A DNA stretch of 64,000 nucleotides from Platanthera guangdongensis. Taxonomy: Eukaryota; Streptophyta; Magnoliopsida; Asparagales; Orchidaceae. The stretch is taken from assembly GCA_039583875.1 (NCBI GenBank), contig CM077163.1, positions 111,361,213 through 111,425,212 of the forward strand, given 5' to 3'. The position numbers and the translations under genes are program-made. Shown here one piece after another: positions 1 through 64,000 of the stretch (position 1 is its first letter; each line of letters starts with the position of its first letter). The notes under the pieces are model-generated. The model did not search any database. It saw nothing but the letters and a program-made list of their open reading frames with translations, and was not told the DNA's origin.

Positions 1-650
1 GGCAGGCTGGGCTTGGGTGCTTCATCAAGTTTACCCCCCATAATAAAGAAGAATATACTTTCTACTCCCAAAAAGTTTATCACTGCTAAGGGTAAAGAAA
101 AACTAACTGAAAAACCCAGGTCAGAAAACAAGTCAAATCCCCTAGACAATAGAAACAGAAAATAGAAGAAAGCTGTTAAAAACCAAGTTCAGCAGAATTC
201 GTCGAACTTAGCTCGACGAAATCCTGCAAGATCGTCGAACCCCGATCGACGAACGCTGAACGCAAACTTCAGAAATAATTATTCGTCCTACTGCGATCGA
301 CGAACTGTGTATGGTTCGTCGAGCAGAGGTCGACGAACGAGGGACACAGAAAATGACCATGGTCATTCATTGAGTGGAGGTCGACGATCTCATCCCCATT
401 CGTCGAACTCTGGTCGATGAACTTACAATAATTCGTCGATCCCAGAACGACCAAATATAAATAATTTCTCCTATAGAAATTTTAAAACAGCTAACAAGAC
501 ATTTAATCCAGTAGCTGATTGGATAATCCCACCTAGGAGATATCACCCTCTAGGGTATAAGTCTCAACCTGCATTATCAGTCATTTCTAGTTTTACTTTT
601 CAGCCAAACCAAGGACCCATGGTAACCTGGGTCAAGAACAATTGAGCTTT
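1..650 (+). pseudogene. gag C-terminal / gag-pol linker remnant of element A
   Basis: This stretch precedes the protease, where the end of Gag belongs. One frame is mostly open and reads Ser/Arg/Asn-rich, because the repeated TTCGTCGA and TCGACGAA words at about 198-440 encode S-S-N and R-R-N like tripeptides. A TAG near 164 and a TGA near 418 interrupt it. No zinc knuckle is visible; it would lie upstream. The basic character would suit nucleic-acid binding, but that is inference. The final 100 bases, up to the LDSGCS protease motif, carry another stop. Confidence 0.5.
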
Positions 651-658
651 ATTGTTTA

Positions 659-1180
659 ATGCAGGTACATGTGAAGAGCTGTCCAAGGCTAAGTCAGACA
701 TGGTACCTGGACAGTGGCTGCTCCAAGCACATGACTGGCAGCAAAGCAAATCTCTCCAACTATAAGTCCAAGCTAGGACCAAAGGTGATATTTGGAGACT
801 CAAAGAGTGGTCAGTCAGAAGGGTATGGAAGAGTAAGCATTGGAGCAGTGACCTTCAAAAAGGTGACATATGCAAGAGGACTTAAACATAACCTTATATC
901 CATAAGTCAATTATGTGATGAATTTTATCAGGTACATTTCAACTCTACCTCTTGTTCTATTATAAATGATAAAAACCAAACTGTTTTAATTGGACTTAGA
1001 CAAGGAAACATATATTTTGTAGATTTCATTTCTGCCACAACTGATATTTGTTTACTCAATATCACTAGTAACCAAAATGAGCTATGACACAAAAGGCTAG
1101 GACATGTAAACCTTAAGAACATATCTAGGTTATCTAAAGACAACCTTGTTAGAGGTTTACCTTCTGGTCCCTACAAGAAG
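659..1180 (+). pseudogene. Aspartic protease and GAG-pre-integrase domain, element A
   Basis: The retroviral-type aspartic protease that cuts the copia polyprotein. The active-site block WYLDSGCSKHMTG is visible about 18 residues into the open stretch, with the catalytic Asp in LDSG. The pre-integrase zinc region follows: LGHVNL is visible after the open frame ends at 1087, where a tryptophan codon of the usual LWHKRLGH motif has become TGA. The next 100 bases continue the domain before a frameshift near 1165-1180. It is the N-terminal part of the same polyprotein as the integrase downstream. Confidence 0.85.
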
Positions 1181-2069
1181 GAAAGCCTATGCAACGACTT
1201 GTCAACTAGGCAAGCAAACTAAAACTAGCTTCAAATCTATTAGTAGAAGTGATTCACCCAGGATATTGTATCTGCTTCATGTGGATCTTTTTGGACCCAT
1301 TGCAGTATAAAGCCTAGGAGGGAAGTCTTACACCTTAGTTATTGTTGATGATTTCTCCAGATTCAGTTGGGTAGCCTTACTGAGAGCTAAGTCAGATACA
1401 TTCAAAGTTCTTACAGATTTTCTCAGGACCATACAGATTGAGTTCTCTACTCATGTTGCATTGATCAGAAGTGATCATGGCACAGAGTTTGAGTCTCTTC
1501 TTATGCATGAGTTCTGTGAGAAGGAAGGTATCAGGCAGTGCTTCTAAGCTCCTAGAACTCCCCAACAAAATGGGGTTGCTGAAAGGAAAAATAGGACACT
1601 CATTGAAGCTGCAGGTACATTGTTAGCAGATGCTTACATGCCTCTATCCTTTTGGGCAGAAGCTGTAAACACAACTAACTATGTCCTGAACAGATGTCTT
1701 ATATATAAACTAAGACATAAGACCCCCTATGAATTATTTAAAGAAAAGAAACCTAAAATCACTTATTTTAAAGTTTTTGGTTGCATATGTTACATACACA
1801 CTAATGACAAAAGATACATTAGAAAATTTGAGGCTAAGGCTGAAGAAGGGATTTTTCTAGGATATTCCCAAGTAAGCAAGGCCTATAGGGTTTTCAACAA
1901 ATCATCCCTTAAAATTGAAGAATCTGTCCATGTATCTTTTGATGAAGCTAACATGTCTTATAAGGAGAAAGACATTTCTACCAATAGTCTTTTGAAGGTT
2001 TCACCACTATGTGAGTCTATGGATGGACTAAACCTTACCCAAGAGGTTCCAACTCAGCCCACTCCATAG
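1181..2069 (+). pseudogene. Copia integrase core, element A
   Basis: DDE integrase that inserts cDNA into the genome. DLFGP (first catalytic Asp, near 1285), SDHGTEF (second Asp, with Asn to His next to it, near 1475) and QQNGVAERKNRT (catalytic Glu, near 1570) are all readable. The C-terminal segment at 1620-2069 is open and holds the usual FGC and IFLGYS motifs (copia GKGYSV-type region). Stops lie near 1308 and 1545 and a frameshift near 1165-1260, so no integrase can be made. It is the middle of the element A polyprotein. Confidence 0.85.
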
Positions 2070-2225
2070 GCTGCTGAAGATAGTGAAGAGGAAATCTAAG
2101 AGGAAGTAACTGAACTTCCATCAACATCTAGTACCATTCCTCAAGAGGAATTATTTACAGAAGCTGTTGCTCAACCAACTCCACAAACTGATCTTGTCAC
2201 ACTTAGAGATCACCCCAGATCTCAA

Positions 2226-3845
2226 GTGATTGGGGACATTTCAGTTGGTGTACAGACAAGACATCAGCTCAATCAAGACTTGATGCATGCCTGTTTTCTC
2301 TCTCAAATTGAACCTCTCACCATCCATGAAGCTGAGCAAGATCCCCACTGGATTCTTGCAATGCAAGAGGAACTAAATCAGTTTGAGAGATGTAGAGTTT
2401 GGGATTTGGTTCCAAGACCCCATAACTACCCAGTTATTGAAACCAAATGGGTCTATAGGATCAAATTAGATGAACAAGGGAACATAGTAAGGAACAAGGC
2501 TAGACTGGTTGCCAAGGATATAGGCAAGAAGAAGGAATAGACTATGACCAAACCTTTGCCCCTGTTGCAAGGTTGGAGGCCATTAGAATATTCCTAGCCT
2601 ATGCAGCGTACAAAAAGTTCAAGGTATTCCAGATGGATGTTAAGAGTGCCTTTCTGAATGGTGTACTTCAAGAAGAGGTTTATGTAGAACAACCTCCATG
2701 TTTTATCTCTCTAACTCAATCCTCTTATGTTTACAAATTGCATAAAGCTCTCTATGGTTTAAAGCAAGCTCCAAGAGCTTGGTATGAGACCCTAGCTAGC
2801 TTTCTTTTAGAGCATAAATTTACAAGAGGAACCATAGATAAAACCCTTTTCACTAGACATCATAAGGACCAAATCTTATTGGTACAAATATATGTGGTTG
2901 ACATTATTTTTTGGGTCTACTGATCCCAAATTGTGCCAGAGGTTTGCTGACCTCATGCATTCCAGATTTGAGATGAGTAGCATGGGTGAGCTTTCCTACT
3001 TCCTTGGTCTCCAAGTGAAGCAGCTCCCTGATGGTATCTTCCTCTCCCAATCTAAGTATGCTAAAGAGCTTATTAAAAAGTTTGGGATGAGTGATGCCTC
3101 AGGAATAAAAACACCTATGCCTACCAATGCTGTTGTGGATTCTGATGCAGCAGGGAAACCTTTAGATCAGAAACATTATAGGGCAATTGTTGGATCCCTA
3201 TTATACTTAACAGCTAGCAGGCCTGACATAATGTTTGCCACATGCCTTTGTGCTAGATTCCAAGTGAATCCTAAAGAATCTCATCTTATTTTTCTAAAAA
3301 AGATTTTGAGATATATAAAGAGTTGTCCTAGTTTAGGACTCTGGTATCCTGCAGAGTCAGAATTTGAGTTAACTGGATACTCAGATGCTGACTATGCTGG
3401 ATGTAGAGTGGACAGGAAAAGTACCTCTGGAACTTGCCAGTTCCTGGGTATGAGACTTGTCTCTTGGTTTTGCAAAAAGCAGACATCTGTGTCTACATCA
3501 ACTGCTGAGGCAGAGTATATGACTGCTGGTAGCTGCTGTTCACAGATGCTATGGATACAAAACCAACTCAAAGATTATGGTATCAACTTAAATAATTCAA
3601 CCTTATTTTGTGATAATACAAGTGATATTGCTATAGCTCAGAATCCAGTTCATCATTCTAGTACTAAACATATTGAAATAAGACATCATTTCATTAGAGA
3701 TAATGTGGACAAAAAGAAAATTAACTTGATCCACATTCCTACTGATCTATAGAGAGCAGATATCTTCACCAAGCCTTTGGATGAGAAAACCCATCCGTTC
3801 TTTATAAATCAACTGGGAATGATTGATGGAGAGGAGTTAAATTAA
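2226..3845 (+). pseudogene. Reverse transcriptase and RNase H, element A
   Basis: RT_2-type copia reverse transcriptase in two fragments (2226-2540 and 2573-2923), then the RT end and RNase H (2892-3752). [12 protein letters not shown] and [12 protein letters not shown] are typical copia blocks. The catalytic YVDD reads YVVD (Asp to Val at 2897-2899), and one extra T in the following T-run shifts the frame at about 2905-2912. RNase H shows SDADYAG, STAEAEY and the terminal block ending in RADIFTKPL, with CAG to TAG at 3750-3752. The polyprotein would end at the TAA near 3844. Dead enzyme. Confidence 0.9.
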
Positions 3846-4243
3846 TTTCTGTCTGCATTCGACGAATTTTCTAGAGTTCGTCGAACGGAGTTCGACAAAT
3901 TAGGGAAAGTTTGAGAGATTCTCGTCGACCGAAGATCGACGAATTCTCTGTGTGGAAACAATTTTCGTCGACCGGAGATCGACGGACCTTGCTTCAGAAA
4001 CAATTTCGTCGAACGGAGTTTGACGAACTGTTTTCAATTCTTCTGAATGGGTTCGATGAACTACTCACCTGTAACTTATTTCGTCGATCTCAGTTCGAAG
4101 ATCTGTCTCTTTTCGTGGAACGGAGCTTGTCGATTCATATTCTGAAAATCTTATATCTAGGTTTTCTTCGACCTCTGTCCCGCGCTTTCAGTTCCTTTGC
4201 TCTTGATCGCCATTTTCTCTGTGATTATCTTTGCAGGTCATCA
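3846..4243 (+). promoter_or_regulatory. Pol to env-like spacer with inverted TCGACGAA words and a 3' splice-site match
   Basis: A 400-bp spacer filled with TTCGTCGA/TCGACGA words in both orientations (for example 3858, 3877, 3925-3980, 4006-4025). Just before the env-like ATG a pyrimidine-rich stretch ends in TTTGCAG at 4230-4236, a good 3' splice-site match 7 bases upstream of ATG 4244. A spliced subgenomic RNA, as retroviruses use for env, would place this ORF first. The acceptor is seen; its use is inferred. Confidence 0.45.
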
Positions 4244-6959
4244 ATGGCGATTCCTCCAGGAGCAATTGCGGCGATGAAGTTTGATGCAGCATTCTCCATG
4301 GACTTTGAGTCCTTCCAACATTCCGATCCAATTTTTCTATATATCCTTGAATTACTTGAAGAATTGCATCTCAAGGATTTCATGACACGCAGCATCAAGC
4401 TACACTCAACCGAGATAACAGAATGGGTGTACACTGCCACAGTTTCGGAAGACGGAAATCTGACAGGAAATATTGGAAACACTGCCGTTTCCCTATCCCC
4501 AGCAGTACTCTCTAAAATTTTTGGACTGATCAATGGGGAAGACAACTTGAAAATGGATGCTGAGGAATAAGCTGATATGTTGAAAGTCATGGGTTTCTCC
4601 GGAAACAACCCTAATAAGCTTCTGAAGAAACAACTGTCAGCCGCCTATCTATTTTTGGCCGACATTGTAGGGAAAATTCTGATGGGCAAGCACTCGGCAC
4701 ATGACTATATCACTCGCCATCAATTCCTGATCATGTGCACAGTGCTCAACAAGCATCAGGTCGATTGGGGCATGGTTTCCTTTGACCTAATCAAGAAGAG
4801 AACTAGCAAGAAGGAAGTCTGCTACGGCAGAATCCTGGGGATTTTCCTCCAGGAAAAGGCCAGTGAATGTTTGGTCTCCCCGACCACATTCATCAATGCC
4901 AGCAAGCGCCTCACCTGTGCCTTATTTGGCCGATGGGAGAGGACAATCACCAAACCCTCCAAGGGTTCCTCCTCCTCCATCAATGCTTCTGAGAGCACCA
5001 GGACCGTCAAGGTCACTCCCCACCCTGACACTGAAGAGGCCATTCCACCTACCAAATCTCTTCCCACTCCTCCTGCACCTCAATTGACTCCACCTCAACA
5101 TCAATCTCCACCGCCTGATCTTACACATATTCATACACCTCCAGTTTCCCCCACTGAAACACATATTCCCTCACCTCCTTAATCCCCTCTTCCACCACAC
5201 CTATCCACTATTCCATCCTACACCTTTCCCACTGAACCACAACCTATTCTCCCTCCCTTTTCCGCTCCACATATTCTTCTTTCCTCCTCTACTACTCTTT
5301 CTCCACTTATGGATTATTCCACCATTCCCTCCATCATCTCTCTTCTGACTCCTCTTATTAAATCACTCATCAAGGAGGCCATTACACCTCTGGTGAATTC
5401 CATTGATTCTTTATCTGCCCAAATCTCAGCCGTCTCTGCTGCCCCCTCTTCATTCAGGGGCCTGGCTCCAGGTTCTCCTGAACCCAGGCAGGGGGAGATG
5501 CTCCATGATGAAGATGGTGCAGCAGCTGCAGAAGTGAATACAGTTGATACAGATACAGATACTACAGATACAGTTAATACAGTGCTTGATAATGCAGTTA
5601 CAGATACAGCAATTGATTTTACTCAATTCATGGACACTGACAGTAGCTTTGATGAGTCAGTAGATTCAATAACAACTGCTGGTGATTTCCTTATAAATCC
5701 CATAGTTAATTTATCTGAGATACTTAATATCTTTGATCCTGTATATATGAAGCTTCCTTCAGTAGAGGTTGCTAAGCCATATTTGGCTATTATCCAGTAT
5801 ACCTCTCCAGCAAGTCCAGCAGTTTCCAGGCAACTTTGTGACACCTTTGCTGCTCCTACTGCTGTTCCAACTCCTGTGTCTATTCCAGAAATCTGCCATG
5901 TCCCAGATTTTGTCATGGATGATTCTCCCATGCCTGATCTGGATGAGCTCATTCTGGCAGACATTGAAGAAGAGAACAAGGCAGCAGCTGCAAGTTCTGT
6001 CTCTACTGCTGTTGAACCCTCACCCTCTGAACCTTTTATCCCCCCTCAAGAAAAACCTCTTATCATTCCTGATGCCACTTTGAGGAAGTTGAATGCTTTG
6101 TATGACAGCCCTCAGAGTTCTGATTCTGAAGATGATGATGATGATGATGAATTAGATGAGGAGGCTGCTAAAAAGAAAAAAGAAGTTGCTCTCTAAGAAA
6201 AGGAAGGCTCCTCCTCCTCCTACTCCCAAGCCTAATCCCACTGCAGACACTCCATACTATATTCTGCACAATGTTGCTCCTTACAAAGGGATGCCTGCAT
6301 GGATGTGGCTATCAAAGAACCAGCAAAAAGAGAGGAAGAGGAGTAGGAGATACTCTCCTCCCCCAGTTCATAGATACAGAAAGGATCCTCCTCCTCCTCC
6401 TCCTCCAGCAGCAGGTGCCTCTGGCTCTAGCTCTCAGAGATCTGCTCCTATTCAAACTTATCAGAGACAAACAGGGAGATACTCTGGTGGCAGTCAGCCA
6501 AGGCCACCATCTTCAGGCAGACAACAACATCCTCAACAACAGCAGCACCACCAGGAATCTAAGGAAAATGAAGTTGAAAGGCCTTATTCCCCTCCTGAAG
6601 ATCCAGAAATAGCCAACACAGCCAGAATGGCAAGGTTCCAAGAGATCATTGGCTTATCTCTAATCAACAAAGCTAAAGCTGAAGGCAAGGACACAACAGG
6701 CTTAACTACTATGTCTCAGTACAGGAGAGATGAACTAAAGAGATTTGGGAAAGCAAACAAGCTACTCAATGTTGATAAGTACATGCATCTTCACCCAGAA
6801 GCAGTTGTCCCCAAAGCCACTTCACTGAACATCATAGGGGTAGCTGACATGACTATGACCAAGGCTCAAGCTTCAGATCCCAATATTGAAATCATTTTCA
6901 AGAAGCCAGGAGATAAAGCACCAGAAGTCAAGCCAAAACAAAAGAAATCAGAGAAGTAA
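4244..6959 (+). pseudogene. env-like ORF of SIRE-type element A
   Basis: The extra ORF that SIRE-lineage elements carry between pol and the 3' LTR. It is one frame from 4244 to about 6190, cut by TAA at 4568 and 5180, then shifted by an A-rich run (about 6168-6188) into a frame that stays open to 6959. The first 300 residues resemble the plant transposon-protein domain annotated in such ORFs. A Pro/Ser/Thr-rich stretch follows (5040-5300), then an acidic Asp run (about 6130), a basic Lys/Arg segment and a Pro/Gln-rich region. I see no convincing signal peptide or transmembrane helix, so an envelope role is doubtful; a nucleic-acid-binding accessory protein fits the composition as well. Confidence 0.65.
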
Positions 6960-7138
6960 TTTTGTGTTTTATTTTCATTTCTGCTTCTGTTTCAGTCTAT
7001 ATCTTGCATTAAAACAAAGCCAGTATGTATATATATATCTGTTACATGTGTTATAAATTCTCTGCCAGATATATCTCTTAATTTTGCTTTGTTTTTCCGT
7101 TTGTTCTTTGCTTGGAGTTTCTGTTAGTGACCTCACCC

Positions 7139-7152
7139 AAATAGGGGGAGAT
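7139..7152 (+). other. Polypurine tract of element A
   Basis: An A/G-rich block with five consecutive Gs ends directly before the TGTTGG that opens the 3' LTR. This is the standard plus-strand primer position. The 180 bases between the env-like ORF and this tract are AT-rich 3' untranslated sequence with a short TA run near 7027. Confidence 0.8.
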
Positions 7153-7620
7153 TGTTGGATCCCTAGTAGATTTGGGCTCGGTTCACTAACTTAGGATGTG
7201 ACCCATCTTGTATAGTCTGGGTCACGTTTTTGTCTTAGAGTCTAGGACAGTCCTCTATCTCAACTTCAGATGGACCAGCCTTCTTCAGGACCATCAGGAA
7301 CTACAGATCTATCAGTTTTTTTCAGACGAAGTGAAAAGAGTTCGACGTTCGTCGAACTCAGCTCGACGAAGGAAGTTCTGCGCTCGACGATCGTGAGACA
7401 ATTCGCAGTGTTGAGCTCGACAAACTGCGTTCTTTGCTCGACGAACACCGGGATTTTACCTCAGGCTTATCAGGACCACTTCAAAATTTCTCTAAGTCCA
7501 GCTTCATGCTTCGGTCGACGAATTATATTCCGAGCTCGACGAACTTGGACCTCATGTTCACAGCTTCTCAGGTCGACGAATGCTAATCTCTACTCGAAGA
7601 TTTGTGTACTCAGAGAATCT

Positions 7621-7762
7621 GTGTCGACACTTAGGGCTTGTGTCGACACCAGGTGATTTGTGTCGACACCAGGATTTCAGTCGACACCAGCTTATGTCGA
7701 CACCAGAGGATTTGTTTCGACACCAAGATCAATCTGTCGACACCAATTTGTGTCGACACAGC
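7621..7762 (+). repeat. TGTCGACACC minisatellite in element A LTR
   Basis: About eight copies of the palindrome-containing unit GTGTCGACACCAG, spaced 14-22 bases apart with variable filler. It lies in the U3 half of the LTR between two TCGACGAA clusters and shares the core TCGAC with them. The regular spacing resembles a CRISPR array only superficially. Confidence 0.85.
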
Positions 7763-7891
7763 ATTTCAGCAGGTGCAGAATATATCGTCCAAGTCCAGAA
7801 CTTTTCTCAGCTCGACGAATTTGGTTCTCTGCTCAACGAATAATGTTTGTCTGATATTGAAGATTGTCTATTCAACGAATGAAGACTGTCA

Positions 7892-7955
7892 GCCCGACGA
7901 ACTCAGCTCAGCTCGACGAACTCAGCTCAGCTCGACGAACTCAGCTTAGCTCGAC
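7892..7955 (+). repeat. 19-bp tandem repeat of CGACGAACTCAGCTCAGCT in element A LTR
   Basis: Three head-to-tail copies with a period of 19 bases (CGACGAA at about 7894, 7913, 7932 and 7951), with degenerate copies continuing to about 7985. This shows the family word of element A spreading by local tandem duplication. Confidence 0.85.
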
Positions 7956-9049
7956 GAACTCTTAACTCAGCTCGAAGAATTATGTTCTTCGGTCGACGAT
8001 TCCAGACTAGGTATTCTTCCGTTCCCGTCTCATTCTATGGCACTGATTCCTGGAGAATTAATGGCAGTTCTTCACAGTATACTACTGTTAGGATGCGCAG
8101 TTAATTCTGGATTATTACATGCCTTTTCCCATGGAAACAGTTGGGGAAATAATTAATTGCTGCTTCCTTTCCAGGCCGTCTGTCATTACTGCTCGATATT
8201 AAAAATTCGAATGTTTTCTATGATAGACAGAGACATACAGAGATAGTCAGTAATACAGAGATTCACAACAGACAACAACAAGAAAAAGATAGACAGTGAT
8301 TCAGACAACACAAGAAAAAGAATTCATTCTTGGCCCAGAGAGAAATTGATCTAGAAGAAGAAGAAGAACATTACATCAATATCAAGAGTCTTCTTCATCT
8401 GCTTTTACTCAGGATAACTTCAAAAACAATACCTTCTTATCAGTTACAAGAATTCCTGAAGACTTTCTCTGGACTTGGAATTCTAGGTCTTTGAAGACCT
8501 ATCACCCTGAAGCAGTGCTCCATCATTCTTCCTGATCCATTCTACATCTCAGGGGGAGCAAAGCTGCTAAACAACATTCCACAAGTCTTCTCATTTGACT
8601 TGAGAAAGAGAAGACCTCATCACCCTCTCACTCCACCTCTGTACAGGGTTTTAATTCCCTTCAAAATTATTCTGTTGCAAGTCTCCCACCAAAAGACTTG
8701 AGGGTTTGGTTTTTGGGAACCTGATCAAAACCCCATTGGTGCCAGGACACCTGATCAACCCCTTCCTGCAGTGGATTCCTACCAGGGTGGTAGAAGAGTG
8801 GACTACCCAGATTTGGGGAACCACTATAAAATTCTTGTGTCGTCTGGTTGCTTTCTTTTCCTTTTGTTTTCTGGCCTTGCTCTGTGAATGTGCTGTGATT
8901 AGTCCATTGCTGTTTTTTGGTTTATTGTATTTGCTTACCTGCACACACACACACTTAAAATACAACAGCAGTTGTAAAAGTTTTAAAATCACCATATACT
9001 CTATTCACCCCCCCCCCTCTAGAGTATATCAGATCTATCTGCACTTTCA

Positions 9050-9451
9050 ACCCCCTAGATGAGATGGCTTAACACTATGATTGAATAACCAATAGTACAT
9101 GTGAATTATCAATTATTGACAATGTAACAGTATGATTAACAACAAAATCTTTATTAATCATTGACAAGGTAAAAACTATGATTAATATATACGTAATCAT
9201 TAACTAATTTAGAGAGCCTTAGTCAAACAACAGTAGACAAAACTTGTGATTACAAGATATCTATGAGAGAAAAGCATATTCATTAAACATAGATATATAA
9301 ATGAGAATTGAATGCACATTTGCCACAGCAATATAGTTAGGGCCAACTCATATTAATTTCATTGATAGAGATTTGAAGTTGCTACACTGTTGATATACAT
9401 TACAAGACATTGATTAGATATTTAAAGAACCCTAAGTATTGCAGCCTCGTA
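9050..9451. other. AT-rich noncoding stretch between elements A and B
   Basis: Four hundred bases of AT-rich DNA with several imperfect copies of a phrase like CTATGATTAA with TTATTGAC (about 9075-9200). There is no ORF and no recognised motif. It probably represents the 3' untranslated end of element B; its 3' LTR is not visible before element A begins. Confidence 0.5.
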
Positions 9452-11463
9452 TCAGCTCTTCTTTGATGAACATGTACCAATATCATTGGTAGCAACAGTA
9501 TTCTTCAAGTTTTCAGCTTTGTTCTTCTGTCGTTTGAAGTAATGGAATGACTTTAGAATATATCTGGGAGGAATTTTCTTAGGGTTGCTCTTCCTTACTA
9601 GATTTTGTTTGAATACACTTTCCCTGAAGGAATTGCTTTCCAAATTCTTTATCCATTCCTTAGAAGGATATACACTATCAATGTTCTTTAAGAGTTGTCC
9701 ATGGATTACCCAAGAATTTATAATGATGGATTCCGAGGCATCACTTAGCTGTTCATGATCTGGATCATCTCTGTTCTCAGCTCTCCTCTTTGCCATAAAC
9801 TCTTCAGCCATCTGTGTTACTTCCTTTTTTCTTCTGGTAGCATGTTGCGCATCCTGTACAACTCTAGCTTGTGCTGGGAAGTTTAGGTCCTCTGGCCTCT
9901 TTTTATCAAGTAGGGACAGGTGCAGTGCCACCCTGGTGCCTTGAATTACATTGAAGGCTTGATCCTCAATGAGTGCTGCTGTCTTAGCATGACTGCTCTC
10001 CCTATTTATGCCTTCTTCGAAGATGGACTTTTGTAGTAAGGTGAAGTTGGCTTCATCTTTACTTGATATAGATTGGAATATTCTCTCATTGTCAGAAAGC
10101 AGCTCATCTTTCAGAAGTATTGCCTGCTCTAGAGAGTGGATAGCAAAATTGGTGACATGATGATTTACATGATCTGTTGCACCCCTGATCACCTCATCAG
10201 TTGCACTCAAATAATTCTTGACATATCCTATGTCAGCTTCAGATAGTTTTTAGCTTGTTTCCAAGGATTTAATGAGGGTGGTCAGCTTTATGCCAGCAGT
10301 ACCAGCTATATCAGACCAGGTGGTGACTTGTTTGTTTAAGTGAGATATTTCTTAGTTATTTTCCTTAACTTCAATTAATAATTCATCCCTTAGCTTGGCA
10401 ACTGATTGATCAACATACTCCTTGAGAATTATGGTCTGAGCATCCAAGAGTGCTTTGATATGGTTTAGGAGTAACTCATTTGAGATTTGGGTGGAGGGTG
10501 GTTGGCTTAATGGAGGAGTGAATTCTATCAGAGCAGGGACCTGTGAAGACTTCCCCTCAACTACATCACCTATAGAAGGAGCCATTTCCTTATATAAAGC
10601 TATATTAGCACTGCTAATTAAGAGGGTAAGAGTATTACTGTAGTGGGTGAAGACTCAACCACTATGCTGACAACTTGGTCCAAGGTAGTCATATCCATCT
10701 GATTATGCTCCCCCTCAGACTAAGCATCCTTTTCTGGGCTTGACCCATCAAGATAAGTATCTAATGCCTCAGGAGGCTCACAGTTATCTTCTACAGCAGG
10801 AATAACTTCAACTGCAGCAACATCATCAGTATCAACCATATTTGCCACATCTTCTGCAGCAACCTCTTCTTCAGTAGCATTCTTAGAAACTTATCCTGAC
10901 CTAAGGCTGGCATAGATTTTATCAACATGCAGAACAGTTTCTTAGAGTTTAATGTTTGTTGAGGAGAGACTCAGGGTTATGTCTGTCTGCATACTAACAT
11001 CAGTATGGGGGAATTCCTAGCTCAGGTTCAGAGCAGGAGGAACTGTCTACTTCAGCAACTTGCTATCTCTTATCCCTTGAGGAGTCCTTTGTTGTTGAAG
11101 GTTAGCTCTTAGGTAAGATCCTAGTTAATCTATCCAATGTCTTTATATCCATTCTTTTCTAGTAGTGAATCTTCACTCCATGTTCCTTCTTGAATGTATC
11201 AGGGTAGGTGTTCACTAGGTACAAAGAAAGAATTCTGCCCTTGTTTGGAGTGGGTAAACAATCTACTATTCTCTGGTAGATGAGAGAAGACCAAGAGGTC
11301 TTCCTATTGAAGATTATCCTAGTCATAACATCAAACATTGACCAGGAGATTGTGTCATGTGAACCATATTTACAGATAAGGGCTTTCCCTACAATATCTG
11401 CTAGCAGTTTACCTCTATGATTGAAGAATTTCCTCTTAAGAGTCCTAGTTTTAGCATGACTAT
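9452..11463 (-). pseudogene. env-like ORF of element B, C-terminal part
   Basis: Degraded minus-strand coding sequence, with open pieces at 10210-9452 (252 codons) and 10585-10352 (77 codons) and broken frames up to 11463. Short blocks in the right part (ADIVGK, HDTISW-like) match the env-like protein of element A in the same order (ADIVGK, HDYITR), which identifies it. The last 250 codons are Lys/Glu/Gln-rich and probably coiled-coil. It continues across Tat element 1 at 24749. Several stops make it nonfunctional. Confidence 0.6.
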
Positions 11464-12218
11464 TGTTAACCCCTTAGTCCGCAACATCCTACAAGATGCT
11501 AAAACCCCCCTTTCAACACTCGCGGACTCGATTTGGCAGTCCGCCCAGTCCGGCAAGGTAACCAATCGGCCACCAAGGATGGTACCCCAGCAGCGGACTC
11601 AAGGATCTGTTTTCTCAGTATGCCACGACTTGGGATATCAGATTCTCTACAACGGCGGACGCAGTGTCTCGTCCGCCCAGGCCGCCGCCCTTCAGCAGGA
11701 TCACGCCCAGCAATAGTGGAAGCTCTAGTCCGCGAGCCCAGTCCGCCCCTTCTGCGCGGACTGGCGTGTCCTTTTCTTTTTGCTTCCCGTCACAGCTGCC
11801 CGGTTCTCCTGTACCCCGGGCAGCAGGTTATTTTAGCCCAGCCCATTTGGGCAGGCCCCCTATCATATAAATAGGGGGGAGGTGGTGCACCCAAGGCACG
11901 CTGACTCGGACCCAGGAGCCTACTTGTTACAGGCTGCAGACTCGAATCTTGTGCCTTGCGGACTCCCCCTCGCTCTTCTCTTGTCAAACTTTTCCTTTAA
12001 CTTGTAACCAAGTCTTTCTTCAATTAAGGGAAAGGCCGTCGCAAGAGAGGCATTCAGGCTGCGACGGGTGAAGTCTGTTATTGTCGTGGCTCACAGCCCT
12101 GCTATTCTTCCTGCCCTCACCCGCTTAGTAGATCACTACTCGTAGTCTCTCTATTCCCCGGTGTTCGAACCATTAGCTGGTGGTGCCCGACTCCCCTTTG
12201 TGTTTTTGTGCATCAACA
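11464..12218 (+). repeat. 5' LTR of Tat element 1
   Basis: It runs from TGTTAACCCC to CATCAACA and repeats at 23994-24748. A TATAAATAG box at 11866-11874 marks the promoter. It contains many GCGGAC/GTCCGC words (for example near 11522, 11541, 11594, 11656, 11672). No convincing tRNA primer site begins right after 12218; the bases there (GTTAACACGTGACC) do not start with TGG, so the site is degraded or unusual. Confidence 0.9.
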
Positions 12219-12270
12219 GTTAACACGTGACCTTCAGATCCGAGTAGTGTTTTGAATTCAGCGGACAGAA

Positions 12271-15200
12271 ATGTCAGACCGTAGAGCCCGCTCTTCAGAC
12301 CGCTCCAGTTCTTCAGAGGACTCTCTTTGGGACGCAATTGAGCAAGCTCGCCTTGAGGCCGAGCAGTCCCGCCGGCACACTGACCAGTGTCTCGACGGAA
12401 TCAGCCAAGCCCTGCTCGCACTAGCCCAGCGGCTTGCTCCTCAGGCCGTAGCAGATCCAGCAGACTTGCCAGTCCGCCAGACTCCAGCTCGCCGAACGCC
12501 GCTTCGGTAGTCGCCAGCCACTCCTCGGAACCCTTCTCAGTCCGCCGCCCCTCTGCGCCCTCAGGAGGAGCAGTTTGGTTTCAGAAATTTCTTTAGAGAA
12601 GCTGCCAGGGGCATTCCTGCCCGCCAGCTTCATTTTGCTGACCGCCAGTCCGCCGAGCCCGCGGACTCCCCGGCTTCAGTCCGCCCCTTCTACCTCGCAG
12701 AGTTCGAGACCCTGTCTTCCTTCGTTGATCGAATCCGATGGGAATCGGCTCCAAACAACTTCAGGGAGCCTCGCATCCCATTCTATTCAGGAGGGACTGA
12801 TCCAGTCTCTCACCTCCAAGTATTTGAGGGAGCAGTTGCTTTGAGATGCCTCTCAGATGCTATCAATTGTAAACTCCTGGTTACCACTCTCGAAGGATAG
12901 GCGAGAGAGTGGTTCTATGAGCTGCCTTCGGGCACAATCTCTTCTTTCGCAGAGCTTCGGAGCCAGTTGTTGCTGAGGTTTTCTACCTCAAGAAAGAGGA
13001 AGAATAGGCCAGCTGCCCTATTTGAAATCAAGCAAAGGGATAATAAATCAGTGGCGCGATTCGTTGATCGCTTTCAGAGAGAGATCCAACGGGTAAGGAA
13101 TGTGAACCCCGATTATTACAAGGTCACCTTGATCCATGGCCTCCGGGAAGGCCCCCTGAAGTTTAAAGTAACAACCAAGGCACCTGAGACTTATCAAGAG
13201 TTGATCGTTATGGTCAACGGTTTCATTGAAGGAGAAAATGCCAATCCAACCTATGTCTCATCCCTGACAGATAAGGTTGAAGGAAGGGATGCCTCCGCTT
13301 CTTCCTCTCGTAGCAAGCCCCCTCGCCCAGACTTACAGCCTCCGTCTCAAAGAGGCATGAACTTCAGCAACAAGAAACCTTTCCAAGGCCATCAACAGTT
13401 TCATGAGCAGAGACTGCCGTTGGCCGCCACTCCCGTCGTTCCATTGCAAGCTCTTCCAATCCTCCAACAAGCAGCTTTGCGTGCTCCGAGCCAATCTGAT
13501 GCAAGCCGCATGGTGGACATTGCAGATCTGGACCTTGATGAAGTCATCCAGATCTTGCAAAGGAGATCAGAAGAAAAGAGGCAAGAGCCTCAGAAAATAT
13601 GGAAGCCAAGGAATAATGCACAATATTGCCAGTTCCACAAAGAAAAGGGCCACCTGACCGAGGACTGCAAGGCCCTTCGCATGCTGATAGAGAAGCTGCT
13701 TGCCGAGGGCAAGATTGACTTGGCCAAGAAGGATTCTCCTTCTTCTTCGAAGCCATCCACCTCAATGGGCAAAGAAGTCGCCGAAGCGTATCAGGAATGT
13801 GTGGAGGTCGAGGACGAAGGCCGTCTGGGGCCGATGAACGTCCCGGTGGAGTGCTTCGATGTAGATGATGAAGGGGTTCTGGGACGCCTCTTCTTCATCC
13901 ATGGTGGAGCAGGGACCGAGTCTACTCGGAAATCGTCAATTTCAAGGGTCACCCGGGAAGAGGTGCCCTCTTCTTCTTCCATTGCTCCTCCAAGTGAGGT
14001 TGTCATCTTTGGTCCAGCAAATCTACCCCAAAAAACCAACCCATTTGATGATGCTATAGTAATCAAGGCTGTGGTTGAGGACTTTACAGTTGATAGAATT
14101 CTTGTTGAGACAGGCAGCTCGGTCAACCTCCTGTTCAAGTCTACTTTTGAGGCCCCGAGGACCGGCAAGCCTCTGCTTTCCACTGAGGGGCAACTCTATG
14201 GTTTCTCGGGAGAGAGAAAAGAAGTGGAAGGCAGCGTCATCCTGCCCGTGAAGCTTGGAGGGGCAACTAAGCAAGTACAATTCATAGTGGTTGACGCCCC
14301 CAGCATCTACCATGCCATCTTCGGCAGACCTCTTTTGAATAAATATCAAGCGGTGGTTTTCACTTACCACCTTGCCATCAAGTTCTTTGCAGATGGAAGG
14401 ATGTGTCGGGTCAGGAGTGACCCAAGGAGAGCAAGGGAGTGCTACGTCCGCACTATCAACATGGTTGAAGCCAGCCCTTCCCTTGCTCCAACAGCAGCTG
14501 CAGAAGCGTCTCCCAGTTCAGAAGCTGCTGCTGATGAAGGTGCTCACCTAGAACCTGCCCAGGTGACGCAAGGAGTCCCCATTACTGAGGGGGAGGAGTG
14601 GAAGCTCTCCATCAACTCGGAGTTACCTGAAGATCAAAAGGCCGAGTTGATTTCCTGCTTGCTGAATAACCTGGATGTTTTCTCCTGGTCAGCAGAAGAC
14701 ATGCCAGGAGTGGATCCTGATGTTGCATGCCACCACTTGAATGTTGATCCCGGCTGCAAGCCTATACAACAAAAGAAGAGGGACATGGCTACGAAGCTTG
14801 CAGAGCCAATAAGGGAGGAGGTTGCAAAACTCCTCAAGGCTAAGTTTGTTAAAGAAATTCAATATCCCACCTGGATATCAAACGTTGTAATGGTTAAAAA
14901 ACCAGGGGAAAATGGCGAATGTGTGTAGATTTTACCAAACTTAATAAAGCATGCCCTAAAGATTACTACGCCTTGCCTCGGATAGATTCTTTAGTTGATT
15001 CCGCGGTAGGGTACTCTTATATGAGTTTTTTTAGATGCGTTTTCTGGTTATCACCAGATAAGAATGCATAAGCCTGACGTTCCTCACACGTCATTCATTA
15101 CTAATGATGGGTGTTATTGTTACCTTGTGATGCCCTTTGGGCTTAAAAATGCCGGTGCAACCTACCAATGGATGATGGACCGTGTGTTTAAACATCAGAA

Positions 15201-17763
15201 GGGGAGGAACCTAGAAGTGTATGTAGATGATCTCTTGATTAAGAGTAAGTCGTTTTCGCTGCACTTGCAAGACCTAGCAGAGATGTTCGCTACTCTGCGT
15301 AGGTACAAAATGAAGCTTAACCCTTTGAAATGCACGTTTGGGGCGAGTAAGGGGAAGTTTCTTGGTCATCTCCTTACTCCGGAAGGGCTTGCCCCCAATC
15401 ATGATAAAGTGAAAGCCATTCTTGATATGCATACCCCTCGTTCGCCAAAAGAAGTTCAGCAGTTAGGCGGGAGGCTAGCAGGCCTTGCGAGATTTCTCTC
15501 TCAGGTTGGAGATAGGAGTGCTCCATTCTTCAAAATTCTCCGAGGAGCATCCAAGTTTGAGTGGATGGAAGAATGTTCCCAAGCTTTTGAGCAGTTGAAG
15601 ATGCAACTGACCTCAACACCCCTACTTCAGAGTCCCCGGCCTGGAGAGATTCTTTTTTTATACCTAGGGGTTGGCCCTGAGGCCGTCAGCTCCGTTCTTC
15701 TTCGGGAAGAGAGCAGAAAGCAATTCCCAATTTACTATGTTAGCCATATCCTGAAGAGTGCTGAGACACGGTATCCAATTTTGGAGTAGTTAGCCTTGGC
15801 GCTAGTCATGTCAGCTCGCAGGCTCCGTCCGTACTTCCAAGCACATTCAATTCAAGTCGTCACCGATCAGCCTTTGAAGGGTATGTTGGAAAAACCAGAA
15901 CATTCCGGCAGACTAGCTAAGTGGGCAATAGAGCTGAGTGAATTTGAAATCTCTTATGTGCCCAAGACAGCCATTAAAGCTCAAGTCCTAGCACACTTCT
16001 TAATCGACATGCCAGAGTCCAGTTCTGATCGAGCAGAAAGCTTACCTTTGGATTGGACCATCTACGTTGATGGTGCCTCAGGCAGAAGTTCTTCTGGAGC
16101 AGGAGTGATTCTCATTAATCCAAACATAGTCAAATTGGAGCAGGCCATCAAATTTTACTTTCTAGAAACCAATAATCAGGCCGAGTATGAATCTTTGCTA
16201 GCAGGCTTAAGGCTTGCAAGGGAACTAGGAATCGATCATGTTCATATCAAAACCAATTATCTGGTAATGGCATCGCAAGTCCTCGGTAACTTCGAAACAA
16301 GAGAGCCGATCTTGAAGAAATATCGAGCTCTTGTGAAGATAGAAGTCGGCAGGTTCAAGAGCTTTACCATCGAGCACATCCCCAGAACAGAAAATGAGGA
16401 GGCAGATTTTCTTTCCAAGTATGGGATGCCTTCAGGAGGAACAACTTCCGAGCTCTTCCGCCCGACAGTGGTGGAAGGAGATTTGATGCAAGTGGACCAA
16501 CGTACCTCTTGGATGAACCCATTCATTCTCTATCTGTCAACGGAAGATTATCATCATTCAGTCAAAGATAAGAAAAAGTTCAGAATAAAAGCAGCTCACT
16601 ACTTCCTAGTGGCGGGAGTCCTTTATAGAAAAACCTTCCTCTCTACCATGGCCCGGTGTGTTTCAGAAGAAGAAGCTCCCCTTGTTTTTCAAGAAGTTCA
16701 TTCAGGAGAATGTGGAAGCCACTTGGGAGCAAGAACCCTGGAAAGACGGATCCTGCGGCAGGGTTATTTCTAGCACACTATGAAGAGAGACTCTGAGGTC
16801 TATGCAAGAAAGTGCGTTCAATGCCAGAAGTTCCTTCCACTTCAACTCCAAGCAGCTCAGTCCCTCAGATCGATTGCAACTCCTTGGCCCTTTGCAGTTT
16901 GGGGAATGGATCTCACTGGTCCTTTTCCCATAGCAAGCGGGCAACGACTTTTCATCATCGTAATGATCGACTACTTCAGCAAGTGGATCAAAGCCAAGTC
17001 ATTGGCGAAGATAACTACTCAAGTCGTCAAGAACTTCATTTGGGGAGAGATTGTCTGTAGGCATGGGATACCTATGGCAATAATCACTAATAATGGGCCA
17101 CAATTCAACAACTCAAAGATGATAGATTTTTGCAGGCAGATCGGAACAGAGCTGCGATTTGCATCAGTTCATCATCCCAAAAGCAATGGCCAAGTAGAAG
17201 CAGCCAACAAGCAGACCCTCAATTTGCTCAAAAAGAAAGTGCAGAATCTCAAGGGCAGCTGGGCTGATCAGCTTCCATCAGTCCTCTGGTCCCTTAGGAC
17301 AATGCCATCATCCGCAACTGGGGAGACTCCATTCAAACTTTCTCATGGCTCAGAGGGACTCATTCCAGTTGAGTTTGAAGTCCCGTCACCCAGAGTTCTG
17401 CTTGCAAGAGAAGGCGTTGAGGACTGGCTTGAGTTGAATAATGAAGAGATGAGGTTCAGCTTGGAACACATCGAGGCAATCAGAGATCTAGTAGCCATAA
17501 GGCAGGAGGAGGTCAAAAGAAGGATGGCCCGCTACTTTGATCAAAACGTGAGGATCAAACACTTGCAAGTGGGAGATCTAGTTCTAAAGAAGATTGATGG
17601 TGCTGCAGGAGCTGGTTCAATTGGGAAGCTTAATCCAAATTGGGCCGGCCCTTTTGTTATCAAAGAAGCGTTAAAGAGCGGCGCTTACCTCTTGCAGACA
17701 TACGAAGGAGAGGATATACCACACACATGGAGCGGGGATGATCTCAAACGGTTCTATTCTTGA
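12271..17763 (+). pseudogene. Gag-Pol polyprotein of Tat element 1 (gag, protease, RT, two RNase H domains, integrase)
   Basis: One frame from ATG 12271 to the natural stop at 17761. Order: Gag with a retrotransposon-gag core (about 12700-13250); a zinc finger YCQFHKEKGHLTEDC (about 13625); protease with VETGSS where VDTGSS is usual, so the catalytic Asp is Glu (about 14104); RT with intact YVDD (15220-15231); RT-linked RNase H (about 15650-15900); a second RNase H with VDGASG and NNQAEYE (about 16070-16420); integrase with an HHCC zinc finger and WGMDLTGPF, TNNGPQF (second Asp now Asn) and SNGQVEAANK. Breaks: in-frame TAG at 12508, 12898, 15787 and 16771, and two compensating frameshifts near 14905 and 15030. 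It cannot work as it stands. Confidence 0.92.
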
Positions 17764-18455
17764 ACCTCCTTTTTTCTACTTTGTGTATCCTCTTCAAGAG
17801 TTATTATGAATAGAAACTGCTTGCTAACGCTTCTTCAAGTGTTTTGTCTATGTAATCATAACAGATGAAACGCTAAGAAATATTTCAAAATCGGTTCTGC
17901 GCTTGAACTCTCTTTTCTTTCTTATGCTTTCTTTGCAAATACATATTGTTAATCAAAGAATCTCATACTGACACTTTTTCCTAGTGTCCTCTCTCTCTCC
18001 CAAAGATCTTTAACGGTTCCCTGATACCAGGAGACATCGCAGAGTTCAGCTAGACCTCCCATAGAGCTGTTGTCATTAGCGTAACACCACGAAGACCACG
18101 TGTTGCAAGGAGATTTCGCACCGTGTAGTGGGAGCTTGGAGGCTCTAGTGCGGTTGGATTCTGGACTTCGGATCCCGGCAAGTACCTGAGCCCACCTCTG
18201 CATTATGGAGGGCTGGGTGGGAGTAAAGCACTACCATGCCGCATTAGGTATATCGTTACAACTTCGATGATCGCATGAGGAAAGTATACCGTTCCAGCTC
18301 ACCTGCCCGCGGATCATCTTATCTTGTAACCCTCGAACACTCCATGGTACCCTCGAGCAGTGCCTGAAGGAGACCCACAGCTTAGACTGTACTCCAGGCA
18401 AGAGGGCAGGGAACCGTTCTGCCAAGTGAGTATCTTGCTCTTCGCAGGGAATTAT
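17764..18455 (+). other. 3' noncoding region of Tat element 1, before the tandem array
   Basis: No coding sequence. From about 18230 it contains degenerate relatives of the 136-bp unit that follows (phrases like GAGGAAAGTATACCG...CTCACCTGCCCGC at about 18278-18308), so the array probably grew out of this sequence. The first 450 bases show no repeat that I can see. Confidence 0.6.
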
Positions 18456-18972
18456 GAGCGGACTGGTTTTCTTTATCCGCTCAGTCCGCCTTTTTGGGTT
18501 GATTTTATAGCTTGTAGCCCGGTGAGGAAAGTATGCCGCTCCGGCTCACCTGCCCACCTGGTCGCAAGCTATAGATCATTCCTTCTATTATGAGCGGACT
18601 GGTTTTCTCTATCCGCTCAGTCCTCCTGTTTGGGTTGATTTTATAGCTTGTAGCCTGGTGAGGAAAGTATGCCGCTCCGGCTCACCTGCCCACCTGGTCG
18701 TAAGCTAAAGATCATTTCTTCTATTATAAGCGGACTGGTTTTCTTTATCCGCTCAGTCCGCCTGTTTGGGTTGATTTTATAGCTTGTAGCCCGGTGAGGA
18801 AAGTATGCCGCCCCGGCTCACCTGCCCACCTGGTCGCAAGATATAGATCATTTCTTCTATTATGAGCGGACTGGTTTTATTTATCCGCTCAGTCCGGCTG
18901 TTTGGGTTGATTTTATAGCTTGTAGCCCGGTGAGGAAAGTATGCCGCTCCGGCTCACCTGCCCACCTGGTCG
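18456..18972 (+). repeat. 136-bp tandem repeat (about 3.8 copies) in Tat element 1
   Basis: Units start at 18456, 18592, 18728 and 18864, each beginning GAGCGGACTGG or AAGCGGACTGG, with the inverted partner CCGCTCAGTCCG about 17 bases later, so each unit can form a hairpin. Copies differ at only a few positions. Tandem repeats between pol and the 3' LTR are a known source of plant satellites in Tat-type elements. Confidence 0.92.
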
Positions 18973-19478
18973 CGAACTGCGAAATCATATCAGATCAGTT
19001 CGCCGAATGGTTTCCAATATATTATCATAAAGTTTGAAAGATTAATAAGGAAATTGCAGACTACTATTAGATCTCAATAGAGTCCGCCTTATATTTCTCG
19101 TCGCGTTCATTCTTACGGCGGACAATGATTGAATTGATAGATGGAGCTTCCTAATCAGCAAGACCAGGAACTCATTATGAATGCTCTGTATCTCGCGGAC
19201 TACTATTAGAGCTCAACGGAGTCCGCCTAACATTTTCTCATTCTTATGACGGTCAATCAGCAAGTTAAAACGTTCAATCTGCGTATCGCGCGGACTACCA
19301 AATTAGATCTAAATCGCGCTAAAAATACAGAAAATGAAGAACATCGCAGGAGGCACACAGATACCATAATATACTTTCTTTATATTTCATCAAAAATTCT
19401 TTACATCTTTCTATATATTCGGCGGACTGCGATCTTGCGTCCGCCCCATTTACAAAAACCAAAAAAGATAAAAGTACA
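18973..19478 (+). repeat. Noncoding region with a 139-bp partial duplication, Tat element 1
   Basis: The phrase CTACTATTAGA...CTCAA...GAGTCCGCCT occurs at 19061 and again at 19200, a period of 139 bases, with a weaker third relative near 19283. GCGGAC/GTCCGC words are frequent (19081, 19119, 19196, 19222, 19279, 19422, 19439). It lies downstream of the antisense gene's stop, so it may be that gene's 3' untranslated region. Confidence 0.65.
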
Positions 19479-21332
19479 TTAATCATCTGCAGTCTTTTGT
19501 TTCTTTTCTGGAGGTGCATGGCTCTCGCCAAGAATATCAACTTCCGGAGAGTAGCCCCCCGAGTCGCTTCCACTGCTATCTGATCTTATACTTGAGGCGG
19601 ACCCGCTATGCAAGCTCCCGGTAGCAGAGGAGGATGCAGAGGTGTCGGACTCGGTGGACAGTTCCTCGCCTCGCTGGCTTGAGGAAGCGTTGTCCGCTAT
19701 TTCCTTGGCGCTTTGCGCTTCGCCCTGCCCTCCGTCTTCTTCTTCTTCTCCTTCTTCTCCTTCTTCTTCTTCTTCGCTTTCCTCGATGATAACCTCTTTG
19801 CCCTTCTCAGCCCGCTCCATGGCTGCAACCTGCGGTGTTAGATCCGGGAAGAGTTCCAAAAAAGGGGACGCCATCCACTCCCTCCTTTGTAAAGCCATCG
19901 CGGATAAGTCGCTCAATGGAGACCTCGACGGTTTCCTTCACGAAAGGGAGCATGGCGGCCTGAAAGCTATTGTTCTCCAAGTCATAAGTGACCTGCACAA
20001 AACAAGAACAAACATCAGACAAATCGCGGCGGACTGCAAATTAAAGCCTCTGCAAATGCAACTAACCCCGAGCTCTTCTTTTTGCTGGGCAACCTTTTTC
20101 CCCAGCTGCGCGTTCCTCTCTTTCAGCACCTTATTCTGTTGTTGAAGCTGCTCATTTTCCTTTAGCAGGTCTCTCGCCAAGGTGGCTACGTAGTGGTTCA
20201 TCACCACGATGTTCGCAGCGGCCTGAGAGGCTAGCAGAGGGACGTCGGCGGCGGCCACCTTCTTAAGGTCGTTCAAGTTGCGCTTTCCGTAAAGCGCGGA
20301 GATCGCAATATGGGCGTGGCGAGTTATCCGCGGACTCTTCCACGAAGGGAGCGCGGTGGACAGGCGGACGTGTTTGTTCTTGCTATACCAGTGGATCATA
20401 GGGTTCCCCTAAGATCCCTCTGGCTGATGCCAAAGCCGCTCATGGTGAAGCTTTCCGAAGAAGAGTAATCCGCCGCGGGATCCCCTTCCTCCTTCCTCTT
20501 CCTTGCGACTGCTTCTTTCTTCTCCTTCTGTGTAGGAACAAAGCCGCTAGGCGTCTGCGGCAAGTTGGCAGGTACCGCCAAGGTCGCTGCAAAAAACAGA
20601 TGGGTTAAACACCAAGGTCGCGACGGATACAAAAGCCGAGTTCGGAAGCTACTTACTCTCTTCGGGCATAACGTCCGCTAAGCTCGCCAGTAGCGGAATG
20701 CAATGCTCGATGTCAAGCCTGGCTTTGGCCAAGAACTCGACAATGGCGGATTCCAAGTAATCCAGTTGCACACCCTTGAAGGCAGAGTCTGCGCGCACCT
20801 GCGGATAGTTGTGCGCGAACCCTAGGTCACCCTCAAAGATCAAGAACCTCGAGGTCCAGTTGTGGATCTTGTTGGGAAGGCCCAGAACCTTCATTACCCT
20901 ATAGTAGAAATATATCACCCCCTTGTAGGGGCGGCCTCCAGAAGCGGTTATGGAGCAGACAGAGAACATCTTACGGAAGATGTTCATAGAGAAAGCGATC
21001 TTTTCAGATCGCAGGTAGGAGAGGAAACTGCAGATCGCGGCGAGTGTGTTGGGCGCGAGCTGACCCGGCACCATTCCGTAGTGCTCAAAGATTTCGGCAA
21101 GCTCCCATAAGAGCGGGAACTTGAATCCGCTATCAAAGTGGTCCACAGGGATTGTGATCTGAGTTGCAGTTGAGAAGTTCAACCTTTCTTAGTGGGCGGG
21201 AAGGCGGACAAGGACATTTGAGTTCGCCATCTGTTTCTCGACAAAGGCCTCCAAGTTAGCCTCTGTCAAGGTGCATTTCCGGTGGTCGGCAGAGTGGAAG
21301 GCGACAGCTGCATCAGTTCTGGCGGACACCAT
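19479..21332 (-). pseudogene. Antisense gene B of Tat element 1 (Transposase_28-like, spliced, broken)
   Basis: It encodes a protein like the putative gypsy-type transposon domain (Pfam Transposase_28): a helical block around HYGMVPGQLAPNTLAAI, then a basic linker, a motif STALPSWK, a long coiled coil (about 20190-20075) and an acidic Glu/Ser tail. Three exons can be placed: 21332-20657, 20586-20067 and 19992-19479. Introns have GTAAGT/TTTTTTGCAG and GTTAGT/TTTTGTGCAG ends, and reading phase is kept across both. A TATAAATA box lies at 21403-21396, 64 bp upstream of the ATG. Breaks: TAA in exon 1 near 21193, a frameshift near 20398 and one in a C4T6 run near 19868. Homologous to the gene at 54893-56804. 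Molecular function is unknown. Confidence 0.75.
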
Positions 21333-21874
21333 TTTGCAGACCGTAGGGTTCCTTTTACTTCAGTTGTTTCCTGCATAGAAGAAAGCGGCAGGGCCTATTT
21401 ATAATTACAAGTTCTGACAGCTTTTTGACCAAGCCGCGGAGCTCGCAATTGCAATCTGCATAGTCAGCAAAAAACCAAACCATTCACGCAGCAAAAGTTA
21501 ACAATAACGCGGACACAAGTATAGATTCAAATGCCAAGAAAAATTTAAAAGCAAAAATTACGGCGGACACAGCTTTCATCCGCCCAGTTCGCGACGATTC
21601 CTTCCTGCAAGTCAAACATAAGAGGCGGACACAGTTTCTGTCCACTTAGCTCGCAAATTTTCCCACCTGTAGAAGTTAAATAATGAGAAGCGGACACAGC
21701 ATTAGTCCGCACAATTCTCCACAGATCACGCCAAGGATAAAGTTACATAATTTGCGGATATATAATCTGAGTCCGCACAGATCGCAACAGATTTCAATCT
21801 ACAACCGTTGTTTGAAACACAATTATACAAACAATTATACAATTAAACAAATAAAAGCTCGTGGCATCGCGTAC
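21333..21874. other. Spacer between the antisense genes of Tat element 1
   Basis: It contains the TATA box of antisense gene B (21396-21403) and then AT-rich sequence with regularly spaced GCGGAC/GTCCGC words (near 21453, 21509, 21562, 21624, 21692, 21706, 21770). No ORF is supported. The word density is highest here, immediately 5' of one antisense gene and 3' of the other. Confidence 0.6.
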
Positions 21875-23812
21875 TCAGCGGTCCCTAGTCTCGGTCCGCG
21901 CTGCCCTTTCGGCCCTATCTCTGCATAAGTGAGTTGCTTGGTCTCTTATCTGAAGAATCTCGCTATACACGCGGCAGAGGTGATGATGAATAACGTTTAT
22001 GGTCCGGTGCATATAGGGATCTTCCCGATCTACCCGACTGAGGGGCACCATTGGCTCCGCCGCCGGCCTCGGCTCCTCATCCGCAACCTGTTGGACACCG
22101 CCTGCCGGTGCGCCGACCTCCGGAGCAGCGTGATCTTGCAATCGCGACCTATGATCGACAACCTCAGCAACTCGATTCCCTTTCTCTTCCCTCGCTGATG
22201 CCAAATGTTTCCCCTTGTAGAAGCGGACATCGTCCGCGAGTCTCCTCTTTTCCCTGTCGGATCTCTCCAGCGCCCTGGAGATGCTGGCGATCTGGTCCTT
22301 TAGGGCTTTCTCCCGCTCCGCGGATGCCTTCTCGCGCTCTTCCGCCTTCTTTAACTCTGCTTTGAGATTCTGAACTTCAGCTTGAAATTTTTCTAACTCT
22401 TTGATGATGTTCAGGCTGGGCATCTCATCCCCTGCGGATTCTTCATGCGAGACCACGTCAACACCAGTATTCGGTGTAACCACGAACTCGCCACTCTCAA
22501 TGGAGCCCGGAGGCGACTTTCTACCTGCAAGAAAGAAAGTCAACTTCTTCATTCAAAGACATTCCGCGGCAGACACAAAAAAAGGATGAAAGATCACATT
22601 TGGTTATAGCTGTAGCGATTTGACGACTATCGAAAAAGACAGACCGCCTTGCCCGCTCCGGGTCAAAAACGCTTAACCACTTCTTCCATTCGCGATGGAC
22701 CTTAGCTCTTTTCTCAGCAGCAGAGCTTTTCGAAACCACGATGTCCTCAGTTTCAGTGATAATCTTGACTGGTCTCGACTTCTGCGGCGGCGACCTGTAA
22801 AGCCACTGACGCTTAAAATACTTAGGCGCCGGTTGAAGATTACCTGACCACAGTAGCTCCGCAGCAGTCCGCAGGTCCTCAGCGCTCTTGTCCGCCGCGA
22901 CCTGCTTCGAGGCCGCCTCCACCGCAGCTACTTGAGCAGCAATTTGCTTCTTCTGCTTCAGCCTCTCCCTCTCTTCTTCCTCCGCAGCGGACAAAGAAGG
23001 GAGTTCGCTACCTTTTTTCCCAGTGGCCTCCGCCTCAGATTGCTGCAGTACAATCAGCAGGGATTCGTTGATTAGATCAACTTCATTGACGTCTATCGAA
23101 TCTAACATCTCATCAGTGGTTAGACTGACCGTGGAGAGGGAATTATCTCCCTGAACTTGGGCTTCCGGTGTGACCAGATCGCTGTCAGGAACTTCTTTGT
23201 CGCGCGGTCTGTGTTGTAAGTTTGCATCTCTAGTCCGCTTGGAGACATTCTTCTCCTTCATCGCGCGTAGTTTCTTTTCAACCCGCTCGGCAACGGTCGA
23301 CCCATCCCTCTTCCTCTTCTTTCTTTTAGCTATCTTCTTGGCAGAATCCGCGGTGGCCTCTCCTAGGTCGGGCTGACTCTCGCGGATAGCCTCAGGGTTC
23401 ACAACAGTCAATGCCTTTGAGGGCGCATCGTTTTATCCCTCAGACCGCCTATCTTCTTCATCCAAGTTAATAATGGGCACCTGGGCATTGGGAGAAGATA
23501 TGTCAGCCTCAATGCGTTCACCAACGGTGTCCGCCGAGGTTGCAGTTTTCTAGGAAGGGGCAGAGTCCGACAGGGTCACCATCTTTTCACTTCTCAATGG
23601 TTCAGCGTCGACTGTGGCATAGTCGCGAGTAGATATATCGGCACGGCGGACTACTTTCTCCGCAGGCTTTTGGCTGTGGGAACTCTCTCCTATATGGCGG
23701 ACAGGATCCTTTCTTGTTGACCTCTTTATTTATTCTTGGTCTTCATAGGCGTTGTCAGTGCTGAGTCGCCTTTTGCAGTGAGACTAGAGAAGAAAGCTCC
23801 AAGCCTTGCCAT
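21875..23812 (-). pseudogene. Antisense gene A of Tat element 1 (coiled-coil protein, broken)
   Basis: ATG at 23812 in a GGCATGGC context, with a TATAAATA box at 23904-23897, 85 bp upstream. After 28 codons a TAA interrupts. The frame is otherwise mostly readable, with long open pieces at 23411-22521 (296 codons, Lys/Arg-rich, bipartite basic clusters such as KKIAKRKKRKR) and 22524-21875. A TTTCTTTCTTGCAG acceptor at 22525-22538 joins these; the matching donor is degraded. The C-terminal part is a strong coiled coil (KELEKFQAEVQNLKAELKK) followed by a Ser/Arg-rich end. I do not recognise a family. Its position, promoter and basic/coiled-coil make-up match the first antisense gene of Tat element 2. 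Confidence 0.6.
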
Positions 23813-23993
23813 GCCGGACTGAAAAGTGGAGACCGCAAGTGGTGAATAGTGCCCCGTGTCGATCAAGATTTTCAACAGTTCCAGTCCCTCCGTCGATATT
23901 TATAGCGCTGACGGCATTTACGAGGCTTGCGGACTCGGTGGTTAAGAAAACATTTTCGAAGTTTTCCGGAAACTTAAAAATGTGCGGGGATTA

Positions 23994-24748
23994 TGTTAAC
24001 CCCTCCGTCTGCAACATCGTACAAGATGCCAAAACCCCCCTTTCAACACTCGCGGACTCGATTTGGCAGTCCGCCCAGTCCGGCAAGGTAACCAATCAGC
24101 CACTAAGGATGGTACCCCAGCAGCGGACTCAAGGATATGTTCAATCAGTCCGCCACGACTTGGGATATCGGATTCTCTACAACGGCGGACGTAGTGTCTC
24201 GTCCGCCCAGGCCGCCGCCCTTCAGCAGGATCGCTCCTAGCAGCAGTGGAAGCTCCAGTCCGCGAGCCCTGTCCGCCCCTTCTGCGCGGACTGGCGTCTT
24301 CTTTTCTTTTTGCTTCCCGTCACCGCTGCCCGGTTCTCCTGTACCCCGGGCAGTCGGTTATTTTAGCCCAACCCGTTTGGGAAGGCCCCCTATCCTATAA
24401 ATAGGGGGGAGGAGGTGCACCCAAGGCACGCTGTCTCGGACCCAGGAGCCTACTTGTTACAGGCTACGGACTCGAATATTGTGCCTTGCGGACTCCCCCT
24501 CGCTCTGCTCTTGTCAACCTTTTCCTTTCACGTGTAACCAAGTCTTTCTTCAATCATGGGAAAGCCCGTCGCAAGAGAGGCATTCAGGCCGCGACGGGCG
24601 AAGTCTGTTGTTGCCTTGGCTCACGGCCCTGCTGTTCTTCCTGCCCTCACCCGCTTAGTAGATCACTACTCGCAGTCTCTCTATTCCCCGGTGTTCGAAC
24701 CGTTAGCTGGTGGTGCCCGACTCCCCTTTGTGTTTTCGTGCATCAACA
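23994..24748 (+). repeat. 3' LTR of Tat element 1
   Basis: It matches 11464-12218 throughout without visible length change, with about 53 substitutions by hand count. The TATA box is at 24396-24404. The purine stretch before it (GTGCGGGGATTA) is a weak polypurine tract. Short plus-strand ORFs within it are not genes. Confidence 0.92.
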
Positions 24749-25244
24749 ATTATATCCACACCACCTGAGAGCTCTGTCTCTATCCGTGATGGTGGGTCCT
24801 TCTTCTTCGCTACAGTTTATGGAGGGTATATGAAGTGATTTGCCTATTCTCTTATGGTTTACCATAATCTTGATGTCCTTAATCTTAGATTTGAGAGAGT
24901 TTTGAGAAGAAGACACTTTAATGTTGGAGAAGAATTCTAAAACCTCTTTTCTAAGAATGGTGGAGGGTTCAGAAAGGGTATACTCCAAATCTGCGATCTC
25001 AATCATCCTTAACACTGCTTTAATCTTTGGCGAGGCATGACTGAATCCATTCCTCACAATTTCCCTCCTGGATCTCCTTGGTGACATTTGGCGCCATTGA
25101 ACCAGTGCGGCAAGATGCTGAGAGGGTTTCAGTCTCGACGGCTAGGGTTAAGGCTTTTAAGAGTGGTTTGGCTTTTTGTTTCTTGTCACCTTTATATTTA
25201 TAACAAAAAAGTTTAATTTCCTTATCATTAGAATAACCAATCAA
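24749..25244 (-). pseudogene. env-like ORF of element B, N-terminal part
   Basis: The minus-strand ATG at 25097 sits in TCAATGGCG, the same context as the env-like start of element A (TCAATGGCG at 4242). Thereafter the frame is broken several times; the open piece at 25087-24749 is in a shifted frame. It continues at 11463 beyond Tat element 1. Upstream (25244-25098) is a short open stretch corresponding to the pol/env-like spacer. Nonfunctional. Confidence 0.55.
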
Positions 25245-25870
25245 ACCTTTTTATCTTAACTTAGTATTTTTCGGTCGCACGGTATGCGTTACGCATCCTT
25301 TTATGATACATGGCATTTAGCGCTTCTATTATATCTCTCCGCTTCTCTTTCATTTACTCAATGCCTAATTAGTTTGTAACTTCCCTCACTGTCTGGATGT
25401 ACATTCTATTTGACACACCATTATTCAAATATTTTATCAATTTTGAATATAATGGAGACCTAACATGCAAATAAGCCAGTTTTTCAGTAACCTAATAATG
25501 CACTGATTTACAAGTTATTTGAGCTTGAGAATAAAGGCTGCATAAGTTAACAGTTCAGTTAATTATGAAGAGTAATTGAATCATTGTTATCTTTCTGGTG
25601 TGCTTGATTAGGTTCATCGTGAGCACATCTAACTTAATTCAGCAATTTGCAAACTTAGTCTCTATACAAGAGAGAGAGAGACTTACCTTGAGGCATGCTG
25701 CCTATAGCCTTTGAGGATTACACAATTGACAGCGTCAACCTTAGTTTATTGCTTTACATGGAGCATATTCTTTGAGCAATCATCCTGTCCCAGACATTTG
25801 CCTGGAACATCCATTGTCTAAATACCAAGTCTTATCTAGACAGGTATTTGGACTATCCTGCAAAAAAAAT
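25245..25870 (-). pseudogene. Protease remnant and pol-deletion scar of element B
   Basis: At about 25832-25783 the minus strand reads WYLDNGCSRQMSG, the copia protease active-site block, with LDNG in place of LDSG. Within about 700 bases the env-like ORF begins, so roughly 3 kb of pre-integrase, integrase, RT and RNase H is missing. The sequence between (25680-25250) has no pol motif in any frame that I can see; it includes a short (GA)n run at 25669-25680. Such an internally deleted copy would need enzymes from another element. Confidence 0.6.
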
Positions 25871-28300
25871 TCAATTACCCTTAGGCACGCAATGTTTATT
25901 GGGTCCTAGGTTCTTATTAGTATTATAATACTTTTGCGAAATTCTCTTATTGGGCTGAGCACCTTTCTGTCCACTAGCCACTTTCAGGTTGTGCCAACAA
26001 TCGATGGCAAAGTAGCCCACTTTCCCACATCACCAACATTTATGAGTGTTGTACCTTCTCTTCAGGACAACACAAAATTGTTGTCAATGAGAGATGTGAG
26101 TAGCTCCAAACTTTATTGGATGAGCATTGCATGATGCTGCTTCCTTCTTCCTGAGTGAAGGTGCTGAAGAACTAAATACAGTTGGTCTAGGATGGACCTA
26201 TTATATTTTTGGAGCCTGCCATCTAGTGGTCTCTCTCATCTCTTTTGATAAAGGATATTAGGATACAAATCTAAAGAACTTAACCTGTACAATATGGCTA
26301 GAGTGGACAACATCACTCCTTCTGAGATCATTTGTCTTCACCCTACTGGTAGAGTACACATTTGATTGATCCTTATGAAGTGGTGCAAACTTGGCAGTTT
26401 TAGAAGGTAAATTCACTTTTTAAAATACTATCAACTTATCAGGGTTATTTGATTTGACTTGATAATTTGTGTGATTAATACCCAACTTCTCAGAGGTTTG
26501 ACAAGTTGCAACTTTTGGCAACATAAAAAGAGATTGAGAAGGGTTAATCACAATCCCAAATCTCTCAGAAAATTTATGTTCTAGATATCTAATATGTTTA
26601 TATTTTTCTTCTAGAACCTTAGTCTGACACTCAAGGATTTTCTTGAGTTCAGACACCTCATGACATTTCTTATAAAACTCAATAGATTTATTGTTATAAA
26701 GAGTTTTTTAAGGCTTGAGGACTTCAATCTTCTTTGCTTGCTTTTTGGCAAGATTTCTACTCTTCTTTAGTGCATCTAGAAGCAGTCCATACTCGTCAAT
26801 CAACTGATTGACATCAGTCTCAGATTCTGAGCAATATTTATCATAGGATGAAGATGCACCAGTATCTGGACCGGTTTCATAGTCAGAGTAAGATGAAGAA
26901 ATGGAGAGAGGATGTATCTTGAATGATTCTGTATGTACCTCACTTCTTTCTTCTTCAGTTATTGCCATCAGCCCTTGGCATCCATAAACTTCTTCATCCT
27001 CCTCATTGTCACTGTCAGAGTGTGCCAGAGGGGCCCTTATTCCTATCATGGTAGCAAGATATTCCTCTTCTTCTTCTGGATCTGCACCGACAGAGATCAG
27101 TCCTATATAGGCTTCTTCTTCATCATCTTCTGATTTTGAGGAGGAAGAATATGTCCAGCTTTTCTCCTTAGTCACAAAGGACTTCTCCTTCTTCCTGTCC
27201 TTATGGTGATGGTGATGCTTCTTCTTCTTCTTCTTCTCATCCTCTTCCTTATTACTGACTGGGCAGTCAGCAATGACATGTCCAAACTTGCTGCAAAAAT
27301 AACAGATAACATTAGATGAAATCTGTTTACTAGATTTAGGGCCATACCTGTCCTTTTTGGAGGACTTCATGTGATGCGATGATGATGAGGGTCTGCTCTC
27401 TCAGCACTTCTGCTTCATAAACTTTTGAAGTTTCTTGGAGAAGGTTGCAAACTCATTATCAGACATGTGGTTGTTTGAGGAACTAGTACCAGACAATTCT
27501 GAGCTGTACTCAGCTTCTCTCCTTGGTGGAGAAGGGGTCTTTCTTCTGCTCCTTCTTGGGGCTTCTAACTTGAGGGCCATTGTCTTATCCTTGGTCTTGG
27601 ATTGACTTCCTTTCTCCTCTTCTTGTCTAGCAGCCAACTGCATTTCATAGGACAACAACTTTCCAAAGAGAATTGGTGGAGGAGTGTCTGCCAGCTTAGC
27701 CATTTCTCTAATAGCACAAATCTTGGTATCCCAATCTCTAGTGAGAGATCTAAGGAACTTGTCATTCAGCTCTTAGTTGCTGAAGACCCTACCATAGGTT
27801 CTTAGTTCATTAACTGTCCTAAAGAACCACTCAATGCAGTCAACTATTTTTTTCAGATTTGCTTTGTCTGAAAGCCTCATACTCTTGGTTAAGCATGGAC
27901 TTCCTATTATCTCTAACTTACTCAGAGCCTTCCATGTAGAGCACAAGTGTGTCCCACATTTCCTTGGAGGTTTTGCAGTGTACAAGATTTTGGAAGGTTG
28001 AGTCATCGATGACACTGACTATAATATTTTGTACCCTTTTGACCATGGTAGACAAAATTACCTCATCTTTGTCCATCTCTGTATATGTCTTGGGCACTCT
28101 TAGAGTTTGATCTATGGTGGAAGCCTTTGTGGGGATAAAAGGACCTTCCACTATAGTTACTTAGATCCTAGGGTCAGATGCTTCCATGAACAGTCTGTAC
28201 CTTTGCTTCCAGTTGCCAAATCCTTCCTTCCTGGAAATTGGTAGTTTCATGACCCCTAGCTCCTTATAGTTCATTCCTGACCCCATAATTATATCTTATA
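25871..28300 (-). pseudogene. gag of element B
   Basis: Capsid/nucleocapsid protein of a SIRE-type copia element. From the right: an N-terminal copia Gag region (28300-27918, with MEGPFIPTKAS), open pieces at 27703-27401 and 27370-26708, and 26656-26420. The CCHC zinc knuckle CYFCSKFGHVIADC lies at about 27308-27267, and a second one (C..CGKVGHYAIDC type) at about 26045-25995. Between them are a His/Lys-rich run, acidic repeats and a coiled coil. Several stops and frameshifts are present. Blocks such as YIGLISV and GIRAPL are shared with the gag of element C, so B and C belong to one family. Confidence 0.8.
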
Positions 28301-28351
28301 GCTAACCTTGGATATATACTCAGATTGATAGATCTTTTTTTCGTAACCTCC

Positions 28352-28362
28352 CTCTAATACCA
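28352..28362 (-). other. tRNA-iMet primer binding site of element B
   Basis: The minus strand reads TGGTATTAGAG, one base from the canonical TGGTATCAGAG, two bases after the LTR terminus. It fixes the element's orientation and the LTR boundary at 28365. Confidence 0.85.
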
Positions 28363-28364
28363 AT

Positions 28365-30335
28365 TGAAAGTTATTAACTTAAGGTTAGCTAATCACCTAG
28401 AGGGGGGGTGAATAGGTCTTCGAAAATTTCTTAGTCTTTTTGTTGTTTTATTTCTAAGAGATTTAGAAGTTGTCCTTAGAACCTGCAATATAAAAGAAAA
28501 ACAAGCAACACAGCCAAACATACAACTATTTATAGTGGTTCCCCAATTGGGTACATTCACTTTCCCTCCCATCTTTCTAACTTATGTTAGACAAGGCACA
28601 AACTCCTCCAAAATGCTACTCAGAGCTTATACCTCAGGCCCTCAGCCTTACACTCAGGTTCTCCTCAGAATCCTACCTCAGAACCATAAAGGTTCCTACC
28701 TCAGAGCCCTGTAGTGCTCTTACATCTTAGTGGTCCACAGACCACCAACCTCAGCCATATCTCTAAGGCCTACAGCTCAGGTTTCTCAGCCCTACAACTT
28801 CAGGCACAAGGTCCTTCTCTCAGAGTGCTGCATCACTCCTACAACTCAGTACCCTTCCAAGTACCTACAACTCAGCCTCCTCCAAGGCCTATAACTCAGT
28901 GACACACTTCTCATCTATAGCTCAGTGACTCAACATTCTCCTACCTCAGCCTTATCTCTAAGGCATACTAATCAGGTTAGGAGGACAACCCTACTCTCAG
29001 ATCTACACTTGGATCCTACCTTAGTACCCCAGCAGGGCAACTACCTTAGTGACTAATTAGTCACCTACAACTCAGGCACAAAAAGCCCTACAGCTTAGTT
29101 TCAGGTAACCTGGATCTTACAGGAATTTAAAGAAGAAGTTGTGATAATTTTAAACCACTGACTCAGAGATAAATATCTGAGTCTACCTTGCTGGACTGAG
29201 CAGATATCAGTGCAGCCCTCTTGCTATAGAAGGAGTGAGTCTTGCTCTACAGCTAACTGCTTATCTTTTGCATTGAAGAACAACTACCTGTTGTTAAAGG
29301 CTGATGACCCTTCACACAACAATCTCCTTGCTGATTAGATGAATCTGATGCCTTATTCTGCAAAGAACAAACTTGCTGAACTGGAAAAAGCTTCAGCCAT
29401 CTGCCTGCTAGTTTGCTCTACTCGACTTGGCCTTCAAGCTTATCGGAGATGATGAAGTCCAACCGCATTTATTTTTTCGTATTTTTTTCATTTGTTATTC
29501 GTTACCCTAATCCCCTTTTATTTCTTCTTTTTATATCTATTGATTTGAATCAACAACACAATTTGAGTGTTCGCCAAATCAAGGATGGTGAAAGCCACCT
29601 CCCTCAGAAAAGGACAAATAGTGACTTCCGACGCTACTGCAACTTTGCCGCAATGACATGAACTATTTTGACTTTGTTGGCTTTTGGTGACGTCAGCAGT
29701 GGTCATCCGGTACTGCTGTAGCTTTGCCGCAATGGCATGAAATACTTTGACTTATTGACTTCTGCTGATGTCAGAAGTGGTCATCACTTTCTGCACTTAG
29801 AAAAATTCCAGAAATCATTATGCATTCAGTGATTTTAAGTCACTCAATGCCTGCTGACTTGGCTCTTCATTAGAAGCATTGAGTGAACCTGCCTCATTCA
29901 ATGCTTTGGGACTTAGAGAATTTTGATAGTTTTTATCTCAACAGTTCCTTCTCAACTGCCTCAGCAGTTTCTTCTTCATATCTAAGACTATCTCCTGTCT
30001 CAACGGTTTCTTCTCAGCTATCTCAATGCTTTCTTCTTCACAACTGAGAATATATCCTGTCTCAGTGGTTTCTTCTCAATTGTCTCAATGGTTCCTTCTT
30101 CATTAGAAGTGTTGAGTGAACCTGCTTCACTCAACACTTCTAGACTTAGAGAATTCCTGCTTGCTTTATCTCAGCGGTTATGCTGAGATATTCTTCTCAG
30201 CTGTCTCAGCTATCTCAGTGGTCTCAACGCTTATGCTGAGACATTCTTCTTAGCTGTCTCATCTATCTCAGCGGTCTCAACTCTTATGCTGAGACATTCT
30301 TCTCAACTGTCTCAGTACTTTTGTCTTAGTGAAAT
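28365..30335 (-). repeat. Truncated 5' LTR of element B
   Basis: It is the inverted relative of the LTR at 30336-38214: words such as CTACCTCAG and CTACAACTCAG at 28620-29100 mirror CTGAGGTAGG and CTGAGCTGTAG at 37080-37900, and GTCTCAGC words at 29930-30330 mirror GCTGAGAC at 35920-36320. A TATAAAAAG box lies on the minus strand at 29535-29527. The 5' portion is missing because element C was inserted at 30335. Short ORFs (28714-28902, 29413-29706) are not genes. Confidence 0.75.
29634..29788 (-). promoter_or_regulatory. Duplicated 78-bp upstream element with TGACGTCA, element B LTR
   Basis: Two tandem copies with a period of about 78 bases share TTTGCCGCAAT, a CATGAA phrase and the end (A)GTGGTCATC. 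Copy one carries the palindrome TGACGTCA (29688-29695), copy two TGATGTCA (29766-29773). On the minus strand they lie about 100-250 bp upstream of the TATA box at 29527-29535. TGACGTCA is the classic plant bZIP (TGA-type) target. Element C has only one copy (near 36450, TGACGTAA). Confidence 0.6.
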
Positions 30336-31388
30336 TGTTGGGAATTGTGCCATGCAATGTTCCTCAGGATTTGAAGAAGCATCACTATTCATGCTAAGGG
30401 ACATAATGTATTTGATGTTTGCTTTATTTCATGCATGCAGGTAGTCAAATATTGGACAAGTAAGGAAAAATGAGTTGGGCAGTAAACTCAAATTTTGTCG
30501 AACTCCTCTCAGAGTTCGTCGAAATCATCTTGCTGATCATCGACCTCAACTCAGCATAAGCTTAAGAATTAGGATACAAAATTCATCAAACTTAGATCGA
30601 AGTTCGTCGAGCTCAGTTTACAGTTGATCAAGCTCAGCCCAATGCTTGTTAAGCTGATGCAAGAGAAAAATTAACTAAGGTAAAAAAGCACTGAGAGCGC
30701 AGAGAAGATCGAAGTTCGTCGAGCTCAATTTGCGGTTCATCGAGCTCACCTTAAAGCTTATCAAGTTAAAAGCCATAAAATTTGTCTAAGGCATAAGTGC
30801 TGAGACCGCTGAAAAGAAGGCATTAAGACCGCTAAGAGAGCAGAGATAGCTGGGAAGATAGCTTTGAGACAACAGAAGATAACTTAAAAGATGGCAATGA
30901 GACTGCTGAGACAGCTGGGAAGATAACGTTGAGACAATAGAAGACAATTGAGAAGATGGCATTGAGTCAGCTGAGGGTCAGTTTATTTCAGCGTTGGCGT
31001 TGGCAAAAGGAGCTGTGGGAATGGAGCTTTAAGAATTGAGCTGTGAGAATGGAGTTTTTTAAAATGGAGAAACAGTTTGGTAAAATAGCGGTGACAGAGC
31101 TGTTCAAAATGGAGAAACAGTTTGGTAAAACAGCGGTGGCGTTTCTGTTAATTTGTATGATCCTATTCAACATTTAATTCATATACGATAAATATACCGC
31201 TCATGTTAAGCTCAAGTTTTTTAGTTACTGAAATAATAAAATAGCATAAATATCATAAGCAAATAACATGTCCCGTGAATGAAAGCAAGAAACATTATCG
31301 CAGATCTCTGCCTTCGACTCGCAAATTTGTGCATCACCTGTAAATTACGACCAATTAGAAATGCAAAAATACAAAATTTTAAATTGAG

Positions 31389-32771
31389 TTATGAGAAATA
31401 AGGGAATTTTAAATACCTATTTGCACAATGTATTAGATCAGCAATTGCATCTCGTAATGCGTGCATCTCTGCTGTCCCTACACCAACACTCCTACTCTGA
31501 CGCATGTCAATGGATCCACGTCGGTCTGTTCTAATTTCATTGGCCTCTGGATATATCAAATTATCATCTTCGTCGCATGCAATGAAATCAGGGTCCGCAG
31601 TTGATGAATGTCGTCGAATGAAATTATGAACTGTCATCGTAGCAACAACAATATCCCGCTGTCTATCGAAACTGTATTGCGGCATATCCCGAAGGATTGC
31701 CCACTTTTTTTTCCAGATACTGAATGTGCGCTCTATGATACTACGCAATGATGAGTGTGCCCGGTTGAACCTTTCTTGACGTCCTCGAATAGGACGATTG
31801 CCACGTGCAAAATCTGCTAGATGATATCGTGTTTCTGGGTAAGGCTTCAAAATTCCTCTTTCTAGAGGATACCCTGCATCAACCAAATAGTACTTGCCTG
31901 CAAACAGTAAAACAGAATTTATTTCCAAATTATAAGCTAGCAAGATTCTCATGTGTTTTTTTTAAATTACCTGCAGGAGGATGCGGAAAATTCCAACAAG
32001 GTTCTCTTGTGGCTTTTTTATAAATCCGACTATCATGCGCTGAGCCCTCCCATCCGGCCATGACGAATGTGAAACACATGTTGAAATCACATACAGCCAT
32101 AACATTTTGGGTTGTCACTCCATGCCGTCCAATATATCTAACTTTATTTTCCGGAGAAATTCGAGCATCGACGCGTGTTCCATCTATTGCGCCAATACAA
32201 TCTTTGAAATATGGCATGTAACGAGAATCATTCAAAATCTGTGGCGGAATATTTTTGAATTCCCTGTCGGTTGCATCTATCATTTTATCGACATGTCAAC
32301 TAGCACATTGATGCCCCTGGAAATGAATTTACTAATAGTCTCAGTCGAATGTTGAAATTGTTCTGACGCCTATCTGACAGTACAATTTTGTGCCATCACG
32401 TATAAGGTAATTGCAAGTACCTCGTGTGGAGTTGTTCGTCTAGAGCCACGCAACCCATATTCTTCGACAAGTGAAGTTAAGAGATCAATAAAAACTTCTT
32501 TTGACATTCTAAACGTACTATGGAATCTAGCTGGATGACCACTCATTAACTCCACAAGACATTTATGTCCCGTATGTGATGATGTCATGCATGGGGTTTG
32601 AGTTTGATACAATGTATTATGCTCATGCGTCAAACATATAGTGGTATTCAGAAGCATAAAGTAGTAAGCATTTCTTTGAAGATTTAGCGAACGATTCTGG
32701 ATTTGTTCAGAATCATCAATTACGTTATCCGTGAATTCATCAACTTCTAACTGAAGATTTTGATCATCCAT
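31389..32771 (-). pseudogene. PIF/Harbinger transposase (DDE_Tnp_4), one stop codon
   Basis: It cuts and rejoins the transposon ends. ATG at 32771, just after a TTTTTGTTGCAG acceptor, suggests a 5'-UTR intron. A helix-turn-helix-like region (FRMSKEVFIDLL, TTPHEVLAITLYV) precedes the catalytic core: CIGAIDGTRV (first Asp), GSAHDSRIY (second Asp), SIIERTFSIWK (Glu). A 73-nt intron at 31898-31970 (GTAATT/TTTGCAG) splits the core and keeps the phase. The only clear defect is TAG at 32372-32370, in a position where related proteins keep an open reading frame. All three catalytic residues are present. Confidence 0.88.
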
Positions 32772-33123
32772 AATCTGAACTGCAACAAAAAATGTGCCAA
32801 TATGATTTGAAAAATAATTATCAGCAAGAGAACATTCATACAGATTATACAACCACTTTATACAGTTTATACAAATTATCAGCTCACATCCATTTTTGCT
32901 TGATTGAATAAAAAAACTAATTAAAGAAAGTCACCACATATATCACGAGCTTAAATCAAGTTCCATAGACAACATTAATAAACTCTAAACATAGAACATG
33001 AGCTTAAATCAAGTTCCATAGACAACATAGATAAACCCTAAACATAAAACATGAGCTTAAATCAAGTTCCATAGACAACATAGATAAACCCTAAACATAA
33101 AACAAGACTAGAAACATCAGTGA

Positions 33124-34132
33124 TCATGGACCCAACTGCTGGGTCAGGCTTCGATAACGGTTCTTCAACCACCACACCCTCTTGTCTTCATCAAGACAAA
33201 GGAACATTTCCCTATTTGTTTTTTGCATCATAAAAACTGTTGCAAAGTCGTATAGGAAATGATCTCCAATAATATCTTCATGTTTATTGAGTTCTTTTAC
33301 GACTTCCGCAATGCTGTATGATTGAGTTGACGGATTGGTGGCTTCTCTAATAGCTAGTCCAACCGATCGTGTTTCCTCCACCAAAGAGCCAATGTTTAGG
33401 CGTACTGCGTGCTTCTCTCTCCCGACCTTTGCTTTGCCCTTATTTATACGTTTTCTCACCGTGTCATTTGACTCTTCCTCATTACTATATGTCGGGCGGG
33501 TACATGAACCAAAGTCACCTGCATTCATTGGAGTAGAGATAGGCTCCACCTCCTCCTCCTCATCATCAATGAGTCAATGATCTCCCGTAGAAGAGTGGCG
33601 CTTTCCTAAACTTGGTGCCCAACAATGTTCTCGGGTCGCATCCACTTCACTGAACATCATATCCAATTTCTCTTCGAGCTCTGGTGAGATGCCAGTATAG
33701 CGAAATTTTTTTGCTGCGGGCATAATCTAAAAAATAACAAATATATAACTCATTAGAATTTATATGATAAGAAAGCAAAGGAAATAAGATAACCTAGCTT
33801 AAAACCTTAAGTCACTCATCCCACCAGTCGTCAGACGCATCTATAGTCCTCCTTGAGGTGTTCCATCCCAAACCGGTCTCTTTTCCTTTAAGATCTTTCC
33901 ACAATTTCCATTCCTTTTTCAACATATCCCATTTATTTTTCATTTGCCCTCGATCGTATTGTCTGCCAGTGCGTGCTTGAAAATTTGCTACTAAATTATT
34001 CCATCCAACTTTGTTGAAGTGTGTGGTCGGCCTATTATCGATTTCAATTTCTCTCGCACAGAGCTCACAATAGATAAAGACCTTATTTGCATCCCATGTA
34101 GCAGACACTCCACCTTCCTTAGGTTTACCCAT
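33124..34132 (-). pseudogene. Harbinger ORF1: Myb/SANT-like DNA-binding protein, two exons
   Basis: The second protein of PIF/Harbinger elements, thought to bind the ends and help the transposase. Exon 1 (34132 to about 33812) has the plant Myb/SANT-like domain with W residues at WDANK, GWNNLV, NKWDMLKKEWKLWK and the closing DWWDE. The sequence up to about 33725 is not coding and looks like an intron. Exon 2 resumes with AAKKFRYTGISPELEEKLD and a C-terminal block REMFLCLDEDKRVWWL. A TGA near 33573 interrupts exon 2, after which the frame stays open from 33549 to 33124. Confidence 0.82.
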
Positions 34133-35917
34133 CTAAGCTAAGAGCAACATTAAATTAAACATTATCAGAGTACTGACAATATATAGAACGAGATATGAGT
34201 AGTTCAAAATACAATATATAGAAACTCAATACCTAAATACCTAAATAATGACAGAGGTAAAGAGAGCCAATTTTGCAATAAGAAAAAAGAAACGGTTATG
34301 TGCATTGCAATTCCACAATGTCTAGAAGCAACAAAATACAAGCAGTTATCTAGTTCGGTTGATGCATAATAGAAAATAAGAGAACAAGGCTGTGTAATAT
34401 TTGCAATGGACTACTTATCAAAAAATATCCAGGAATGAAATATTTACCACAAGACGTAGTGATCATATGAGTGCAATTGGCTTCTAGGATAAACAATTCC
34501 TCAATAGTTATACTTTTGAGTAGTGATCATATGAATGGAATATTAACCACAAGACGTAGTTATCTTTTTCATGAGTTCTTTCCCAGTTATTTTAAAATTA
34601 TTAATAATTCCTCAATAGATCAAGAATTCTAAAATTAATTATTATTTATTTAAAACAGGAAAATAATACATTTTGTCGTAGGAGCAGTTATCTGAAGACC
34701 TGCACTGAGTAAAGAGCAAAATTGTGTATACTACTATTCTCAAGATTAAAAAAAAACTAAACAGAAGTTCACCCCTCTAGATACCAAGGGATTCTTTAAA
34801 TACAACTCGCATAAATACACCACTGCACCATGGTCCAAACAAAAAGACAAGCTGCTGACTAACCAAACACTGCAACTTCCAAATAAAAACATAACAAATA
34901 AAAGAAGTATATAATTTTGAGATCATTTTGAATGGAAGATTAGATGAAAGATCATGAGCTTTTTAGCATGGCACATAACCTGTTGCCCTGCTTAAATATG
35001 ATCTTTTTATGGAAGCTTTCTGTAGATCATACGTTCTCGCTGTTTTCAATCTGATCCTTATAACCTCCACATTTAAATAAAAATCAAGCACTTGCTGCAC
35101 GATTAGTATTTAAACTAAAACGGTATTGAATTAAAATTTTTGTCGAGCTAATCCAAAATTTTTGTAAAGCATGGGATCCATGAAAAATGCTAAAATAATA
35201 AAAATGCTCGTGGTAAATTCAACTCAGGATGCGGAAATATCTACCATATCTACCCAGCATTGTTGTCATGTCAATGGTAATTAAACTTTATGAAAAAAAG
35301 ATTCATGGCCATGAGGTTGTTCTTAATTTTTGATACATCTGAAGGTATCGATCGCCTAATACAAGAAAAAACTGAGAAACTGAACCATAAAGCGGTAAAA
35401 AATGGACAAAAATTGGGGGAAATGGAAAAAGAATGGCCAGATCCAGTTTGCCTGTATGTATCATGTATGTATCCAGTTAAAAATGAGAAAAAATCGATAG
35501 ATCCGGTGCCGACGAGCTTCACCGGCACCGGATCTGTGCTCGTCGGCACCAGATCTGTAAGAATGCGCAATGTTTAGTTTTTTAGGCCATTAATTAACAG
35601 ATCCGGTGTCGGCGAGCTTCACCGGCACCGGATCTGTTGCCGGCATCGTCACCATGGCGGCGGCTTCTAGGATAAACGGCCGGAGATGGAAGAGAAGAGG
35701 GGGAGAGTTACCTGTCGGGAAGGGTGGCCTGGAGTTTGCCGCGCGCGTCGGGACCGGAGCGTTGAAAAGGAGTGGGGCGAAGCTGTCGATAAATCTCCGA
35801 TTCAGCGGAGATTTGGAAAAGGCGTTGCTATCGGAACGCCCAAACGAACAGTTGAAAAACAAAAAACGCGTTGTTGTGGGAACACAACGGAGAATAATCG
35901 TGGAAACAAACGCACCC
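34133..35917. other. Noncoding right part of the Harbinger element
   Basis: It is AT-rich to about 35470, then turns GC-rich. Two related palindromic segments at about 35495-35560 and 35598-35650 share GATCCGGTG, GCGAGCTTCACCGG or GACGAGCTTCACCGG, and CACCGGATCTGT. The short plus ORFs (35290-35577, 35606-35943) are not supported as genes. The stretch contains the promoter side of the Myb-like gene and the right inverted repeat. Confidence 0.55.
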
Positions 35918-37223
35918 TGAGACAGCTGAGAAGATGTCGTTGAGATAGCTGAGACAACATAGACAAAGTGAGCTGGAAACTTTCTAAGTCCAGAAGCGTT
36001 GAGTGAAGCAAGCTCACTCAACTCTTCTAAATAAAGCATGAAGCACTGAGACAGTTAAGAAGTAAACATCTGAGAAAAACATTAGCTAGAATTTTTCTAA
36101 GTCCAGAAGCGTTGAGTGAAGCAGGTTCACTCAATGCTTCTAATGAAGAGGAAAGCGCAGAAACCTAGAATTGTCTCGGCTGATAAGTGAAAACTGCTGA
36201 GACCGCTGAGACAATTAAAATACAAAAACTGCTGAGACAGTAGATAAGAGGAAAGAGCTGAGACAAAGACTTGTCTCAGCTAATAATGAAAACCCCTGAG
36301 ACCGCTGAGACCGCTGAGACAAAACTGCTGAGATAAATCTAGGAAATTTTCTAAGTCCTGAAGCGCTGAGTGCCAAGGCTGATGGCGTTGAGTGTCTCAA
36401 CATCACTCAATGCTTGATAGGATTCAAGAAAATTTTCTATTTCCAGATGTTGATGACCACTGCTGACGTAATCAAAGTCAAAACTGCAGGAAGCCGTTGC
36501 GGGAAATCTGCTATAACGTCGAAAGATGTTTTGTCCCTTTCTGATGGAGTTGGTGCTCACCAATCCTTGGTGGACCCACATAGTATGTTTACATTGATTC
36601 AAATCAACGCATATAAAAGGGGAAAAAGTAAAGGATTAGGGTTAACGAATACTTGGGCATCAAACATGAAAAGAAGACAGAGAAAAAGCAAGAGGCGGTT
36701 GGACATCTTCTTCCTCATAAAGCTTGAAAGATAAAAGTCCAGCCAAGTTAGCCAAAGGGCAAGAAGAAGATAGCTGGAGTACTTCCAGCTCAGCAAGTTG
36801 GTTCTCTCAAGAACAAAGCAAGCTGGTTGATCCACTCAACAGTAGATAGCTGCTCACCTGTGCAGCAAGAGAGAATATAACTATAGAAGAAGACTCATCC
36901 CTTCTACATCAAGTTAGCTGGATTGATATCTGCTCAGTCCAGCAGAGCAAACTCAGAGATTTAATCTCTGAGTTATTTTTGTTTTCTTTTTCATCTTAAA
37001 ACTTGTAACCATTTTAATGTAGGATTCTGGTTTCCTAGATTTGAGTTGCTGGAAGGTTTAATAGCCTGAGGCTAGAGTGTTTATCTCTCTATGGTAGGAT
37101 CCATATGGATCTGAGTTACTGGAAGGCTTAATAGCCTGAGGCTGGAGAGTTTATCTCTCTGAGGTAGGATCAGAGTGTGGATTTGAGGTAGGGCTGTCCA
37201 CCCAACCTGAGTGCAAGGCCTTG

Positions 37224-37626
37224 TGTAACATCTCGATTTAGAACTCAGAGGCACAGCGTAACCATGCATTGTGTCTCGCCCCGGTGCCCTGCTACAGGAC
37301 TGCAGTCCGTGCCACCCAAACCCATCTCTGGCCTGTTTCTCAGCACAGCGGGTTTTTGCGCATGCGGGGATTTGAAGCCTTGCCGCCTTGATAAGGCACC
37401 TTCCACAGTAATCATCACCACCTGAGTTGGTGATGAGGACTGTGGAAGGTGCCTTATCAAGGTGGCATAGGTTCGAATACCTGCATGCGCAAAAACCCGT
37501 TATGCTTAGAAACAAGCCAGAGATGGGTTTGGGTGGCTCGGACTGCAGTCCTGTAGTAGGGCACAGGGGCGAGACACGGTGCACGATTACGCCATGGGCG
37601 TCTGAGCTCTAATCCGGGATGTTAAA
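37224..37626. repeat. 403-bp foldback element in the LTR of element C
   Basis: The two arms of about 195-200 bp are near-complete inverted copies (about 88% by eye; for example the CTACAGGACTGCAGTCCG block at 37312 is mirrored at 37535-37552). They leave a short central turn near 37425. The ends read TGTAACATC...GATGTTAAA, and the flanks are CCTTG (37219-37223) and CCTTA (37627-37631), a likely 5-bp target duplication with one mismatch. The right arm has GGTTCGAATACC, like an RNA polymerase III B box. No ORF here is believable. Confidence 0.8.
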
Positions 37627-38216
37627 CCTTATGCCTGAGGTAGGTGACTGAAGAGTCACTGAGCTGTAAGTGACAAGTTTGTCAGTGAGATTATAGGCCT
37701 TGGAGGAGGCTGAGCTATAGGTACCTGTAAGGGTACTGAGTTGTGGGAGTGCTGCAGCACTCTGAGAGTAGGGCTGTGTGGCTGAAGCTGTAGGGCTAAA
37801 TAGCCTGAGTGTAGGCCTTAGAAATAAGGCTGAGGTAGGTGATCGGTGGATCACTAAGCTGTAGGAGTTCTGCATAGCTCTGAGGTAGGAACCCTTGTGG
37901 TTCTGAGTTGGATTCTGAGAAAAATCTGTGTGTAAGGCTTAGGTCCTAAGGTGTAAGCTCTGAGGAGCATAGTGGAGAAGTTGTGTCTAGTCCAACAAGA
38001 AAGTTGGATTGGTGGGAGGAAAAGTGGATGTACTCAATTGGGTAACCATTATAAATCCTTGTGCTTGCTGTATTCTTGTTTTTGTTTATTATTGCAGGAT
38101 TTAAGGACAAGCTCTAGTTAGCATAATTAGAAATCAATAAAAGATTTAATAAAAGCTGAAAGACTTATTCACCCCCTCTAGGTGATTAGCTAACTTTCAG
38201 TTAAGTAACTTTCAAG

Positions 38217-38227
38217 TTGTATCAGAG
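38217..38227 (+). other. tRNA-iMet primer binding site of element C
   Basis: TTGTATCAGAG, one base from TGGTATCAGAG, two bases after the LTR end at 38214. It is followed by GGAGGTTAC, also seen after the primer site of element B. Confidence 0.85.
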
Positions 38228-38320
38228 GGAGGTTACTCAAAAAGAATTTAACAATCAGAGTATACCTCCAAGGTTAGCTAAAAGCGTTACACTTGTGCAT
38301 TCAAAAGAGAACCTCAAGGA

Positions 38321-38890
38321 ATGGAGCTCTAAGCCAACAATAAGGAAAACTTTAAGACTTGGAAAGAAAGGGTAAAGCAAATCATGGAAGCCTCTGATCC
38401 TAAGGTCCTTGTAATAGTTCAAGAAGGACCTTTCATCCCCATGATTGTCTCAAGATCAGATGCAAGCATCCAGACTCCAAAGAGTTATTCAGAGATGTCT
38501 GAAGAAGAAATCAACTTTGCATCTATGGACAAGAGGGCACAACACATCATGGTGAGTGTCATGGATGACTCAACCCTCATGAGAGTGGTCCACTACAAGT
38601 CAGCCAAAGAGATGCGGGATTCCCTCACTGGCTATACGGAAGGGACAGAGAAAGTCAGTCTTTCTGACAGTGGTTCAGAGTCTGAAGATGAGAAGAAGAA
38701 GAAAAAGTCCTTTGTGGCTACGAAGGAGAGAAGCTGGACAGATTCTTCATTCTCAGATTTTGAAGATAAAGAGGAAGAAGACTATATAGGGCTGATATCT
38801 GTTGATACAGATCCAGGAGAAGAGGAGGAATATCCTGCTACTAGGATAGGAATCAGGGCCCCTCTGTCACACTCAGACAGTAACAATGAG
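38321..38890 (+). pseudogene. gag of element C, N-terminal part
   Basis: The expected Gag start has a TAA three codons after ATG 38321. From 38384 the frame is open and matches the Gag of element B (EGPFIP, VSVMDDST, YIGLISVD, GIRAPLSHSDS). About 700 bases present in element B, including its first zinc knuckle, are missing between GYTEG and the acidic segment near 38655, so this copy carries an internal deletion. The chromovirus interrupts it at 38890, and the frame resumes at 62764. Confidence 0.8.
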
Positions 38891-39049
38891 TGTAATACCC
38901 ACCCCTCCCGGATCCCACAAAGGGGGGTCTTATGCCCGTAACAGCCACCTTGCGGTAGAATTAGCACACGGGCTAACATATACCATAAGACGCCTATTCT
39001 GCCGGCTACAACCAATATCAATATATACATTCCAACCCAACCATAATAT

Positions 39050-39051
<2 letters not shown>

Positions 39052-39094
<43 letters not shown>
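39052..39094. repeat. (AG)n microsatellite
   Basis: About 21 uninterrupted AG repeats. The matching place in the other LTR (59334-59343) has only about four, so the tract expanded in this copy or shrank in the other after insertion. Confidence 0.95.
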
Positions 39095-39097
<3 letters not shown>

Positions 39098-39565
39098 CAA
39101 TCCACACTAAGCATATAGTCCAAATACATCAAATAAGAGAAGCTAAAACATGCTTCTTCAATATCAGAGTACAACTATGAAATTACCCAAACGGGCTAAA
39201 TCAGAGTCTCACAACACTCACATCCATAACCGATGGTAGGTATGGTACCGTCACTTCAGGCCCTGTCGTCCTGGCCTGGCTGTCCTGCTGCATGATCTGC
39301 GGCTGCTCTACCGGCGGGGTAACCTCCTAAAAAAGAAAGACGTAGCAACTGTTAGTCGAAAAGACTAAGGGGCTCCACATCCGCTCCCCCGACAACTCCT
39401 CGGCACCGGGAGGAGAAAAGAGCAAGAGTACAAGTATAATAAATGGTTTAACAGGTACAGACGGATGGTGATGGTACAATAAGATTAATAGCATTATATT
39501 CTAGCAGTTTCACTTAAGCAATAATAATTCAACAAGTACAAGTAACTACAATAGGTAAGTAACTA

Positions 39566-39662
39566 AACTTATAAGGATGCCCATACAAACTTATAAGTTA
39601 AGGATCAGTTTGCATAAAGTAACTCATCGTATAGGAGTGCCCAGACAAACTTATACGATGAG
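39566..39662 (-). other. Pair of stem-loops with alike loops and different stems, chromovirus LTR
   Basis: Stem 1 pairs AACTTATAAG (39566-39575) with CTTATAAGTT (39590-39599). Stem 2 pairs CTCATCGTATA (39623-39633) with TATACGATGAG (39652-39662). The loops share GGA, TGCCCA and ACAAAC. Both also occur in the other LTR (59811-59848 and 59870-59909), where stem 1 is two pairs longer. In the element's own orientation they lie downstream of the TATA box, so they should be in the genomic RNA leader. An RNA role such as dimerisation or packaging is inference. Confidence 0.6.
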
Positions 39663-39979
39663 GATCTTGTTGTGCAATGCTATGAAATGGTATGTATGCT
39701 ATGCAATGACTCACCCATGATCACATCATGCAAACGCTATGTCAACATAGACTAGTAGTTCGCACTATTCGAGTAGGTAGCTAACCTCTTAGGCATCAAC
39801 AGTCGTGGCCAGGTGGAACAGTAGAGCGAGCATCTCTACTACTAGGCGGCTATCCACCCTACTTCCCCTAGGCCTCCGTACGCCTCAACGCTAAGAACAC
39901 AACAGCGGAGCCCATGCGTACTATGGTCCAGCGGGGTCTCAGGTAGATGTGCACCGAGAACACAGCCCGAACTGGCCTG

Positions 39980-40322
39980 GTGTGACCCGGAAGGGGCCTA
40001 GGAAGAAAGCACAAGGACATAGCCCAACCGTTCACTTGGCAAGGAAGGGGCCTCAGGACGTGAACACCGAGTAAACAGCCCAACCGCCCAAAGTCTAGAT
40101 GTAAACTCCCTTCGGTGTGATGATCGGCATGCCCGTAGACCTGCCACACTATCCTTAACCTAGTATTACGACACCGCGTGTCGACTTACACTACATGCAA
40201 ATTCCATAATACCGTGGCATGGAAGGGGCCTCGGAAGTGAGCACGAGGACACATCCAAACCATCCACTTGGCACGGAAGGAGCCCCGGGACGTGAACACC
40301 GAGGACCAAGCCCAACCGCCTG
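39980..40322. repeat. Four degenerate 55-bp repeats in the chromovirus LTR
   Basis: Copies near 39988, 40044, 40219 and 40276 share GGAAGG(G/A)GCC, a GTGAACACCGAG-like phrase and (A)GCCCAACCG. They form two adjacent pairs separated by unrelated sequence. The same arrangement is present in the other LTR at about 60236-60570, so it is older than this insertion. Confidence 0.6.
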
Positions 40323-41639
40323 TCTATACCTCAACTTAACACTAACCAAACTAGTGACGATCAACACCGTACTTACATCCTTCCACAATACTACCCGTAG
40401 GGAGACTACGCTCTAACTATTGGACTACTAAATTTCATTCCAACCATCAAACATACTCATGCCATAGTTTATCCTTCTATATGTCATTCCAAATGATTTC
40501 AGCATAATATAACATAATGCGCATATGTAACAGTCTACCAATTTCTAACAAGTCATTTATTTAAGTAAGCTTGCGTCACAATTCAGTTATATGAAATTCA
40601 AATAGTAAACTTCATCATTCATAGCACTACGGTGGTTAACATAAAATAGTTCACCAAAGTCTCGAGTTAATTTGCAAAATCGATTCCACCGAATCCAAAT
40701 CCATATTATATAAAAGAAACCCAGAATTTAAGTGCAGAATAAATCTGGACAGCAAATTCAACAGGAGATTCCCGAAGCTACAGGAATCCGGTGAAGTACT
40801 GCAACCCCTCGATCGAAAGATCATTCCATGTGTTACAACTTTCATATTCAGACCACAACCCAGATTTGAATGTATCCTATTTGAAATCGGCATCAAAATC
40901 CGCTGCACACAGAACACAATTTCTGCATGCAGGTTTGTCGGATGTCAATTTCGTCCAGACCTTCCTATGGCTACAGAATTAGCCTGAAGTCGTGCAACCA
41001 TTCGTTGGAAAGGTATTTTCAAGGGATTCAACTTTTGTGTTTAGTCGACGGCCCAAATCTGGCCATATCACACCTAAAAATGGTCAAGAAGCTCGCTGCG
41101 CGCAGAATACATATTCTGCACGCAGCTTAAAGAGGAATGAACGACATCGGTTCATCTCCCTCCTCAAGTTGGTCTTCCAAAATCACACCAGGAATTTCTC
41201 CTCCCTTATTCACCCTCATGAGGCCATGATTCTTCACAAAACCATCCCCCATCTTCGCATAGATGGATGGAGAGGTTGAAGACACCACTAACCTTAGAGC
41301 ACAAGCCCTAAAACGGCCTCTTTCTAGAGAAATCACCATCTCACTAGTCTAGACTCTTTTGAGTCGACATCTCACCTACATATCTACAGATCTGGCACCA
41401 GGGGAGAGGGGAGGAAGCTCACCTCATTTCCGGCATTTCCACTATTTCCGGCCATGGATCGTGTAACTCTTCTCGGTGGCTTCTTCTCCTTCACGGCGGC
41501 GGCGGATCTCCTCCTCTAGAATTGGCTGCAATAACTTCCTTCTCTCAACAGGAGTTTCTCTCAGAAAATGGGGATGAAATGAGCATGAGAACGGCTAGGG
41601 CTTTCTCTTCCCCTTATATATGAAAAGTGACACGAGTAG

Positions 41640-42290
41640 TGAATAGCCCGTGTCCTTACCCGTGTCCTGCTTGGGCGAAATGACAACGACAGTTTCCGTG
41701 TCGGTTCAATACTTGACACGGGTATGGACACGCCCGTGTCCCGACCCCGACCCGTGTCCACATGACACGGCCGTGTTCCCTGGCCGTGTCCTTCTCTGGA
41801 TACATTTCGACGAACTCAACTCGACACAACGTCACATGGGTAGGGACACGCCCGTGTCGCTACCCGTGTCATACGATGTCGACACACCTCGTCGTTCTCG
41901 ACACGCCCTGTCGAGTGTAACTCGACACACACGGGTATGGACACGCCCGTGTCACTACCCGTATCATACGATGTCGACACACCTCGTCGATCTCAACACG
42001 CCCTGTCTAGTGTCACTCAACACACACGGGTAGGGACACTCCCGTGTCGCTACCCGTGTCATACGATGTCTACACACCTCGTCGATCTCGACATGACTCA
42101 TCGAGTTCAACTTGATGCACATGCACACGGGTAAGGACACGCCCGTGTCTCTACCCGTGTCACTTCACACGGGTAGTGACACTCTCGTGTCACTACCCGT
42201 GTCCTTCTCTGGATATACTCGGGTCATCGAATCGAGAGCCGGCCACTCCTACACAGGTAGGGACACGCCCGTGTGTCTACCCGAGTCCTA
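41640..42290. repeat. GACACGGGT/ACCCGTGTC palindrome cluster in the left chromovirus LTR
   Basis: Units of about 94-95 bp (starting near 41839, 41934 and 42028, with partial ones around them) contain GGGTAGGGACACGCCCGTGTC-like palindromes closed by the inverted CTACCCGTGTC. Each is followed by TACGATGTCGACACACCTCGTCGATCTC-type sequence (written here in parts). It lies just upstream of the TATA box on the minus strand. The matching cluster is at 61880-62640. Confidence 0.85.
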
Positions 42291-42516
42291 TGCTTGACTG
42301 ATCTTTCCTCCTTTTCATATGTGCTGCCATATTGTCAGCACTCCCCATGAACCCTAGTCAGCTCTCCTGACTCAAAAACACGCACGAGGGGCGTAGTGCG
42401 ATTCGGGACATCACAAATCCTATAAACAAAATAAAAGATTTCGTCCCCGAAATCAGGCTTAGGCTATGGGGAGAAAAGCATAACAGAAAATACAATATGC
42501 TTTTAAATAAAATTAC

Positions 42517-44218
42517 CTTGAGCAAACAACTCCGGATATCTTTTTTGCATCAAATCCATTGGCTCCCATGTATATTCCTCCTTCCCATGATTAGACCATA
42601 GCACCTTCACCAAGGGAATATTTTTGTGGCGTAACTTTCTTGTCTCCATATCTACGATCTGCACCGGCTCTAGTCACACAGACCTATCAGACGCCACAGC
42701 ACCATCAGTTGTGGGGATGTATTGATCGGGCCGCAACAGCGCCTTCCGAAGCGACGACACATGGAACACGTCCTGGAGGTTCTCTTGCTCGGGTGGTAAC
42801 TCCAACCAATGGGCCAATCGGTCAATCCTTTCCAATATAGTATAAGGCCCAACATACCTTGGGCTGAGCTTTTTCACACCACGCACACGTGACACTCCAT
42901 GCATCGGTCGGATTTTCAGGAACACCTTATCACCCACTTGAAACGCCACCATCCGGTGTCTTGCATTATAATACTTCGCCTGCCGACTTTGAGCTTCCAA
43001 CATGCGATCCCGAATCAGTCTAACCGCCGCATCGATATCCTCAATATATTCAACACCCAATGCCTTTGGGTATTCATCTTGCACCCAAGACAAGCGGGTT
43101 CTACACCTCCTTCCATAAAGAGCTTCATGAGGAGCCATGCCGATACTAGTATGGTGGCTGTTGTTGTAGGAGAAATCTACCAACGGTAAGAGCCTTTCCC
43201 ACGGCTCTCCTCTATCCAACACACATAATCTCAACAAATCTTCTAATGTCCGGATGGTCCTATCAGATTGCCCGTCCGTCTGGGGATGAAACGCGGTGCT
43301 GAAGGTAAGGGACGAGCGCAAATACGCCTGTACTGCCTTCCACTCCCTTGAGGTGAAACGACCATCCCAGTACAAAACGATTTTCTTAGGCACGCCATGA
43401 TAATGTACGAACTTCTCCACAAAGAGGCATACCAAGACATCCACGTGAGCCTCTTTATTCATAGGGATAAATCGGGCTACTTTCGTCAGTCGATCAACGA
43501 TCACCCACACCGAATCATTCCCAGAGCAGGAGTGAGGTAACCCATGGACAAAGTTCATGGAGATGTCCTCGAACTTCCACTCATGGATGGGCAACGATTG
43601 TAGCAAACCACCGGGACTCTTGCATTCCGCCTTCACTCTTTGACATGCTTCGCAGTGTGTAACAAAATATCTAACATTTTTCTTCATTCCCGGCCAACAC
43701 ATGGTCTTCCGCAAACAAGCGTACATCTTAGCAATACCCGGTTGCACTGAATATTGAGTGCAATGAGCCTCTCTCAAGATATCCTCCCAGATTTTACCAC
43801 CCTTGGGAATGTAGAGCCGGCCACGAAAATTAACGAGGCCGTCTTTTAGCGTATAATTATACGTAGTCCCATCTTCAATTGACTTGATTGTCGGGGCCAG
43901 AGCCGCATCCATTCCTTGATCCACTCTGATTCGGTCCCGGATATCACAAACTATGCTCATGCTTGCCAAGTACTTCGTATACTCTGCCGAAGGAGCCTTA
44001 AATATCAATGTAATATCCATCTCCTCAATCATCCGAGCCAACTCCATACTCATCAACCAAGACGTTGGACTAGAACCTGGTACCTTTCTACTCAATGCAT
44101 CGGCCACTGAGTTCACCTTTCCAGGGTGGTAGTTCATGGTGAACTCATAGTCGTATAGAAATTCTAACCACCGCTGTTGTCTCAAGTTCAACTCCTTCTG
44201 AGTATGAACGTACTTCAA
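42517..44218 (-). pseudogene. Integrase with C-terminal chromodomain, end of RNase H; chromovirus
   Basis: From the right: the end of RNase H and FLYDYEFTMNYHPGKVNSVADALSR, the usual join (given in parts: FLYDYEF, HPGKVN, VADALSR). Then come the HHCC zinc finger (REAHCTQYSVQPGIAKMY with CEACQRVK), the DDE core with SMNFVHGLP where a catalytic Asp is normally found before the hydrophobic-G-L-P block, LYWDGRFTS, and the Glu region HPQTDGQSDRTI. The GPY/F-like part reads RYVGPYTILERI. A TGA at 42676-42674 cuts the frame before the chromodomain, which is still readable (KVLWSNHGKEEYTWEP, 42600-42550). Chromodomains are known to direct such elements to heterochromatin. Confidence 0.88.
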
Positions 44219-45156
44219 GTTTTTGTGATCTGAAAAGATCTCGCAGTGGACGCTGTATAGATAATGACTCCAAACCTTTTAGGCGAACACCACTGCCCCC
44301 AATTCCAAATCATGAACCGGGTAATTGATTTCGTGCTTCTTCAACAGTCTTGAAGCATAGGGAATCACGTGTCCGTGCTGCATCAACACCGCTCACATCC
44401 CTTTCTTTGATGCGCCAGTGTAAACTTGAAATCCTTCCTTCCTAGACAGAAGTTCAAGGATAGGGGCGGAGGTAAGTCTATCCTTCAGCTCCAGGAACGC
44501 CGCTTCACATTAGGGTGTCCACTCAAATGGCACACCTTTCTTCGTCAATGAAGTAAGAGGAAGAGCAATCTTTGAAAATCCTTTTAGGAACTTGCGGTAG
44601 TACCCGACAAGTCCAAGGAAACTCCTCACATCGACCGCCGACTTCAATGGTGACCACTCCTTCATGACACGCACCTTGGCCGGATCCACCGCTAGTCCTG
44701 CTCCACTGATCACATGCCCCAAGAAAGCAACCTCTTTAAGCTAGTATTCGCACTTGCTGAACTTGGCGAACAAGGCGTGATCTTTTAATTTCTTCAATAC
44801 CAAGGTCAAGTGCTCAACATGCTCCTCCTCCATCTTTGAGTGGACCAAAATGTCGTTGATGAAAACAATGACGAAGACAATAAAATAAGGTTCAAACACC
44901 TTGTTCATCAGGCTCATGAAGGCCGAAGGGGCATTTGTGAGCCCAAACGGCATTACCGTGAACTCGTACAGTCCATATCTTGTTCTAAAGGCCATTTTCT
45001 GGATGTCACCTTATTGTATTCTCAACTGATAATACCCTGAGCGCAAGTCCAGCTTAGAAAACTAATGTGCTCCCACTAATTGATCGACAACTCGTCGATC
45101 TGAGGTAGCGGATAAGTGTTCTGCACCGTCAGCTGATTGAGTTCCCGATAGTCTAT
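44219..45156 (-). pseudogene. Reverse transcriptase and RNase H fragments of the chromovirus
   Basis: The open pieces 44995-44741 and 44722-44510 carry [14 protein letters not shown], a catalytic box reading FIND (Asp to Asn at 44858-44856) instead of FIDD, and the thumb/connection motif FLGLVGYYRKF. RNase H follows to 44219 with several stops. The frame breaks at 45157 (TGA) and 44740 (TAG) and at a few further sites to 44290. It connects protease (right) with integrase (left). Confidence 0.85.
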
Positions 45157-45885
45157 TCACAAATGTAGGGTTCTATCCTTCTTCTTCACGAATAATACAG
45201 GCGCTCCCAAGGGTGACGAACTGGGGCGAACGAACCCTGACTCCACCAGTTCTTGCAGTTGAACTCTAAACTCCGCGAGTTCCTTCGAGGCCATTCGGTA
45301 AGGGGCCTTGGATACCGGCTTGGCGTCCGGTACTAGATTAGTCTGGAAGTCAACCTCTCTATGTGGGGGTAATCCTGGCAGTTTCTCAGGAAATACCTCG
45401 GGGAAGTCCCGCACTACCCGTACGTCTTTTATATCCAATTCTAACTCCTTCAACTCGAACCAGATCATGAAGATTTCATCCCCCTTCATATGGGATTTTA
45501 CTGTCTGAACTGAAGATAACAACATATGAGGTGCGAAGCTAATACCTTGGAAGATGACGTCGGAGTCTCCTTGTCTCAAGTAGAATCGTTTATATGCACA
45601 ATCAATCCTTGTAAAGTGCCAGTCCAACCATGACATGCCCAAAATGATGTCAAACTCCGGCATTCTCAAGACCATGGCGGGCGTATCAAAGGCCCTTCCT
45701 TCAATAAATATCTCGAGTTCGCACTTTGCGGTTGCAATCATCTCCGAGCCGTCCGGTAGGCGTACTCGTCGGGATATACCAGTAAAGTATTGTACGCCCT
45801 CCATGTCCTTAATGAAGTCCTCAGACACAAAGGAGTGTGAGGCACTGGTATCGAATAACGTGTAGGCCGGTTTCTCACTAACCAC
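45157..45885 (-). pseudogene. Protease and RT N-terminus of the chromovirus
   Basis: A 242-codon open stretch. The retropepsin active site reads LFDTSASHSF; the usual Asp-Ser/Thr-Gly has Ser in place of Gly, so activity is doubtful. ILGMSWLDWH is the conserved second protease block. The RT start is recognised by VRDFPEVFPE, LPGLPPHREVDF and SSPLGAPVLFVKKKD. It ends at TGA 45159-45157. No Gag is found to the right. Confidence 0.87.
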
Positions 45886-46398
45886 TACGCCTAAGTATCA
45901 GAATTGTGAAGGCTCAATCCAGGTTCCTAGAACAAACATAGGCAGACTAAGGACGAATGTTTAATTTCTTCCTCGTAGTCCTCGTCCTGCTTCAATTACT
46001 CCTTCAGCGAGTCTCTTAACGCTTGTCTGAATAACCAAAAGACCTGCTTCCAACCACTTACCATATCCATTATCTCCACCAAGCTCGAGTCAGCTATAAA
46101 CAAAAGTGGTTGCCCTAGGAAATATGTCATGTTTATTATCTCTGCTAGATTCAATATCCACTATAAACAAAAGTGCTTGCCCTACGGGATCTCGCAAGGC
46201 TTTATACGATAGTTTTACATCCCTGGGGTAGTCCAAAATTTAGGAGATCGACGTACAAAGGTACTTACCTAAGGTTAGGTTGGCTAATCGTAGGTTCAAA
46301 GTTGGACATACTTAGTGTGAATTACATATGGGCACACCACTGCTTCCGCTAAGTCAGTTTGTCCCCAAACTGACTAATCGAACGGGGGTGGTACCATT
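45886..46398 (-). other. 5' leader of the chromovirus; gag missing
   Basis: About 500 bases between the protease and the target-site copy of Tat element 2, continued by 46 bases at 59127-59172. No Gag, zinc knuckle or long ORF is visible, whereas related elements have about 1.5 kb of gag here, so gag was deleted. A 28-bp phrase (CTATAAACAAAAGTG, then TTGCCCTA) occurs twice, near 46094 and 46160. Confidence 0.6.
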
Positions 46399-47082
46399 TG
46401 TACAACCTGGGGCTCGCGAGAGACGGTCCAGCGGGCGAAGGGATGACTGGCGAGATGATAGGATGCCCACCTACAGGGGGCGAGAGGGGGGATCCTCTAG
46501 AGTGGGCGAGACCTTCTAGTGGGCGGAGTCACCCTAGAAGGCGAGAGAGCTCACATGCCGGAAAGGCGGCGAGACGGGCATGGCGGCCGTCTCGCCCGGC
46601 AGTACCTCCCCCACTCGCCGCAGGAGACTAACAGCTCTTTACCTATTTTGACCCATAAGGGGGATTTTTACCTTTGGGCCCCAGATGGTTTTACATTTTT
46701 ACCCCTGGAGGCCTGCGTATAGCTCTCCAGAACAGCGGAGTTGGGCTATTAGCAGACCCGGTCCAGGTTGTTTTGGTCATTTTGAGATGGTTTGAAAGTG
46801 ATATTTGCAGAGCAGATTCAGAAACCTATAAATAGACCGATAAGGTGCCTGAGAAAGGGTTGTTGAACCTTCCCACTTTTTCCCTGTCAGGCACCTAGCT
46901 CAACACTGGCTAGGGAAGGGAAGACTAACAGTTCTTCCGGGTAAGAGGCGGGACCTCCAAGTTGAGTCCCCTCGGTCTGTTTCCAGGTCGCTGACTCTCG
47001 TCAGGGTGGTAGCGCAAGGAGAGTACGTGTGGGCTGCATCCTGTTTCGAACTCTAGGAGGGACCGAAAAGCCGGTTCCAACA
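46399..47082 (+). repeat. 5' LTR of Tat element 2
   Basis: Starts TGTACAACCTGG, ends GGTTCCAACA; the copy at 58438-59121 has the same length. TATAAATAG at 46827-46835 is the promoter box. GGCGAGAC-type words are packed in its first 220 bases (near 46483, 46504, 46568 and 46589). Short ORFs in it (46328-46722) recur in the 3' LTR and are not genes. Confidence 0.95.
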
Positions 47083-47085
47083 TTT

Positions 47086-47103
47086 TGGTGCGGTGAGCGT
47101 GGA
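47086..47103 (+). other. Likely primer binding site of Tat element 2
   Basis: TGGTGCGGTGAGCGTGGA begins three bases after the LTR end. The leading TGG would pair with a tRNA CCA end. The tRNA species was not identified. Confidence 0.55.
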
Positions 47104-47138
47104 GCGCAGCCCTCAGAGAAGAACCTTGAGCAACCAAC

Positions 47139-49274
47139 ATGGCGGGAGATCATGGAGAAGGAGAAGGAGGGGAGTCATATAATCAGGGGGGATATGTAGG
47201 AAGAACGGAGTTCCTGGCTTCGATCAAGGGGATCATGGATCTATTGCAAGGGATCTCGCGGCAGGGAGACTGTTCAACTCCACTGCCCACAGTGCCAGCT
47301 CTCGCGACTCAGGAGGAACTCGTCTCGGCGCGAGTCGGAGAAGACGCCCCGGGGAGAAGGCCGGGAAAGGAGGTGATGCTGGAAGGGACCGGGAGGGACA
47401 TGGCGGGAAGGGAGCTGTTCCCAAGTCCGGCGAGTACCATCGCGCCAGGGGAGGTCGTCGCGCGAGTAGAGGTGGCGAGACCGGCGGCGCGAGGGTCCCC
47501 CTTTTGCGAGCTAGTCCTGTCCGCTCCGGTCCCGGAGGGCTTCAGAGAGCCCGAGATGAATTACTATGTAGGGAAGGACGATCCCCTCCATCACTTGCAG
47601 TGGTTCGAAGACGCTGTCTCGATCAGGCCCATGACGGACGCGTTTAATTGCCGCCTCTTTGCGATCACTCTGAAAGACAAAGTTAGGGACTGGTTCCATC
47701 AACTCCCGGCAGGCTCGATATATTGCTTCGAGGACTTGAGTAGGAGTTTCCAACTTCGATTCTCCACATCTAAGAAGAGGAAGAAGAACCCGGAATCGAT
47801 CTTTTTGATCAAGCAGAAGGCGGAGGAATCACTGGCTCAGTACGTGGATAGGTTCCAAGAGGAAATTCTGGATATACAGGAGGTACCGGGCTTTGCCCTC
47901 CAGATGGCTTTCACAGTGGGACTGCGGGAAGGATTCTTCAAGATGAGCCTCACCCGGAAGGCTCCGCTTTCCTTTGAGGGCTTGATGGAGAAGGCGGCCA
48001 AGGAAATAGCGATGGAGGCGGCGAACCCAGCTTTTGCGAAAAAGTTGGCAAGGCTTACCGAGATAGAGTCGAGGGAGACAGGGGGGAGGCAGCAGGAAGC
48101 GAGGAGAAGAGACGAGCCGAGGGCGCCGGCGTATCCAGAGCTGGGGTGGAGGCAGCAGGGGGGGACGGCCCCCGGACAAGGAAGAGGATTTCCCCAAGGG
48201 GGAAGAAATCAACAGGGAGGACCGGGAAGGTTCAATCAGATGGGGTGGGGTTATGGTCATAGACCGCCCCTACCTCCTCCGCAGCAGGCCATGGCCATCG
48301 GCCGAGGTAGAGGAAGGGGCCGGGAAAGAGGAAGAGGAGCGGGAGCAGGGAGAAGGAGGAACCCTCAGGAAGGGAGACCGGAGGGGGGGGGGGTGGCGTT
48401 GCCCTACTGTGACTTCCACGAGGAGGTAGGTCACGCAACGGCTACCTGCCCGGATTTCTTGGAGTTAAGGAGGAGTCGAGGAGCTGGGGAACAACCAAGG
48501 CCGGTGCGGATAGAGGAAGTAACAATTACAGGGGAAGAGGATCGGTGTGTGGACCGTGCGGATGAAGGGGATCGTGGGCTGGTTGGGGTGATCAATGGGG
48601 GAGTGAGGATAGAGGCGGCCCGAAAGGCAAGCCTTCACACTATGTACCGCCGAAGTGTCGCCTCGACGTCACGATCCCCTCCTCCAGATGAAAAGATTAC
48701 GTTTTCAAGAAAAGACATGCCCGACCATGAGGACCCCTTTTGTGACGCGCTGGTGATACGGACCGCCATCGAGAACTTCACGGTGTCGCGAATCCTAGTC
48801 GACAATGGGAGCTCGGTGAACGTGATTTTTAAGAAGGCATTCAATGCAATGAGGGTAGAGGCACGGAGGGTACTGGCAGCGGATGGACCATTGTTTGGAT
48901 TCTCAGGAGAAAGGAAAGAGGTCGAGGGGGGTGTAGGACTTCAAGTAACTCTGGGAGGACTATCCCGAAATTGCCGTTTTGTCATAGTGGATGCCCCTAG
49001 TAGCTACAACGCTATCTTTGGGCGCCCCTTGATCAGCGCTTTCAGATGCGTTCCGTCGTCGTTTCACCAATGCTTGAAGCTGAATTCTGGAGGTACTCAA
49101 ATCAGGGTACGAGGAGATCCGAAGGCAGCAAGGGAATGTTACGTGACAGCAGTAAACACAATCTCCTGGCAGGGGGATGCAGAGGAGTTGGAAAAGAGGA
49201 TGGAGCGATTGCAACAAGAGCAGGGGGCAAAGAAGAAAGGGAGGAGAAAGGTGCTGGGGGAGAGGGAGAAGTAG
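47139..49274 (+). CDS. Gag and protease of Tat element 2
   Basis: 711 codons from ATG 47139. A disordered N-terminus of about 140 residues leads to the retrotransposon Gag core (HHLQWFEDAV, DWFHQLPAG, LRFSTSKKRKKNPESI, FVDRF-like YVDRFQEEIL). Then come a Gly/Arg/Gln-rich stretch, a zinc finger of C-x2-H-x4-H-x4-C type (YCDFHEEVGHATATC, about 48406), and the protease with active site LVDNGSSVN (about 48798), flap region and AIFGRP. An 11-G run at 48383-48393 is read in frame. It overlaps the RT frame by 229 bases; the pol frame lies one base back, so either an indel or -1 frameshifting joins them. Confidence 0.92.
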   Translation: MAGDHGEGEGGESYNQGGYVGRTEFLASIKGIMDLLQGISRQGDCSTPLPTVPALATQEELVSARVGEDAPGRRPGKEVMLEGTGRDMAGRELFPSPASTIAPGEVVARVEVARPAARGSPFCELVLSAPVPEGFREPEMNYYVGKDDPLHHLQWFEDAVSIRPMTDAFNCRLFAITLKDKVRDWFHQLPAGSIYCFEDLSRSFQLRFSTSKKRKKNPESIFLIKQKAEESLAQYVDRFQEEILDIQEVPGFALQMAFTVGLREGFFKMSLTRKAPLSFEGLMEKAAKEIAMEAANPAFAKKLARLTEIESRETGGRQQEARRRDEPRAPAYPELGWRQQGGTAPGQGRGFPQGGRNQQGGPGRFNQMGWGYGHRPPLPPPQQAMAIGRGRGRGRERGRGAGAGRRRNPQEGRPEGGGVALPYCDFHEEVGHATATCPDFLELRRSRGAGEQPRPVRIEEVTITGEEDRCVDRADEGDRGLVGVINGGVRIEAARKASLHTMYRRSVASTSRSPPPDEKITFSRKDMPDHEDPFCDALVIRTAIENFTVSRILVDNGSSVNVIFKKAFNAMRVEARRVLAADGPLFGFSGERKEVEGGVGLQVTLGGLSRNCRFVIVDAPSSYNAIFGRPLISAFRCVPSSFHQCLKLNSGGTQIRVRGDPKAARECYVTAVNTISWQGDAEELEKRMERLQQEQGAKKKGRRKVLGEREK

Positions 49275-51298
49275 TAGTGGTTGGAGGCATTGCGGAGGGG
49301 CATGGAATGGCGGGAGAGGAGTTCGGAGAGATGGAGATGGAAGAAGAAAGGGAGAGGGAAAGAGCTGGAGGTGAGGGAGAAGTGGCAAGGAACCAGGGTA
49401 TGAGGGAAGAGCTAGAAATGGCTGGAGCGGAGGGAGGAGAGACAGAAGCGGCAGGGGAAGTGGGGCAAAAAGAAGAGGAAGGGAGGAAGGAGAAGAGGAA
49501 GACGGAAGAGTTGGGCGGATCACCCGGGGAGGGGACCCGTCCAGAGAAGAGAAAAGCCTCCTGGCAAGAAGAGGAGGACGCGAGCAAGTGGGAGGCGGAG
49601 CAGCCGGGGGAAGGGAGAATGGTGGCCAGCGTAGGAAGCGAGGACCAGGAGCAGAGTATGCAGGCAGAGCAGGAAGGAGAGGAAGAGCCATCCAGGCTGA
49701 AAGCTGCAGTGGAGGTCCTAGAGGTAGAAATACGCACCAAGGAAGGCCGAAAAGAAAGGATAAGAATCAGTGGTGAACTCAACCCAGAGGACCGGGAGAA
49801 GGTCAGGACCTGCGTGCAAAACAATATTGACGTCTTCGCGTGGAGCGCCGCGGACATGCCGGGGGTCGATGCAGACGTCGCCTGTCACCGCCTCAATCTA
49901 GACCCAAACACCCGCCCCATACAACAGAAGAAGAGGGCCATCGCCTCGAGGATGGCCGGACCTATTAGAGAGGAAGTGGAAAAATTGCTTAAGGCGGGGT
50001 TTGTGTCCGCCTGTAAGTATCCGGGGTGGGTGAGTAATGTTGTAATGGTCCAAAAGGGGGAGGGTAAGTGGAGGATGTGCGTAGATTTTTCTCTTTTAAA
50101 TAAAGCATGCCCTAAGGATTGTTATCCGCTGCCCCGAATCGACGCGCTGGTTGGCTCAGCCGTCGGTTTCCCTTTTATGAGTTTCTTGGACGCGTTTTCT
50201 GGGTACCATCAAATACGCATGCATCCTCCGGACGTTAAGGACGTCACCTTCGTCACGGAGGATGGGTGCTTCTGCTTTAATATGATGCCCTTCAGTTTGA
50301 AAAATGCGGGCGCAACCTATCAAAGGATGATGGATCGAATTTTCCGAGAACAAAGAGGAAGGAACCTCGAGGTTTACGTAGACGACTTGATGATCAAAAG
50401 CAAGGACCTCGGGGCTCATGTCCTAGATCTGGAGGAAACCTTTAAAACCCTGAGGAAGTATAAAATGAGGCTTAACCCCCTGAAGTGCGCTTTCGGCGCT
50501 AGCAGAGGGAGATTCCTGGGGCATCCACTCACTCCATCTGGGGTGGAGCCCAACCCCGAAAAAGTGAGAGCAATCCTAGAACTGGAGTCGCCTCGGAATG
50601 TGAAGGAAGTCCAGCGTCTCACAGGAAAGTTGGCCGGGCTGAGCAGGTTCCTTTCCCGGGCGGGGGAGAGATGCTCACCCTTCTTTCGAACGCTGCGAGG
50701 GGGTAAGGGTTTCGAGTGGACCGCGGAGTGGGAGATGGCTTTTCAGGCCATAAAGCAGCAGCTTACCCAGGCGCCTTTACTCCAGGGACCAAGGGAAGCC
50801 GAAGACCTGTTCCTATATTTGGGGGTAGGGATGGAGGCGGTAAGCTCGGTTCTTGTACGTGAAGAAGGAAAGAAACAATTACCAATTTATTACGTGAGCA
50901 GGGTCCTGAAGAAGGCGGAACTCGGGTACCCCATCCTGGAAAAATTAGCATTTGCCCTCATCGTCTCGGCCCGAAAGCTCAGACCGTATTTCCAGGCACA
51001 TTCCATCCGAGTGGTGACTGACCACCCTCTACGTAACATCTTGAGCGGGGTAGAGCATTCGGGGAGGCTGGCAAAATGGTCAATAGAGCTCAGCGAATTT
51101 GATCTCGTCTTCGTTCCACGGCTCGCCATCAAGGCGCAGGCGGTGGCCGATTTCTTAGCAGACTATGTGGTCGAGGTCCGAGAAGCAGAGACGCCCCCTC
51201 GAGCAGCTTGGAAAATGTTAGTGGATGGAGCGTCAGGAAGAATCTCTTTTGGGGGGGGGGGGAGTGGTCTTGACCAGTCCGGAGGGGACCCATATTGA
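49046..51298 (+). CDS. Reverse transcriptase and RNase H of Tat element 2
   Basis: Frame open from 49046 to 51298, but RT homology starts only near 49780 (VFAWSAADMPGVD). The 5' 700 bases are a Glu/Gly-rich purine-heavy linker. RT blocks: KKRAIASRMAGPI, FVSACKYPGWVSNVVMV, the DAFSGYHQI box (about 50190), YVDD at 50375-50386 intact, LGHPLTPSGVEPNP, FLSRAGERCSPFF. The RT-linked RNase H ends in RVVTDHPLRNIL and ADFLADY. At 51251-51262 a 12-G run shifts the frame into the next ORF. All RT catalytic residues look intact. Confidence 0.93.
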   Translation: MRSVVVSPMLEAEFWRYSNQGTRRSEGSKGMLRDSSKHNLLAGGCRGVGKEDGAIATRAGGKEEREEKGAGGEGEVVVVGGIAEGHGMAGEEFGEMEMEEERERERAGGEGEVARNQGMREELEMAGAEGGETEAAGEVGQKEEEGRKEKRKTEELGGSPGEGTRPEKRKASWQEEEDASKWEAEQPGEGRMVASVGSEDQEQSMQAEQEGEEEPSRLKAAVEVLEVEIRTKEGRKERIRISGELNPEDREKVRTCVQNNIDVFAWSAADMPGVDADVACHRLNLDPNTRPIQQKKRAIASRMAGPIREEVEKLLKAGFVSACKYPGWVSNVVMVQKGEGKWRMCVDFSLLNKACPKDCYPLPRIDALVGSAVGFPFMSFLDAFSGYHQIRMHPPDVKDVTFVTEDGCFCFNMMPFSLKNAGATYQRMMDRIFREQRGRNLEVYVDDLMIKSKDLGAHVLDLEETFKTLRKYKMRLNPLKCAFGASRGRFLGHPLTPSGVEPNPEKVRAILELESPRNVKEVQRLTGKLAGLSRFLSRAGERCSPFFRTLRGGKGFEWTAEWEMAFQAIKQQLTQAPLLQGPREAEDLFLYLGVGMEAVSSVLVREEGKKQLPIYYVSRVLKKAELGYPILEKLAFALIVSARKLRPYFQAHSIRVVTDHPLRNILSGVEHSGRLAKWSIELSEFDLVFVPRLAIKAQAVADFLADYVVEVREAETPPRAAWKMLVDGASGRISFGGGGSGLDQSGGDPY

Positions 51299-52921
51299 GC
51301 AAGCCTTGAAGAATCATTTCACAGTCACCAACAACCAGGCAGAATATGAGGCGGTCATTGCAGGGCTGAGGTTAGCCCGGGAGCTGGGCATACAGGACAT
51401 TAAGGCCTCGACAGACTCCATGGTGGTGGCAGGTCAGATCAAAGGGGAGTTCGAGGCAAGGGAGCCAGCCCTCCAGCTGTATTTGGGAAAGGTCAAGGAC
51501 ATCATAGGGCAGTTCCGAAGTTTCTCAATTCAACACGTCCCGAGAGAGGAGAGCACCCAAGCCGACCAACTCGCCAAGCACGGCCCTCGGGCCGGGGGAA
51601 CGGTAACGGAACTCTTCAGACCGTCCATAAAGGAAGGAGAACTTATGGAAGTGTGCCAACAAAGGTCGTGGATGGACCCCTTTATCACTTTTTTGGCATC
51701 AGGACAGGTACCTGCGACGGAGCTCGACAAGAAGCGCACCAGATACAAGTCGGCATACTACCTATTGAAGGATGGAGTTTTATATCGCAAGACCTTGACA
51801 GGATTGCTGGCCAGGTGTGTGTCGGAGGAAGAGGCTCCTAGGGTTCTGCAAGAGATCCACTCCAGAGAATGTGGAAGTCACTCAAGGAGCCGGACTTTAG
51901 AAGGGAGGGTGCTGAGGCAGGGGTACTTTTGGCCTACCCTTAGGAGAGATGCGGAGGAATTTGCGAAAAAGTGCCAAAAGTGCCAGGAGTTCGCCCCTCT
52001 TCAGCTCCTCCCGGCCCAGAGGTTGCGGACCATCACAGCTCCCTGTCCATTCGCTATATGGGGCCTATATCTGGTAGGCCCCTTTCCCCAAGCAAGTGGC
52101 CAAAGGAAGTTCCTAATAGTCATGGTGGATTACTTTTCAAAGTGGCTGGAGGTGAAAGCATTGGCTAAGGTAACCTCGCAGGTGGTCAAAAACTTCGTTT
52201 GGGGGGAGATCGTCTGCCGGCATGGGTTGCCCCTAGCCATTGTGACGGATAATGGACCCCAGTTTGCAAGCAGGGAGTTCGTGGATTTCTGCATTCGTTT
52301 GGGGATAGACCTCCGCTTTGCCTCTGTTCATCATCCGCGGAGTAACGGACAGGTCGAAGCGGCCAACAAGGTCATCGTCAATCTATTGAAGAAAAAGGTG
52401 GAGAATTTGAGAGGAAGCTGGGTGGAGCAATTACCTTCAGTGCTGTGGGCCTTGAGAACCACACCAAACACAGCCACGGGAGAAACCCCGTTTAAGCTCT
52501 CTCACGGCTCAGAGGCCGTCATACCTGTCGAGTTCGAGGTCGCCTCGCCAAGAGTAGTGGTTGCAAGGGAAGGAGCCGAAGGATGGAGGACAGAGAACGA
52601 AGAAGAGCAGAGACTTTCGTTGGATCTCGTGGAGGAGCTCCGAGATTTAGCGGTGGTCCGGCAGGAGGAAGTCAAGCGCCGGATGGCGAGGTACTTCGAC
52701 AAGCATGTAAGGGTTAAACAATTTGCGAAAGGAGATTTGGTCCTAAAAAAGGTTGACGCGGCGGGTAGATGAGCCTCGGTAGGGAAACTTAACCCAAATT
52801 GGGAGGGTCCTTTTGTAATAAAAGAAGTCTTAAAGTCAGGAGGGTACCACCTCCAGAATGTGGATGGGGTATCTCTCGAGCGAGCCCGGAGTGGGGATGA
52901 TTTGAAGAGATTTTACCCGTA
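51225..52921 (+). pseudogene. Second RNase H and integrase of Tat element 2
   Basis: Continues the polyprotein after the 12-G run. The additional RNase H, a Tat trait, shows LVDGASG just before the run, then NNQAEYEAVIAGL, STDSMVV and ADQLAKHG, a DEDD-like set. The integrase has the HHCC finger (HSRECGSH, CQKCQEF), a core in which the first catalytic Asp is Tyr (WGLYLVGPF, codon 52068-52070), an intact TDNGPQF, and SNGQVEAANK with its Glu. TGA at 52770-52772 interrupts the C-terminal GPF module, which ends naturally at about 52921. The Asp-to-Tyr change alone should kill integration. Confidence 0.92.
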
Positions 52922-53042
52922 GCACTCTACTTCACAGTATCTTTTTATTGTTATTATGTAATGCTTATCATCCCGATGTGCTCTCTTGGTGGAAGTGTGG
53001 GTGACCTCTGTGAGGCACCGGGGGCGAGATGCTTTGTAGAAA

Positions 53043-54325
53043 CAACCCCGAGCAGACCCGCTGACCAGGCTCCCATCTAGCTGGCAGGGCTGTAGGCTCA
53101 CTCGGTGGTTGGTGGTGTTTTGGAGAGGAGACCCCGAGCAGACCCGCGGACCATGCTCCCATCTAGCTGGCAGGACTGTAGGCTCACTCGGTGGTTGGTG
53201 GTGTTTTGGAGAGGAGACCCCGAGCAGACCCGCTGACCAGGCTCCCATCTAGCTGGCAGGGCTGTAGGCTCACTCGGTGGTTGGTGGTGTTTTGGAGAGG
53301 AGACCCCGAGCAGACCCGCTGACCAGGCTCCCATCTAGCTGACAGGGCTGTAGGCTCACTCGGTGGTTGGTGGTGTTCTGGAGAGGAGGCCCCGAGCAGA
53401 CCCGCTGATCAGGCTCCCATCTAGCTGGCAGGGCTGTAGGCTCACTCGGTGGTTGGTGGAGTTTTGGAGGGGAGACCCCGAGCAGACCCGCTGACCAGGC
53501 TCCCATCTAGCTGACAGGGCTGTAGGCTCACTCGGTGGTTGGTGGTGTTTTGGAGAGGAGACCCCGAGCAGACCCGCTGACCAGGCTCCCATCTAGCTGG
53601 CAGGGCTGTAGGCTCACTCGGTGGTTGGTGGTGTTTTGGAGAGGAGACCCCGAGCAGACCCGCTGACCAGGCTCCCATCTAGCTGGCAGGGCTGTAGGCT
53701 CACTCGGTGGTTGGTGGTGTTTTGGAGAGGAGACCCCGAGCAGACCCGCTGACCAGGCTCCCATCTAGCTGGCAGGGCTGTAGGCTCACTCGGTGGTTGG
53801 TGGTGTTCTGGAGAGGAGGCCCCGAGCAGACCTGCTGACCAGGCTCCCATCTAGCTGGCAGGGCTGTAGGCTCACTCGGTGGTTGGTGGAGTTTTGGAGG
53901 GGAGACCCCGAGCAGACCCGCTGACCAGGCTCCCATCTAGCTGGCAGGGCTGTAGGCTCACTCGGTGGTTGGTGGTGTTTTGGAGAGGAGACCCCGAGCA
54001 GACCCGCTGACCAGGCTCCCATCTAGCTGGCAGGGATGTAGGCTCACTCGGTGGTTGGTGGAGTTTTGGAGGGGAGACCCCGAGCAGACCCGCTGACCAG
54101 GCTCCCATCTAGCTGGCAGGGCTGTAGGCTCACTCGGTGGTTGGTGGTGTTTTGGAGAGGAGAACCCGAGCAGACCCGCTGACCAAGCTCCCATCTAGCT
54201 GGCAGGACTGTAGGCTCACTCGGTGGTTGGTGGTGTTTTGGAGAGGAGACCCCGAGCAGACCCGCTGACCAGGCTCCCATCTAGCTGGCAGGGCTGTAGG
54301 CTCACTCGGTGGTTGAGGGTGTTTC
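53043..54325 (+). repeat. 86-bp tandem array, 15 copies, Tat element 2
   Basis: GAGCAGACC marks each unit at 53050, 53136, 53222 and every 86 bases to 54254. Units are about 93-99% alike with sub-variants (TGGAGTTTTGGAGGGG, TGGTGTTCTGGAGAGG) that recur every few copies, which suggests that blocks of several units were duplicated. Because 86 is not a multiple of three and two minus-strand frames lack early stops, 78-codon minus ORFs recur every 86 bases; these are artefacts. Confidence 0.97.
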
Positions 54326-54892
54326 GGGAGGACGGTACTCACTTGGGGAGACAAGTCTAAGGGTAAGAATTCGCGTGGAGAAAAATCCATGACTCAGCAA
54401 GAGAGGGATAGTCCCTGAAACAGAGAGTGACCAGGAATAGGGCCAGGGAAGAAGGTCCCTGGCCGGCACTCGCCATAGCGGGTCTCACTACGGGCGGGAG
54501 GGTTTTCCCCGTCCCAGGATCAAGTAAGCTGAAGTGGCTGAAGCCGACTGGCGAGACGACTGGACCCAGAAATTTGGTGGCGAGGTAATCTCGCGGCGCA
54601 GCGCCAACGAAGGTAATCAAGACGGGTAAAAAACAATAAGGGATGCCTCGCGCGGGTCCTTAAGCGAAATGGAAGGTCAAACTGGCGATTAAAATAACAT
54701 ATAAAAAGGTACCCCCTAAATAAACTATTACACAGCACCCCAAAAGGGGAAGCGGCCATTAGTATATAAAAAGTTTAAACAAAAGTTAATAGGGCAGAGA
54801 CACCTCGCCCTTCTTTTAAGAAAGGGAGCCAGAATCATAAGTGTTCGACAAAAATAAGAGGGCGCAAGGAAGACATGGCGGGGGATGGTGCA
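54326..54892. other. Noncoding region after the 86-bp array
   Basis: About 570 bases without supported genes. It carries GGCGAGAC at 54549 and several CTCGC/GGCGAG relatives, and ends downstream of the antisense gene's stop codon, so it may be that gene's 3' untranslated region. Nothing else is recognised. Confidence 0.5.
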
Positions 54893-56804
54893 CTACTCAT
54901 TGTCAGAGGAGGCGCTGCTGTCCGACTCGTCGAACAAGCGCGGGACTAGGTCGCGGACGGTCACCGTCTCCGCATCCGCGCGCACCACCCCCAGCTCCTT
55001 CATCATCTTAAGGACAACCTCCGCTGTCTTGATGTTTGAGTCCCGGCAGATGGCCTCCACCTCATCCACGGAATATCGGGAAGAAACGGGAAACTGATCC
55101 GTGGGGGGCGTCGCGCTGCTCTGAAGGCGAAGGTTCTCGGCTTTCAGCTTCTTGTTTTCCCCCTCCAGCTCCTCGATACGCGAGCGCATCCTGTTCGCCG
55201 TCTCGGCATCCTGCGGGAGGGAGGAAGGTAGGAGACTATGAGGGGCATGGGCGAGGCGGGCAAGGCAAAGATAAGGAAACTTACCACACCACCCTGGCTC
55301 TGTGCAAGGAGTTTGTCAGCAACATTCAACCGCTTCTCCAAGTCAATAGACTTCTCGCGCTCCGCGGCAAGACCGGTCTCCGCCTCTTTCCATTTCCTGT
55401 TGTTGAAGACAAGACGGCGCGAGACGCGATGCGCGAGCTCCAGGGAGCGAAACTGCGAGTGGACGCTTTTCAGAATGAGATCCCGCGAGGCCTCGTTGTC
55501 AGCGGGTTCGGAGCCAAGACCGCCATAAAGCCCGAAGCCTAGCGAAAAGGCGTGGCCGGTGGGATGGTCCTGTTCCTTCCAGGAAGGGAGAAGGGTGGAC
55601 ACCGACACTCGGTTGGAATCCTGCTCCCATATTAGAACCGGCTCGCCGGCGTCATCCTCCGTCACGGGCCCCATGTTGTAGTTAGGGTGTGAGGCGGGAG
55701 CCGGGCGGCTCGATGAGCCAGTTTCGCCAGGAGGAGGCTGAGGGGGCTGAGCACGACCGTGGGCGGCTGGTTCTGCAGAAATCGTCTCGCGGGTTGGCGA
55801 GACGGGCTGACGAGGAGGCGAGGGAGACGATAAGGTGATAGGTGAAAGAGACCCCTCGAGCTCTTCTCTTCTCTTGGCCGGCTTTTCCTTCTCGAAGGAC
55901 ACAGTCTTTTTCTTCTTCTTGGGGCTGAGGCGGGAGGTACCCTCGCCTGTAGGCCTCTTCTTGGCGACAGGGGTTAGCGTATCTTTCGCAGCCTCCGCCG
56001 CCATATTCGCTAGAGCGAGAGCTCGATTGCTCTGGTAGGGGGGATTGACGGGAACGGTCCTTTCTCCTAGAAATGGTAACAGTGAGCGGGAGAAAAAATT
56101 TTTACAGGGACAGAAGGGAATAGAGGTTTACCTTCGCCCGGAAAGACGGCAGGCAGCGAGTCCAGGTCTCGCCGCAGGTATTGGACTTCAAAATTCTTTC
56201 CCACGAAAAAGTCGCAGAGTTCCTTTTCGGCGCCCCCCACCTTGGGGGTATCGTAATAGCACTCGGCAGGGGATACCGGGGCGAGGGGGATGCCTCCTAG
56301 ATCCCCGCGTATGAAGACAAACCGTGTCAACCAATGATGGTTCTTGTTTGGGGTCTCGCATACTTTGAGGCCTTGACCTGTGAAGTAAGAAATGCCGTCG
56401 TCCTTGGCGTGGTAGACAAACAGCTTGCGGAAGGCGGTTAGACTGAACTCGATGCGCTCTCGCCGCAGGTAGCAAGCGAAGGCGACCAGCATGGAGATAG
56501 CATTGGGGTTGAACTGGGCCGGGACGACCCCAAAGTACTTCAGCACCAATTTAACCTCTGGCCAGAGGGGGAGCCTCAGTCCCGCCTCAAAGTGCGAGAT
56601 CGGGAAAGCCAGCTCATTGGAATAAAAGGTGTTGATGCACTCGCCCACCTTAGGCGGGCGAGATGGGTAGCAATCGGAGAGGTACTCGCGAGCAAAGCGG
56701 GCGTGGTCTTCCTCCGGCAGTCGGCCAAGAGGGAAGTCATGGTCGACGAAACGTTTCCCGCAACGGCTGCGGCCCTCGCCCTCTTCGATCTTCTTTTTCC
56801 CCAT
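54893..56804 (-). CDS. Antisense gene B of Tat element 2: three-exon Transposase_28-like gene, apparently intact
   Basis: Exons 56804-56132, 56066-55285 and 55210-54893. The introns (65 and 74 nt) have GTAAAC/TTTCTAG and GTAAGT/TCCCGCAG ends. Phases match exactly (1, then 0), giving about 590 residues with no stop. The ATG at 56804 lies in AACCATGGGG; another in-frame ATG is at 56891. A TATAAATA box sits at 56943-56936. The protein has an N-terminal helical domain like Pfam Transposase_28 (LKYFGVVPAQFNPNAISML, WLTRFVFIRGDLGG), a KKKKK basic block, a Pro/Ser-rich linker, STLLPSWKEQ, and C-terminal coiled coils (RSRIEELEGENKKLKAEN) with an acidic end. Function is not established. An accessory protein expressed from the opposite strand is likely. 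Confidence 0.85.
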
Positions 56805-56935
56805 GGTTGGCGAGACAGCGGTGAAAGCAGAAAGGGATGGTCCAGAAAGAGAGGCGCGAAACGATGAAGGAGGAACAGGAGCCGGGCTCAAAAGGACAGC
56901 TTAGAATATTGAGGGGCAGCGGTGGTGGTCGAAGG

Positions 56936-56943
56936 TATTTATA
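56936..56943 (-). promoter_or_regulatory. TATA box of antisense gene B, Tat element 2
   Basis: TATAAATA on the minus strand, 132 bp upstream of ATG 56804. The intervening sequence would be a leader of about 100 nt. An identical box precedes each of the other three antisense genes in this window. Confidence 0.7.
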
Positions 56944-57318
56944 AGAGGTAGAGAAAAGAGCGGGAAAGCAAGGCGGCGGGAAATGAGGGGACGTCCCGGC
57001 GCCTCGTTCTCTCCCCCGCTCTCTCTCTCTTAATTTCACTTCCTCTCTCACTCTCTCTCTAGAACTCAAGAGACGGAGGCGCCGCAGACACCCTTTCGAG
57101 GCAAGCAATCATTGCAGGATTAATAGAATGATAAAATAAAACAATATCTAATCATGGCAATAATGAAAAGACGGCATGATGCGACCAAAAGTCAAAACGA
57201 AAATCGTCCCGCAGAAGGGGGCGTCTCGTCCGAATAAGTTTGTACAAACATAGCAGTGATAAAACAGCGACATTAGTAAAAAACGAGATCCGGAGAAGGC
57301 GAGACGGGCTGAGACTGC

Positions 57319-58259
57319 TTAATTCCGCACCCACCGCCAGCGGCCATCCTTACCTCCCGCGCATGGCGGGCGGCCAGGGAGATGAAAGGCGCGAGCGGCG
57401 ATCACTCCGCGGCGCGCGAGACGGAGATGTTCATCCGTCTCGTTCAGTATAGCCTGGGGGTCAGTCCCGTCCAGCACCCCGTCCGCCTCCACCATCGCGG
57501 AAAGGCGGTGATGATCTGCTTCCATCCACTCCATGCGCCGGTCGGAGGCTTGCTTCTCGAGCTCCATCTCGCGGATTATGTGTGTGTATTTGCGGAACAT
57601 CCGGGCAGTCCTCCGTTTCAACTCCAGAGGGTCCATGGGATCACCTAGGTAGTCCTCGATCTCGCTCGGATGAGGAAGGGGCGAGAGGGGGGGAGATGCG
57701 GGAGCTTCCTCAGTATCAGAATCGAAATGGATACCTGCGAAAATAGTGAAAGGTTACAAACAAGGGTGACCCGCGCAAGCCGAATGGAAGAAGGCAAATC
57801 AACCGAGAGGCAAGAGGGAAAAAGATCTTACTTGGGATTCGAGGATTCCCCACCACTCGCGAGAGGTCTTCTCTTCGCGAGGGGGGTGGGGAGGCCATCT
57901 TGGGCGAGTCTGTGCGCTGAGGGACTTGACTTGCATTGTCATGGGGATCGGCAGGCACCTGCGAGTCAGCAGGACTTCCCTGAGAAAGCATAATCAGACA
58001 GGCGAGACAGGGGAAAGGAAAAATAACGTGATCACCTGTCCCCCCCCCCTGAGGAAGAGAACGGGGTGTCTATCGGAGCGGCCGAAGAAGTTGCACTCGC
58101 CGAGAGAGGGGCGCAGGCGGCTTTCGCTTTCTTGGTGCGAGAGGGCGGAGAGGCTGCGGGGGGAGTGCGCCCCAGATCTGGGAAAAGGGCATCTGTGCCG
58201 GACTTGTTCTGCCTCCGCACAATCGCAAGACGCTCACGGAAACTTTGGTTATGAGACAT
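57319..58259 (-). pseudogene. Antisense gene A of Tat element 2: three-exon basic/coiled-coil protein with a G-run frame break
   Basis: Exons can be placed at 58259-58036, 57979-57832 and 57734-57319, with intron ends GTGATC/TTTCTCAG and GTAAGA/TTTTCGCAG. A TATAAATA box at 58320-58313 lies 54 bp upstream of the ATG. Exons 2 and 3 are open and in phase. Exon 1 is open too but leaves the wrong phase into exon 2; a 10-G run (58040-58049) at its end is the likely site of the slip. The protein starts MSHNQSFRERL, is Pro/Ser/Lys-rich, and ends in a coiled coil (MFRKYTHIIREMELEKQAS). No family is recognised. It corresponds in place to antisense gene A of Tat element 1. Confidence 0.65.
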
Positions 58260-58312
58260 TCCAGAAGAAAGGGGGAATGCAAAAAGTGTTCCAAATGAAG
58301 GCTTACCCCCCA

Positions 58313-58320
58313 TATTTATA
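58313..58320 (-). promoter_or_regulatory. TATA box of antisense gene A, Tat element 2
   Basis: TATAAATA on the minus strand, 54 bp before ATG 58259 and about 120 bp inside the 3' LTR boundary. It faces into the element, opposite to gag-pol. Confidence 0.7.
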
Positions 58321-58420
58321 GGCAGTACGGGGAAGGAGGGGCCCACCCAAGATTCCCACAAAGGAACCTTAGCATCGCGAGCCATGGTTGGACTTATCTT
58401 TCCGAGGTTAGGGCAACCTC

Positions 58421-58437
58421 GAAAAGAGCGGGGATTG
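58421..58437 (+). other. Polypurine tract of Tat element 2
   Basis: GAAAAGAGCGGGGATTG directly precedes the 3' LTR, the normal plus-strand primer position. Confidence 0.75.
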
Positions 58438-59121
58438 TGTACAACCTGGGGCTCGCGAGAGACGGTCCAGCGGGCGAAGGGATGACTGGCGAGATGATAG
58501 GATGCCCACCTACAGGGGGCGAGAGGGGGGATCCTCTAGAGTGGGCGAGACCTTCTAGTGGGCGGAGTCACCCTAGAAGGCGAGAGAGCTCACATGCCGG
58601 AAAGGCGGCGAGACGGGCATGGCGGCCGTCTCGCCCGGCAGTACCTCCCCCACTCGCCGCAGGAGACTAACAGCTCTTTACCTATTTTGACCCATAAGGG
58701 GGATTTTTACCTTTGGGCCCCAGATGGTTTTACATTTTTACCCCTGGAGGCCTGCGTATAGCTCTCCAGAACAGCGGAGTTGGGCTATTAGCAGGCCCGG
58801 TCCAGGGTGTTTTGGTCATTTCGAGATGGTTTGAAAGTGATATTTGCAGAGCAGATTCAGAAACCTATAAATAGACCGATAAGGTGCCTGAGAAAGGGTG
58901 GTTGAACCTTCCCACTTTTTCCCTCTCAGGCACCTAGCTCAACACTGGCTAGGGAGGGGAAGACTAACAGTTCTTCCGGGTAAGAGGCGGGACCTCCAAG
59001 TTGAGTCCCCTCGGTCTGTTTCCAGGTCGCTGAGTCTCGTCAGGGCGGTAGCGCAAGGAGAGTACGTGTGGGCTGCATCCTGTTTCGAACTCTAGGAGGG
59101 ACCGAAAAGCCGGTTCCAACA
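58438..59121 (+). repeat. 3' LTR of Tat element 2
   Basis: Same length as the 5' LTR; I see about eight substitutions (for example near 58794, 58806, 58820, 58830, 58900, 58926, 58958 and 59035). TATA box at 58866-58874. Followed by the CCATT target duplication. Confidence 0.95.
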
Positions 59122-59160
59122 CCATTGTTGAATGAATTCTTTAGTTGAGGATCGTGGCAA

Positions 59161-59170
59161 ATTGATACCA
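59161..59170 (-). other. tRNA-iMet primer binding site of the chromovirus
   Basis: The minus strand reads TGGTATCAAT two bases after the LTR end at 59173; the first eight bases match the canonical initiator-Met site. It fixes the orientation of the chromovirus. Confidence 0.8.
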
Positions 59171-59172
59171 TT

Positions 59173-62100
59173 TGTAAGACCCCCCCTCCCGGATCCCACG
59201 GAGGGGGGTCTTATGCCCGGAACAGCCGCCTTGCGGTAGCATCAGCACACGGCCTAACCTGTACCACAAGACGCCTATTCCGCCGGCTACAACCAATATC
59301 AATATATACATGCCAACACAACCATAATATAAATAGAGAGAGAAGACAATCCACACTAAGCATATAGTCCAAATACATCAAATAAGAGAAGCTAAAACAT
59401 GCTTCTTCAAGATCAGAGTACAACTATGAAATTGCCCAACCAGGATACATTAGAGTCTCACAACACTCACATCCATAACCGATGGTAGGGACGGTACCGT
59501 CACTTCAGGCCCTGTCGTCCTGGTTGGCTGTCCTGCTGCAAGGTCTGCAACTGCTCTACCTACGGGGTAACCTCCTAAAAAAGGAAGACGTAGCAACCAT
59601 TAGTCGAAAAGACTAAGTGGCTTCACATCCTCTCCCCAGCGACTCCTCGGCACAGGGCGGAGAAAAGAGCAAGAGTACAAGTATAATAAATGGTATAATA
59701 GGTACAAGTAGGTGGTGATGGTACAATAAGATTAATAGCATTATATTCTAGCAGTTCCACTTAAGCAATAGTAATTCAACAAGTACAAGTAATTACAACA
59801 GGTAAGTAACTTAACTTATAAGGATGACCATACAAACTTATAAGTTAAGGATCGGTTTGCATAAAGTAACTCATCGTATAGGAGTGCCCATACAAACTTA
59901 TACGATGAGGATCTTGTTGTGCAATGCAATGAAATGGTATGTATGCTATGCAATGACTCACCCATGATCACACCATGCAAACGCTATGTCAACATAGACT
60001 AGTAGTTCCCACTATTCGAGCAGGTAACTAACCTCTCAGGCATCAACCGTCATGGCCAGACGGTGACAGTAGAGCGGCCATGTCTACAACTAGGCGAGTA
60101 TCCACACTACTTCTCCTAGTCCTCTGTACGCCTCAATGCTAAGAATACAATAGCGAAGCCCATGGGTACTATGGCCCAGCGGGGTCTCGGGTAGATGTGC
60201 AACGAGAAAACAGCCCGAACTGGCCTGGTGTGACCCGGAAGGGGCCTCAGAAGAAAGCACGAGGACACATCCCAACAGTTCACTTGACACTGAAGGGGCC
60301 TCGGGACGTGAACACCGAGGACACAACCCAACCGCCCAAAGTCTAACTGTCAACTCCCATCGGTGTGACGATCGGCGAGCCCTTAGACCTGCCACACTAT
60401 CCTTAACCTAGGATTACGATACCGCATGTCGACTCACACCACATGCAAATTCCACAACACCGTGGAATGGAAGGGGCCACAGAAGTAAGAATGAGGACAC
60501 AGCCCAACCATCCACTCGGCATGGAAGGAGCCCCAGGATGTGAACACCGAGGAGCAAGCCCAACCGCCCGTCTATACCTCATCTTAACACTAACCTAACT
60601 AGTGATAGTCAACACCGAACTTACATCCTTCCACAATACTACCTGTAGGGAGACTACACTCTAAGTATTGGACTACTAAATTTCATTCCAACCATCAAAC
60701 ATACTCATGGCCATAGTTTATCCTTCTATATGTCATTCCAAATGATTTCAGCATAATATAACATAATGCGCATATGTAACAGTCTACCAATTTCTAACAA
60801 GTCATTTGTTTAAGTAAGCTTGCATCACAATTCAGTTATATGAAATCCAAATGGTAAACTTCATCATTCATATCACTATGGTGGTTAACATAAAATAGTT
60901 CACCAAAGTCTCGAGTTAATTTGCAACATCGATTCCACCGAATCCAAATCCATATTATATAAAAGAAACCCAGAATTTAAGTGCAGAATAAATCTGGATA
61001 GCAATTTCAACCGGAGATTTCCAAAGCTACATGAATCCGGTGAAGGCGTGCTACCCCTCGATGGAAAGGCCTTTCCATGGGTTACAACTTTCATATTCAG
61101 CCCACAACCCAGATTTGAGTGTATCCTATTTGAAATCGGCTTCAAAATCCGCTGCACACAGAACACAATTTCTGCATGCAGGTTTGCCGGATGTCAACTT
61201 CGTCTAGACCTTCCCATGGCTATAGACTTTGCCTGAAGTCATGCAACCAATCGTTGGAAAGGTATTTTCAAGGGCTTCAACTTTCATGTTCAGTAGACAG
61301 CCCAGATCTGGCATATCACACCTGAAAATGGCCGTGAAGCTCACTACGCGTAGAACACAGATTCTCCACGCAGCTTAAAGAGGAATAAACGGCATCGGTT
61401 CATCTCCCTCCTCAAGTTGGTCTTCCAAAATCACACCAGGAATTCCTCCTCCCTTATTCACCCTCATGAGGCCATGATTCTTCACAAAACCATCCCCCGT
61501 CTTCGCATAGAAGGCTGGAGAGTTTGAAGACACCACTAACCTTAGAGCACAAGCCCTAAAACAGCCTCTTCCTAGAGAAATCACCATCTCACTAGTCTAG
61601 ACTCTTTTGAGTCGACATATCATATAAAAATATACAGATCTAGCACCAAGGGAGAGGGGGAGGAAGCTAACCTCATTTCTGGCGTTTCCACTATTTTCGG
61701 CCATGGATTGTGTAACTCTTCTCGGTGGCATCTTCTCCTTCACGGTGGCGGCGGATCTCCTCCTTTAGAATTGGCTAAATCAACTTCCTTCTCTCAACAG
61801 GAGTTTCTCTCAGAAAATAGGGGATGAAATGAGCATGAGAACGGCTAGGGTTTTCTCTTCCCCTTATATATAAAAAGTGACACTGGTAGTGACACGCCCT
61901 TGTCCTTACCCGTGTCCTGCTTGGTCGAAATGGCAACGACAGTTTCCGTGTCGGTTCAATACTTAACACGTGTAGGGACACGCCCGCGTCCCGACCCGTG
62001 TACACATGACACGGTCGTGTTCCCTGGACGTGTCCATCTCTGGATACATTTTGACGAACTCAACTCCACACAACGATACCCGGGTAGGGACACGCCCGTG

Positions 62101-62763
62101 TCGCTGCCCGTGTCACACAATTCGTCGATCTCGACACGTAGTTCGCCGATCTCGATACGCTCTGTCGAGTATAACTCGACACACATGGGTAGTGACACGC
62201 CCGTGTCGCTACCCGTGTCATACGATGTCGACACACCTCGTCGATATCGACACATCCTGTCGACTGTAACTCGACACACACAGTTAGGGACACGCCCGTG
62301 TCGCTACCCATGTCATACGATGTCGACACACCTCATCGATCTCGACACGCCCTGCCGAGTGTAACTCGACACACATGGGTAGGGACACACCCGTGTTGCT
62401 ACCCATGTCATACGATGTCGACACACCTCATCGATCTGGACACGCCTCATCGAGTTCAACTCGACGCACACGCACACGGGTAGGGACACGCCCGTGTCTC
62501 TACCCATGTCACCTCATACGGGTAGTGACACGCCCGTGTCACTACCGGAGTCCTTCTTGGACATACTCGAGTCATTGACTTGAGAGCCGGCCACTCCCAC
62601 ACGGGTAGGGACATGCCCGTGTCTCTACCCGTATCCTATGCTTGACTGATTTTTCCTCCTTTTCACATGTGCTGCCCTATTGTTAGCACTCCCCATGAAC
62701 CCTAGTCAGCTCCCCTGACTCTAAAACACGCACGAGGGGCCTAGTGCGATTCGGGATGTTACA
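59173..62763 (-). repeat. 5' LTR (minus orientation) of the chromovirus
   Basis: Pairs with 38891-42415 along its whole length, with frequent substitutions and small indels. On the minus strand the TATA box is at 61870-61862, with the palindrome cluster at 61880-62640 upstream. The stem-loop pair recurs at 59811-59909. Small ORFs inside are not supported. Confidence 0.9.
61880..62640. repeat. GACACGGGT/ACCCGTGTC palindrome cluster in the right chromovirus LTR
   Basis: The same type of units as at 41640-42290, with one or two more copies (phrases beginning near 62083, 62187, 62283 and 62375), so unit number differs between the LTRs of one element. TCGTCGA and TGTCGACA cores lie in each spacer. 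Confidence 0.85.
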
Positions 62764-63769
62764 ATGAGGAGGATGAAGAAAAATATGGATGGCATGGGTT
62801 GATGGCAATGTCTGCAGAAGAAAGAAGTCAGGAAGAATCAGAATCAATCAAGGTACAATCTCTCTCAAATTCTGTATCTTTCTCTTATTTTGAATCCAGT
62901 CCAGATACTGGTACATATTCATCCGGTTATGAAGATTACTATGAATCTATGACTGATGTCAATCAATTGATTGATAAGTTTGGACTTCTCCTAATTGCTC
63001 TAAAGGAGAGCAGAATACTTGCCAAAAGGCAAGTCAAGGAAATAGAGGTCCTAAATCCTTATAAAACTCTCTATAATAATAAATCTATTGAGTTTTATAA
63101 GAGAAGTCATGAGATGTCTGAGCTCAAGAAAAATCTTGAGTGTCAGACCATGCTTCTAGAAGAAAAGAAGAAGCACATCAGATATCTGGAACAAAAGTTC
63201 TCATAGTTGTTGGGGATTTCTCAGTCACAGGGTTAGTTCCCAAAAGCTACAACTTGGCAAGTCCCTAAGAAGCTGGGTATTAACCACATCAATTACCATT
63301 TCAAATCTGATTTCCCTAGTAAGAGGACAGTGTTTTAGAAGGCAAATACACCTTCTAAAACTGTCAAGTTTGCACCACTCCAGAAGGATCAATCAAATGT
63401 GTGCTCCACCAGTGGGGTGAATGCACATGATCCAAGAAAGAGTGACACTGTCCACTCTAGCCACAAAGTTCAGGAGAAGATCTTTAGATTTGGATCCAAT
63501 TATCCTCAATCTAAGGAAATGAGAATGTCCACTAGATGGCAGGCTCCAAAAATACATCAGGACCATTTTGGACAAGCTGTATTTAGTTCCTCAGCACCTT
63601 CACTCAGGAAGAAGGGAGCAACATCATGTAATGCTCATCCAGCAAAGTCTGGTGTTGATCACATCTCTCATGCACAGCAAGCTGTGCTGTCCTAAAGTGA
63701 AGGTACAAAATTCATAATGTTGGTGCTATGGGAAAGTGGGTCACTATGCCATTGATTGTTCGCATAACC
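62764..63769 (+). pseudogene. gag of element C, C-terminal part
   Basis: It resumes at the second ATGAG copy with an acidic segment, then a coiled coil (TDVNQLIDKFGLLL, ILAKRQVKEIEVL, YLEQKFS; open at 62799-63206) that matches element B's Gag. After stops near 63204 and 63338, the sequence continues to a zinc knuckle-like GKVGHYAIDC at about 63728-63757. It is cut at 63770 by another insertion. Nonfunctional. Confidence 0.8.
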
Positions 63770-64000
63770 TGTCATAACCCGCATTTCCTCAACGAGCATA
63801 TCGTATCAGAGCAAGAGGAACTACGGGTTATGATGCCACGTCATGCAGGGGATAACTGCACACGCTCAGGCAACTCTTGACGCTTACTTTACAAGTTGAA
63901 ATTCAACAGTTACATGCACGCAAACGTTTGGATTAAATGGCCGTATCCCTCGGCCTTAGATATCAAAACACATATGCACGCGGCGGAAATCCTTTATTTA
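63770..64000 (+). mobile_element. Element D: start of another LTR-type insertion in element C's gag
   Basis: The gag homology stops after CGCATAACC, and a new sequence starts TGTCATAACCCGC, an LTR-like TG terminus of the kind found in plant gypsy elements. It continues to the window end without an ORF. The preceding five bases are TAACC. Family and orientation cannot be told from 231 bases. Confidence 0.5.

What the first reader, a model, noticed from the sequence alone, without database searches (positions are those of the whole stretch)
1..64000. Each retroelement family is filled with its own short word on both strands
Seen: element A has TCGACGAA, Tat 1 GCGGAC, Tat 2 GGCGAGAC, the chromovirus GACACGGG, and B/C GCTGAGAC, each repeated in both orientations in LTRs, linkers and tandem arrays. 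In the two Tat elements pol is nearly free of the word. Known: in VANDAL transposons, VANC anti-silencing proteins bind short family-specific motifs that multiply in noncoding DNA. Inference: the words may be binding sites for element-encoded accessory proteins (antisense Transposase_28-like or env-like), that is, a self-recognition system in retrotransposons.
Basis: partly seen in the sequence, partly recalled or inferred. Interest (0 to 1): 0.82.

Follow-up and report, generated by a model that had tools for sequence, protein, structure and literature searches.

The report
Retrotransposon families with private DNA words
Some jumping genes in this orchid-like DNA carry dozens of copies of their own short DNA word outside their enzyme genes, probably docking sites for a DNA-binding protein; this is known for one group of such elements and seems to occur here in a second group too.

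Summary
Tat 2 is moderate (1 of 100 resamples reach it), the chromovirus marginal (5 of 100; 1 forward, 21 reverse copies). C beats all 100 only while its 9-bp tandem copies are counted (47 of 100 without them); B's octamer is array-borne. Pol is at background.

A, B and C are Sireviruses, where symmetric repeated boxes in the LTR and upstream of the env-like gene, forming CpG islands, were described in 2010 (PMC2829016). A matches and adds a cluster in frame in the gag tail. Its inverted half-sites recur at 15 bp beyond random placement, without compensatory changes, and are CpG-rich in a CpG-poor element (3 CpG in 3,395 bp of pol). This favours recognition at DNA level over RNA stems or neutral duplication.

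Tat 1 and Tat 2 are Retand-like (Ty3/gypsy) and carry antisense Transposase_28 ORFs (28-30% identical; RT and INT about 67%, gag 39-41%).

A VANC-like, element-encoded binder is possible but untested. Other copies could not be examined: the genome search did not complete.

The parts
1..9049 (+). Element A: Sirevirus (Ty1/copia), 5' part outside the window; 3' LTR 7153-9049 (end inferred from CA and polyC signal, no 5' LTR to compare), PPT AGGGGGAG+AT at 7143-7152
   Evidence: RVT_2 E 1.6e-11; sequence read, compared with PMC2829016
184..450 (+). A word cluster 1: gag tail; words in one codon phase, reading Arg-Arg / Ser-Ser
   Evidence: 8 exact words in 1-460, all in the same phase; dyads at 198, 231, 282, 315, 366, 399, 432 and codon counts
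3846..4243 (+). A word cluster 2: linker between pol and env-like ORF
   Evidence: 6 exact words; dyads at 3877, 3921, 3964, 4005, 4038, 4080, 4112; CpG o/e 1.69
4244..6959 (+). A env-like ORF, broken by stops and a frame change; no words
   Evidence: ORFs; Transposase_32 E 0.0049 on 4571-5182, below cutoff; Platanthera relative P0012 E 3e-5, below cutoff too
7330..8010 (+). A word cluster 3: U3 of the 3' LTR, mostly direct half-sites; 19-bp array 7889-7979, GTCGACAC array 7620-7759
   Evidence: 10 exact words, 9 of them forward; spacings; CpG o/e 1.34 vs 0.17 in 8011-9049 and 0.35 in 7153-7329; arrays
11464..24748 (+). Tat 1: Retand-like Ty3/gypsy; LTRs about 11464-12218 and 23994-24748, 93% identical; TSD ACTAT/ATTAT
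   Evidence: gag, RT, RNase H, integrase domains
18451..23993 (+). Tat 1 pol-3'LTR region with GCGGAC words, including the 136-bp array 18451-18973; words also in both LTRs (10 each) and in 12223-12900 (6)
   Evidence: region table; array
20598..21323 (-). Tat 1 antisense Transposase_28 (TRP28) region
   Evidence: PF04195 E 6.2e-8 on 20652-21188; tblastn to Tat 2 ORF
46399..59121 (+). Tat 2: Retand-like, young (LTRs about 98.7% identical), TSD CCATT both sides, inserted in the chromovirus
54333..59121 (+). Tat 2 word zone (GGCGAGAC) downstream of the array, and 3' LTR
   Evidence: z 7.3, 1/100 resamples
56067..56900 (-). Tat 2 antisense Transposase_28 ORF (277 codons, stop to stop)
   Evidence: PF04195 E 4.1e-9; 11 homologues at E <= 0.001, all named Platanthera
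38891..62763 (-). Chromovirus with about 3.5-kb LTRs (38891-42408 and 59173-62763), TSD ATGAG, interrupted by Tat 2
41600..42300 (-). Chromovirus GACACGGG/ACACGG zone incl. 95-bp array 41833-42162; copy in the other LTR 61860-62660
   Evidence: marginal outside the array
29900..31000 (-). B (Sirevirus, minus strand) LTR word zone: TGAGAC words largely in 53/62-bp arrays, plus TCGACGAA words 30494-30743
35900..36420 (+). C (Sirevirus, plus strand) LTR word zone, GCTGAGAC; signal depends on 9-bp tandem copies
   Evidence: 0/100 resamples with them, 47/100 without

Best explanation
In A and Tat 1, and probably Tat 2, the words are repeated-motif boxes: many copies of a short sequence that is read as double-stranded DNA by a sequence-specific DNA-binding protein, placed in the LTR and near the accessory gene. 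Shown here: enrichment, element specificity, position; in A also pair geometry, absence of compensatory changes and CpG retention. Inferred: in A a dimer binds TTCGTCGA-N7-TCGACGAA, spaced half-sites in U3 act as an enhancer, and the internal clusters serve a second promoter (env-like ORF in A, antisense Transposase_28 ORF in the Retand elements). Because the elements use different words, the reading proteins must differ or have shifted specificity. I think a host transcription factor is the likelier reader in the Sireviruses; in the two Retand elements the element's own Transposase_28 protein is a serious candidate. The words of B, C and the chromovirus owe most of their copies to tandem duplication and are not strong support.
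For: Enrichment beyond order-3 composition in A and Tat 1 (0/100 resamples each) and Tat 2 (1/100); 19 of 24 exact A words and 49 of 51 Tat 1 words have distinct flanks. A: the divergent 15-bp bin holds 9 pairs vs a null maximum of 6 in 500 placements; of 16 half-site pairs listed at that distance, 0 show a compensatory change. Consensus reaches beyond the octamer (C at -6, G at -2). In the gag tail 12 of 16 Arg codons are CGA and 11 of 17 Ser codons TCG, against 1 of 24 and 2 of 99 in the other A ORFs counted, which suggests that the DNA word rather than the amino acid is kept. CpG o/e 1.3-1.8 in the three clusters vs 0.02 in pol, 0.17 in env and in the rest of the LTR. Topology (LTR U3 + upstream of env + CpG-rich) equals the Sirevirus RM boxes of PMC2829016.
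Against: Pair geometry is shown only in A; in Tat 1, Tat 2 and the chromovirus spacing is not beyond the placement null. C's enrichment vanishes when 9-bp tandem copies are taken out; B's octamer too. Words are not more conserved than controls between the two LTRs of Tat 1 (9 of 10 kept; controls 59/83 and 59/105) or of the chromovirus (5 of 13 and 5 of 9; controls 161/473 and 161/453), though divergence after insertion should be neutral. No other copies of a family from elsewhere in the genome were seen. No binding data.
Confidence: 0.58

Rival explanations
1. VANC-like self-recognition: an element-encoded accessory protein (Transposase_28 in Retand, env-like in Sirevirus) binds the family word and removes silencing marks from its own family only.
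For: Both Retand elements carry Transposase_28 ORFs, 28-30% identical against about 67% for RT and INT, while their words differ. PMC11963269 (part 1 and passages) reports predicted DNA binding for this domain and cites nuclear localisation of the maize Grande antisense protein. CpG retention in A extends to CpGs outside words of up to 2 mismatches (13 of 382 dinucleotides in gag tail+linker vs 37 of 7,699 elsewhere in A, p 3e-7; U3 7 of 408, p 0.006), as local hypomethylation would give. Precedents: VANC (PMC5735166), Spm TnpA and MURA (named in the Discussion of PMC10398659).
Against: No binding or methylation data. Gag diverges almost as much (39-41%). A and B share TCGACGAA words. The residual CpGs may lie in more degenerate sites. 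One-mismatch words of this A copy are CpG transitions in 7 of 17 cases vs 4 of 24 possible changes (p 0.015), so the words were probably methylated at some time. AlphaFold models of the Transposase_28 ORF were poor (mean pLDDT 46 and 59); Foldseek against the PDB gave no match below E 2.7.
Confidence: 0.2
2. RNA-level hairpins: the inverted words form stems in the transcript (packaging, or a small-RNA source as proposed for maize Sireviruses).
For: A gag tail folds better than shuffles (z -5.1); chromovirus, C and B zones z -2.2, -2.5, -2.6. PMC10760457 (passages) links Sirevirus palindromes to small RNAs.
Against: 0 compensatory changes in 16 listed A pairs; A linker z -1.6, A U3 0.0 and 0.8, Tat 1 zones -1.2, -0.4, 0.1, Tat 2 LTR -1.3 (pol controls -1.1, -0.6); 9 of 10 exact U3 words point the same way.
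Confidence: 0.08
3. Neutral by-product: replication slippage and local composition multiply a word without function.
For: Accounts for B and C and for most chromovirus copies (5/100 outside the array). The 19-, 53-, 62-, 95- and 136-bp arrays hold many copies.
Against: 19 of 24 exact A words and 49 of 51 Tat 1 words have distinct flanks. A CpG-bearing word repeated in three separate places of an element that has lost nearly all other CpGs is hard to keep without selection or protection.
Confidence: 0.14

Closest known systems
Sirevirus repeated-motif (RM) boxes (Bousios 2010, PMC2829016; abstract and parts 2-4 of 7 of the text read)
   Same: High-copy, dyad-symmetric, element-specific motif, mostly in the upper half of the LTR and upstream of the env-like gene, within CpG islands; 8-32 copies per element
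   Different: A's box lacks the CGG-CCG core (so does Tnd-1 in their table), has a 7-nt spacer and a further cluster inside the gag frame. The paper calls the motif Sirevirus-specific; its comparison set was classic Ty1/copia, not Ty3/gypsy
VANDAL/VANC anti-silencing (PMC5735166: part 1 of 6 and passages; PMC10398659: abstract and Discussion)
   Same: Short family-specific motif concentrated outside coding exons, often in tandem repeats; accessory protein of the element
   Different: DNA transposons, with shown binding and demethylation; no VANC relative was identified or specifically searched for here; A's words are CpG-bearing and partly in a coding frame
Retand antisense Transposase_28 ORFs and tandem arrays (Vicient 2025, PMC11963269: part 1 of 5 and passages)
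   Same: Antisense TRP28 ORF between pol and 3' LTR, family-specific arrays, predicted DNA binding
   Different: No dispersed short word in LTR, 5' and 3' regions is described in the parts read
CACTA (Spm/En) subterminal motifs and TnpA (passages of PMC2613891)
   Same: Element-specific short repeats recognised by an element-encoded binding protein that varies between elements
   Different: DNA transposon; motifs subterminal; tied to excision

Membership tests
Sirevirus (element A) | PPT AGGGGGAG followed by AT/TG at the 3' LTR | tested here: met
   7143-7154 reads AGGGGGAGAT|TG; definition
Sirevirus (element A) | copia-type reverse transcriptase | tested here: met
   RVT_2 E 1.6e-11; no tree made
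Sirevirus RM boxes (element A) | symmetric motif, many copies, upper LTR and upstream of env-like ORF | tested here: met
   in U3 mostly half-sites, only one full dyad (7348)
Sirevirus RM boxes (element A) | CGG-CCG core (12 of the 13 RMs in PMC2829016) | tested here: not met
   A's dyad is TTCGTCGA-N7-TCGACGAA; Tnd-1 in their table also lacks the core
Sirevirus RM boxes (element A) | RM clusters coincide with CpG islands | tested here: met
   o/e 1.81, 1.69, 1.34 vs 0.02-0.17 in pol, env and 8011-9049, 0.35 in 7153-7329; formal island caller not run
Retand lineage (Tat 1, Tat 2) | antisense TRP28 ORF between pol and 3' LTR | tested here: met
Retand lineage (Tat 1, Tat 2) | long pol-3'LTR region (2.9-6.6 kb) and LTR 315-1194 bp | tested here: met
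   about 6.2 and 5.7 kb, LTRs about 755 and 685 bp (coordinates); ranges
Retand lineage (Tat 1, Tat 2) | RT phylogeny | not tested
   no reference RTs aligned
VANC-type system | motif concentrated outside core coding regions | tested here: met
   for A, Tat 1, Tat 2; but A has one cluster in the gag frame and Tat words also lie in the antisense ORFs
VANC-type system | element-encoded protein binds the motif | not testable with these tools
   needs gel-shift or DAP-seq
[quoted passage not shown]
   needs methylomes
VANC-type system | other copies of the family share the word | tested here: inconclusive
   own genome unreachable; B and C (about 80% identical in the segments that blastn aligns; 65% in the LTR-region alignment) both have TGAGAC words, 15 in B and 12 in C with 3 at shared positions, but tandem copies weigh heavily in both

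The most novel reading that the evidence does not exclude
Plant LTR retrotransposons of both superfamilies run family-specific self-recognition: each lineage's fast-evolving accessory protein (antisense Transposase_28 in Retand) reads the lineage's private word, which multiplies in LTRs and non-enzyme regions and keeps the family's own regulatory DNA unmethylated, a retrotransposon counterpart of VANC.
Probability: 0.17. Interest if true: 0.85.

Novelty: new variant of a known kind. Interest (0 to 1): 0.52.

Why it matters
Antisense Transposase_28 ORFs occur in 97% of the recently active Retand clusters surveyed by Vicient 2025 and have no known function. A private, countable DNA word in the same element gives that orphan protein a concrete target to test. 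For Sireviruses this adds an orchid case of the RM boxes with an unusually clean signal (CpG-poor body, CpG-rich words) and a box cluster inside a coding frame, which helps to separate DNA-level from RNA- or protein-level selection.

Tried and rejected
LTR-versus-LTR conservation of words: not clearly different from controls, and recognised afterwards as no test of selection, since divergence after insertion is neutral. Fixed pair spacing in Tat 1, Tat 2 and the chromovirus: not beyond placement nulls; Tat 1 one-mismatch convergent bins 17 and 26 hold 5 each vs a 95% null of 6; its direct 9-bp bin holds 8 (null max 9). B and C do exceed the null in a direct 9-bp bin (9 vs max 6; 5 vs max 5), which is tandem repetition. 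Helical phasing of A dyads: mean cosine at 10.5 bp gives p 0.0007, but periods 8.5-10.0 score higher, so I do not claim it. C as independent support: withdrawn after removing 9-bp tandem copies; for this the odds of the main reading went from 0.60 to 0.58, of the neutral rival from 0.12 to 0.14, of the novel case from 0.18 to 0.17 and the interest from 0.55 to 0.52. B/C as one long-inverted-repeat DNA transposon (suggested): rejected; each arm carries gag-like sequence and a Sirevirus-type LTR end, so they look like two Sireviruses in opposite orientation. Structure of the Transposase_28 ORF: models too weak, PDB search without a match. Search for other copies: one search gave one distant viral-contig match (36% over 85 residues, not examined further), none, genome contigs none; the 7 dyad matches in viral contigs carry one dyad each and were taken as chance without examination. 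Host-factor idea that the words share a GAC core (auxin-response or DREB-like half-sites): from recall only, no motif library was available, not used.
Full report
WHAT THE WINDOW IS. The window is plant DNA, probably an orchid: the 15 protein relatives found for three probes (11, 1 and 3 at E <= 0.001) are all named Platanthera zijinensis or P. guangdongensis. It is a nest of elements. Element A (1-9049, 5' part outside) is a Sirevirus with an env-like ORF broken by stops. Tat 1 (11464-24748) and Tat 2 (46399-59121, TSD CCATT on both sides) are Retand-like Ty3/gypsy elements. The chromovirus (38891-62763, TSD ATGAG) is interrupted by Tat 2. B and C look like two Sireviruses in opposite orientation on either side of a stretch with DDE_Tnp_4 and Myb_DNA-bind_3 ORFs (PIF/Harbinger-like, a name from recall).

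WHAT THE WORDS LOOK LIKE IN A. The 24 exact words (19 with distinct flanks) fall in three clusters: gag tail (184-450), the linker before the env-like ORF (3846-4243) and the U3 part of the LTR (7330-8010). In the first two the unit is a dyad TTCGTCGA-N7-TCGACGAA. The divergent 15-bp bin (9 pairs) exceeds 500 random placements (maximum 6). A scan at this one distance, allowing up to 4 changes, lists 16 pairs; none has a compensatory change. Beyond the octamer, C at -6 and G at -2 are conserved (on a site set with some double counting). In U3 the sites are mainly direct half-sites, several 21 bp apart. In the gag tail the 8 exact words sit in one codon phase and read Arg-Arg or Ser-Ser; CGA makes 12 of 16 Arg codons and TCG 11 of 17 Ser codons, against 1 of 24 and 2 of 99 in the other A ORFs counted (RT-RH and three env-like pieces). 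CpG observed/expected is 1.81, 1.69 and 1.34 in the clusters and 0.02 in pol (3 CpG in 3,395 bp), 0.17 in env and 0.17 in the 3' part of the LTR (0.35 in the first 177 bp of the LTR). With words of up to 2 mismatches masked, gag tail and linker still hold 13 CpG in 382 dinucleotides against 37 in 7,699 elsewhere in A (p 3e-7), U3 7 in 408 (p 0.006). These facts favour recognition at DNA level, with selection on the words or local protection from methylation; they do not say who reads the word. In the Tat elements the CpG contrast is much weaker (Tat 1 LTR 0.52-0.68 and 3' region 0.7-0.9 with words masked, pol about 0.46-0.50).

RNA STEMS. The gag tail folds better than its shuffles (z -5.1) and the B, C and chromovirus zones slightly so (-2.6, -2.5, -2.2), but A's linker (-1.6), A's U3 (0.0, 0.8), Tat 1 (-1.2, -0.4, 0.1) and the Tat 2 LTR (-1.3) do not stand out; pol controls -1.1 and -0.6. 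With the lack of compensatory changes, RNA stems are a by-product at best.

THE TWO RETAND ELEMENTS. GCGGAC in Tat 1 sits in both LTRs (10 each), in 12223-12900 (6), and through the pol-3'LTR region, antisense ORFs included. Pair spacing is not beyond random placement, so a dimer geometry is not shown. Both elements have an antisense Transposase_28 ORF (E 4.1e-9 and 6.2e-8). The two are 28-30% identical while RT and integrase are about 67% and gag 39-41%. Vicient 2025 (PMC11963269, part 1 and passages) reports this ORF in 97% of recently active Retand clusters, a predicted DNA-binding capacity, and family-specific tandem arrays. I saw no mention there of a dispersed word; the listings of my ten literature searches showed no paper on one in Retand, which is not proof of absence; I opened eight papers, none whole.

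COMPARISON WITH KNOWN SYSTEMS. For A the match is Bousios 2010 (PMC2829016; abstract and parts 2-4): 13 Sireviruses with a symmetric repeated motif, 117 of 127 LTR copies in the upper LTR half, 77 of 79 linker copies upstream of env, and CpG islands often bounded by the motif. A fits, except for the CGG-CCG core, and adds a cluster in the gag frame. VANC fits by analogy only: neither binding nor demethylation can be tested here.

HOW IT MOST LIKELY WORKS. Shown: specific, CpG-bearing words clustered in the LTR and beside the accessory ORF, with paired geometry in A. Inferred: a DNA-binding protein occupies these clusters, drives LTR transcription and a second promoter for the accessory ORF, and in doing so may keep them unmethylated.

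LIMITS. One copy of most families, no copies from elsewhere in the genome (the own-genome search did not complete in all ten tries), no methylation or binding data, and an A element that is old and broken.

Noticed in passing
31200-35900: PIF/Harbinger-like stretch on the minus strand between Sireviruses B and C: DDE_Tnp_4 (E 6.5e-14, 1.1e-7) and Myb_DNA-bind_3 (E 1.5e-20) ORFs. Ends not mapped.
   Followed up: partly
37256-37592: Foldback (two 168-nt arms, 88% complementary, 1 nt apart) within what looks like the LTR of C.
   Followed up: no
53045-54332: Tat 2 has a 15-copy, 86-bp array, 96% matches, with none of the element's words; its CpG o/e is only 0.37.
   Followed up: no
9450-11463: Minus-strand remains of an env-like Sirevirus ORF (11407-11216 matches A's env-like piece, 34%), cut by Tat 1; perhaps the distal part of B.
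   Followed up: partly
451-3845: A's pol has only 3 CpG in 3,395 bp (o/e 0.02), and B's gag region 7 in 2,371 (0.08): extreme CpG loss in these Sireviruses, unlike gag-pol of the two Tat elements (0.5-0.8).
   Followed up: partly
7620-7759: A second short repeat in A's U3, TGTCGACACC-like, about 7.6 units; GTCGAC is enriched in A (14 seen, 1.3 expected) and weakly in the chromovirus (4, 1.0).
   Followed up: no
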